From: Gammaproteobacteria bacterium
Lineage (GTDB): Bacteria; Pseudomonadota; Gammaproteobacteria; Steroidobacterales; GCA-2729495
Direction of reading: 5' to 3'
DNA length: 42,766 bases
Assembly: GCA_029245525.1 (NCBI GenBank)
Contig: JAQWPD010000057.1
Coordinates: forward strand, 1 to 42,766
The translations under genes were made by a program, and so were the position numbers. Below, in pieces: positions 1 through 42,766 of this stretch. The notes below the pieces were generated by a model that worked only from the letters and a program-made list of their open reading frames with translations, was not told where the DNA came from and did no database searches. The first letter of the stretch is position 1; the number at the start of each line of letters is the position of its first letter.

Positions 1-320
1 CGTTTTCCAAAACCGCCTTAAAGGGCTGTTGTTCTTGCCATTCCGGATGATCCGCTGCCTGAGCATGGACTTGCTCATAAATCATTAAGAACTGAAAATA
101 CTCAGGGCGTTCGGCCCACAAGGTGCCATCATGATCAAATACCGCTATGCGATCTGCCACCGGCACAAAGTCGGGACCACCCTCGGTTGTAACGCCGGCC
201 ACAAAATCAATGATGGCCGCCTTTACAGCACCCTCCTCCCAGGAGGATAAGACCTGAGGCTTGCTGTCGACACAACCCGCCAACAAAACACAAGCTCCCA
301 AAAGCCCGGCTAAGCGCATA
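1..320 (-). CDS. HAD-family phosphatase-like lipoprotein (partial)
   Basis: The reading frame starts at an ATG (318-320) and runs off the left edge, so only the first 106 or so residues are visible. A short hydrophobic stretch ends in a lipobox (LAGC, Cys16), which predicts an envelope lipoprotein. About 55 residues in comes FDHDGTLW, the motif I of haloacid-dehalogenase-type phosphatases (DxDGT), where the first Asp is the nucleophile. Lipid-anchored HAD proteins with this motif are known in proteobacteria, but their substrates are poorly defined. It lies 129 bp downstream of the sensor kinase on the same strand, so it could be transcribed with it. Motifs II-IV and the cap domain are outside the window. 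Confidence 0.8.
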
Positions 321-449
321 AGTATTTAGCCAATTCATAGCGCTGCTGGCCTTCTTCCCGCCGAAAAGCAAAAGAGCAGGAGATCGGCCCCGTCAAAACC
401 CTCATAAATTTAAGACCTGCCACACGAATCCTCACAGTTAGCTGTGCAA

Positions 450-1823
450 TCAGGCTCTGGGGCTTAATATTGCGATTGCCGATGTGCCTGTACCGGGCTT
501 GCTGGATATCACCAACTCGCCACCATGAGCTTCAACAATACGACGGCACAGATACAAGCCCAGACCAAAGCCACCGGTATGACGACTGCGGGCAGGGTCT
601 GCCCGATAGAATGGCTCGGTAATGCGTTCTAGGTCCTCTGGTGAAATTCCTTCACCATGATCAACAACCTTAACAAATACTTTGTCGCCGGCCAGTCCAA
701 AGCTTACCTCCACAGGCCGCGAACCATCGGGACTATGGCGCAATGCATTCTCAATCAGATTTCTTAACAACAAACGAATGCGTGTTATATCGTAATCACC
801 ATCCATGCTGTGAGATGGGCTATCGAATTGAATACGCTCACTGCCACGCTGACCAAAATCCACATCAATCACTTGCGCTGCGATGTCGGCGAGGTTCGCC
901 GGTTCTCGGCGCAAGCTGGCATGCCGCGTATTCAGCGCCTCGCTTTCGAGAATATCGCTAATAAGGCTCTCCATCTCCCCTACATCCTCAAGGATGCTTT
1001 GCTTTACGTTAGCGTCATCGAGAAATTCAAGCGCCACTTTGGTGCGCGTTAAAGGTGATCGTAACTCATGACTAATAGCCAACATCAGCTGACGCTTCGC
1101 CTCAAGCATTCCCTGCAAATCACTAGCCATCGCATTTATACCATCAGCCAGGTCACCCAGATCATTTCTACGCCGTTTTTGTATTCGAAAATCGAGATCT
1201 CCACCGCCGATACGTGCTGCTCCCTGCTGCATTGCCTGAATAGGATTAATCAGGAAATTCACAGCAAGAAAACACCCCAGCAACACCAGCAAGCCAACAA
1301 CACTAAATATAAGGGTGCTGTTGTATATAGGTAATGGTTCATTAGCGATTTTCGGTGAGACAAAAACAATCTCATAGTCGCCCTGTATCAGCTTCACATA
1401 CGCATGCTCTTCATAGCGCGCAAACTCAACCTTCTCCAACTGCTTTACCCAGTCTTCCATATCGCTGCGATTTGCATTACTCAGATCAAGTAACGAGAGT
1501 GGCCCGAATGGAATCTCAGCCAAGGGCGGAAAACGCTCATCTGAAGTCCAATCGACACCAGGCCCAATCAAGCGGATATCCACAGGAATACGCTGTGTAA
1601 TGCTTTCTGCACGGGCAATAGATGGCGGGGTGCCAATGTCCTTTAGTACGTAATCGGCATGCAATGAAATATGCGCGCCGACGATTCGACGTAAGTAGTC
1701 ACTATCCTGAAACAGCTGCAACGCAAACCCCGCCGCATAGGTATATGCCATAGATGCCAGCAAAAACACCACAATAAGCCGTGCTGATAATGAATGGGTA
1801 AATCGTCGTAAGGTTTCAATCAC
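450..1823 (-). CDS. Two-component sensor histidine kinase (RstB/CpxA-like)
   Basis: A 457-residue membrane kinase that should sense an envelope signal and phosphorylate the adjacent regulator. Visible order: first membrane segment about 14-35, periplasmic sensor region about 36-168, second membrane segment about 169-192, a HAMP linker about 190-243, then the H-box SHELRSPLTR with His252 as the predicted phospho-acceptor. The ATPase domain shows the N-box (LLRNLIENALRH, N355/N359), the G1 box (DHGEG near 388) and the G2 box (GGFGLGLYL near 417). The start is GTG, overlapping the regulator's stop codon by 4 bases (GTGA), which indicates translational coupling. The stimulus cannot be read from the sequence. 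Confidence 0.95.
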   Translation of the reverse strand: MIETLRRFTHSLSARLIVVFLLASMAYTYAAGFALQLFQDSDYLRRIVGAHISLHADYVLKDIGTPPSIARAESITQRIPVDIRLIGPGVDWTSDERFPPLAEIPFGPLSLLDLSNANRSDMEDWVKQLEKVEFARYEEHAYVKLIQGDYEIVFVSPKIANEPLPIYNSTLIFSVVGLLVLLGCFLAVNFLINPIQAMQQGAARIGGGDLDFRIQKRRRNDLGDLADGINAMASDLQGMLEAKRQLMLAISHELRSPLTRTKVALEFLDDANVKQSILEDVGEMESLISDILESEALNTRHASLRREPANLADIAAQVIDVDFGQRGSERIQFDSPSHSMDGDYDITRIRLLLRNLIENALRHSPDGSRPVEVSFGLAGDKVFVKVVDHGEGISPEDLERITEPFYRADPARSRHTGGFGLGLYLCRRIVEAHGGELVISSKPGTGTSAIAILSPRA

Positions 1824-2506
1824 GCCTCATGCCCCAAAAACACATAGCCCGTGCCCCAAACGGTTTTGATGTAACGCTGATCCTTTCCTGTATCCCCAAG
1901 TTTTTGCCGCAAGCGGCTAACCAGAATATCTACGGAACGCGAAAACAACTGAGCATCTATACCGCGCAACTCATTCAATATTTCATCACGGTTGTAGTTC
2001 TTTCCCGGGTTCTCAGCCAATAGCAATAACAACTGGTATTCCATCGTCGTCAGTTCAATCACTTTGCCATCGAGCTTAACCGCGCGACGTTCAGTATTAA
2101 TCTCAAGGCCGTCATAATGCAGCTCGGTTTTGCTGGTAGGCGTATCGGCAAAGCGCCGCAGCACATTCTGAATTCGAGCGACCAGCTCACGCGGCTCAAA
2201 CGGTTTAGGCATGTAATCATCTGCGCCCAATTCAAGACCCACAATTCTATCAGTCACTTCACCGCGCGCAGTCAACATTATTACGGGCACAGAACTGGTC
2301 TTGCGGATAGTACGACACACATCAAATCCATCCTGACCGGGAAGCATGACATCAAGAATCACCAGATCAGGCTTTAGCGACTCAAGCAGCTTTAGTCCCC
2401 CTGTCGGTTCAATAGCTGCTGTGAGCTCGAGATCAAAGCGACTGAAGTACTCCTTCAGCAAGTCCCCTAGCTTCTCATCATCGTCTATTAATAAAATCTT
2501 ACTCAT
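1820..2506 (-). CDS. OmpR/PhoB-family response regulator (RstA/CpxR-like)
   Basis: A 228-residue transcription factor with an N-terminal receiver and a C-terminal winged helix. The receiver has the acidic pair D8/D9, the phospho-acceptor D52 (VILDVMLPG), T79 and K101 (the MPKPF motif). The DNA-binding half carries the usual LTTMEYQLL start and the IKTVWGTGYVF wing. It is the first gene of the two-component operon. About 100 bp upstream lies a direct repeat with 10-bp spacing that suits an OmpR-type dimer and resembles the RstA box, so autoregulation is likely. The assignment to the RstA branch rests on that box and general similarity, not on an alignment. Confidence 0.95.
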   Translation of the reverse strand: MSKILLIDDDEKLGDLLKEYFSRFDLELTAAIEPTGGLKLLESLKPDLVILDVMLPGQDGFDVCRTIRKTSSVPVIMLTARGEVTDRIVGLELGADDYMPKPFEPRELVARIQNVLRRFADTPTSKTELHYDGLEINTERRAVKLDGKVIELTTMEYQLLLLLAENPGKNYNRDEILNELRGIDAQLFSRSVDILVSRLRQKLGDTGKDQRYIKTVWGTGYVFLGHEA

Positions 2507-2533
2507 ACGATATCTCGCCTTAGCCTAATCAGA

Positions 2534-2561
2534 ACGGTCTAAAGGACCGTGCATCTTTATA
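2534..2561 (-). promoter_or_regulatory. Candidate promoter -10 and leader inverted repeat of the regulator gene
   Basis: Read on the minus strand, TATAAA (2556-2561) could be a -10 box about 50 bp before the regulator start. No good -35 hexamer lies at the right distance, as expected for an activated promoter. Just downstream, ACGGTC and GACCGT (2534-2539 and 2545-2550) form a perfect 6-bp inverted repeat with a 5-base spacer, which could be a leader hairpin or an operator. Assigned by eye only. Confidence 0.35.
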
Positions 2562-2605
2562 CTCGAGTGTCATTCTAATGCTGGCTTAGAAAAATAGGCA
2601 CAGGG

Positions 2606-2621
2606 GTTACAAAAAGTTACA
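2606..2621 (-). promoter_or_regulatory. RstA-box-like direct repeat
   Basis: GTTACA occurs twice with starts exactly 10 bp apart (2606 and 2616). On the minus strand this reads TGTAAC-N4-TGTAAC. OmpR-family regulators bind tandem half-sites one helical turn apart, and the E. coli RstA box as I recall it (TGTAAC-N4-TGTA) has this layout. The site lies about 100 bp upstream of the regulator start and about 45-65 bp upstream of the candidate -10, a sensible place for activation. Confidence 0.5.
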
Positions 2622-2855
2622 GCGTAGAGCCTAGCCCGTCAACACCGCTCAATCATACGATAGGGCCGGATAAAGCTTCAGAAGTGACTGAGCTTGTCGT
2701 AGTCTAGAAGAGGGCCCTGCACCTTGCGATCGGCGCTCATCTATACGAGTCTACAACTGAACAATGAGCATATCATGACACTAAGACAGACATGCTCCGC
2801 TGGCACTCCTAGAATCAATAATGTAGCGCACATAACGGCATCTTCCGGAGCAATC

Positions 2856-3491
2856 ATGGCACTAAACCAAAATCCCGCAACTGCTGAGTACACCGAACAT
2901 GCCGTTTACTATGACCGGCGCTGGAAGTCATACAATAAAATTACAGCGGCTAAAACACTCGGTCTATTACAGACCAATCCCGCCGCAAAGGATCAAGCGC
3001 TGGTTGATATCGGCTGCGGCACGGGCCTACTGCTTAAAATAGTCAGCCATAGCTATCCTGAAATTAAGCTCCACGGTTGCGACATTACGCCAGCAATGAT
3101 TACCAAAGCACGGCGCGCATTGGGGTGCACTGCGGATCTCAAAGTTGCTGCCGCCGAACAACTCCCATACGCACAAAAACAGTTTGATTTTGCTATCTGC
3201 AACAGCGCTGCACAGCACTTCCTCAGCATTCCGGATGCACTTCGTGAAGCCGAAAGGGTGCTAAAGCCTCGCGGCCAATTAGTGCTTACAGCATGGTCAA
3301 CCGACGAACTAATACCGCGGTTGCACTACAAGCTTCTGCAAGCTCGTAACATTACAATACAACAGGTTATGAGCTCAGCTGAATATTGCAAACAGCTCGA
3401 ACTGGCGGGCTTCTGTATTTCGGCTGTTCAACCGTTCCGCGCCGGGCCGCAGTGGGGACTGGTTAGCATCAACGCCAGCAAATCGCACTAA
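2856..3491 (+). CDS. Class I SAM-dependent methyltransferase
   Basis: A 211-residue protein with the Rossmann-type methyltransferase core. Motif I is LVDIGCGTGLLL, followed by the acidic loop GCDITPAMI, the post-motif AAAEQLPYAQKQFDFAICN and LKPRGQLVLTAW. I chose the ATG at 2856 because GGAG sits 5 bases upstream and the recognisable protein starts there. The frame stays open to a TTG at 2724, but that extension looks non-coding. The closest general type is the UbiE/Methyltransf_11 group. The substrate cannot be told from sequence. It is followed after 27 bp by a ferredoxin-like gene on the same strand. Confidence 0.85.
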   Translation: MALNQNPATAEYTEHAVYYDRRWKSYNKITAAKTLGLLQTNPAAKDQALVDIGCGTGLLLKIVSHSYPEIKLHGCDITPAMITKARRALGCTADLKVAAAEQLPYAQKQFDFAICNSAAQHFLSIPDALREAERVLKPRGQLVLTAWSTDELIPRLHYKLLQARNITIQQVMSSAEYCKQLELAGFCISAVQPFRAGPQWGLVSINASKSH

Positions 3492-3518
3492 CGCAACTGA
3501 ACGCGCTATAGTTCTGCC

Positions 3519-3929
3519 ATGAACTCAACACGCATCACCAGTAAAGGGCATGAGGCACTGGGCCAACAGGCAGAGAAGCTTGGCATCAGTGAAATTAAAC
3601 GCCACATACTTTTATGCTGCGATCAGACAAAGCCGAAATGCTCCACTCGGGAAGAGAGCCTCATAGCGTGGGAGTACCTTAAGCAAAGACTAAAAGACCT
3701 GAATCTGGTCAAACAAGGTGGCATCTATCGCACCAAAGCAAACTGTTTGCAATTGTGCATCAACGGACCTGTGGCTGTGGTTTACCCCGAGGGCACTTGG
3801 TACCGCAATTGCACACCCGACGTACTTGAAAGGATCATCCAGGAGCACCTCATTGGGGGCAACCCGGTTGCCGAGTTTACGGTAGTTAGTCGCCAGCTGC
3901 CGCCCACCAGCGAAGAGAATCCGGACTAG
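3519..3929 (+). CDS. Thioredoxin-like [2Fe-2S] ferredoxin
   Basis: A 136-residue cytosolic protein. It has the cysteine pattern of the thioredoxin-fold (Shethna-type) 2Fe-2S ferredoxin family: [15 protein letters not shown] near residue 30, then [23 protein letters not shown] near 70-95. In this family four cysteines bind the cluster, and the family acts in electron transfer or as an uncharacterised redox protein. No clear Shine-Dalgarno sequence precedes the ATG. It probably shares a transcript with the methyltransferase upstream. Its last 44 bases overlap the convergent metallo-hydrolase gene tail to tail. Confidence 0.85.
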
Positions 3930-4704
3930 TCGCCAACCCATCTTTTTCCAACTTGAGCAAATGCGCCTGTAATGAGCAGCGCGCAATAGGATGCAAGGAC
4001 AGCGGCACATCGCTATAAACCCGCGACAACAAAATATCCAGTGACACTTCTCCATCAGCGCTTAATTCACGAAGATGGCGCAAAGTTTTGAGCTCTCGCT
4101 GACAACGATGCCGGATGAGGCTATCGATAGCGCGGGCAGGCTCTTCAATCATAGACCCATGACCCGGCGCAATAGCACGGATAGGGTAATGGCGCAGCAA
4201 CTCCAGCGAGTCGAGATACTGCTGCATCGAACCGTCCGGTGGAGCAATCACTACAGTTGTGCCCTGATTTATATGATCACCGCTAAACAAAATACCCCTC
4301 TGCACATCGAGATAACACAGATGGTTGGAAGCATGACCGGGCGTGTGAATGGCCTGTAGCATGTAATCCCCCAATTCCAACATTTCATCGTGCATAGGTG
4401 CCCAATCAGGCTCAAATAACTGATCCTGATTCTCGCCAACGGGCGCACGCATTCCGACAAGGGTCGCGCCTGTTTCTTGCGCCAGCAACAACGCCCCGGG
4501 CGAATGATCACGATGCGTATGCGTGACTAAAATCCAGTTTAGATTTCCCGCAGCAAGCCTTACTAAGTGTTCAGTATGTGCAGGGTCTATCGGCCCCGGA
4601 TCGATAACAATAGTGCCACCTGCTAATAAGTAGGTATTGGTGCCAGCACCGGTCATAACTCCCGCATTAGCGGCTTTGATACAGCGCAATGATCGTTCAG
4701 TCAT
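3886..4704 (-). CDS. MBL-fold metallo-hydrolase (LACTB2-like)
   Basis: A 272-residue hydrolase of the metallo-beta-lactamase fold. The zinc ligands are visible: THTHRDH (H62, H64, D66, H67), H124 in [10 protein letters not shown]143 in FSGDH and H182 in APGHG. The C-terminal part ([13 protein letters not shown] onward) resembles the winged-helix tail of LACTB2-type proteins, which include hydroxyacyl-thioesterase-like and RNA-cleaving members. The substrate is therefore open. It starts 8 bp after the Nudix gene on the same strand. This Nudix plus MBL pair recurs in gammaproteobacteria and suggests joint action on CoA- or nucleotide-linked metabolites. Confidence 0.9.
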
Positions 4705-4712
4705 TCTGGTAT

Positions 4713-5531
4713 CTACTCCGCATCATCAGCATCGCCTTCAAAGACAATGTTCAATGCATCAAGCCGCTGACAAACCTCACTCAGATGCACCTCACCCGAT
4801 ACCTTTTTCGGCCAGATTGCTGGCATTGAAGGCTTATCACCTTCCGCCAAATAAGACAGAGTCTCTGCCACCGATTCAAACTGACTTAAAAGCCTCAAGT
4901 TCTCCAATGTGGGGCGAGGCAATTTGAGCGCTTCCTGCCGCGCGATACTCTCGGAGGGGCGAAGCCATTGCAAGACCATTGCCTCGGCGCCATCAGGAGA
5001 GGCTTGCTGGCCGCACGGCATTGGCGCTACAAAGAATCGTGTCGCATACCGTGAGGACACCCATTCCGGTGCAATCCAGAAACTCTGGTAAAGCAGGGAA
5101 GACAGGTCAAACTGCCAACCATGCTCCTGTGCCAAGCTGAGAAAATCCCCAGTACCTGCTAACAATTGAGCCCGAGCATCTGCGAGCTCGTCTTTTGACA
5201 ATGTGGTTTCTGCCAGCAAAATACCCGCTTCTTCGAATAATTCACGAACCGCCGCCAACCACCATGAATGGGGTACTTCTGGCCACTGCAACTGCTCCGC
5301 CATCTCGGCAGACGTGAGTCCAAAAATATGCGCAAGCCACTGTGAGGATTTATCCTGCGACTCAAGACATCCACCGGGGAACACCCAAGAATGAGCGAAT
5401 GACATACCGCCCGGCCGCTGCAACATTAAAACGTCAATGCCTCGGTCTGCCCCGATGCTGTCGCGAATAAGCAACACTGAGGATGCCGCACGATATCGAA
5501 TAGAGGAATTCATCTGTTGACGCAATAGCAC
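4713..5531 (-). CDS. Nudix hydrolase (NUDT7/NUDT19-like)
   Basis: A protein of up to 272 residues with a split Nudix box. FPGGCLE near residue 51 is followed, after an insertion of about 35 residues, by AAVRELFEEAGILL near 93-106. That insertion is typical of the CoA-pyrophosphatase-like NUDT7/NUDT19 branch, which hydrolyses a nucleoside diphosphate linked to another moiety. All key Nudix residues (REx2EE) are present. The frame opens with GTG at 5531, but the ATG at 5513 is an equally good start and neither has a clear ribosome site. It is the first gene of a two-gene unit with the MBL-fold hydrolase. Confidence 0.88.
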   Translation of the reverse strand: MLLRQQMNSSIRYRAASSVLLIRDSIGADRGIDVLMLQRPGGMSFAHSWVFPGGCLESQDKSSQWLAHIFGLTSAEMAEQLQWPEVPHSWWLAAVRELFEEAGILLAETTLSKDELADARAQLLAGTGDFLSLAQEHGWQFDLSSLLYQSFWIAPEWVSSRYATRFFVAPMPCGQQASPDGAEAMVLQWLRPSESIARQEALKLPRPTLENLRLLSQFESVAETLSYLAEGDKPSMPAIWPKKVSGEVHLSEVCQRLDALNIVFEGDADDAE

Positions 5532-6066
5532 AGCCGGTCAGGCTAAATGCCATCGACCGAATGACAGTAAGGGCGGTGGGGTAAAGCGTTTAGGCGTCCG
5601 GCAACCTGCAAATCTGGCCATAAGGTCAACCCCGACAGAAGACCGTGGCAGAGCTACTAAGCAGGGTGCCGGACATAAAAAAACGCTCATGCTGAGAAAC
5701 CTAAGTAGGCGACCGATGCCTTCAATGACTCGGCTCACAAGAGATAGCACAAATTTATAGCGGGCTCTGATCTCATAGAGACAATCACAAACCAAATCCA
5801 TGCATTATCCCGACTCGTGCAATTGTTTTTTGTCTTCCGGTGAGCATTGCACACCGGTGCTAAGTCGGAGATCACAGCAATAAGAACGGGTCCAATTATA
5901 TAGGAGCGCAGGGTGGCTTGTAGACCTATTTAACCAGGGGTTTCCGTCACAGCGGTCCGCAGCTGCTTTATAGCATTTGCTTATATAAGGTATTATTTAT
6001 TAAAAACAGATACTTATTTCGAACCAGCAAAACAGGCATACTCGGTATGCCCAAATACTGTGGGCA
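5532..6066. other. Intergenic region between the Nudix gene and arsM
   Basis: These 535 bp hold no convincing gene. An 87-codon frame on minus (5538-5801) lacks recognisable protein features. I see a CCGGTG/CACCGG inverted repeat (5837-5842 and 5852-5857), an AT-rich stretch at about 5980-6005 that may hold the minus-strand promoter for the Nudix gene, and the arsM terminator-like hairpin at 6035-6051. Confidence 0.6.
6029..6051 (-). terminator. Terminator-like hairpin after arsM
   Basis: GGCATAC and GTATGCC (6035-6041 and 6045-6051) are perfect 7-bp arms around a 3-base loop. On the minus strand the hairpin starts 15 bp after the arsM stop and is followed by TGTTTT. The T run is short, so it is a moderate intrinsic terminator. 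Confidence 0.6.
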
Positions 6067-7161
6067 CTAACAACATCCGCTGGAAACATCATCTGCCACG
6101 GCAGATTCGAAAGGGTCTTCATACATTAAGCCACTAAAACGTCCTAAGTGCCGTCGATCATCGCCGATAATCTCAAAAAATGAAGAAAATCGCGAGCCGC
6201 GAATCATTTTGGCGATGTTCGCACTCACCGACACCGCCTTATTCCGTGGAAAACTTAAATCCATTGCAAAATCAAGAAGCTCTGGCTGCTCAGAAAGACC
6301 GCCCCGATAGATCGCCTGATGCCCATAATCCTCGGGACGAGTTTCAGCTCCGGAAAGCTTAAACAGCCGATATGTGGCGGAACAAAACCGTATATCGCCG
6401 GTTTTTTGCGCTATTTCAGGGTCTTCAATATCAATGGGATGGCTCTCAACCAGCAACGGCTCTGCAAATCCGGCTGCATGGGCCAACGCAATGAAGTCCT
6501 GCCAATACAAGGCACCCGAGAGGCACTCGCCGTAAAGAACCGGGTCACGGGTTAGCTCATCCGGAACCCGCCGATCCGCATACACATCAGCGAAATACAG
6601 CTCACCACCCTCACGCAACAGGTCATGAGCACTGTTCAGCACCGCCGCCTTATCGATAGCAAGATTAATCACGCAATTGGAAATAACCGCATCAAAGCTG
6701 CCCGCAGTCAACGGCAGTTCATCCAGCTTCTCAATATTCCCTTCGAAAAACTCAACATTCGACAATGAGTAAGCAAAGCGTTCACGATGATAATCCTGAT
6801 ACTGGCGAGCAACATCGAGCTGAGCCACAGTCATGTCGACCCCAACAACGCTGCCCTGCTCGCCGACCAATCGTGACAGGAGATAGACATCACGACCAGC
6901 ACCACAGCCCAGATCCAGAACTCGCAAACCGCTGAGTGACTCTGGCAGTGCTAGACCGCAACCGTAATAACGGGCCATCACGTCATCATGGATTTGCGAG
7001 AGTGCCTCTTTTACATGATCGGCTGGCTGCACAACCGTGCAACAAGCACTGGTTTTCAGGTCCTCGGTGGACGCAAGCACCTCACCGTAATAATGCTGAA
7101 TTTCCTGATGCAAATCAGGCTCACAACAAGTAGAAGATTGGTTACTATCTTTAGCGGTCAT
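6067..7161 (-). CDS. arsM: Arsenite S-adenosylmethionine methyltransferase
   Basis: A 364-residue cytosolic enzyme that should methylate trivalent arsenic using SAM. From the ATG at 7161, the leader HYYGEVLASTEDLKTSACC is typical of ArsM. Cys40 (or 41), Cys68 (YYGCG), Cys163 (SNCVINLA) and Cys213 (GECLSGALYW) match the four conserved cysteines of Cyanidioschyzon ArsM (C44, C72, C174, C224), including the 28- and 50-residue spacings. The SAM motif VLDLGCGAGRD is at about 81-91. Extra cysteines lie at 12/13 and 260, and the protein ends in CC. The frame remains open to a GTG at 7194, but the ATG gives the usual N-terminus. No ArsR gene is adjacent. It is divergent from the glycosyltransferase and radical SAM genes. 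Confidence 0.93.
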   Translation of the reverse strand: MTAKDSNQSSTCCEPDLHQEIQHYYGEVLASTEDLKTSACCTVVQPADHVKEALSQIHDDVMARYYGCGLALPESLSGLRVLDLGCGAGRDVYLLSRLVGEQGSVVGVDMTVAQLDVARQYQDYHRERFAYSLSNVEFFEGNIEKLDELPLTAGSFDAVISNCVINLAIDKAAVLNSAHDLLREGGELYFADVYADRRVPDELTRDPVLYGECLSGALYWQDFIALAHAAGFAEPLLVESHPIDIEDPEIAQKTGDIRFCSATYRLFKLSGAETRPEDYGHQAIYRGGLSEQPELLDFAMDLSFPRNKAVSVSANIAKMIRGSRFSSFFEIIGDDRRHLGRFSGLMYEDPFESAVADDVSSGCC

Positions 7162-7290
7162 AGTCTTATCACATTCTGATCGTCTTAGTTTCACCAGCGC
7201 GCCAGCAATTGGCAGAGGAAAATATCATTAATACCACAAGCGACACTGCTCTGTGCTACAACATCGAACAACCACAGTCGACCCCAAATC

Positions 7291-8628
7291 ATGGCTGATG
7301 CCGCAATAACTGAGACACTGCTGGTGTTGTTCGCACGCGAGCCTCACGCCGGTTCGGGAAAGCGCCGCATTGCTGAACAGCTTGGCAATATAGCAGCTCA
7401 TGCAGTCAACAGCGAAATGTATGCCGCTGCGCTCGGGGTGCTCGAGCGCTGGTCAGGGCCGGTGGCGCTTGCATTAGCTGACCCATCAACCGATTCCGAT
7501 GCTCATAGCACGCTGTCCCGCCAGCACATCAGACTTGCGCAACCAGACGGCAGCTTTGGCGCTCGACTCCAGTCGGTCGACCTAACACTGTGCGCCCAGC
7601 ATCACGGGCCGCGGCTGTATCTGGGCAGTGATGCGCCTGAACTTAGCGAATCCTTTTACCGGACAGCGGCAGAGCACCTCCAACACTACGATGCGGTGCT
7701 GGCGCCAGCACACGATGGTGGCGTAACGCTGCTTGGCACTCGATGCCGATGGCCCGCACTGGAGCACTTACCCTGGGGCACAAGCAAACTCTGCGAAGCA
7801 CTTGAGGAGGCATGTCTCAAAGAAGGGTTGAGCATTATGAAAATGCCAGTATCCGCTGATGTAGATACGCTCGATGATTTGCTGCGACTGCGCCGCAGCC
7901 TCAAGCGCGACACACGAAACAATCAGCAACAACTGCTCATCCGACTCAGACAAATACTTCCGGATATTCATGCGGTAATACCCGTGAAGCATGATCATGC
8001 GGCGGCATTAGCGTTGAGTGAAGCACTTATCTCGCAAGGGACAGACCAAATTTTGATTAGCGACTCCGAGCAGAGCGGCCAACTGGCAGAGGCTTGCCAG
8101 CAGCTCGGCATTCACTACCAAAGCAACCCCAACAATCGCGGCGCTCGGCTTGATATCGGCGCTCGGTCAGTTAAAAGTGGAAATATTTGGTTCCTGCATG
8201 CCGATGCACAACCTGCCAAAACCGCGGTAGATGATATACGCAAGCATCTATTGCAATACGATGCTGGCTGTTTTCGCTTCCAATTCTCGGGCCCTGGCGC
8301 CGCAGGTAAAGGCCTCCTTGAAAGAGCCATCAATTGGCGAGCAAAGCATTTTGTTCCTTATGGTGACCAGGGTCTTTTCGTAAAGCTGCAAATCTACATC
8401 GACAGCGGCGGTTTCTCACACACGCCACTGTTTGAGGAGGTGCCGTTGATTAAATACCTTAAGCAACATACGCGCTTTACCATGCTGAACACGCCCATTG
8501 GTGTTTCAACCCGTCGCTGGCAAAAGGATGGCTGGATAAAACGCACGCTGCACAACCGTTGGCTGGTCATGCGCTACCTTGCGGGCGCCTCACCTGAAAG
8601 TCTCGCAAAAAGCTACACCAGTCAATAA
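7291..8628 (+). CDS. Fused arsenosugar-type glycosyltransferase (TIGR04282 + TIGR04283)
   Basis: A 445-residue protein made of two glycosyltransferase-like domains usually encoded separately. Residues about 9-200 match the DUF2064/TIGR04282 type (LLVLFAREPHAGSGKRR, YLGSDAPEL, APAHDGGVTLLG, SADVDTLDDL). Residues about 224-440 match the TIGR04283 GT2-like type (HAVIPVK, IWFLHADAQP, GDQGLFVK, TPLFEEVPLIKYLK, STRRWQKDGW). Family names link both to arsenosugar biosynthesis, and the divergent arsM supports that here. In the second domain the usual DGGS after the first beta-strand reads SDSEQ, so nucleotide-sugar binding may be altered. No Shine-Dalgarno is evident before the ATG. The radical SAM gene follows 9 bp later. 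Confidence 0.85.
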   Translation: MADAAITETLLVLFAREPHAGSGKRRIAEQLGNIAAHAVNSEMYAAALGVLERWSGPVALALADPSTDSDAHSTLSRQHIRLAQPDGSFGARLQSVDLTLCAQHHGPRLYLGSDAPELSESFYRTAAEHLQHYDAVLAPAHDGGVTLLGTRCRWPALEHLPWGTSKLCEALEEACLKEGLSIMKMPVSADVDTLDDLLRLRRSLKRDTRNNQQQLLIRLRQILPDIHAVIPVKHDHAAALALSEALISQGTDQILISDSEQSGQLAEACQQLGIHYQSNPNNRGARLDIGARSVKSGNIWFLHADAQPAKTAVDDIRKHLLQYDAGCFRFQFSGPGAAGKGLLERAINWRAKHFVPYGDQGLFVKLQIYIDSGGFSHTPLFEEVPLIKYLKQHTRFTMLNTPIGVSTRRWQKDGWIKRTLHNRWLVMRYLAGASPESLAKSYTSQ

Positions 8629-8637
8629 GCTGCCACT

Positions 8638-9552
8638 ATGACAGCGGCCACATCAATCAACCTATGGACTCATACAGAGACAAATGAGCCTCGCGGCTAT
8701 ATAGATTCCGGAAGCTTGAAGGAACTGTGGTTTCATACCGGCACCGCTTGCAATCTAGCCTGCCCATTTTGTCTTGAAGGTTCCAAGCCCGGTGACAACC
8801 GGCTGCAACGGATCACGCTCAATGATGCCAGACCATTTATCGATGAAGCAGTTGAACTCGGCGTTGAAAAATTTTCGTTTACCGGAGGCGAACCTTTCAT
8901 CGTTAAAGACTTCGTCAATATACTGCACTATGCAGCGAACCGTCGTCCCTGCCTTGTATTGACCAATGGTACACAACCGGTATTGAAACGCCTGCAGCAA
9001 ATTGCCATGCTTAAAAACTGCTCTTACCCAGTGAGCTTTCGCATAAGTATTGATTACCCGAATGAGATGCAGCATGACGCTGGCCGCGGCGCGGGCTCTT
9101 ATAGAGAGGCACTACAATGCATTAGAGAGTTACGGGCAATCGGCTTCGACGTGTCAGTGGCAAGACAAATGTCAGCGGACGAAGACAGCGCACTGGCCGA
9201 AACCGCCTACCGGCAGCTGCTGACGAATGAGCATATTGATCTCGATACAAGAATCGTCAGCTTTCCCGATTTCGGCATCCCCGATTCCGCGCTCAAGGTT
9301 CCCGACGTAACTGAAAATTGCATGACGACATACCAAACGGCCACAACACGGAACCAGTTCATGTGTTCATTCAGCAAAATGGTAGTCAAGAAAAACGGGG
9401 GAATGCGCGTATATGCATGCACGCTAGTAGATGATGACCAGCGGTATGATCAGGGGGACACCCTTAATGAAGCATCAGAGAAGCGCGCGATGCTCACCCA
9501 TCATCGCTGCTACAGCTGCTTTAAGTTCGGATCTTCCTGCAGCGAAGGCTAA
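8638..9552 (+). CDS. Radical SAM protein with C-terminal auxiliary cluster motif
   Basis: A 304-residue enzyme. The radical SAM cluster motif is ACNLACPFC (C38, C42, C45) and the SAM-binding GGEP is at 83-86. The C-terminus has further cysteines at about 228, 243, 261, 291, 294 and 301 in a SPASM/twitch-like arrangement (MCSFSKM, VYACTLVDDD, HRCYSCFKFGSSC), so a second Fe-S cluster is likely. It does not show the N-terminus or motifs I associate with ArsS, which adds the 5'-deoxyadenosyl group to methylated arsenic, nor the RCCLLKC motif of ArsL. It forms an operon with the fused glycosyltransferase. Its reaction is unknown. An arsenic substrate is inferred from context only. Its stop overlaps the convergent TonB-like gene by 4 bases. 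Confidence 0.88.
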   Translation: MTAATSINLWTHTETNEPRGYIDSGSLKELWFHTGTACNLACPFCLEGSKPGDNRLQRITLNDARPFIDEAVELGVEKFSFTGGEPFIVKDFVNILHYAANRRPCLVLTNGTQPVLKRLQQIAMLKNCSYPVSFRISIDYPNEMQHDAGRGAGSYREALQCIRELRAIGFDVSVARQMSADEDSALAETAYRQLLTNEHIDLDTRIVSFPDFGIPDSALKVPDVTENCMTTYQTATTRNQFMCSFSKMVVKKNGGMRVYACTLVDDDQRYDQGDTLNEASEKRAMLTHHRCYSCFKFGSSCSEG

Positions 9553-10499
9553 GTTGGGAAGAAATCAATCGGCTTGGTCGTGGTTAGACGCGCAACATCT
9601 TTATCATCAAAGCGGAACATCTTAATACGCTGCACTAACTTACGCTCAAGCTCTGCATCGTTCAGTTCGCTGGATACGATCTCCACCATGGAAACTTCGC
9701 CGCTAGGCTCAATCGTCATGCGCAACACGACCTTGCCTTGCAGCCCTGGGTCCTTACGCAGCGAACGGGTATACAACGCATAGATAGCGCCTTTATTCTG
9801 ATCAAACACCATCTCGATTTCTTCACGGCTTCGCGATGGAACCGATCCACCACCATCACCGCCCGACCCTACCGAACTGCCAAAGCCTTCGATAGGGCTA
9901 CCCACCTGAGTCGTATCACGGCCGCCAATTCCCGAACCCCCGGTATTGCGACTCATCGCTGCCGTACTAATGCCGCCACTGCTCTTGCCCACCGAAGATG
10001 AAATCATCGAGCGCTCACTTCGCTTGGCTTCACCAGCAACACCGGTAAGGGGCTGATCTTTCACAACCGCAGAAACCGCATTATTACTCCGCAGATCCGC
10101 AAGGTCTGCTGAAAACGCCATTAAGCCGGCTCGCGATGCTTTTTTGCGCGCATCAGCCTTAGTCTGTTTTGGCGGAACTGGCTTTGGTGTCTCTTGTGGC
10201 GTTTCTGTCACGGTCTCGGCAGGCTTGGGTGCCTCGGATTCTATCGGGACATCAACAGGCTTAGGCGGTGGCTCAACCTTCTTCTCAATGAGCAAGCGGG
10301 CAAAGCGTTCGGGGATTTCTTCCTGTTTGTCGATATCCACATCAGGTAGCGGCAGCCAGGGGACAATTATAGCAAACAGCAATGCAGCGATAATGGTTCG
10401 CTGCCAAACCTTAGCAAAGGTCTTTTCTTGCTCGGCCGCCACTTCCCATGGCAACGAATAGGATCGGTAATGCATAAATAGAGCATCCTGCCGACTCAT
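9549..10499 (-). CDS. TonB-like energy transducer, AgmX/PglI C-terminal domain
   Basis: A 316-residue inner-membrane protein. It has a short cytosolic N-terminus, one membrane segment at about 34-51, a Pro/Lys/Glu-rich periplasmic stretch at about 58-120, a Gly/Ser-rich linker at about 150-225 and a TonB-fold end (YTRSLRKDPGLQGKVVLRMTIEPSGEVSMVEIV). That final domain is the AgmX/PglI type, first named in Myxococcus adventurous motility. The start ATG overlaps the stop of the upstream ExbD gene (ATGA). A second ATG 24 bases further in is possible. It is the last gene of the ExbB-ExbD-ExbD-TonB-like set and should transmit proton-motive energy to a partner at the outer membrane. Confidence 0.88.
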   Translation of the reverse strand: MSRQDALFMHYRSYSLPWEVAAEQEKTFAKVWQRTIIAALLFAIIVPWLPLPDVDIDKQEEIPERFARLLIEKKVEPPPKPVDVPIESEAPKPAETVTETPQETPKPVPPKQTKADARKKASRAGLMAFSADLADLRSNNAVSAVVKDQPLTGVAGEAKRSERSMISSSVGKSSGGISTAAMSRNTGGSGIGGRDTTQVGSPIEGFGSSVGSGGDGGGSVPSRSREEIEMVFDQNKGAIYALYTRSLRKDPGLQGKVVLRMTIEPSGEVSMVEIVSSELNDAELERKLVQRIKMFRFDDKDVARLTTTKPIDFFPT

Positions 10500-11020
10500 T
10501 GCGCTGCTCCAAGGGTGGCTGCATCGGCAGGGCCCTTCTGCACAATCGCCAGGGATACCCGGCCGTAATCAGCCGCCGTACAACTCGCCATGACTCGCTT
10601 TAAGAGCTGATAGGGCAAACCTTTATCACCCATAATAGTAACTTCACGGCTTTCGATTTCCGCGCTTTCATCGTCCTTAACCAGCAGCTTTTCGGTCTGG
10701 CGTCGCAACTCATTTTCGACTTCCGGAATAACTACACCTGGCTGAGCCATCACATCGGCGGTGTCGGCAACACGGCGGCCCTGCACTAATATGTAATCCG
10801 CATTAACCATGATCACAACGCTTTCACGGGCTTTCGCTTCCGCGACAGATTCAGGCAGCTGAATATCCTTAGCGTTTGGCAATACCTCAACGTCCGAAGA
10901 GTTCACCAACAGGAAAAACACCAGGATCGTAAAGATATCCATCAACGAGATCAGGTTCAGGCCCGGGCTTTTCGCCTTGTTTAACCGTTTCTCCATCCGC
11001 TTTGCGCGTCGTGACATCAT
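10496..11020 (-). CDS. ExbD/TolR-family proton channel subunit (Asp-containing)
   Basis: A 174-residue protein with one N-terminal membrane segment. LNLISLMDIFTILVFFLLV carries D28, the conserved proton-carrying Asp of ExbD/TolR. The rest is periplasmic. An insertion rich in charged residues (KLLVKDDESAEIESREV, about 110-128) and the ending TCTAADYGRVSLAIVQKG-type fold are consistent with the ExbD periplasmic domain. It lies 17 bp after a second, Asp-lacking ExbD gene and overlaps the TonB-like gene by 4 bases. With ExbB it should form the energising channel. Confidence 0.93.
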   Translation of the reverse strand: MMSRRAKRMEKRLNKAKSPGLNLISLMDIFTILVFFLLVNSSDVEVLPNAKDIQLPESVAEAKARESVVIMVNADYILVQGRRVADTADVMAQPGVVIPEVENELRRQTEKLLVKDDESAEIESREVTIMGDKGLPYQLLKRVMASCTAADYGRVSLAIVQKGPADAATLGAAQ

Positions 11021-11037
11021 CGTGAAACTATCCTCAC

Positions 11038-11538
11038 TTAATTCCCGGCCAAAACCGGTGCATCGCCAATGGAGACTTCAGGAAATAACTCGCCATAAAT
11101 AACGTCACCCGCGACAACTTCGGGGTACGACCGGGTCGCATCAATAATCTGCACCAATACGTCATACTCAACATCAGGCTCCAGCAGCAGAGCAGCATCG
11201 AGTCGATCAGGGTAGGTGATCTTTACGCGTTTTAGGTAATTGGTTAAGCCGGCATAATCATACTCATTATTAAGCTTAGGCAGCACTGTTAACGAGCCAC
11301 CATTGCGGTCACCGACCTCGATAGAATCTGCGCGTACAATTACTTCCAGAGCAAATTCAGGCGGTTCAGCCGACGCCTCGGATTGCGCCAAGGGCAAATC
11401 CAATTCGACAATCGCAAGTCTTGAAAACACCGCGGTAATTAACAGAAACGGAACCAAAATCACCATCAAATTCATGAAGGTGGTGATATTCAGCTCTTCA
11501 GCTTCCTTATTACGACGCGCTGACCGACGATGGCTCAT
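11038..11538 (-). CDS. ExbD/TolR-family protein lacking the conserved Asp
   Basis: A 166-residue ExbD-like protein. The single membrane segment reads ITTFMNLMVILVPFLLITAVF. The position of the essential Asp is Asn23, so this subunit should not carry protons itself. The periplasmic domain is otherwise intact (FALEVIVRADSIEV, YDVLVQIIDATRSYPEV). It overlaps ExbB by 4 bases (ATGA) and precedes the Asp-containing ExbD. The two probably form a heteromeric pair around ExbB, with this one structural or regulatory. Confidence 0.9.
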   Translation of the reverse strand: MSHRRSARRNKEAEELNITTFMNLMVILVPFLLITAVFSRLAIVELDLPLAQSEASAEPPEFALEVIVRADSIEVGDRNGGSLTVLPKLNNEYDYAGLTNYLKRVKITYPDRLDAALLLEPDVEYDVLVQIIDATRSYPEVVAGDVIYGELFPEVSIGDAPVLAGN

Positions 11539-12182
11539 GAATCGCCATCAGCCCGGCGTTCACCCACCGTGTTCAAGAATTTCACGGACGCCATTTCCAG
11601 GCTATCAATAATTTCAGTTGTCTTGGTCTGCAAAACCGCATGCATCAGCAGCAATGGAATCGCTACAATCAAGCCAAACGCGGTTGTATTCATAGCAACC
11701 GAAATACTGGCAGACAGAAGATCAGCTTTCTCCGCAGGGTTGGCGCCAGAAACGGCAGTAAAAGCGCGAATCAATCCAATAATAGTTCCAAGCAATCCAA
11801 GCAATGTAGCGATATTGGCAAAGGTCGCAAGATAGTGAGTACGCTTTTCCAACTGCGGCATCACCTCCATCAAGCTTTCTTCCATCGACCTCTCGATATC
11901 ATCCCGCCGACGTGCCGTTTTAATCCGGTTCAGTCCGTAAGTTAGAATCGTACCCAATGCCGACTTCGACGCACTGGTTATTGATTCGGCTTCAACGTAC
12001 TCGCCATCCTTAATGAAAGGGGTTACTTCCTTCCACAAAGCGTTACTTCTGGTCTGAGTCGTTGAGAGGTACATATACCGCTCAACGGCTATTGCCAGTC
12101 CTGCAGCCAAAACCAGAATAACCGGGTACATAAAGAACCCGCCGTTCTGGAAAAAGCCGACGATGCTGCTGTAAATTTCCAT
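11535..12182 (-). CDS. MotA/TolQ/ExbB-family proton channel protein
   Basis: A 215-residue inner-membrane protein with the three-helix ExbB layout. The first helix is near 15-35 (GGFFMYPVILVLAAGLAIAV), followed by a long cytosolic loop with RRRDDIERSMEE. The second and third helices are about 125-148 (TLLGLLGTIIGLIRAF) and 160-185 (AMNTTAFGLIVAIPLLLMHAV). The conserved small residues and Thr of helices 2 and 3 are present. A strong ribosome site (AAGGAGG) precedes the ATG by about 10 bases. It works with the two ExbDs and the TonB-like protein encoded next to it. Confidence 0.95.
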   Translation of the reverse strand: MEIYSSIVGFFQNGGFFMYPVILVLAAGLAIAVERYMYLSTTQTRSNALWKEVTPFIKDGEYVEAESITSASKSALGTILTYGLNRIKTARRRDDIERSMEESLMEVMPQLEKRTHYLATFANIATLLGLLGTIIGLIRAFTAVSGANPAEKADLLSASISVAMNTTAFGLIVAIPLLLMHAVLQTKTTEIIDSLEMASVKFLNTVGERRADGDS

Positions 12183-12211
12183 GGCCCTAAAGCCTCCTTT
12201 CCGAAAAAATC

Positions 12212-12553
12212 TTAATTTGTTGCGCCATCCGTTACCGGAGATGTGGACAATTGCCCATAATAGTCCACATGTCTAAGAAACACGTCACGGTCTACCGGTG
12301 CGAGCACTTGATCAAGCAGACTGTTCATCGCGCGGCCATCTAAATTACCGGGTCCGGCACTTTGCCAAGGCACTATATAAAGGACCTTCGGGAGCTCTGC
12401 ATTGCCCGTAATAACGGTAGACCCGAGCTCAAGCTTATCAACCTTGCGGCTCTCTGCTCTCGCTTCAGCGGTGTCTGAACGCGCAGTCTCCTGTGCCTGC
12501 GCGAGCGACAACAGGCCACACAACACACAAGCTAATAATCGATGCATCATCAT
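12212..12553 (-). CDS. Small conserved periplasmic protein of the ExbBD cluster
   Basis: A 113-residue protein with a Sec signal peptide (cleavage predicted after AQA near residue 20) and a short mature domain (LPKVLYIVPWQSAGPGN, SLLDQVLAPVDRDVFLRHVDYYG). I do not recognise a characterised family. It ends in TDGATN, which contains DGAT and is loosely like ApbE flavin-attachment sites (S/T-GAT), though the usual preceding residue differs. Three consecutive ATGs open the gene, and the first overlaps the TPR lipoprotein stop. It is translationally coupled to that gene and precedes exbB. Confidence 0.75.
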   Translation of the reverse strand: MMMHRLLACVLCGLLSLAQAQETARSDTAEARAESRKVDKLELGSTVITGNAELPKVLYIVPWQSAGPGNLDGRAMNSLLDQVLAPVDRDVFLRHVDYYGQLSTSPVTDGATN

Positions 12554-13167
12554 TGTTTAAGCCCTCCTGCATCACCTCTGGCCGTGCGGCGCCGCAGATC
12601 CGCTATCCAGCGATCCAGCGCTACTGTATCCGCATCTGCCGGTAACCTATCGCGATACTGCTGATAATAAACCAGCGCGACCTCAGGTTGTTGCAAATAT
12701 AAATCGTTCAAGACACCCAGATTCAGGTACGCCAAGGCATATTCTGGATTAGCAGCAATAGCGTCACGATACGCGGTATCAGCCGATTCAAATTGACCCT
12801 GCTCACGGTAAATAATACCCAGCTGATTGTAGGCTGGAGCATAACCAGGCTCAACGAGCACGGCGGTCTCCAGTGTCGCTACGGCAGCATCCGCCTGATC
12901 ACTGCGTAACTGCAATTTTGCCAGATTCAGGTAGGCCGCTGAGTAACCGGGATACTCAATAATAAACGCCTCGAATGCAGTAATAGCCCGACCATCCTCA
13001 CCGTTGCGCATTTTTTCCAACGCCTGCTGATAGCTTTGCAGCACCGCTGATGGAACATCCGGGCGGGCATTCCCTGCCTTAGAAGTGTCTCGCTGCATCA
13101 TACTGCAGCCACTAATTGTGGTCAGCGCGAGCGCTATACATGCACTGTTAATCAGTAAGCGAAGCAT
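12550..13167 (-). CDS. TPR-repeat lipoprotein
   Basis: A 205-residue protein with a lipobox ending at Cys21 (TTISGC), so it should be anchored to an envelope membrane. The mature part contains about four tetratricopeptide repeats, for example AAYLNLAKLQLRSDQADAAV, APAYNQLGIIYREQGQFESA and ALAYLNLGVLNDLYLQQPEVA. It is probably a protein-interaction scaffold. Its start lies 20 bp inside the end of the large TPR gene, and its stop overlaps the next gene by 4 bases. Confidence 0.9.
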   Translation of the reverse strand: MLRLLINSACIALALTTISGCSMMQRDTSKAGNARPDVPSAVLQSYQQALEKMRNGEDGRAITAFEAFIIEYPGYSAAYLNLAKLQLRSDQADAAVATLETAVLVEPGYAPAYNQLGIIYREQGQFESADTAYRDAIAANPEYALAYLNLGVLNDLYLQQPEVALVYYQQYRDRLPADADTVALDRWIADLRRRTARGDAGGLKQ

Positions 13168-15964
13168 AGCTTTCGGTCCTTTCTGATCTTGAGTAACGGC
13201 CCGGCATCAACTCGGCCAAGCGAGCATAGCTGTCTTTAACCGCCTGGTCATATACACCGTTAGCAGCGCGCTGCACATTTGCCTCATAAATCTCGATCGC
13301 TTTTTCTTCGAAAGGAAATGCCTGTTCTTCGAGCAAAATATCGTACTGTTCCAGTTCATCATTATTCAGCTCCGGCGGTTTCTCCGAGCTCATCAGATCC
13401 TTACTCAACTGATAATAGATTTCTGCCACCTGATAAGTGGCGACCGTCGTGACCTCAGCAACGCCATATTCTGCAGCAGCGTTATACGCATCAAGCGCCT
13501 CTTCCATGCGGGCTTTTTTGACTTTCATGCTCGCCTGCAGGGGCGCATTGAGTTTTATCGCCTCAAAACGGACAAAGTAGGGTTCAGCCAATTCAAGTGA
13601 ACCCTTTGCCGCAAGATACCGACTGCGGTCGCTGCGCTGACTGCCCGCCGCCGCATCTTCCGCAATGATTTCTCTCAAAACCTCATCACGCGCCGCCCCA
13701 TCCTTTAACTGCAATTCAATATTCGATAGCCGAAAACGTGCCTCCAATGATTCGCTCATTGGTTCAGGAAACTCATTCACAAACTGGCGGTAGGTGCGCT
13801 TGGCAGCAGAAAGCTGGTCATTATTCTGGTACAGCTCCGCTGCCTGCCACAGTGATTCGCGACGCGTGTCAGCACTCAAGTCGCCATTTGCCGACAAGCC
13901 CTCGAATTCTGCTGCCGCAGCCAACAACATACCTGCCTGCAAGTAGGAATAAGCCATTTTCTGTGACACTTCATTGCTAAGCGGATGCTCCGGGTACTGG
14001 GCACGAAACTGCTGCAATATCAAAATCGATTCAGGCCACCGTTCTCCGTTAATCAATAAGGTCGCTGCATCAAACACTGCGACAGGCTTAATGTCGGAGC
14101 TGTCTGCAATCCGCAGATAATCAGCCACCGCCAAATCAACATCACCCGCCAGCTGCGCAGCCTCTGCCTGACGGAAAATTGAAGCGGCAATTCGCTCCTG
14201 CACCTCAAGACGCTCTTCGTCAGAAATATCGTAGCTCGCCAACTTCAAATAGGCCTGCTCGGCATACTCGTATGCGCCCTGATCAAAGCGCGCCAATGCG
14301 ACGACTCGCCACGACACTATCTGAAAATCATTGCTTGCCTTGGGCTTCCGGCTCAACAGCTCGCGGGCAACAATACTCGCTGCAGTAAATCGACCACGGT
14401 CAAACAGCTGCTCTGATACAGCCACAAGCAACGCACTCGACTCGGGATTATCTGGATACTTATTGGCAAAATAAAGATCGTCCATGATCTGCTGTTCATC
14501 CCAAGCCGCCTGATCTGCTACCGGCAAGGTATCGCGATACATGCGGGCTGCGAGGATTGAGGCAAAACCGGCTTCAGCGGCCTGCGGGAAACCCGGATAG
14601 TCATACGCTGCAGCCTGGTACGCAGCAATCGCCGCTTTCGGCTGAGCAGATTCAGTGAGTACCTCGCCAAGCAGGAAGATGCGCTTAGCCACCTCTGGGT
14701 CATCAGGAAAAGCATCAATGTAAGTGCGGTACCACAATGCTGCTGCCACATAAGCCTCTGCATCATTATTCTGCTGAGCTCTGGAATGTTGGTACTGTGC
14801 GAGATCACTAAGGTTTATTTTTAGCTCGGCAATAACCTCAGGCCGATCTTCCGGCTGCCAGTAACCCCAGTAGTCTGCAGCAAGCCCATAGGTGCCAACA
14901 TAGGCCATCTTGCTCTCAAGCACCAAACTGGGGAAACCTGCGGTGCGATAGGCGGCGATAGCCAGACTCTGAAATACCGGTGCTTCATAGTGCGTAGGGT
15001 AATCGATCGCAAACGCCTCATAGACCCCCGCCGCATCAATATAACGCTCTTTTTCCAGATACAACTCTGCTAGCCCCTGATACAAAAAATACGCGTATCC
15101 AGAACTATTGTGTGATGCCACATAACTGCGGATCGAATCCGGACCATCTTCATATGAAAATGCAATACTCATTACGCGCAGAGTGTCTTCAAACAATTCA
15201 CGATCAGCGCGAGATAGATTCTCAATAACGGCTGATGACTCTGCTTCAGAGTAACCGCCAAGCTGCTCATCCATGAGCGTCAGGAACGATTCAATGCCTT
15301 CAGGGTAGAAACCCTGTTTAAAGCAACTCCACCCATGCTTATACAACGATTGCTCATAAAAACGGGAAGCATCACCCTGCGCTATTACAACGGCGTAAGC
15401 GGCCTCAGCACCAATATAATTTTTTTGGATGAATAGAATCTCACCACGCCGAAATTGGGCTTCTGCAATAAACTGACTGTTTGGCCAGCGACGAACAAAT
15501 TCATTTAGCGTAGTCAGTACGTTGTCCTGCTCACCCACATTTTCATAGGCTTTGGACAGCTGATACAGCGCCGCCTCCATGCCATCATAATCAGGATACT
15601 GGACACGAATATCATTGTAGATACGAATAGCGGCTAACTGGTCGGCGTCGTTGTAGAGCGTTCCACCCGAATCAACGCTGCGCTCCTCAGCGATTTCCAT
15701 ATAAAGGTCAGCCTGACGCCGCATAGCCTCTGCGCGCAATACAGCGTCGGCAGTGCCCTCAGCCAAATAACCTGCGTAAGCATTCAGTTTCCGGGAACTG
15801 GAAACCGGGTCCGGCTCAGCTATACGCACTTCAGGCGCTCGGCCGGATAAACTTTTTAGTGTCGCCGGATCTTTTTTACCGGGCCAAGCCGGTGCTGCGC
15901 TTGTTGCTAACATCAGGACGATCAGCAGTGTCGAAGATGCAGAAATACGATAATGCAAACTCAC
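13148..15964 (-). CDS. Large periplasmic TPR protein (938 aa)
   Basis: A 938-residue protein with a signal peptide at about 1-28 (cleavage near APAWP). It is almost entirely helical repeats of the TPR/Sel1-like type, with many AxxxY...P..SxFxxEAQFRRGEILF-like units. Such proteins act as extended scaffolds. The start is GTG, overlapping the upstream TPR gene's stop (GTGA). In this cluster three TPR proteins of different sizes precede the ExbB/ExbD genes, suggesting a periplasmic assembly linking inner-membrane energy to outer-membrane partners. Tyr, Ala and acidic residues are abundant. Confidence 0.9.
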   Translation of the reverse strand: MSLHYRISASSTLLIVLMLATSAAPAWPGKKDPATLKSLSGRAPEVRIAEPDPVSSSRKLNAYAGYLAEGTADAVLRAEAMRRQADLYMEIAEERSVDSGGTLYNDADQLAAIRIYNDIRVQYPDYDGMEAALYQLSKAYENVGEQDNVLTTLNEFVRRWPNSQFIAEAQFRRGEILFIQKNYIGAEAAYAVVIAQGDASRFYEQSLYKHGWSCFKQGFYPEGIESFLTLMDEQLGGYSEAESSAVIENLSRADRELFEDTLRVMSIAFSYEDGPDSIRSYVASHNSSGYAYFLYQGLAELYLEKERYIDAAGVYEAFAIDYPTHYEAPVFQSLAIAAYRTAGFPSLVLESKMAYVGTYGLAADYWGYWQPEDRPEVIAELKINLSDLAQYQHSRAQQNNDAEAYVAAALWYRTYIDAFPDDPEVAKRIFLLGEVLTESAQPKAAIAAYQAAAYDYPGFPQAAEAGFASILAARMYRDTLPVADQAAWDEQQIMDDLYFANKYPDNPESSALLVAVSEQLFDRGRFTAASIVARELLSRKPKASNDFQIVSWRVVALARFDQGAYEYAEQAYLKLASYDISDEERLEVQERIAASIFRQAEAAQLAGDVDLAVADYLRIADSSDIKPVAVFDAATLLINGERWPESILILQQFRAQYPEHPLSNEVSQKMAYSYLQAGMLLAAAAEFEGLSANGDLSADTRRESLWQAAELYQNNDQLSAAKRTYRQFVNEFPEPMSESLEARFRLSNIELQLKDGAARDEVLREIIAEDAAAGSQRSDRSRYLAAKGSLELAEPYFVRFEAIKLNAPLQASMKVKKARMEEALDAYNAAAEYGVAEVTTVATYQVAEIYYQLSKDLMSSEKPPELNNDELEQYDILLEEQAFPFEEKAIEIYEANVQRAANGVYDQAVKDSYARLAELMPGRYSRSERTESYASLTD

Positions 15965-17856
15965 TCTGCAAACTCCGCTGATGGACCAGCGCTATCAAAA
16001 ATTGCAGCCTGGGCAAATCGAGCCTGAGCACGATACTGCAATAGCCGCTCACGCTGCTCCACTAAATTTTCAGCGGCAACGTCGCTCAGCTCGCTTATCT
16101 GCAAGGCAGACACCACAGCAATATCATCGATCAACTGCTGAACCTGCGGTGCAAGCATGCGTGCACGCTCTGCGTAATCTTCTAACAAAAGAGGTGTTGC
16201 GGTTAACCGTTGAACAAATCGCGCATGGGTGCTCTCAGACTCTGCAATGAGCGCACCCAACTCTGCCTGCTGACCCTGCTGCTGCCATCGTCGAAGCTTA
16301 AATTCACGGTCTATATCCCATGACAACACGCCCTTAAAGAGCTCCAGCTTCTCCTGCGACTCGGTGCTGGCCGTGCTCCATTCGGAAGAGTTTTCTAATG
16401 CATCAATACGCTGCAATACCGACAACTCTTTCGCAGAAGCAAATACCACCGAGTCATCACTATTTTCTGCTGCTGAAATTGTCTCTGCAACACGCTCATA
16501 AGTGCTTCGATGAGCTGCCATCTCCTCGGCATAAAGCCCGTCAGGCAAACGCTCCAATGCGATCGAATAGGCTGCCATTCGCGAAGCTACGATGTCGCCA
16601 TAGATGTCCAGACGAGTCTGCCAATCACGCAAATGAGACGCCAGCATGACGAGATCACGATAGTTACGCAGCCCTGATTGAAACCGATTGCTGGCAATAA
16701 CCTCATACAAATATCGAACCTCGGTAGTATCAGGTAATGAGCTCAGACTCCAGCTGACACGACTAAAATCGGAAACATCTTCGGTAAGCAACTGCTTCAT
16801 GAGCTTGCCCTGACGAGCAACCACAATCGCCTGATCCAACCGACGAATCTCGTTGTCGTAAAGCTGAATCGCAGCCGTATAACTCTCAACCGCCTGCTGA
16901 TTCGCACCCAACTGCCGATAGGCATATGGAATAGCCAGCACTGATTCTTGGAATGCCGGATCAATTGCCTGACGATCACGCAATTCGAGCCATGGCACGA
17001 GTGCACCACGAAAATTACCCTCAGCAGCCTCCGCCCAACCGTAGCCTAACAATGCTGAACTCGAAAACGGGCCTGTTAAACGAATTCTTTCTAAAGCCAC
17101 CTTCGCCTGCGCACCGTCTTCCTGACGCAACCAAACAAAGCCCAGCGCAAGATTCGCGCGGTCACGCAATGCCCGCATTTCTTCACTGGACGCTTTTATG
17201 CTGCCTACAGCATCCAGATAGGCCGTTGCCTCATTGATGCGATCAGCCTGAACCAGAGCAACCCCGAGGTTATATCGGGCGTAATTTCCCCAATCATCAA
17301 CAGGCTCCCAGGCATCAACTATTTGTTCTGCCTTACCAAGCTCGCCCAATTCCATATAAGCCTGCGACAACAATGCATTGCGTTCGACGCTCTGGTGAGC
17401 CGGCAATTGATCTCCCGCGTACCGCAATACTTCTGCAGCCTCATCGATGTAACCACGCTGAAATAGTATTTTGCCCAAAAAAAACCAGGCCCTACCTCGA
17501 AGCTCTTGCTCAGCAGATACCCTCTCGCCATCCTCAACCAGAGTCGGCTCCATGTTATTCCCGAGCAGCAGTTCAAATATTTCTGCCGCATCGCTATGCA
17601 AACCATACGACAGTAGCAACCCGCCACGGAGCAATTCGGCTTCGGCAGCATGATCATCTATGCGGGAAAAATGCTCTTCAACAAGCAATGTTGTTAAAGC
17701 AGAGAAATAATCTTGTTTGTAAAACTCATACAACACCTGACCGTATGACAGGTTCTCTATAACGACACCAGAACGGGGTGTTACTTCCGCCGCACACAGC
17801 TGCCCACAGCCAATAAGAGCAGCTACCAGCGATAGTTTGCGAACCAATCTGCGCAC
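15961..17856 (-). CDS. Periplasmic TPR protein (631 aa)
   Basis: A 631-residue protein with an N-terminal signal peptide (LSLVAALIGCGQLCAAEV). The first 300 or so residues are tetratricopeptide-type helical repeats (AWFFLGKILFQRGYIDEAAEVLRYA, ARYNLGVALVQADRINEA). The C-terminal part (about 400-620) is helical and probably coiled coil, rich in Glu, Arg and Gln. The start is GTG, 6 bp after the upstream stop. Its function is unknown. Its position in a strictly overlapping operon with exbB/exbD indicates one complex. Confidence 0.88.
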   Translation of the reverse strand: MRRLVRKLSLVAALIGCGQLCAAEVTPRSGVVIENLSYGQVLYEFYKQDYFSALTTLLVEEHFSRIDDHAAEAELLRGGLLLSYGLHSDAAEIFELLLGNNMEPTLVEDGERVSAEQELRGRAWFFLGKILFQRGYIDEAAEVLRYAGDQLPAHQSVERNALLSQAYMELGELGKAEQIVDAWEPVDDWGNYARYNLGVALVQADRINEATAYLDAVGSIKASSEEMRALRDRANLALGFVWLRQEDGAQAKVALERIRLTGPFSSSALLGYGWAEAAEGNFRGALVPWLELRDRQAIDPAFQESVLAIPYAYRQLGANQQAVESYTAAIQLYDNEIRRLDQAIVVARQGKLMKQLLTEDVSDFSRVSWSLSSLPDTTEVRYLYEVIASNRFQSGLRNYRDLVMLASHLRDWQTRLDIYGDIVASRMAAYSIALERLPDGLYAEEMAAHRSTYERVAETISAAENSDDSVVFASAKELSVLQRIDALENSSEWSTASTESQEKLELFKGVLSWDIDREFKLRRWQQQGQQAELGALIAESESTHARFVQRLTATPLLLEDYAERARMLAPQVQQLIDDIAVVSALQISELSDVAAENLVEQRERLLQYRAQARFAQAAIFDSAGPSAEFAE

Positions 17857-17862
17857 CGGGCT

Positions 17863-18423
17863 TTACTCCCACTCCCTAATCACGAACTCCGGTTGTTGTG
17901 AACTGTCGCGGTCGGAAATTTTAAGTTCAACAAACTTTGCGCCCAATCCTTTGTCAAACTCAAGGCTTGCGGCCCTGCGATAATCACGCCCGGACGGCCC
18001 CTTGCCGGTAAAGACTGCTACCAACTCGTGCTCACCTGACTTCAAGTTGCCAATATAAAAACGCTGCACACCACCGCGCAGCAACGCGTCTGTTTCGCGG
18101 GGGGTATACAGGTAGCTACTCAACTCTTTGCCATCCAGAGTTACCTCAACTGAATCAAGTGAAAAATACTTACCCACATCCATGGACAAAAATAACATCA
18201 ACTGGGTATTGGCCGGAAACAAAAGCTCCTCTTCCAATACAAATAATTCACGATTCAGGCTTAACACCGAACGCTTAAGATCCTGAACCTGTTGGTCGAC
18301 AGGTGCCACAGCTTCTGCTTTGACTTCCTGAGCAGATAACGTCATCACTGCAGTCACCATAAGAATTAATCCGACCAGCTGCTTCCAAAACGAACTCATT
18401 ATATTCATTGCCTCATCCATCAC
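17863..18423 (-). CDS. Conserved exported protein of unknown function
   Basis: A protein of up to 186 residues with a Sec signal peptide (WKQLVGLILMVTAVMTLSAQEVKA). A short helical segment (VDQQVQDLKRSVLSLNRELFVLEEEL) that may form a coiled coil is followed by a beta-rich domain (MLFLSMDVGKYFSLDSVEVTLDGKEL, GVQRFYIGNLKSGEHELVAVF). I do not recognise a named family. The ATG at 18423 overlaps the stop of the TlpA-like gene. A later in-frame ATG (MSSFWKQ, residue 9) is also plausible. It is linked to the TPR and ExbBD genes by operon position. Confidence 0.75.
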   Translation of the reverse strand: MMDEAMNIMSSFWKQLVGLILMVTAVMTLSAQEVKAEAVAPVDQQVQDLKRSVLSLNRELFVLEEELLFPANTQLMLFLSMDVGKYFSLDSVEVTLDGKELSSYLYTPRETDALLRGGVQRFYIGNLKSGEHELVAVFTGKGPSGRDYRRAASLEFDKGLGAKFVELKISDRDSSQQPEFVIREWE

Positions 18424-18926
18424 TCAGCCAGCAAACTGGCAAGCTCATCTTCGTAAACTATCTCATCACTGGCTTTATAACCCTGATGCACAAAGCGCAG
18501 CCGCCCCAGTTGATCAATAATCAGGGTTACAGGCAAGGTGGGCAGTTCATAGAGTTTGCTGACAGTTTGATCTGTGTCAAACATAACAGGAAAACTAAGT
18601 TTTAGTGCCCGAAGATCTTGCTCCGCTTTCGCTCGATTATCGTCAATATTAACGCTGAGCACCTGAACATCGCTGCCGATTGTCTCGACAATACCATTCA
18701 GCTGAAGCAACTCAGCACGGCATGACTGACACCAACTCGCCCAGAAATTGAGCAGCACCACCTCACCGCGATATTCACTCAAACGCCGATTAACACCGGT
18801 GTCGCTGGGCAAAGCAAAATCCGGAGGAGACTCGCCCACCGAAGGCAAGCTGCTGTCCGCATGAACCGCCACCAATGTAAGTGCAACCGCTAACACGCTC
18901 ATCAATTTATTGACAGACAATGACAT
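18420..18926 (-). CDS. TlpA-family thiol-disulfide protein (copy 2)
   Basis: A 168-residue periplasmic thioredoxin-fold protein. It has a signal peptide of about 23 residues (cleavage after VHA) and then the TlpA/AhpC core with active site FWASWCQSCR (C66, C69). The usual CxPC Pro is replaced (CQSC), which should shift its redox potential. The cis-Pro loop LPTLPVTLIID is present. It is the first gene of the TPR/ExbBD operon. A second TlpA-like gene heads the DUF4266 operon just upstream, so each half of the cluster starts with its own thiol-redox protein. Confidence 0.9.
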   Translation of the reverse strand: MSLSVNKLMSVLAVALTLVAVHADSSLPSVGESPPDFALPSDTGVNRRLSEYRGEVVLLNFWASWCQSCRAELLQLNGIVETIGSDVQVLSVNIDDNRAKAEQDLRALKLSFPVMFDTDQTVSKLYELPTLPVTLIIDQLGRLRFVHQGYKASDEIVYEDELASLLAE

Positions 18927-18948
18927 TGTGCAGACTCAAACCAACAGT

Positions 18949-18976
18949 AAAAGAAGGCGGGTACCCATAGCCCGCC
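18949..18976 (-). terminator. Terminator/attenuator-like hairpin before the TlpA-2 operon
   Basis: GGCGGG and CCCGCC (18956-18961 and 18971-18976) form a 6-bp GC stem with a 9-base loop. On the minus strand it is followed by TTCTTTT. It ends about 30 bases before the tlpA-2 start and about 100 bases after the predicted transcription start, so it may attenuate the operon rather than only end the upstream one. Confidence 0.55.
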
Positions 18977-19082
18977 GGATTAACACAGCGGATTCTGGGC
19001 GCCGCGCAATGCTAACAGGAAGGCCATAAATCAGTAACAGTTTATCGCTATCGCTAAGCATCTCATGCCAGCAACCGCTTGT

Positions 19083-19126
19083 ATTTTATCCCGATTACAC
19101 GGCATGCCTCGTGATCAAGGTCACGC
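19083..19126 (-). promoter_or_regulatory. Candidate CRP/Vfr-type activated promoter
   Basis: GTGA-N6-TCAC (19111-19124) matches the core of the CRP/Vfr site. On the minus strand TAAAAT (19088-19083) follows. A start about 7 bases further on puts the site centre near -41.5, the class II CRP position. It would drive tlpA-2 and the TPR/ExbBD genes with a leader of about 150 bases. Confidence 0.45.
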
Positions 19127-19182
19127 TTTACCCGCTCAAGCCTCCTGCAGAGCGCAAGCCAAATGCTTTTCTCAAAATAATT

Positions 19183-20178
19183 CTAAAGGCCAGTCAAGCC
19201 GCTTGAGTAATACAGCTGCCCGTCCGCGTCAATTATCACTGCCTCGTAGGCTGGCATGCTCTCGATCTGGTGCAGTCCGGCCGAGACCCCGAGGACAAAT
19301 ACACTGGTGGATAAGCCATCGGTCATAGTGCCATCAGGACCAAGAATAGTGACGCTGCGCACGCCCTCCGTCGGCAATCCAGAAGCTGGGTCAAGAATAT
19401 GATGGTAACGGGCCCCATCCTCAAGAAAAAACCGCTCGTAGTCACCTGATGTAGAAACAGCCTCATCAATAATAGGCAGACGGGTCACAATGCCATCAGT
19501 CTCATCCGGATGACGAATACCGATAATGAAGGGGACACCACGCCGGTCGCCGAGAATGCGCGTATCACCGCCAGCCGTAGCGCTCGCATGAGCAATACCC
19601 TGCTCACCCAACAGGGCAATGACCTGCTCTACCGAATACCCTTTTGCGATACCGCCAAGGTTAATTCGTACGCCCGGACGCAGAAACCGCACAGTGTTAT
19701 TCGCCATATCGAGTTGCACATGACGATAGTTAACCGTATGCAAATTATCCCCTATTGCACCGACATCGGGACGGACTGAATTACGATAATCATAAAGATG
19801 CCCAACGCTGTCATAGGTAATATCAAAAGCCCCGCTGGTGGTTTCTGACAGTTGTAATGCGCGCTGCAACAACTGCATCAACTCGCTGGAAACCTTTACC
19901 GGACGATCAGCCGCATAGGCATTGATATTCCACACCTCGGTATCAGCAATATAGGTGCTCATGGCATTTTCGATGCGGTCGAACTCCGCCATCGACAGGC
20001 GCATCACGTCATGCCCGCGCTCAACACCCATGGGGCTTGTATCATCAAGCCAGAATGTCACGGTAACCTGCGTGCCCATCTTACTTTGTACTTCACGCAG
20101 CCATTCGGCTCTGGCCGGAGTCACGCTTAACAGCCCGACCAGCACAATATAGAACAAGCAAATAGATTTAGTCGGCAT
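19183..20178 (-). CDS. apbE: FAD:protein FMN transferase
   Basis: A 331-residue exported enzyme that should transfer FMN from FAD onto Thr/Ser of extracytoplasmic proteins. Family motifs are visible: MGTQVTVTFW at the mature N-terminus, GAFDITYDSVGHLYDY, INLGGIAKGYSVEQV, the GGDTRILG loop, STSGDYERFF...YHHILDPASG and the C-terminal TDGLSTSVFVLG with the metal-binding Asp/Thr. A Sec signal peptide ends near PARA. I see no lipobox. I chose the ATG at 20178. The frame opens 9 bases earlier at TTG. It follows the DUF3570 gene after about 29 bp. No classic flavoprotein partner is encoded alongside, so its target is open. Confidence 0.93.
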   Translation of the reverse strand: MPTKSICLFYIVLVGLLSVTPARAEWLREVQSKMGTQVTVTFWLDDTSPMGVERGHDVMRLSMAEFDRIENAMSTYIADTEVWNINAYAADRPVKVSSELMQLLQRALQLSETTSGAFDITYDSVGHLYDYRNSVRPDVGAIGDNLHTVNYRHVQLDMANNTVRFLRPGVRINLGGIAKGYSVEQVIALLGEQGIAHASATAGGDTRILGDRRGVPFIIGIRHPDETDGIVTRLPIIDEAVSTSGDYERFFLEDGARYHHILDPASGLPTEGVRSVTILGPDGTMTDGLSTSVFVLGVSAGLHQIESMPAYEAVIIDADGQLYYSSGLTGL

Positions 20179-20207
20179 GGCGATCAAGCAACAAATAGTA
20201 AATGAAC

Positions 20208-21344
20208 TCAGAAGCCAATAGAAAAATAAGCCCGAAGCACATTAGCATCAAACTCAAACAACTGCTCTGTAGCTAGCGTCGTACCCGGTGAGTTATTGGT
20301 GTATTCATCGTAGCTGGACATGATGCGGTCATAGTAAATATTGAGCGAGCCGCTCTCTATCTTCCCAAAACCATTCGGCAAAAACTGGTAGCTAAATCCA
20401 AAACTCAGTGTGTGGCTGTCGAATGGACTCAGTTCTTTATCGCGCCCCATAAAGTTTTGCTCATCTCTACGGGCAAACATATTACTAAAAAAATCGGCGC
20501 CGGTTTGCGTGTAGTAGCGATATCCCACATCGAATAACCATGAATTGCTAAGAGCACGGGTATAACCCAACTCTATGTCATGCGCCTTAATTTCCCAATC
20601 GTCGCTGTAGTAACGATACTCAGCATAAATCGATGAGCGCGGCTCGAGAAAATAGAGCCCGCGCAAAGACGCTGCGTTACTCGTGCGTGTCCCAGGATAC
20701 GCCTCAAGAGCATATGAGTAGCCTATAGCGGATGCCGCATCAAGAAATCGATATGAGCGGTAAGGGTTGTTCAAAAAACCTTCATCAGTGATGGTTTCAA
20801 ACGTTATGCCAAGCAATGCATTTTTAGTCAGCACTTGCGTAAGCCCCAACCGATAATTTCGACGCTCTATTGCCTGCTTAAACGTCGGTGTACCATTTTT
20901 TCTAACCTCATCTGAAGCACGTCCGTAACCAAAACTAAGCGTACTCAGTCCACCAAAAAAATCTTGGGTTACTCCAAACCAATAGTTAGATCCCGAATAA
21001 TCATTCTCTTCACTATTTGCGCTGCCAACACCAAATGTTGTATCTCCGTACACAAGGTCAGCGGCCAAACTAACCTCTGTGCGATCCTCTGTATACGGAC
21101 TACCTTGTGTCACAACATCAATCGATGCACTGGTAATATCATCGACGTAGTAATTTGCGGCGAATGATACGTTTGCGCCTAAAGACTTGCGCACCAAAAT
21201 AGAGGGGCCTGTAACTTCAACGCCCCCACCACTGTAGGCGTGATACAGCACATCAACCCTATCTTCGGGGAGCACCGCCGCATTTGCCGGAAGCGGCAAA
21301 ACCACTGCCACAAAAATTAAGGCATTTAGAGAGGTGATTCTCAC
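20208..21344 (-). CDS. DUF3570 outer-membrane beta-barrel protein
   Basis: A 378-residue protein with a signal peptide (cleavage near ANA, residue 23). The mature protein starts LPEDRVDVLYHAYSGGGVEVTGPSILVRK and has long runs of alternating hydrophobic residues, ending in Phe, as in outer-membrane barrels. The start and the YYVDDITSASIDVVTQGSPYTEDRTE segment are the hallmarks of DUF3570. This family recurs next to DUF4266, TlpA-like and ApbE genes, as here. Its transport or assembly role is unknown. Confidence 0.92.
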   Translation of the reverse strand: MRITSLNALIFVAVVLPLPANAAVLPEDRVDVLYHAYSGGGVEVTGPSILVRKSLGANVSFAANYYVDDITSASIDVVTQGSPYTEDRTEVSLAADLVYGDTTFGVGSANSEENDYSGSNYWFGVTQDFFGGLSTLSFGYGRASDEVRKNGTPTFKQAIERRNYRLGLTQVLTKNALLGITFETITDEGFLNNPYRSYRFLDAASAIGYSYALEAYPGTRTSNAASLRGLYFLEPRSSIYAEYRYYSDDWEIKAHDIELGYTRALSNSWLFDVGYRYYTQTGADFFSNMFARRDEQNFMGRDKELSPFDSHTLSFGFSYQFLPNGFGKIESGSLNIYYDRIMSSYDEYTNNSPGTTLATEQLFEFDANVLRAYFSIGF

Positions 21345-21361
21345 AAGTATCTTCGGCCTTC

Positions 21362-21586
21362 CTAGTTACAGCCACAACCTCCGCCAGCACTTCCGGATGC
21401 GCCACGCGCACCCTCGCGAGCCTCATGCACATGATTCATATACATACTGGAAACAGGATCACGATCAAACTGCATAACCGGATCGGCGAGATTGCCCCGC
21501 TCATAAGGCTTTACCCAGGGCTCAGCACCCATACAGCCGCTCAATACTGCAGCAATAATCACGTAAATAGGCAGGTACATTGTCAT
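21362..21586 (-). CDS. DUF4266 small lipoprotein
   Basis: A 74-residue lipoprotein with its lipobox at Cys18 (VLSGC). The mature chain carries the DUF4266 pattern EPWVKPYERGNLADPVM...DPVSSMYMNHVHEAREGARGA and ends GGGCGCN. The terminal Cys-Gly-Cys in a Gly-rich tail is invariant-looking in the family and suggests metal, heme or disulfide chemistry. It lies 2 bp after the tlpA-1 stop and 17 bp before the DUF3570 start, so all three are tightly co-transcribed with apbE. Confidence 0.93.
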   Translation of the reverse strand: MTMYLPIYVIIAAVLSGCMGAEPWVKPYERGNLADPVMQFDRDPVSSMYMNHVHEAREGARGASGSAGGGCGCN

Positions 21587-21588
21587 CT

Positions 21589-22140
21589 TTACTCTTTAAT
21601 AAGCTCGCGAATTTGACGCTGGTATTCATCCTCATAACCCGGCTGATAACCGTGATGGATATAACGCGATGTGCCGTCACGACCGATCAATATGGTGCTG
21701 GGCATCGCGACAACATCATAGGTCTGGCTAATGTCATTAGTGGTGTCAAGCACAACCGGAAAACTTACACTAACTTCCTGCAGGTATTGGAGAGCCTGCT
21801 GAGAGTCAGCATCAACATTTACCCCCAACAAAGTGAATCCTAGGGGCTCATAACGCTGATACAAGGCCTCCAATAAAGGCATTTCCTGACGGCAGGGACC
21901 ACACCAGCTCGCCCAAAAATTAATCATTACCACCTGCCCTTGATAGTCGGCAAGACTAAGCTGGCCACCTGCATGTGATTCTAGATTTGCGCTGTCTTCC
22001 CGCAGGCTATGCGGCATAGCGTAGGCTGCGGGCACGCACAGACTTGCCAATACCATGAAAAACATCAGCAGCTGGCTATAACTCTGTCGCGACACAGTTA
22101 TTGCAGACTGCATTATCTGCCTATTTTTGAGGTGCTTCAT
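21589..22140 (-). CDS. TlpA-family thiol-disulfide oxidoreductase (copy 1)
   Basis: A 183-residue periplasmic thioredoxin-fold protein with active site FWASWCGPCRQEM (C80, C83) and the cis-Pro loop VVAMPSTILIGRDG. A long signal peptide of 41 residues ends AAYA. I start it at 22140, not at the upstream ATG 22167, because this position matches the start of the homologous leader in the cytochrome-like gene at 26798. The leader is nearly the same in that unrelated protein (see the duplicated module). It heads the tlpA-DUF4266-DUF3570-apbE operon and probably keeps the Cys-rich DUF4266 tail or heme-protein cysteines reduced. Confidence 0.9.
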   Translation of the reverse strand: MKHLKNRQIMQSAITVSRQSYSQLLMFFMVLASLCVPAAYAMPHSLREDSANLESHAGGQLSLADYQGQVVMINFWASWCGPCRQEMPLLEALYQRYEPLGFTLLGVNVDADSQQALQYLQEVSVSFPVVLDTTNDISQTYDVVAMPSTILIGRDGTSRYIHHGYQPGYEDEYQRQIRELIKE

Positions 22141-22272
22141 ATGGGAGTTGCCAAATAGAAAATACATGACTCGCTGCCCAGCAGTGTGTTGCCGCTCACA
22201 GCTGGGTTCTGTGATGGAGTTAACAATACTGAAAGTCTCTATCCGGCTGTATTACATAAGCTGAGGCAATGT
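21997..22272 (-). repeat. Duplicated upstream/leader/signal-peptide module, copy B
   Basis: The region upstream of tlpA-1, its 5' leader and its first 48 codons align with 26669-26941 on the opposite strand. GTTAACTCCATCACAGAA (18 bases) is identical in both. CGGCA-x-CACACTG follows at the same distance, then a 3-base gap, then codon-by-codon similarity. 23 of 48 leader residues match. Confidence 0.85.
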
Positions 22273-22537
22273 CCGGCGATCTAACTCCGATTTCATGGAC
22301 AACAGGAAGCCGATGGCACGCGCTAAGGAGTTAATAACACAGGCTAAGCGCATCAAATCGCCCGCTAGACCGGGCCAGAGTAATTGCGCTTACGTTGGAT
22401 ACAGACTGCAGCCGAATCGGCTTGGTAGAAATGAGAGTATCGATACCGCCGGCAATCAATATGCCGAAATTGGCTGACACAGACGGCACGTTCTGGACAG
22501 ATTGCGATGCATTGTGGAACTACCCACAACTGATGAG
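22141..22537. other. Intergenic region upstream of tlpA-1
   Basis: About 400 bp between the barrel gene's end and tlpA-1. The part next to tlpA-1 (to about 22272) belongs to the duplicated module and must contain its promoter or leader. Beyond that I see nothing convincing. A 60-codon frame on plus (22295-22477) lacks a ribosome site and protein-like composition. Confidence 0.6.
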
Positions 22538-23185
22538 CTAAAAGAACCAGGTAACTGCGACCGTGCCTTCAAAATTGTTGGTCACCTCTTTACTGCCTAA
22601 CACATCCAATTCAAACAAATGGTCGCGCACATCAATGCGCAGTGCAAAAGAATCGGTCATGATCAGCTGGTAGCCAAAACCACCATTCACGGTAAAGTGC
22701 TTATCGCCGGCAAACTCGGTAGTTCCCAAGCCTCCAATCAAATAGAACGAACTATTAAATGCTTTATTGGATCCTAGAAAGGCTTCACCAGGCAACACAT
22801 TCAAGCCCAAATTGATATTCCAATACCGGTAATCACGGTCACTTCCATTTAATAGTGGCGCTGAACCACTTAAGCGTTCATAACTGGTGTTGCCGGCACG
22901 ACTAAAGCCGATGTTCGCCTCAGTAAAAATATCTTCGGTAACATGAAATATGGCTTTAAGGCCTACCACAGTATTTACGCCGAAGTCTTCTATGCTGAGC
23001 ATGCCAACATAAGGACCTATTTCGAAGTTTTCTGAGTCGATATCTGCACGACGTATTTGGCGGCGCTCTACCGACGGATCGATAACCTGATCAGCAGCGC
23101 GACCAGCACTCTGACCCCATGCCGTCGCTGATCCAGCCAAAAGGCCGGTCAGAACTAATAAAATACCGAGAAGCCGAGTTTCCAT
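22538..23185 (-). CDS. Outer-membrane beta-barrel domain protein (TIGR04565-like)
   Basis: A 215-residue protein with a signal peptide (cleavage near AWG/QSA, residue 24). After a charged linker (VIDPSVERRQIRRADIDSENFEIG) come amphipathic strands ending in WFF, as in small outer-membrane barrels. The layout matches the outer membrane beta-barrel domain family often encoded beside AgmX/PglI, TPR and ExbBD genes. It overlaps the end of the SH3-barrel gene by 31 bases. The two barrels may be tandem relatives forming a pair. Confidence 0.85.
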   Translation of the reverse strand: METRLLGILLVLTGLLAGSATAWGQSAGRAADQVIDPSVERRQIRRADIDSENFEIGPYVGMLSIEDFGVNTVVGLKAIFHVTEDIFTEANIGFSRAGNTSYERLSGSAPLLNGSDRDYRYWNINLGLNVLPGEAFLGSNKAFNSSFYLIGGLGTTEFAGDKHFTVNGGFGYQLIMTDSFALRIDVRDHLFELDVLGSKEVTNNFEGTVAVTWFF

Positions 23186-23895
23186 TCGCGCACATCCTCA
23201 TTCTCGTCCCGATCCGTAAATACAAAGTAATCCTTGTATTCAGCACGGAACATCAATCGTCGTGTAAGGTAGGCCTTAACACCCAGGCCAGCTATCGCTG
23301 TATCGTAGCGCCGGTTGTCTGCTTGGACAAGACTCGTCTGCGGCTTAACCACCAACTCACCAACCCCTAAACTAATAAAAGGTGATATTCGTGATCTTGA
23401 AAAAAAAGTGTGGGACAAATTGACCGCAATGATATGACCGTTGGAGACATTCCCTAGCAACTGCGAGAGCGCAAGCTCTACAGCGATGTTGGGAGTGAAC
23501 GCGAAAGAACCATATCCGGTAAGCACATTCGCGCCACCGAAATCGCCACCCATAACCCCAACTTCCCAGCGATGGTCGACATAATCCGCCATGCTGCCAT
23601 CGTTAAATTTAGTATTGCTGCCGTCGTCCTGCAGCGTACGCCTCATTTGCTGCAGATCAACCCAACCTTCCTTACCATCCACCAGTCTTACCTGAACCCA
23701 GTCAGTGCGGCGACTCAGTAACTCAAGCTCAGCGCCCCGTCTCGCAATATGGAAAATGGGATAGCCGCGACCCGGCCCGGTGCGCATATCAACATAGGGG
23801 TCAGCAACCTTAACTTGTTGATTCTGTTTCCCTGCATGAGCAGAAAAGGATGCGACAAACAGCATCAGCAGTATTGAAAAGTTTAAAAATCGCAC
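23155..23895 (-). CDS. SH3-domain plus beta-barrel outer-membrane protein
   Basis: A 246-residue protein with a signal peptide (cleavage after SAHA, about 21). Next comes a bacterial SH3 domain at about 27-85 (VADPYVDMRTGPGRGYPIFHIARRGAELELLSRRTDWVQVRL, GWVDLQQM) and then a barrel region at about 108-246 ending in FY. SH3b domains often contact peptidoglycan or peptides, so the N-terminus could tie the barrel to the wall or to the TPR scaffold. It is the first of two overlapping barrel genes, 28 bp after the HzsA-related lipoprotein gene. Confidence 0.88.
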   Translation of the reverse strand: MRFLNFSILLMLFVASFSAHAGKQNQQVKVADPYVDMRTGPGRGYPIFHIARRGAELELLSRRTDWVQVRLVDGKEGWVDLQQMRRTLQDDGSNTKFNDGSMADYVDHRWEVGVMGGDFGGANVLTGYGSFAFTPNIAVELALSQLLGNVSNGHIIAVNLSHTFFSRSRISPFISLGVGELVVKPQTSLVQADNRRYDTAIAGLGVKAYLTRRLMFRAEYKDYFVFTDRDENEDVREWKLGFSVFY

Positions 23896-23923
23896 ACATC
23901 AACTCGCAGATAGGGCACTAAAA

Positions 23924-26605
23924 TCAGTTTTGGACGATATCAAAGGGATTATTGTAGTACTGAGCACCAATATCCACCCATTCTGAAATTAATTTCAATT
24001 CGGCCGGTGTCAGCCAGCCTTCATGGGACCCATCTTGCCGAAACTTCCGAAAGAAGCGGTTGGAGCCATTCGCATCACCTGGTCTCAATGAGCGTGATAC
24101 GTACACGGGAATCATAACGGTAATTGGCTCACCGAACTCATCAACTATTGGTTCACCGAACTCATCAACTATTGGTCGACCGAATTCATCAATCCCTTGG
24201 CTCTCGACAAGGGCATCGACAAGAACACCGTTTCCGTCGTCGATTAACTGAAAGTCGTAAAGCAGTAACTCCCTGTAGGCATTCAAGGTATTAGTTGCAT
24301 CGGGAGCATACCCGTCAGACAAGTCCAGAAAGGCTGGGGCATCGACGAATACATTAAAAAAATCGTTAAATGACGTTGTATGACATGCTGCACACTGCCG
24401 ATCATTGCCAGTAGCGTCAACATTAGGGCGTGGGAGATACCACAATGGATGAATGTGATCTGGGTAGTTAATAACAATTCTGCACTCACTACTCCATTCC
24501 GTATTACAGGCCCCAGAAACCGGAACAGGCGTCTGCAGGTCATCGTACGAATAAGCGAAGGGTGTCTCCGGCGCACTCCCATTGGGGGTCCAGAAATCCT
24601 CGTAGACTATATCAGTGCTCGCCTCTAAAGCGGCGCAATTGTCGTTCGCGCAGCTTATACGCGTGCGGGTCTCTGCCATCGTCTCGCCGAGCAAGGGCTG
24701 CAGAACTGTGGTGGCATTCTGAAAAGACGCACCATCGGTGGCGCCCAAGTATGCCGAAGGAAATGCATCGATGCGACCATGAGAAAGACCAGAGTCCCGA
24801 TCATGGCAACCGTTGCAGCTTACCTCTGTACCAGGCATTACCTGCAACCAATTATCATGAGCTGATTGGCTTAAACGACGACCTTTTTCATCAAGAACTT
24901 CGATGCTTAAAGGGACGTTTGCCGGGACCCGAACACGCACCGAGCCATCGGGTTCGATGGGCGCATAACCAAGGATCTCGCGCATGCCAAAACGGGTCGT
25001 GATACCGAATGCGGCAGGCGATACATTGCGAACAGAATTATCAGGGATCGTGGTGAGCTTCAAAATTCGTAAAAAGCGCGCGGGCCGTTGGCTGGAGGCT
25101 GTAAGCAACGGATCAGCCAGAGCCCGAATCCCTGAAGGACCAGCCGTATCAACACCATCAACGTCATAGACACTTCTAATATTCAGAATGCCCCAGCCAC
25201 CTTCTGCAAGCTGTGGATACGGGGATAGGTTGCCGACACTATCGTAAACAAGCGCTGGCTGCGGACGAGGTTCCCCGGCCACAACCTCAGTAACCCAAAC
25301 ACCCATCTCCGGCGGAACTATCACCGATTGCTTATTAGCATCCGGGTCATACAGCCAAACGCCATAAGATGGGTCCGGCTGAATCCCCTGCTGTGGCCCC
25401 ACCAGCTCGCAAGCTTGGGCCTGATCATTTGCATCGAACCCAAGACACTGAGCCCAACTCACCAATATCCTAGAGGTGCCATCCCATAAAGGGAAAGCTG
25501 ACGCATAACGCCCGCCTATCGATGGGCCCGGCTCGGTGTTTACTTCATTCACCGAAGCTGCCCGCTGCGCTGGACCGGCCGCTCCTCCCATCAGCCCCAC
25601 CGCTTGTGAATTCTCGACAAAATTCTGCACATCGATGGCTATCATTTGGCCGCCACGGTTAGTCCCCACGCGCGGTCTAATAATCGTGATTAGCTTGCCA
25701 TCGGGGGCTTCACGCGACTGCAGAAACTCGACGTAATTATCACCTGTACCGGTAAAGTGGCTATTGGCACCATACAACAACTCAAGCCCTGTTCCATCGG
25801 GATTGATGCGATACAAATTCAACTCGTCGTAACCTCGGGCCTGATCCCATCGGGTAAAAACAATCTGACCATTGCTCATAACTGTAGGAGACAGGTCATG
25901 ACTCGGGTTAAATGAGATTTGCTGAATATCAGTGCCATCCTCGTTCATCACATGCAGCACAAAAGCCGGCTCCGAACGGCTTTCTTCAAATACGGTAAAT
26001 TGACCGCGTCCTTCATCAACAAGAACTTCGGCAGTCTTTACATGGCGCGTAGAGCTGAACACGATCCTGCCGTCAGGCAGATACTGAGGGAAGCGGTCAT
26101 GACCTGATTCTGCCAGGCCCTGGTCATTGATTACGCGCCGCAATGCGCCGGTGACGAACTCGTACTCCCATATATTCCAAGTTTCGATATCGTTATCGTC
26201 GACCCCCGCGAGGGTCGGCGCACGCACCGCAAACAATAAGCGGGTCCCATCAAATGAAACACTGAGATCTTTAATATCAGCTAAGCCACCCCAGATGCCA
26301 CCGGTAATATTTTTTTCTTCACCAGAGGGTGATGCAAGATCACGCACGTATAATTGAGCTCCTGGCTCCAAGGCAAGCAGGTTAGTCGCTCCAGAGACCG
26401 GGGCTAACGGACCATCCGCGGCAGGAATAGATCGCTTAACGTACGCAATAGGAATATCAGAGACCGCCGGATCAACATCTTGACCACTGGCGATATCAAC
26501 ACCATCACCGCCACCGCAGGCTGCTAGACCAAAGCCGGCAAACAACGTAAAGGCGAACCCTCGGACTAATGCCAGCAGGTCTGTCGTTTTACTTGCTCTA
26601 CGCAT
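23924..26605 (-). CDS. HzsA-related PD40/heme lipoprotein
   Basis: An 893-residue lipoprotein (LAAC at Cys30). The start ATG at 26605 has GAGGAG just upstream. An earlier ATG at 26629 has no ribosome site. The first half has WD40/PD40-like beta-propeller repeats (LSVSFDGTRLLFAVRAP, GHDRFPQYLPDGRIVFSSTRH, PTVMSNGQIVFTRWD). The second half has the hydrazine-synthase-alpha-like middle region and two c-type heme motifs, CNGCH (about 597-601) and CAACH (about 738-742). It also has extra cysteines (ISCANDNC, ACNTEWSSEC) and a short VDEFGEPI repeat. The family is widespread and not tied to hydrazine synthesis. It is divergent from the heme/Tat operon that starts at 26798 and is probably part of it. 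Confidence 0.85.
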   Translation of the reverse strand: MRRASKTTDLLALVRGFAFTLFAGFGLAACGGGDGVDIASGQDVDPAVSDIPIAYVKRSIPAADGPLAPVSGATNLLALEPGAQLYVRDLASPSGEEKNITGGIWGGLADIKDLSVSFDGTRLLFAVRAPTLAGVDDNDIETWNIWEYEFVTGALRRVINDQGLAESGHDRFPQYLPDGRIVFSSTRHVKTAEVLVDEGRGQFTVFEESRSEPAFVLHVMNEDGTDIQQISFNPSHDLSPTVMSNGQIVFTRWDQARGYDELNLYRINPDGTGLELLYGANSHFTGTGDNYVEFLQSREAPDGKLITIIRPRVGTNRGGQMIAIDVQNFVENSQAVGLMGGAAGPAQRAASVNEVNTEPGPSIGGRYASAFPLWDGTSRILVSWAQCLGFDANDQAQACELVGPQQGIQPDPSYGVWLYDPDANKQSVIVPPEMGVWVTEVVAGEPRPQPALVYDSVGNLSPYPQLAEGGWGILNIRSVYDVDGVDTAGPSGIRALADPLLTASSQRPARFLRILKLTTIPDNSVRNVSPAAFGITTRFGMREILGYAPIEPDGSVRVRVPANVPLSIEVLDEKGRRLSQSAHDNWLQVMPGTEVSCNGCHDRDSGLSHGRIDAFPSAYLGATDGASFQNATTVLQPLLGETMAETRTRISCANDNCAALEASTDIVYEDFWTPNGSAPETPFAYSYDDLQTPVPVSGACNTEWSSECRIVINYPDHIHPLWYLPRPNVDATGNDRQCAACHTTSFNDFFNVFVDAPAFLDLSDGYAPDATNTLNAYRELLLYDFQLIDDGNGVLVDALVESQGIDEFGRPIVDEFGEPIVDEFGEPITVMIPVYVSRSLRPGDANGSNRFFRKFRQDGSHEGWLTPAELKLISEWVDIGAQYYNNPFDIVQN
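24123..24194 (-). repeat. Three 24-bp tandem repeats in the HzsA-related gene
   Basis: Units at 24123-24146, 24147-24170 and 24171-24194 are nearly identical, with the third diverged. They encode three in-frame copies of an 8-residue unit (VDEFGEPI / IDEFGRPI). Because the period is 24 bp, copy number can change without a frameshift. Confidence 0.9.
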
Positions 26606-26797
26606 TCGCTCCTCAACAACACGCCCCATTAAACCATTAATCCAATCGTCGCCCTGCCTATCGCAGGCACATGGCGGGTAATTATGTAACGTAACCCGTT
26701 ACGGGTTACCAGTATGGTTAACTCCATCACAGAATACGAATCCGCTCGGCAGCACACTGGCGTTTCGCAAACCAAGTGTTTTCGCACGGACCTTCAG
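26606..26797. promoter_or_regulatory. Divergent control region with a 19-bp palindrome
   Basis: The region lies between the divergent HzsA-like and cytochrome-like genes. GTAACCCGT and ACGGGTTAC (26691-26709) are perfect 9-bp arms around one base, a strong operator candidate. A further GTAAC abuts it at 26686. A second inverted repeat, TGCCT-N5-AGGCA, lies at 26655-26669. The part from 26669 onward belongs to duplicated module A, but the palindrome is absent from copy B. Confidence 0.65.
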
Positions 26798-26941
26798 ATG
26801 AATAGACTGCATAGCAGGCAAATAATTCAGCCTGCAACCATTGCCTCAAGACAGAACTGTACCCGACTGGTAATATTTTTCATGTTATTGGGCGTTTTTT
26901 TTGCCTCCGCGGCCTACGCCGTCCCGCATGGTCCCCGTGAA
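26669..26941 (+). repeat. Duplicated upstream/leader/signal-peptide module, copy A
   Basis: Copy of 21997-22272 in the opposite orientation. It covers the sequence upstream of, and the first 48 codons of, the cytochrome-like gene. TTATGTAA occurs at the same distance from the shared 18-base block in both copies. The two 41-residue signal peptides have the same length, both end AAYA, and both are followed by xPHxxRE. Confidence 0.85.
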
Positions 26942-28042
26942 CAGGCTAAACGCATTCATGATCGCATTGCCGGTGTACCGCCAAGCGGCGCCGATCTTGC
27001 GTACATGGCCGATAAAATTAGTGATGGCTTTCCCTTGGAAGCCGCCCAACGGGCTATCGAAAACAGCAACTTCTATAACGTTACCCTAAAAACGCATGTT
27101 GCTCCGTGGACCAACCGCGATCAATCGCTGTTTGCGCCACTGAATGACTACATCGCCACTGTCATCGGAATGGTCTACAACGATGCCGACTTTCGAGACA
27201 TCCTAAGCCACAACGTTATCTATACCTACACAGGCACTAATCCGAACGTCCGGGACTATAACTCGAGCAACAACCAACATTACGAAGACATTGAGGCTGC
27301 TGGCATCAATATCGGTGACGCACTGAAAAGCAATGAATTCAATGGAAGCACCCAACAAAGTAAAGTCGGTATCCCCGCTGAAGCTGCCGCGGGGGTGATG
27401 ACAACTCGGGCAGCTGCAGAAGCCTTCTTCACCGCCGGCACCAATCGTGCAATGTTCCGCTTTACACTCCTTAATCACATGTGCGTTGACCTTGAACAGG
27501 TTCAGGATGCCACACGGATACCCGACCGTATTCGACAGGATGTATCACGCAGTCCCGGCGGTGACAGCAGAATATTTATGAACAACTGCATCAGCTGTCA
27601 TAGTGGGATGGATGGGCTGGCCGGAGCCTTTGCTTACTACAATTTCAATGAAGGCAGCCGACAACTTGAATACACGGTCGATAATGTTCAAGAGAAGTAC
27701 CAAATTAATAGTGATAACTTCTCTTTTGGCTACGTTACCGTGGATGACAGCTGGAAGAATTACTGGCGCGCCGGCCCGAACCAATGGCTGGGCTGGGAAG
27801 CTGGTATGCCCGCTGAAGGTGTTGGTGCCGCTAGCCTCGGTCGTGAAATAGCGCACAGCCAAGCCTTTGCGCAATGCCATGTACAGCAGGTGTTCAAAAC
27901 CGTATGCCTGCGAGAACCTTCCGATACAGACGATCTCAGTCAAGTTAGCGCCATGATCGGTCAGTTCAATCAGAATCATGATCTGAAAGAGCAATTCAAA
28001 CTGGCTGCTGTGCATTGTATGGGTGATGAGGACATCACCTGA
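26798..28042 (+). CDS. DUF1592/DUF1588-like mono-heme exported protein
   Basis: A 414-residue exported protein. The signal peptide (41 residues, ending AAYA) is shared with tlpA-1. One c-type heme site CISCH lies at about 264-268, in the segment NNCISCHSGMDGLAGAFAYYNF that resembles the heme-bearing part of planctomycete-type DUF1588/DUF1592 proteins. The sequence is otherwise a mixed helical domain. I use the ATG at 26798 because it aligns with the tlpA-1 start. The frame is open to an ATG at 26714. The next gene starts on its stop (TGATG). It is probably a periplasmic cytochrome-like partner of the LamG and Tat proteins. Confidence 0.75.
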   Translation: MNRLHSRQIIQPATIASRQNCTRLVIFFMLLGVFFASAAYAVPHGPREQAKRIHDRIAGVPPSGADLAYMADKISDGFPLEAAQRAIENSNFYNVTLKTHVAPWTNRDQSLFAPLNDYIATVIGMVYNDADFRDILSHNVIYTYTGTNPNVRDYNSSNNQHYEDIEAAGINIGDALKSNEFNGSTQQSKVGIPAEAAAGVMTTRAAAEAFFTAGTNRAMFRFTLLNHMCVDLEQVQDATRIPDRIRQDVSRSPGGDSRIFMNNCISCHSGMDGLAGAFAYYNFNEGSRQLEYTVDNVQEKYQINSDNFSFGYVTVDDSWKNYWRAGPNQWLGWEAGMPAEGVGAASLGREIAHSQAFAQCHVQQVFKTVCLREPSDTDDLSQVSAMIGQFNQNHDLKEQFKLAAVHCMGDEDIT

Positions 28043-30624
28043 TGACTTATAACAGCCGACTAATGATGCTTAAACCGCTGTCGCTCTTACTCAGCATTTT
28101 GGCACTTTCCGCCTGCGGCGGTGGTGCAGAGACCCAAACTAACCCACCGGCATCGGTTGCACCGGTTGTGCAGTCCTATGCAGGCCCGGCGTCGCAGACT
28201 GACGACATTCAGGCTTTTAGACTCAATGTTTGGGAAAACCTTCGCACTGATGAGCGCTGCAGTCGCTGCCATGTGAGCGATCAGCAAGCACCTTTTTTTA
28301 TGCGCAATGACAATATCAATCTTGCCTATGCCGCTGCACTCCCGTTAATCAACCGAGAACGTCCCTTTGAATCAAGACTGGTCACCAAGGTCGGCGTTGG
28401 TCATAACTGCTGGCTAGAAAGCAATGTCGCTTGCGCTGATGTCATGCTGCGCTGGATTGAAAGCTGGTTGGGCGAGGGAAGCGACACTATTGGCCGGCAA
28501 ATTCAGATTATCCCTCTGTCTGAAGATCAACTTCGTGAGCGCACGCCTAAAATTCAGTTCCCCGAGAGCGCCACCGAGTATGCAGCAAGCAAACTTTATC
28601 TCGATGCACAGCAATGGTGTGCGGACTGCCACAGCAGTGATTCTGACAACCCAAGAAAGCCCTACTTCGCCGACACCCAGTCGGCGGAAGAAGCCTACGC
28701 GGAAGTTATTGCAAAAATCAATCTCGATAGCCCCCACCAAAGCCGTCTTGTAGAGCGCCCTAGAGACGAAGGCCATGGCTGTGCATTACAAAATTGTGCG
28801 ACTTATGCCAGCACACTTGAGCAGGACATCGCCATCTTTTCGGCCGGCCTAGGTGCTCCGGCATTTGATCCGGACCTGGTTGCCAGCAAGGCGGTTGTTG
28901 TTGCCGAGGATGGCATTGTCGCCGCCGGTGGCAGCCGTTATGAGAACGACCTGATTGCCCTGTATGAATTCAAAAGCGGCGAGGGCTTTACTGCCGCAGA
29001 CACCAGTGGTGTAGATCCGGCAGCTAATCTGAACCTGAGCGATAGCTCAATGTGGTTGAGCAACTGGGGCCTCGAATTTGATGGCGGGAAGGCACAAGCA
29101 ACCGTAGACGATAGCCGTAAACTTGTTGAACTGATTAAGGCAACCGGCGAATACACGATCGAGGCATGGCTGGTTCCTGCCAACGTAACTCAGGAAGACG
29201 CCTATATCATTAGCTATTCCGGCAGCACCAGCCAACGAAATGTCACCCTCGGCCAGACACTGTACAACTACGATTTCTTTAATCGCAGCAGTGCGACCGA
29301 TGAAAATGGCGAAGAGGCCCTATCAACAGCTGATGCTGATGAAGATCTGCAGGCAGCATTGCAACATGTCGTAATGACATACAGCCCTGTCAGCGGCCGC
29401 CGGCTTTACGTCGGAGGTGTTTATACCGACGATGCCGATCCAATGCCCGCGGGCGGATTGGAAAACTGGTCAGAGACATTCGCGCTTGTTCTTGGCAACG
29501 AAGTGTCAGGCAATCGCCCCTGGCGCGGACAGATTAGGATGTTGGCTATCCACAATCGCGCACTTACCGATGAACAAATCACGCGAAATGCCACGATTAT
29601 ACCGGGGCAAAAATACTTCCTGATTTTCAATATCGATACTTGGACCGGCTTAAATCACAGCTATATTCTAATCGAAGCAAATCAGTACGATGCATACAGC
29701 TACCTGTTTGCTGAACCACGGTTTATTTTGCTGGGCGACAGTCAGACTCCGGGCAGTATCCCGATTCGTGGCATGCGTATAGGCATTAATGGAATCGTCC
29801 CTCGCAGCGGACAGGTGTTTGCCAATATTAATGTGCTAACCAGCGATGCAGGCTACCCGCCCGAGGGGTTGCCCTTGTCACGATTGGGCACGCTTGTGGA
29901 ACTCGGCTCAGGCATTGATGTTGACGAATTCTTCTTAACGTTTGACCAACTCGGTAATGGGTTTAATACGTACACCGATCTTGGCTCATTGACTCCGCCC
30001 CTAATGCCAAACATACCGGCATCTTCTGAAACCGGATTCCGCTTGTTTGATGAAATCTATGCCTCCATGGGCGAACTTACCGGCATTCGTTCCAGCACCT
30101 CCGGCGCCTACTCTGAGGTCCGCGAAACCTATCTTGCCGTCCGTCAACAACTGCCCGCAACAACTGATGCAAACGGTTTTCTGGGCGCACACCAGGCAGG
30201 TGTCGCACAGCTTGCCATTGAGTACTGCAACGCCCTAGTGAATGACACCACTTTACGCAATACCTTCTGGCCGGCATTTAATTTTCCAGAGGCTAGCAGC
30301 GGCACCTTAAATATCAATACCTGGCTTGGAACAGCCGAACAGCGGGCTGCGGTGATCGACCCGCTGGTAGACAAGTTTTTAGGTGTCAACCTCTACTCGC
30401 AGCCGCTCACTGGCAATGTCAATAGCCCGGCGCCGAAAGATATTCCAGATAACGATAATAATGCGGCCACCATCAAGCCGGACATGACCATCAAGGGAGA
30501 ACTAAATTCGCTGGTCACTGATTTATCTGCCTGCGGTAGCAACTGTGCCACAAACCGCGTCGCAACTATTATTAAAGCAGCCTGCTCTGCTGCGCTTGGT
30601 AACGCCGGCGTCATGATGCAGTAG
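28042..30624 (+). CDS. LamG-domain di-heme lipoprotein
   Basis: An 860-residue lipoprotein (LSAC, Cys25). Two c-type heme motifs follow: CSRCH at 73-77 and CADCH at 193-197, each in a repeated unit with a distal Cys. A LamG/concanavalin-like domain spans about 325-540 (LIALYEFKSGEGFTAADTSG, TIEAWLVPANVTQEDAYIISYSG, WRGQIRMLAIHNRALTDEQI) and suggests carbohydrate or protein binding. The C-terminal 300 residues are not recognised and include a paired-Cys tail (LSACGSNC). It overlaps the previous gene by one base. The mix of heme sites and LamG resembles planctomycete surface cytochromes. Confidence 0.88.
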   Translation: MTYNSRLMMLKPLSLLLSILALSACGGGAETQTNPPASVAPVVQSYAGPASQTDDIQAFRLNVWENLRTDERCSRCHVSDQQAPFFMRNDNINLAYAAALPLINRERPFESRLVTKVGVGHNCWLESNVACADVMLRWIESWLGEGSDTIGRQIQIIPLSEDQLRERTPKIQFPESATEYAASKLYLDAQQWCADCHSSDSDNPRKPYFADTQSAEEAYAEVIAKINLDSPHQSRLVERPRDEGHGCALQNCATYASTLEQDIAIFSAGLGAPAFDPDLVASKAVVVAEDGIVAAGGSRYENDLIALYEFKSGEGFTAADTSGVDPAANLNLSDSSMWLSNWGLEFDGGKAQATVDDSRKLVELIKATGEYTIEAWLVPANVTQEDAYIISYSGSTSQRNVTLGQTLYNYDFFNRSSATDENGEEALSTADADEDLQAALQHVVMTYSPVSGRRLYVGGVYTDDADPMPAGGLENWSETFALVLGNEVSGNRPWRGQIRMLAIHNRALTDEQITRNATIIPGQKYFLIFNIDTWTGLNHSYILIEANQYDAYSYLFAEPRFILLGDSQTPGSIPIRGMRIGINGIVPRSGQVFANINVLTSDAGYPPEGLPLSRLGTLVELGSGIDVDEFFLTFDQLGNGFNTYTDLGSLTPPLMPNIPASSETGFRLFDEIYASMGELTGIRSSTSGAYSEVRETYLAVRQQLPATTDANGFLGAHQAGVAQLAIEYCNALVNDTTLRNTFWPAFNFPEASSGTLNINTWLGTAEQRAAVIDPLVDKFLGVNLYSQPLTGNVNSPAPKDIPDNDNNAATIKPDMTIKGELNSLVTDLSACGSNCATNRVATIIKAACSAALGNAGVMMQ

Positions 30625-30639
30625 CCAGAAGGAAAGAAA

Positions 30640-32280
30640 ATGACGAAGAAATCATTCACCATTGATGAACCGCTAAGACACCCGGATCACTCGCGCCCCC
30701 GAACCCGGCGTGAATTTATATCTCAGGGCTTTATAACCGGTTCGGCCACACTGGCTGGTGCCAACCTACTCAGCATCATGAGTCATACCAATACTGCGTT
30801 CGCAGACCTTGCTGGTGATATTCAAGCGCTGCGTGCACCCAGCATTTGTGATATTCAAAATACTGGTGCTGGGAAAATCCCCTTCATCTGCTTTGACCTT
30901 TCTGGCGGCGCCAATATTTCAGGTTCAAATGTGCTCGTTGGCGGCGCTGGTGGGCAGGAAGATTTTTTATCCACTGCTGGTTACAGCAAACTTGGTTTGC
31001 CTGGCGACCGGATTCCAGGCGCTATTGATCCGAATGGCGGAGATTTTGTTAACCGCGAACTGGGCTTAGCCTTTCACTCACAAAGTGCCATGCTGCGCGG
31101 CATCTTCGACAAGTGCCCGATCGGTCCCCGCGCCAGCATTAATGGCGCCGTTATTCCAGCAAGATCCGACAATGACACCGCCAACAATCCGCATAACCCG
31201 ATGTACGCTATTGCACAAAACGGAAACTATTCCTACGGCTCACTACTAAACCTGATTGGCTCGAGAAACAGTATTTCCGGCGGTAACTCAATGGCCGGAG
31301 GGTTCACTCTTGAGCCTACTTTTATTGATCCGGCAATGAGACCCACTAAAATTGACCGCCCATCCGACGTAACCGACTTGGTCAATACCGGCAAACTGGT
31401 CGGCCTGCTCAGCAAAGATGATGCCGTGCGGGTCATGGAATCTATTCAGCGCATCAGTGATATGAAACTCACCGCAACTGATACCAAGGTTGCCCATGAT
31501 GCAGAGCTAAAGCGTAGTATTCGCTGCGCCTATGTTCAGTCCGCGCATCTAACTGACCGATACGCCGATGACGATGCATCAGGCAATGGCGTTTCGCCAG
31601 TACTTGACGCGACACAGGATCCGGCAATCCGTGCGCTTTTTTCTGATGAAGAATTGTTAAACGATCGTGAATTTCGTAAAACCGCAGCGATCATGAAAAT
31701 GGTACTGAACGGACTGGCGTCGGCAGGGACGGTCACCATGGGCGGCTACGATTACCACACCGGCGATCGTGCTACCGGTGAGCAACGCGATTTCCGGGCG
31801 GGCCAATGCATGGGAGCATGTCTTGCCTATGCCGATGCCGTTGGCGTACCGCTAATGATGTATGTGTTCAGTGATGGCTCTGTTGCTAGCAATGGCCTAC
31901 CCGATAATTCGGTTCTGGGTGATGGCAAAGGGCAGTGGACCGGCGATAACTCATCAACCGCTGCGAGCTTCTTTTTAGTCTACAATCCCGGGCAGGCACC
32001 GCAGTTACGCAGCGGCGGAATCTATGGGCTAAGCACAGATCAACATCAACAACTTGGCCACATGCGGCGTGAGGCATCGGTAGAAACATCCAGCCCCTAC
32101 CCAGCCGCCAATAGCGTCGACCGCTTGGTGGAAACTGTAGTGCTGAATTACATGGCACTGCACGACGATGTCGGTGGGTTTGCAGGATTAAACCATGGGC
32201 TCGGCAGCAGCACTGACACCCTAGACCGGCAAATCGCTTTTCAGCCCATAGTCAACGGTCAGATAATCCCGCCTGGTTAA
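30640..32280 (+). CDS. Tat-exported DUF1501-like protein
   Basis: A 546-residue protein with a twin-arginine signal (TRREFISQGF, R23-R24) and cleavage near AFA (about residue 54). It should be exported folded. The body (ICFDLSGGANISGSNVLVGG, MGGYDYHTGDRATGEQRDFRAGQ, MMYVFSDGSVASN) resembles the DUF1501 alkaline-phosphatase-superfamily-like proteins that accompany DUF1592-type cytochromes in planctomycetes. Most catalytic residues are not obvious to me. A good ribosome site (AGAAGGA) precedes the ATG, 15 bp after the LamG gene. Folded export points to a cofactor. Confidence 0.85.
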   Translation: MTKKSFTIDEPLRHPDHSRPRTRREFISQGFITGSATLAGANLLSIMSHTNTAFADLAGDIQALRAPSICDIQNTGAGKIPFICFDLSGGANISGSNVLVGGAGGQEDFLSTAGYSKLGLPGDRIPGAIDPNGGDFVNRELGLAFHSQSAMLRGIFDKCPIGPRASINGAVIPARSDNDTANNPHNPMYAIAQNGNYSYGSLLNLIGSRNSISGGNSMAGGFTLEPTFIDPAMRPTKIDRPSDVTDLVNTGKLVGLLSKDDAVRVMESIQRISDMKLTATDTKVAHDAELKRSIRCAYVQSAHLTDRYADDDASGNGVSPVLDATQDPAIRALFSDEELLNDREFRKTAAIMKMVLNGLASAGTVTMGGYDYHTGDRATGEQRDFRAGQCMGACLAYADAVGVPLMMYVFSDGSVASNGLPDNSVLGDGKGQWTGDNSSTAASFFLVYNPGQAPQLRSGGIYGLSTDQHQQLGHMRREASVETSSPYPAANSVDRLVETVVLNYMALHDDVGGFAGLNHGLGSSTDTLDRQIAFQPIVNGQIIPPG

Positions 32281-32293
32281 ACTTTAGGCGGGA
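32267..32293 (+). other. Stem-loop overlapping the stop of the Tat gene
   Basis: TCCCGCCT and AGGCGGGA (32267-32274 and 32286-32293) are perfect 8-bp arms with an 11-base loop that contains the stop codon. No T run follows, so it is not a classical terminator. It could stabilise the upstream message or lower expression of the next gene. Confidence 0.5.
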
Positions 32294-32348
32294 CTATCAC
32301 AGCCCATATGAGGTAGCATACAAAGCGAAATCTATCAGAGGTATAACT

Positions 32349-32714
32349 ATGGAACATTTTATTGTCACTATGCTCGCCAAGCCAGGCGAGGAAGCGAAAG
32401 TTGCGAGCTACTATCAACGTATTAGCAAAGATATTGATGCTGCCGACGGTTTTCTTGGCCGCACAGTGATGTGTTCGGTGCCCGGTTCAATGGCAGAGGA
32501 TGTCAACAAGCGCATCACAGCAGAACAAAGGGCGGAGCATCCGCCGCATGATGATGAGCAATTAGCTCAGTTTATTATTCATGAAAAATGGGAATCTAAA
32601 GAAGCGCGCTGGGCATTCTCCAGCAATCTGAAGATTGATCGCAAGACTGAACTGTTTCCGTACATCCGCAGTGAGCATACCCATGAGTACTATGTCGATG
32701 CGTTAAACCAATAG
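32349..32714 (+). CDS. ABM-like dimeric alpha/beta-barrel protein
   Basis: A 121-residue small cytosolic protein. The fold pattern (HFIVTMLAKPGEEAKVASYYQRISKDIDAADGFLGRTVMCSV, FIIHEKWESKEARWAFSSNL) is that of the antibiotic-biosynthesis-monooxygenase/dimeric alpha-beta-barrel family. Many members do not have known oxygenase activity, and some degrade heme or quinones. An insertion rich in His and Glu (AEQRAEHPPHDDEQ) sits in the middle. A ribosome site (AGAGGT) precedes the ATG. It is last on the strand after the heme and Tat genes. Confidence 0.8.
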   Translation: MEHFIVTMLAKPGEEAKVASYYQRISKDIDAADGFLGRTVMCSVPGSMAEDVNKRITAEQRAEHPPHDDEQLAQFIIHEKWESKEARWAFSSNLKIDRKTELFPYIRSEHTHEYYVDALNQ

Positions 32715-33117
32715 GTATTAATCCCTTAGCGCTTCCGGACAGACAATAGACAGTTCTTTCCAATGATTAAGTGGCGTCCCCGCATTTTTCACGGCACCTG
32801 CTAAGGGCCCTCAGGGGGCCGTTCGCCTGAGATTCATCCCGTGGGTTGCGGACGCTTCCTTTTTGTATAAAAAACCGGCACAAAAATCGCGTCACCACGG
32901 CATTTCCTCACGATTTTGCTTACAAATGGCCCCAGCTTAATCGCTAAGTACCTATAAAAAACAATGCTTTAAAAAAACTTTGCACAAAGAGCTTCAGCGG
33001 TGAAAATAATTGCGTTAAATTAGACCGGGTGCAGCAATTCACGCGCCAATCTGCAATTAACTATCGGCCTGGCCTCAGTAACGAAAGGTGTCGCCAGCAA
33101 CGTTCACGGAAGACGCC
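32715..33117. other. Intergenic region before the SYLF gene
   Basis: These 403 bp hold no gene that I can support. The first part holds the nested-stem element at 32774-32865. The AT-rich second half should hold the SYLF promoter, but no clear -35/-10 pair is visible. TTGCAC with AAAATA 17 bp on (near 32982-33010) is a weak candidate. Confidence 0.5.
32774..32865 (+). ncRNA. Candidate structured RNA or large terminator
   Basis: The ends pair: GCGTCC-CC-GCA (32774-32784) with TGCGGACGC (32847-32855). Inside, CACGG (32790-32794) pairs with CCGTG (32839-32843), and CTCAGG (32810-32815) with CCTGAG (32826-32831). TTCCTTTTTG follows. Three nested stems ending in a T run fit either a small RNA of about 90 bases with its own terminator or an elaborate operon terminator. 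I recognise no Rfam family. Confidence 0.4.
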
Positions 33118-33921
33118 ATGAAAAAACGATCACTGTTGATTATTGCACTGAGTCTTCTGGCCCTTGCAGGCACCGCAGCGGCTCAAACCAAAGTCGAACG
33201 GCGCGTGCTCAATTCCACCGAGGTTCTGCAGCAGTTCGTTCAAATCCCGGAGAAAGGCATACCAGAGAGCATATTGAAAGATGCCTATGGCATTGCCGTC
33301 ATTCCCAACACAATGAAAATTGGCTTTATGTTTGGTGGACGCCATGGCAAAGGCGTACTCATGGTCAAACGTCCGGATGGCTCTTGGAGCAACCCCAGCT
33401 TTATCGCACTAACGGGTGGCAGCTTCGGCTGGCAGGTGGGCGCTCAGTCGACAGATATTGTTATGGTGTTTCGTTCGCGTAAGAGCATCGACAACATTGC
33501 TCGCACTAAGCTAACGCTTGGGGCCGACGCGTCCATTGCCGCCGGACCGGTCGGTCGTCAAGCATCCGCCTCTACAGACGAAGTATTTAAAGCCGAGATT
33601 TTTTCGTACTCTCGAAACCGGGGCATTTTTGCCGGCGTAGCGCTGGACGGTACGATTATTACCATGGACACCAAAGCCAATCGGGCTTTCTATCGCAACG
33701 GCCAGGATACTGCCAAAGACGTGCTTATGAGTTCTACCCAGCAAGCTCCGCCCATAGCACGTGATCTGGTGAATGTGCTCAACGCTACAACCTCTCAATA
33801 TGTCGCCAGTAACGGCAGCGGCAAACGCACTATCAGCGCGGCACCGGCAACCAGCACGACATCAGGCCCTGTAAAAACCTACGGAATTGATGGTCCGCCA
33901 GAGGCCGGCATAAACTACTAG
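33118..33921 (+). CDS. SYLF-domain lipid-binding exported protein
   Basis: A 267-residue protein with a Sec signal peptide (cleavage after AAA, about 22) followed by a SYLF/DUF500 domain. Characteristic segments are ILKDAYGIAVIPNTMKIGFMFGGRHGKGVL, SFGWQVGAQSTDIVMVF and IFSYSRNRGIFAGVALDGTIITMD. In this family the domain binds lipids or phosphoinositides. Bacterial exported versions are of unknown role. I choose the ATG at 33118, with GGAAG 7 bases upstream. The frame is open to a GTG at 33088. The Ser/Thr-rich tail ends in a short Pro/Gly stretch. A strong terminator follows. Confidence 0.93.
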   Translation: MKKRSLLIIALSLLALAGTAAAQTKVERRVLNSTEVLQQFVQIPEKGIPESILKDAYGIAVIPNTMKIGFMFGGRHGKGVLMVKRPDGSWSNPSFIALTGGSFGWQVGAQSTDIVMVFRSRKSIDNIARTKLTLGADASIAAGPVGRQASASTDEVFKAEIFSYSRNRGIFAGVALDGTIITMDTKANRAFYRNGQDTAKDVLMSSTQQAPPIARDLVNVLNATTSQYVASNGSGKRTISAAPATSTTSGPVKTYGIDGPPEAGINY

Positions 33922-33986
33922 GCCACCGATAAATGGCAGCCCCGCAATACGCCAAAAAACCAAAGGCCACAAGCTTCCTCCGCATT

Positions 33987-34024
33987 GCGGCTCTACTGCC
34001 TTCGGGTACTGAGCCGCTTTTTTT
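33987..34024 (+). terminator. Intrinsic terminator after the SYLF gene
   Basis: GCGGCTC and GAGCCGC (33987-33993 and 34011-34017) form a perfect 7-bp GC-rich stem around a loop that can itself pair (TAC with GTA). Seven T residues follow (34018-34024). It lies between the SYLF gene and the end of the convergent AAA/WD40 gene and works on the plus strand only. Confidence 0.92.
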
Positions 34025-34051
34025 GGAATTTGACGGGAAAGATAAAACCCA

Positions 34052-37000
34052 CTAGGGCTTGAGACCTCCGGTCTGCTCAGCAAGCACATCATCATCGGCC
34101 AGACGATTGCGCCACTCATTAAGCAGGGCGGCAGGCTCGCCGGCAAGTATCGGATACGCAGACGCATCAAGCGATATCTGCTGAACCATAGGGCGTAACC
34201 CAGACACCTCCACCAAGACATTCGCAACCCCTGCAATGGGATCAGGCTGCACAACAGCAGTGGCTTCCGGCAATAAAACCGACGACGTGGGAACCAATCC
34301 AATTGGAGACAAATCGAAGCGCTGCAACCAATAACCGCTGCGCAAAACCACCTGATTAGGATTAGAAAACGCCCAAAGGTTATCTGCTCTGCCAGGCAAT
34401 AATGCGGGTTCACCGACCTGCTGACGGGTCGCTATATCCCAAAGTATCAGCCGATTATCTTCACTGGCCGTCACCAACAATTGATCATCCAACGCGGCTA
34501 CCGCATAACGAACCTTGTATTCAGGTGGCACTAACTGCTCATAACTGCCCTCACGCCACCGCCATACAGCAACCCCCGTCTCCACGCCTGAGATCAATAC
34601 GGCATCTGCAAAACCAGTAACGCTAATCTGTGGAACGCTTCCGGAAAAACGCTGCTCAGCCAAACGTTCGCCCGACAACACATCCGTCACAACAATCGTT
34701 CTTTTGCTCGCTGAAATCACAATGTTACTCAGGGGAGAGAATTTCAGGCCAAGGACCGGGCCGTCCTGATGGCGCGCATCAAACTGCAATGGCACTCCTG
34801 TATTCGAATCCCAGATTTTTATCGTGCCATCAATCGAACCGCTGGCCAACAAATCACCTGTGCGATCAAAACTCAAAACGCTAATGGCAGACGCATGGCT
34901 ATTACTCAGCGAATCGGCAGCCGGGAAAACCATTACATCAGGATCACTATCAGCCGAGAATACCCTAACGCGACCATCGGCTGACCCCAAGGCGATACGA
35001 TCACCATTAACGGTCAATGCACTGTGGGAAATTGGCACACCAGCAATGCTATCAGCGACAGTTAATTGGTCTGATAGCTGCCACAGTTTCACTTCATGCT
35101 TACCATCATGCGTTATTGCAAGATCTTGCGAAGCTATAAAAACCGGTTGCGGCAGGGTCGGATACTCACTGTCCGCGATTAGCGCCGGATGGCGAACCGA
35201 TTGCCCCATTGCTCTGCTCATTGGCAAGCTAACACGCTCATAAGAGCGGCCACCGGAACCTAAAAATACCTGATCACCGCTGCTGGAGAATTCGTACTGC
35301 CAAAACTGGTTGCCGTTGCGCTCAAGCACAGGGTAATTCTGACGACCTTCTACAGCCCAAATCCGAAGAGCTTGTCGTGAATCCTGACTCACCAGCCAAC
35401 GGCTGGAAGCATCAAACGCAATATGGCGCGCGGGATTCGATTGTTGAAACTCCCGAAATAATGTTGCATCGCGCAGCGACCAAATACGTATCAGTCGGTC
35501 TTTGTCGGCAATCGCCAGATAGCGCCCCTGACCGTCAATAGCGACCGAGCCCGCGCCCTCGGCAGAGATAATTTCACCCTGGGGTTCCAAGGTCTCAAGA
35601 TCCCAAGTGCGATAACCACGACCGCCATCATCACGGTCGATACCCAGAACCAAGTAGCGGCCATCGGTCGATATAGCCTGTGGCGAGCCGCCGCCCGTTG
35701 GCAACACAATACTGCCCCGACGAGTGCCGGTTCCTGTATCCCAAACCTGAAGCTCGCGCTGGCCAATGGTTAGTACAGCAGTTCCATTCAGTGCGTATAC
35801 AGCATCAACAAAACCATCCTCACGGGGAATCCGGCTCAGCACAGCGGCGCTGGCTAGATCCCAAACCAATAGATCGCCCGCAACGTCTGCATCATCCGGC
35901 CACGCTAATGCGGTCTTACCCAGGGGACCCAATACAGAGTTGATCAGGGTTGTTAATACGGGTTCAGGAATCTGCGCAGCAAGGCCAGTCTCATCAATAG
36001 GCTCTGTAATCGCATCCGGTATACGGATATCCCAACCTAAAAGAACACCAGTCACACCACGCTGCGTGTCTGCAAACGCAGCGCTCCAGGTACCGGACGC
36101 ATCATCAGCCAACAATGCCTGTAACGCTGGAGTCGATTCAGCACTAAAAATATACTCACCTCTTTGTGCGCCGGCAGTCGCCTTACCCAAATTCAGTTGG
36201 GCAGTGCTGCCCGACGGGGCTCGCACCAACACCTGCAAATCACTCACCCGCGGATGATCGGTGCGAACTGCCACCTGCATGGTATCTGAGCTCGGAGGAG
36301 CGGAAACAATTAAGCGACTCTGTATCTGCAAACGCTCTTCGGCGACCAGCTCAAAGTCACTCAGCTGCACGGCCATTTGGTTGCGCTGCAACTGCCACAG
36401 TTGAACCAACTGCTGATCGTCCAGCAACGCCAATTGCGAGCTCTGCCTATCCACCTCCATTGATTTTAGCGAGCCTGCCAAACGAATAGTGCCTAATAAC
36501 CGGCGGTAGTCATTGCCAATAAGTGCGGCGGCGCTCATGCGGCGCTCATCACTGGGAACATCAAGCGCATTTAACTGGGCCAACAATGCGCCATCGCGCG
36601 CGCCACGCATTGCGAGCGCTTTACTCTGCCTCACCCAAAATTCCGCAAGTAGCTCACGGGCTTGTTGCTCTGCCCCGGGCACGCTCTGCATCCGTGCATA
36701 GGTTCGAGTGGCATCAGCCAGTGATTCAGCACGGCGGCTCTGACGTGCCAAAAAATCGGCAAACAAGCTATCTGCGTGATCACCATAGCCGGGCAAAAAC
36801 CGCAAACTTTCATAGGCTTCATAAGCAACCTGATAGTCCTGAGATGCTGCGGTTAAAGCCCGCTCGTAAGGTGCCGGAAGGTATTTCGTATACCACAAAG
36901 GCAGCGCTACCAGTGCCAGAGTAGCAGCAGCTGCAATACTCAATCGCCGCCAGCCAAAAGGCAGATGCTGATTAGCCCAGCGGGAACTGAAGACCTCAGC

Positions 37001-38056
37001 ATAGACATTATTGCGCAGCACCAACATGCCAGTGGAGCCCTCAACCACGATACCGGCAGCCAGCAATTCGCGTTGCGAACGCGAACTTTTCAATATCGAC
37101 ACGTCACCGCCCTTACGAATTTTTCCGTACATAGAAAGGCGAGCCACGCGACCCGAGTTCTGCTGTAACACACTTGCAGCAACCGCTGCCAAATGCGGTT
37201 CCTCGGGCTCAGCAGAGCTAAGAAACAACTTAGCGACCAACTCATCCACGGTTTCTCCTGACAGCATGTCGTTCTGACGACGAGCCAAACCGCGAAACAG
37301 CTTCTGCGTTAAATAGGGGTGACCACGAGTAAACCACCAGATACGTTCAAGCACCTGCTCAACATTGATGTTTTCTGTTCCCAAGCCATCCAACAACAGA
37401 TCCATCTCACTTCGACAAAAATCATTGAGAGGGATAGGCACAGAAATACCAAACGGCGAGTCCTGCACATCATTTACCAGCTCTTCTGGCGCACCTGCAC
37501 CCAGAAGACAAAATGTCAGGCGCTGAAACTCAGGCTCTGTAGAGCGCATGTCATAACAGCTGCGCACAGCATTCAGAAACTCCTGGCCCAGCGGATGACC
37601 AGCCATCACTTCTAAACGGTCGACGAACACCACATAGCGATGATCACCACTTGCCAGTACGACCTCAAAGAAAAACTCAACCAACCGCTGCTGATTGGTT
37701 AAGCCACTGTGGTCAGCCCACCAAGCTTGCATGTCTGATTTAATCCTCAGATCACGGACAATCCGATAAGCGATGCTGTAATACCAACGACCGGAGGTAT
37801 CATCCTGCTCATTCCGCAATAACTGAGTAAAATCGATAACAGCCACACGCACATCGCGGTCACGAAGACTCCACGCAGTATGAGCCGCCAGGCTTGTTTT
37901 ACCTGTATGCCGCTGCGATAGAACATGACAGTAATCACCGCTCATCAAATGACGCAACAACAGATCATCCGCATCACGCTTGATGTAACACGCACGATCC
38001 GGCTGAACCGGACCACCTACGGCGTAAAAATTAGCACTGCGAAACTTGGAACCCAT
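34052..38056 (-). CDS. AAA-like ATPase / P-domain / WD40 membrane protein
   Basis: A protein of about 1,334 residues. The cytosolic N-terminus is an AAA-like (STAND-type) NTPase: Walker A SQRHTGKTS near 48-56 and Walker-B-like VVFVDRLEV near 143-150, followed by a helical/winged region. One membrane segment follows at about 372-389. Beyond it is a helical linker, then a proprotein-convertase P-domain (about 576-680: LQIQSRLIVSAPPSSDTMQVAVRTDH... GTWSAAFADTQRGVTGVLLGWDIRI) placed inside a WD40 propeller (about 530-560 and 715-1300; SISVLSFDRTGDLLASGSIDGTIKIWD). The start could also be a GTG 6 bases earlier. Function unknown. A signalling or sensing STAND protein with an external propeller is likely. 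It is convergent with the SYLF gene. Confidence 0.88.
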   Translation of the reverse strand: MGSKFRSANFYAVGGPVQPDRACYIKRDADDLLLRHLMSGDYCHVLSQRHTGKTSLAAHTAWSLRDRDVRVAVIDFTQLLRNEQDDTSGRWYYSIAYRIVRDLRIKSDMQAWWADHSGLTNQQRLVEFFFEVVLASGDHRYVVFVDRLEVMAGHPLGQEFLNAVRSCYDMRSTEPEFQRLTFCLLGAGAPEELVNDVQDSPFGISVPIPLNDFCRSEMDLLLDGLGTENINVEQVLERIWWFTRGHPYLTQKLFRGLARRQNDMLSGETVDELVAKLFLSSAEPEEPHLAAVAASVLQQNSGRVARLSMYGKIRKGGDVSILKSSRSQRELLAAGIVVEGSTGMLVLRNNVYAEVFSSRWANQHLPFGWRRLSIAAAATLALVALPLWYTKYLPAPYERALTAASQDYQVAYEAYESLRFLPGYGDHADSLFADFLARQSRRAESLADATRTYARMQSVPGAEQQARELLAEFWVRQSKALAMRGARDGALLAQLNALDVPSDERRMSAAALIGNDYRRLLGTIRLAGSLKSMEVDRQSSQLALLDDQQLVQLWQLQRNQMAVQLSDFELVAEERLQIQSRLIVSAPPSSDTMQVAVRTDHPRVSDLQVLVRAPSGSTAQLNLGKATAGAQRGEYIFSAESTPALQALLADDASGTWSAAFADTQRGVTGVLLGWDIRIPDAITEPIDETGLAAQIPEPVLTTLINSVLGPLGKTALAWPDDADVAGDLLVWDLASAAVLSRIPREDGFVDAVYALNGTAVLTIGQRELQVWDTGTGTRRGSIVLPTGGGSPQAISTDGRYLVLGIDRDDGGRGYRTWDLETLEPQGEIISAEGAGSVAIDGQGRYLAIADKDRLIRIWSLRDATLFREFQQSNPARHIAFDASSRWLVSQDSRQALRIWAVEGRQNYPVLERNGNQFWQYEFSSSGDQVFLGSGGRSYERVSLPMSRAMGQSVRHPALIADSEYPTLPQPVFIASQDLAITHDGKHEVKLWQLSDQLTVADSIAGVPISHSALTVNGDRIALGSADGRVRVFSADSDPDVMVFPAADSLSNSHASAISVLSFDRTGDLLASGSIDGTIKIWDSNTGVPLQFDARHQDGPVLGLKFSPLSNIVISASKRTIVVTDVLSGERLAEQRFSGSVPQISVTGFADAVLISGVETGVAVWRWREGSYEQLVPPEYKVRYAVAALDDQLLVTASEDNRLILWDIATRQQVGEPALLPGRADNLWAFSNPNQVVLRSGYWLQRFDLSPIGLVPTSSVLLPEATAVVQPDPIAGVANVLVEVSGLRPMVQQISLDASAYPILAGEPAALLNEWRNRLADDDVLAEQTGGLKP

Positions 38057-38351
38057 AAGCACCCAATCGATCGTTATTAATACCCTATTGTCCCCAAATT
38101 ATGCGTCCGCCGACAGTTCAATCTGCCGGAAAACCAAAAAAATACCGGTGCAACAACATCAAATCGAGTCCTGACAAACGTTTCGGTGCAAAAATCATTC
38201 AGAATCTTCGTTTTGGACAGCAACGCCAGCAATTAAAAAGCCGTCGCTGGGCATCGCTATAATCTTCGCAAACAATAACTGTGCACTCACAGACCTCAAT
38301 AAATAATCGAGCCTGTTCTCCTCACACAATACAGATGACAACACTTTGCAA
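38057..38351. other. Divergent intergenic region with a TonB-receptor -10 box
   Basis: About 295 bp between the AAA/WD40 gene (minus) and the TonB-dependent receptor (plus). A perfect -10 TATAAT lies at 38258-38263, about 85 bases before the receptor start, but the -35 position holds only A-rich sequence, so an activator is likely. I see no clear Fur box. The minus-strand promoter is not clear. Confidence 0.45.
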
Positions 38352-40445
38352 ATGAGACTTTCAGCTACAACATCAACGATCGGGCGACAGTTTCTGTTAA
38401 ATACTCTGCTTCTCTCCGGCCTGTCATTAACAACAGTCGTAAGCGCTGCAGAGCCACAGGAAATTGTTATTACTGAGAGTCGAATGCCTGTCGACTATCT
38501 CGATTTAACGGGCAACACTGCGGTAATTGATAGCGAAGAAATCTTTATTACCAACCCGGTACACCCATATGAAATGGGCGTAAGGGTGCCCGGCGTTTGG
38601 GTAAGTCGCGGCAATGGTCAGGAGCACCTCACAGCCATTCGCTCAGCCGTACTCACCGGCGCTGGTTCATGCGGTGCATTTCTGATCATGGAAAATAGCG
38701 TGCCCATCAGACCCAGCGGCTTCTGCAATGCCAACCAACTTATGGAGGTGCCGGTAGACCAACTGGCAGAGATAGAAGTTGTTCGTGGGCCCGCCAGCGC
38801 GCTATACGGGTCAAATGGTTTGCTTGGGACAATGAATGCGCTGCTTCCGGACCCCGGCAGCAAACCCGGCATTACCACTAGTCTGGAAGGCGGCTCTAAC
38901 GATTTTCTGCGCGCCAAAGCGCTCTGGGGAAGCAATGCTTCAGGTACAACAACCTGGAACGCCGGACTCAGCGCGGACAGAGACGATGGCTATCGCGTCG
39001 ACTCGGGTTATAAACAAGCCCGCGGGTTCTGGAATACGCAGAGCGACACTAGCTCGGGCGTGCTAAAAACGCTGGTCAGCGGCTCGTGGCTGGATCAGGA
39101 AACCGCGGGCTATATTATCGGCGATAAAGATATTTATAAAGATCCCACCATAAATCGGAGCAATCCCTTCCCTGAGGCCTATCGCAAAGCATCCAGCCTT
39201 CGCGCCCAGATGAGCTGGCTACCCAGTGCGGACGGTCCTTGGGTCTGGAGTAATACGGGTTACCTACGATGGTCCGACATGGATTTTCTAATGCATTTTC
39301 TACCCGGGCAGCCTCAGGAAAAGAATGGTCAGATAAGTGCCGGCTATATGCTGCTGGGACAACGCGACAGCCTATGGAACTCGGTTCTGACCACCGGCAT
39401 AGACCTCGAATTTGCCTCGGGCTATCTCGATCAATATCAGGAGGGGCCCGCCACTGGCTTTGGTGCCGCTCGCAGACCTCAGGGCCAGCAATACGACTAC
39501 GATGTCTGGAGTATAGTCGCCGCGCCCTACGCCCGGCTGCAGGTACCCTTGAGCGACAGACTTACCGGCACGGTGGGCCTTCGATTCGAATACATGCGCT
39601 ATGACTACACCAACAATATGATCAGCGGCAATACGCGCGCCGATGGCACACCCTGTAATGACCCCAAAGGTTGCCTCTACTTCCGCCCTGAAAGTCAAAG
39701 CAATGATTTCTTGAACACCGCTCCTGAGCTGGGTCTGGTCTTTCGGGCAACCGAGCAACTGTCTATATTCAGCAACCTCCGCCGTGGCTTTCGTGCACCG
39801 CAAGCTACCGAGCTATACCGGCTGCAAGCTGAGCAGAATATCGACCAGATCAAACCCGAGACTGTCGATTCCTTTGAACTCGGCATGCATGGACAATACC
39901 CAAGCATTTCTTATGAACTGGTTGGCTACGCCATGCGCAAAGATAATTATATTTTTCAGGACAGCAACCGCAATAATGTCAACGATGGCAAGAGCAAGCA
40001 TCTGGGCATTGAAGCAGGCTTTACTTGGCAGATAACCACACCGGTGTACCTGTCGTTTGCCGGCACCTGGGCAAAACACACCTACGACTTCACTAACAAT
40101 GTGGTCAGCAAAGGCGACCGTATAGATACAGCTCCAGATATCATCGGCAGCGTGCAACTGGGGTATCAAGCAGACCTTGGTCGCACTGAGCTCGAATGGG
40201 TTTACAACGACGGTTACTTTGTTGAAACCACCAATAGTCGATCCTACGGGGGCCATAACCTACTCAATTGGAGGCTCATTATTGAACCGAGGCAACATTG
40301 GTGGGCAGCGCTTCGAGTCAATAATATTACTGATGAGGTCTATGCCGACCGGGCGGATTTTGCCTTTGGTAATTATCGGTATTTTCCGGGCAGGAGTCGC
40401 GAGTACTACCTTGAAATTGGCTATCGGACTGCTGGAAGCCCCTAA
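38352..40445 (+). CDS. TonB-dependent outer-membrane receptor
   Basis: A 697-residue receptor with a signal peptide (ending VVSAAE, about 30). A TonB-box-like start (QEIVITESRMP) is followed by a plug domain at about 55-170 (GVRVPGVWVSRGNGQEHLTAIRSA, IEVVRGPASALYGSNGLLGTMNAL) and a barrel that ends YFPGRSREYYLEIGYR. The plug has a pair of cysteines about 20 residues apart. The frame opens 6 bases earlier at TTG, but the ATG is preferred. The substrate is not clear from sequence. Siderophore or cobalamin-type receptors share this layout. No transporter genes are adjacent. Confidence 0.93.
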   Translation: MRLSATTSTIGRQFLLNTLLLSGLSLTTVVSAAEPQEIVITESRMPVDYLDLTGNTAVIDSEEIFITNPVHPYEMGVRVPGVWVSRGNGQEHLTAIRSAVLTGAGSCGAFLIMENSVPIRPSGFCNANQLMEVPVDQLAEIEVVRGPASALYGSNGLLGTMNALLPDPGSKPGITTSLEGGSNDFLRAKALWGSNASGTTTWNAGLSADRDDGYRVDSGYKQARGFWNTQSDTSSGVLKTLVSGSWLDQETAGYIIGDKDIYKDPTINRSNPFPEAYRKASSLRAQMSWLPSADGPWVWSNTGYLRWSDMDFLMHFLPGQPQEKNGQISAGYMLLGQRDSLWNSVLTTGIDLEFASGYLDQYQEGPATGFGAARRPQGQQYDYDVWSIVAAPYARLQVPLSDRLTGTVGLRFEYMRYDYTNNMISGNTRADGTPCNDPKGCLYFRPESQSNDFLNTAPELGLVFRATEQLSIFSNLRRGFRAPQATELYRLQAEQNIDQIKPETVDSFELGMHGQYPSISYELVGYAMRKDNYIFQDSNRNNVNDGKSKHLGIEAGFTWQITTPVYLSFAGTWAKHTYDFTNNVVSKGDRIDTAPDIIGSVQLGYQADLGRTELEWVYNDGYFVETTNSRSYGGHNLLNWRLIIEPRQHWWAALRVNNITDEVYADRADFAFGNYRYFPGRSREYYLEIGYRTAGSP

Positions 40446-40532
40446 TAAGCGCAAAAAAATGGGTTTTTAGCTAAATATGTCGGCATTTTGGGATGACGGC
40501 ATTGTTACCGAGGGGCAACTCCAAGATAATAG

Positions 40533-42766
<2,234 letters not shown>

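Follow-up and report, generated by a model that had tools for sequence, protein, structure and literature searches.

The window, a 42,766-nucleotide stretch of gammaproteobacterial DNA (contig JAQWPD010000057.1), encodes 20 exported or membrane proteins at positions 9549–32280 according to gene calls and profile searches:

9549..10499, minus strand: GltG-like TonB-family force transducer with one TM helix and an AgmX/PglI C-terminal domain (NF033768, 68.7 bits, cut-off 40)
10496..11020, minus strand: ExbD1, TM aspartate kept (LMDIF; PF02472, 61 bits)
11038..11538, minus strand: ExbD2, TM aspartate replaced by Asn (TTFMNLM; PF02472, 46.4 bits)
11535..12182, minus strand: ExbB/AglR-like proton channel subunit (PF01618, 104.2 bits)
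12212..12553, minus strand: small exported protein of 113 aa, conserved motor-block member (no Pfam match; found in most loci)
12550..13167, minus strand: GltE-like TPR lipoprotein (TPR matches; lipobox)
13148..15964, minus strand: GltD-like exported TPR protein of 938 aa (TPR_6, 41.9 bits; size and position match the core complex of Luciano et al.)
15961..17856, minus strand: GltC-like exported TPR protein of 631 aa (TPR_19, 34.3 bits)
17863..18423, minus strand: coil186, exported coiled-coil/beta protein (no family match)
18420..18926, minus strand: TlpA/ResA-like thioredoxin, CQSC (PF00578, 80.6 bits; ResA, 94 bits)
19183..20187, minus strand: exported ApbE flavin transferase (PF02424, 243.3 bits)
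20208..21344, minus strand: divergent DUF3570 outer-membrane barrel with a predicted flavinylation site, D-D-I-T-S-A-S, at residues 68–74 (PF12094, 136.2 bits; motif alignment)
21362..21586, minus strand: small DUF4266 lipoprotein with C-terminal CGC (PF14086, 83.8 bits; lipobox)
21589..22167, minus strand: TlpA-like thioredoxin, CGPC (PF00578, 88.1 bits)
22538..23185, minus strand: outer-membrane beta-barrel, OMP_myx_plus family (TIGR04565, 148.8 bits, cut-off 60)
23155..23895, minus strand: SH3 domain plus outer-membrane beta-barrel (PF08239, 37.6 bits; TIGR04565, 25.9 bits)
23924..26629, minus strand: HzsA-like PD40/HZS_alpha lipoprotein with 2 c-type heme motifs, CxxCH (PF18582, 62.8 bits; match to 5c2v)
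26714..28042, plus strand: exported monoheme protein of the PSD2/DUF1585 and PSCyt3/DUF1588 type (profile matches; CxxCH invariant)
28042..30624, plus strand: LamG lipoprotein with 2 c-type heme motifs (PF13385, 69.4 bits; motifs invariant)
30640..32280, plus strand: Tat-exported protein with a predicted alkaline-phosphatase superfamily fold (RR motif; structure model)

By sequence, the genes fall into a motor block (ExbB, the ExbD pair, the GltG-like protein, and three TPR proteins) and a redox block, which combines the divergent DUF3570 protein, ApbE, DUF4266, and thioredoxins with a further pair of barrels and with one to three heme proteins. The set recurs in dozens of gammaproteobacterial families. 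The gene maps are conserved in 31 other loci and in 80 named loci, the counts for the latter being lower bounds because the simple ORF caller used in that survey missed genes in high-GC loci. One variant (ii) lacks the cytochrome, LamG, and Tat genes, and this trio therefore is dispensable. Carriers include the Woeseiaceae of marine sediment, Candidatus Thiodiazotropha, tubeworm endosymbionts, and the cultured isolate Pseudomaricurvus alcaniphilus. The gene families listed in an earlier, sequence-only reading of the window were borne out by profile matches except for two labels (DUF1592 and DUF1501, see below), and the ABM-like gene at 32349–32714, which that reading had included, is not part of the system; the only other locus read that contains it is that of the close relative L105. 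Two small exported proteins lacking characterisation (12212–12553 and 17863–18423) also belong to the locus. Scanning the window for Rfam families and tRNAs returned no matches, and a search for a shared regulator in the region between the HzsA-like and cytochrome genes found CRP-like sites in only 4 of 21 loci.

The TM aspartate of ExbD1 is invariant among relatives. The ExbD without this residue, already noticed from the sequence alone, is real and near-universal: Asn occupies the position in the window and in system and solo loci, with G017 being the only one of the relatives read that keeps Asp. The likeness of the three TPR proteins to M. xanthus GltC, GltD, and GltE is based on TPR similarity, which is weak by itself, together with the cluster layout. 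In system loci, coil186 mostly has 45–60% identity to the window copy, and it adjoins GltC in solo loci as well.

The DUF3570 protein was modeled as a 16-strand barrel (pLDDT 87). The window protein and most of its divergent group lack the strict flavinylation motif [ST]GA[ST], so that modification of DUF3570 is not assured. The first site of the window protein reads DDITSAS, with the Ser kept and the Gly changed to Ser, and the second reads TQGS; site 1 is retained as D-x-x-[ST]-[SG]-A-[ST] in 25 of 30 aligned sequences. Since most sequences retain its Ser and Asp and SGAS persists in some relatives, a loss of flavinylation was not concluded. About half of the flavinylation remained after a Gly-to-Ala change in another protein (PMC12052999), and in Chlorobium ApbE attaches flavin to DUF3570 (PMC8238504). 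The window's own genome also encodes DsbD.

Five heme motifs are present in the heme half of the window. The protein at 26714–28042, initially labeled DUF1592-like, instead belongs to a family matching DUF1585/PSD2 (11 of 17 members) and DUF1588/PSCyt3 (6 of 17; best value 2.6e-6). Similarly, the label DUF1501-like could not be upheld for the Tat-exported protein, whose 17 family members gave no Pfam match and which did not match the DUF1501 profile significantly; its assignment to DUF1501/DUF1552 (HXXSHH) was rejected at hhalign probabilities of 2.5% and 0.9%. Comparison of its model (pLDDT only 61) with known structures returned top chains nearly all of which belong to the alkaline phosphatase superfamily (VIA-align Z 11.7, 257 residues, rmsd 4.8), with Foldseek E-values that were not significant by themselves. 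A hydrazine synthase function was rejected for the HzsA-like lipoprotein: 29 HzsA-like sequences have no conserved Tyr at +4, which we take from the 5c2v work to be the position, counted from the first CxxCH, of the Tyr ligand of the active-site heme in HzsA, and neither HzsB nor HzsC was recognised in the loci.

Co-occurrence was surveyed in 274 genomes of the Gammaproteobacteria. In 42 of 43 genomes the divergent DUF3570 subfamily is accompanied by a GltD-like TPR protein (family-level p 6e-21) and in 37 of the 43 by an HzsA-like lipoprotein (family-level p 2e-23), and where the flavin/heme and motor halves both occur they usually lie side by side. Physical linkage was observed in 22 families, with adjacency persisting while gene order varies, and all four markers lie within 30 kb in 18 loci from 14 families. 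None of 47 canonical DUF3570 copies is linked to a GltD-like or HzsA-like gene; these cassettes stand alone. The pattern was replicated in further genomes picked by the HzsA profile alone, four out of five of which contain both halves. The gene set thus is a single co-inherited system beyond chance, as the sequence-only reading had proposed, and the independent occurrence of the two halves in most genomes, which that reading had named as the contrary case, was looked for and not observed. The dependence is one-sided: the redox block occurs only with the motor block, and the motor block also occurs alone (without the redox half in 21 of the 274 genomes, and in many loci without any redox gene nearby).

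Protein distances were compared given the RpoB distance. Those of DUF3570 track HzsA (0.61, p 0.0005), coil186 (0.61, p 0.002), and GltD (0.39, p 0.0045), and those of the SH3-barrel track GltD (0.45) and HzsA (0.41). Between the heme half and GltD, no co-evolution beyond species distance was detected (partial r 0.01 for HzsA-GltD and 0.13 for Tat-GltD). Linked copies cluster in the GltD tree (7 changes vs 14.9 in shuffles); this tree, whose depth and poor support do not allow the history of the coupling to be traced, does not show one origin.

A genome without DUF3570 (G435) carries the same motor, HzsA, and barrels beside genes for OmcA/MtrC, MtrA/DmsE, MtrB, and NapC, that is, a complete MtrABC/NapC conduit. 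Genomes with the system are enriched for MtrB (11 of 17, p 2.6e-6); none of the 21 genomes that carry only the motor block has it. No MtrB linked to GltD was found in the 274-genome sample, and the exchange for Mtr genes is that of the single genome G435. The window's genome lacks MtrB, and there is no multiheme conduit in the window and no inner-membrane quinol oxidase in the locus. As the function of the redox half we favour cell-surface electron transfer, which is moderately supported.

We tentatively read the locus as encoding one trans-envelope machine, in which a proton-driven Agl/Glt-type motor would be combined with a cell-surface redox chain. Periplasmic thiols derived from DsbD would supply TlpA and the C-terminal CGC of DUF4266, from where electrons would reach FMN attached by ApbE to the outer-membrane DUF3570 and subsequently the surface heme lipoproteins (HzsA-like and LamG). 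The latter may pass electrons to, or take them from, a substrate that is external or bound to a polymer and would be handled by the Tat-exported protein, and the motor, acting via GltG and the TPR scaffold, would pull or move the barrels and the lipoprotein cargo, comparable to the surface cargo of Agl-Glt/Nfs in Myxococcus. In this reading, the role in electron transfer stands on firmer ground than the direction, the substrate, and the motor action, which we infer. That the pmf motor mechanically drives an outer-membrane electron-transfer complex by gating, moving, or mounting the barrel, with its putative covalent flavin, and the surface cytochromes is a more specific proposal, which we regard as doubtful. 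If true, surface electron exchange would be powered or switched from the inner membrane; no envelope motor whose working end consists of redox proteins is known to us.

Alternatively, the locus could encode a biogenesis or export machine in which the heme and flavin lipoproteins are exported to, or mounted on, the cell surface by the motor and the TPR scaffold, with the thioredoxins (apocytochrome thiol reduction) and ApbE (flavin attachment) maturing this cargo and electron transfer being secondary. Two TlpA/ResA-like thioredoxins beside CxxCH proteins, several lipoproteins, the TPR scaffolds, and a motor that always accompanies the cargo are consistent with such a machine. However, thioredoxins accompany DUF3570/DUF4266 also where canonical cassettes have no cytochromes and thus are not explained by heme maturation, and the surface lipoproteins of other gammaproteobacteria reach the surface without such a motor; we consider this account unlikely. 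Import in the manner of TonB, with ExbBD-GltG energising DUF3570 or the SH3/OMP barrels for uptake of, for example, iron or a polymer fragment after its reduction or cleavage at the surface by the flavin, heme, or Tat proteins, would agree with the TonB-type C-terminal domain of GltG, the barrels in the locus, and the tie of some DUF3570 clusters to iron transport (VIT1; Meheust 2021, PMC8238504). It appears improbable, as sequence searches found no plug domain and no TonB-dependent receptor match in DUF3570, canonical DUF3570 works without an adjoining ExbBD, and standard TonB systems lack the three TPR proteins. Still more improbable is a transport or adhesion machine that moves a surface polymer or adhesin as in Myxococcus, the redox proteins only sensing or modifying the polymer: the layout is that of Agl-Glt/Nfs (PMC3169522, PMC3858216), an OMP_myx_plus barrel is present, and the LamG domain and the alkaline-phosphatase-fold protein would suit a carbohydrate, but the Group A gliding genes are missing, polymer synthesis genes were not seen recurring in the loci, and the thiol, flavin, and heme genes and the Mtr swap would be left unexplained. 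Two unrelated operons adjacent by chance in this lineage, as the solitary motor blocks and the uncorrelated HzsA-GltD distances might suggest, are highly improbable and already contradicted by the linkage data, including the adjacency maintained across order changes and its replication.

The motor and redox halves were each partly known before. The gammaproteobacterial Agl-Glt core complex was described in 2011 without a known function outside the myxobacteria (Luciano 2011, PMC3169522), and the 2021 account of the flavin module did not settle what DUF3570 flavinylation is for (Meheust 2021, PMC8238504). The initial statement that no function had been described for the set passes over these two earlier descriptions. 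A combination of the two sub-blocks with cytochromes of the HzsA-like, PSD2, and LamG types and with a Tat-exported protein of predicted alkaline-phosphatase fold was not found in the literature searched. Their union turns the motor question and the DUF3570 question into one testable question, in a defined set of bacteria and with a cytochrome module attached, and offers a first lead on the task of the motor in these organisms. With Pseudomaricurvus alcaniphilus being cultured, an experimental host exists, and the two unlike ExbD subunits, with Asp in one and Asn in the other, offer a natural system for testing the workings of 5:2 motors.

Among known systems, the Agl-Glt core complex, which consists of the Group B genes aglR, aglQ, aglS, gltC, gltD, gltE, and gltG (Luciano et al., 2011, PMC3169522), shares with the window the clustering of ExbB, two ExbD, a TonB-like AgmX/PglI protein, and three exported TPR proteins. 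In Gammaproteobacteria it has one additional conserved gene, which likely is coil186. The window differs in the Asn of ExbD2, as AglQ and AglS are both reported to have the TM Asp (PMC9389320), in the coupled flavin/heme block and extra barrels, and in a GltG far below the gliding equivalog cut-off. The gliding machinery proper was not recognised (GltG 37 of 650 bits, GltJ 29 of 450 bits), and the loci contained no clear Group A members (GltA, B, F, H, I, J, K); a GltA/B-like role could fall to the OMP_myx_plus barrel. The DUF3570 module of Meheust (PMC8238504) is matched by the presence of ApbE, DUF3570, DUF4266 with a C-terminal CXC, and thioredoxin, with the order TlpA-DUF4266-DUF3570 kept and ApbE nearby. 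In contrast to that module, the subfamily is divergent (about 55–155 bits vs 155–450) and tied to a motor block, heme proteins are added, and instead of two [S/T]GA[S/T] motifs SGAS has mostly become SSAS or similar.

With hydrazine synthase alpha (HzsA, PDB 5c2v), the HzsA-like lipoprotein shares the PD40 propeller and the HZS_alpha middle domain followed by CxxCH, but it lacks the Tyr four residues past the first CxxCH as well as HzsB/C, is a lipoprotein, and has 2 or 3 hemes. As in the planctomycete-type PSCyt/PSD cytochromes, whose neighbour genes are without known function (PMC5615132), a PSD2/PSCyt3-type cytochrome adjoins a LamG cytochrome and a Tat-exported protein; unlike there, the genes are found in Gammaproteobacteria and with a motor, and the Tat protein lies outside DUF1501/DUF1552 by profile, its predicted fold (low-confidence model) resembling the alkaline phosphatase superfamily. 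Finally, the proposed outcome, electrons crossing the outer membrane, is that of the MtrCAB/CymA conduit, whose genes take the same place in G435; where that conduit has decaheme MtrA/MtrC and the MtrB barrel, which the window lacks, the present system would use a flavin barrel and few-heme lipoproteins instead.

Translation and Pfam/NCBIfam scans bore out the gene list of the sequence-only reading, but not two of its family names: the 26714–28042 protein, called DUF1592-like, is of the PSD2/DUF1585-PSCyt3/DUF1588 type, and profile comparison did not place the Tat-exported protein (30640–32280), called DUF1501-like, in that family; its fold is predicted to be of the alkaline-phosphatase type. 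The genes between 9549 and 26629 all lie on the minus strand and most overlap or are at most 30 bases apart. Wider gaps occur at three points (256, about 0–244 and 370 bases), the second of which holds the DUF4266 gene. Those at 26714–32280 are divergent from this run, with 84 bases in between. Members of the set include:
12212–12553, minus strand: sml113, small exported protein, no family
17863–18423, minus strand: coil186, small exported protein, no family
21362–21586, minus strand: DUF4266 protein

Arsenosugar-type genes lie beside the system at 6067–9552, namely an ArsM-like methyltransferase (164.5 bits, below the cut-off), one protein in which the glycosyltransferases TIGR04282 and TIGR04283 are fused, and a radical SAM protein. 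The 34052–40445 region encodes a 1336-aa protein with an AAA_35 domain, a proprotein-convertase P-domain and a WD40 propeller, adjoined by a TonB-dependent receptor (38346–40445); WD40, SYLF and ABM-like genes are kept adjoining the system in locus L105.

The proposed co-occurrence was examined across the class, in 274 genomes, through four markers, namely PF12094 (DUF3570), the 938-aa TPR protein GltD (13148–15964), the Tat protein and the HzsA-like lipoprotein (23924–26629). PF12094 scores split into strong, canonical copies (at least 155 bits) and weak, window-like copies (<155 bits), the line being our own cut with one linked copy close to it (154.4). Weak DUF3570 occurred together with GltD in 42/43 genomes (Fisher p 1.7e-32), with HzsA in 37/43 (p 4.8e-37) and with the Tat protein in 32/43 (p 5.6e-29). 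Since related genomes are not independent, the test was repeated by family (169 families), yielding 28/29, 25/29 and 24/29 (p 6e-21 to 2e-23). GltD was encoded within 30 kb of 32 of the 47 weak copies and HzsA of 35, whereas none of the 47 strong copies in these genomes had a GltD, HzsA-like or Tat gene within that distance. All four markers fell within 30 kb at 18 loci from 14 families. When 299 genomes taken from the phylum were searched with an HzsA profile, seven carriers came up, all in this class; of the five new to the survey, four have the motor block adjoining HzsA. The system picked out by the sequence-only reading is real.

Loci from 31 other genomes resolve into two blocks. The motor block (coil186, GltC, GltD, GltE, sml113, ExbB, ExbD2, ExbD1, GltG) has a constant order wherever fully read; the redox block comprises HzsA, the SH3-barrel, the OMP barrel, TlpA, DUF4266 and DUF3570, with ApbE nearby. 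Order and orientation of the blocks vary among loci and flanking genes differ, and the boundaries are therefore real. One variant carries the divergent cytochrome-LamG-Tat trio and two CxxCH motifs in HzsA; in the second, HzsA has three and the trio gives way to a CX4CH lipoprotein of some 170 aa that matches no Pfam family (e.g., L023:12674–13177 and equivalents). Carriers among 80 named loci include Woeseiaceae, Candidatus Thiodiazotropha, Lamellibrachia and Escarpia endosymbionts, Sedimenticola, Thiogranum, Steroidobacteraceae, Kangiellaceae and Pseudomaricurvus alcaniphilus; the closest record is the Chromatiales MAG SI072_bin130 (91% identity). CRP-like inverted repeats (TGWGA-N6-TCACA) occur in HzsA/cytochrome intergenic regions at 4/21 loci (G036, G080, G204, G034).

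Twenty loci with GltD but without nearby weak DUF3570 mostly held the motor block and no redox genes; one that departs from this is L162: with ApbE and TlpA present, it seems to be the second half of a system that is split in genome G167. Twenty canonical DUF3570 loci were mostly a four-gene cassette, TlpA-DUF4266-DUF3570-ApbE, by itself. Motor block and flavin cassette therefore each exist alone, with the divergent DUF3570 as their meeting point. One stand-alone motor block (genome G086) is directly adjoined by a 725-aa cytochrome with 21 CxxCH motifs (L153:1–2176, minus strand), which falls just short of a match to the triheme nanowire domain TIGR04257.

Co-inheritance was assessed by correlating distances between proteins, with RpoB distance taken into account, in at most 21 genomes (21 pairs tried, p-values uncorrected for that number). 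Correlations with p < 0.005 linked HzsA-DUF3570 (0.61), Tat-HzsA (0.55), DUF3570-coil186 (0.61), DUF3570-GltD (0.39), SH3-barrel-GltD (0.45) and SH3-barrel-HzsA (0.41), but HzsA-GltD (0.01) and Tat-GltD (0.13) were not significant in this sample. On these figures DUF3570 and the SH3-barrel take a place between the two halves.

Chlorobium luteolum DUF3570 carries flavin at two sites of the SGAS type (PMC8238504). A review gives the flavinylation motif as D-x-x-[ST]-G-A-[ST] and describes a Gly change as tolerated, with lower yield (PMC12052999). In the divergent subfamily site 1 reads D-x-x-[ST]-[SG]-A-[ST] in 25/30 aligned sequences (DDITSAS in the window), and SGAS is kept in 5/9 sequences of the second variant. 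AlphaFold2 models a barrel with some 16 strands (pLDDT 87), in which the site-1 loop (72–84) is predicted to come after an odd-numbered strand and to share a side with the long loops 190–218, 281–307 and 350–361; by the usual barrel rule this would tentatively be the outer side (local pLDDT 60–70). Foldseek matched outer-membrane barrels, among which MtrB of the Mtr complex ranked 15th, and no special partner stood out.

The redox half is best read as serving cell-surface electron transfer. In genome G435, which contains HzsA, both barrels and the motor block, DUF3570 was found nowhere; adjoining the barrels are NapC/NirT (214 bits), a diheme c, OmcA/MtrC (548.8 bits), DmsE/MtrA (302.5 bits) and MtrB/PioB (447.5 bits), so that a complete Mtr-type conduit lies beside the system genes (L222, L223, L230). 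Flavin/cytochrome exchange is described in other pathways (Meheust 2021, PMC8238504). MtrB scored above cut-off in 17/274 genomes, of which 11 have weak DUF3570 (p 2.6e-6, a test that ignores phylogeny), and in none of the 21 that have only the motor block. It was never linked to GltD in this sample, and the Mtr swap therefore rests on one genome.

The HzsA-like proteins have the propeller and middle domain in common with hydrazine synthase alpha (5c2v) but are without the Tyr four residues after CxxCH, which is a ligand in that enzyme. It has been suggested that hzs-like genes of low similarity belong to a wider enzyme family (PMC10732223), and no function is known for PSCyt/PSD genes (PMC5615132).

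In the literature searched, which mostly excluded subscription journals, one paper mentioned DUF3570 or DUF4266 and none was found that joined ApbE or DUF4266 with Agl/Glt genes. The system is a union of two known modules and a heme module, new to the literature that could be searched. Its motor departs from the described one: AglQ and AglS are both described as having the transmembrane Asp (PMC9389320), and proton conductance is lost when AglQ carries D28N (PMC3858216), whereas here the Asp is kept only in ExbD1 (10496–11020). ExbD2 (11038–11538) has Asn instead in every clearly read relative except G017, whether the locus is a system or a solo one. This Asn generally marks the core complex of Gammaproteobacteria, stand-alone loci included; the ExbD1/ExbD2 pair would offer one protonatable site.
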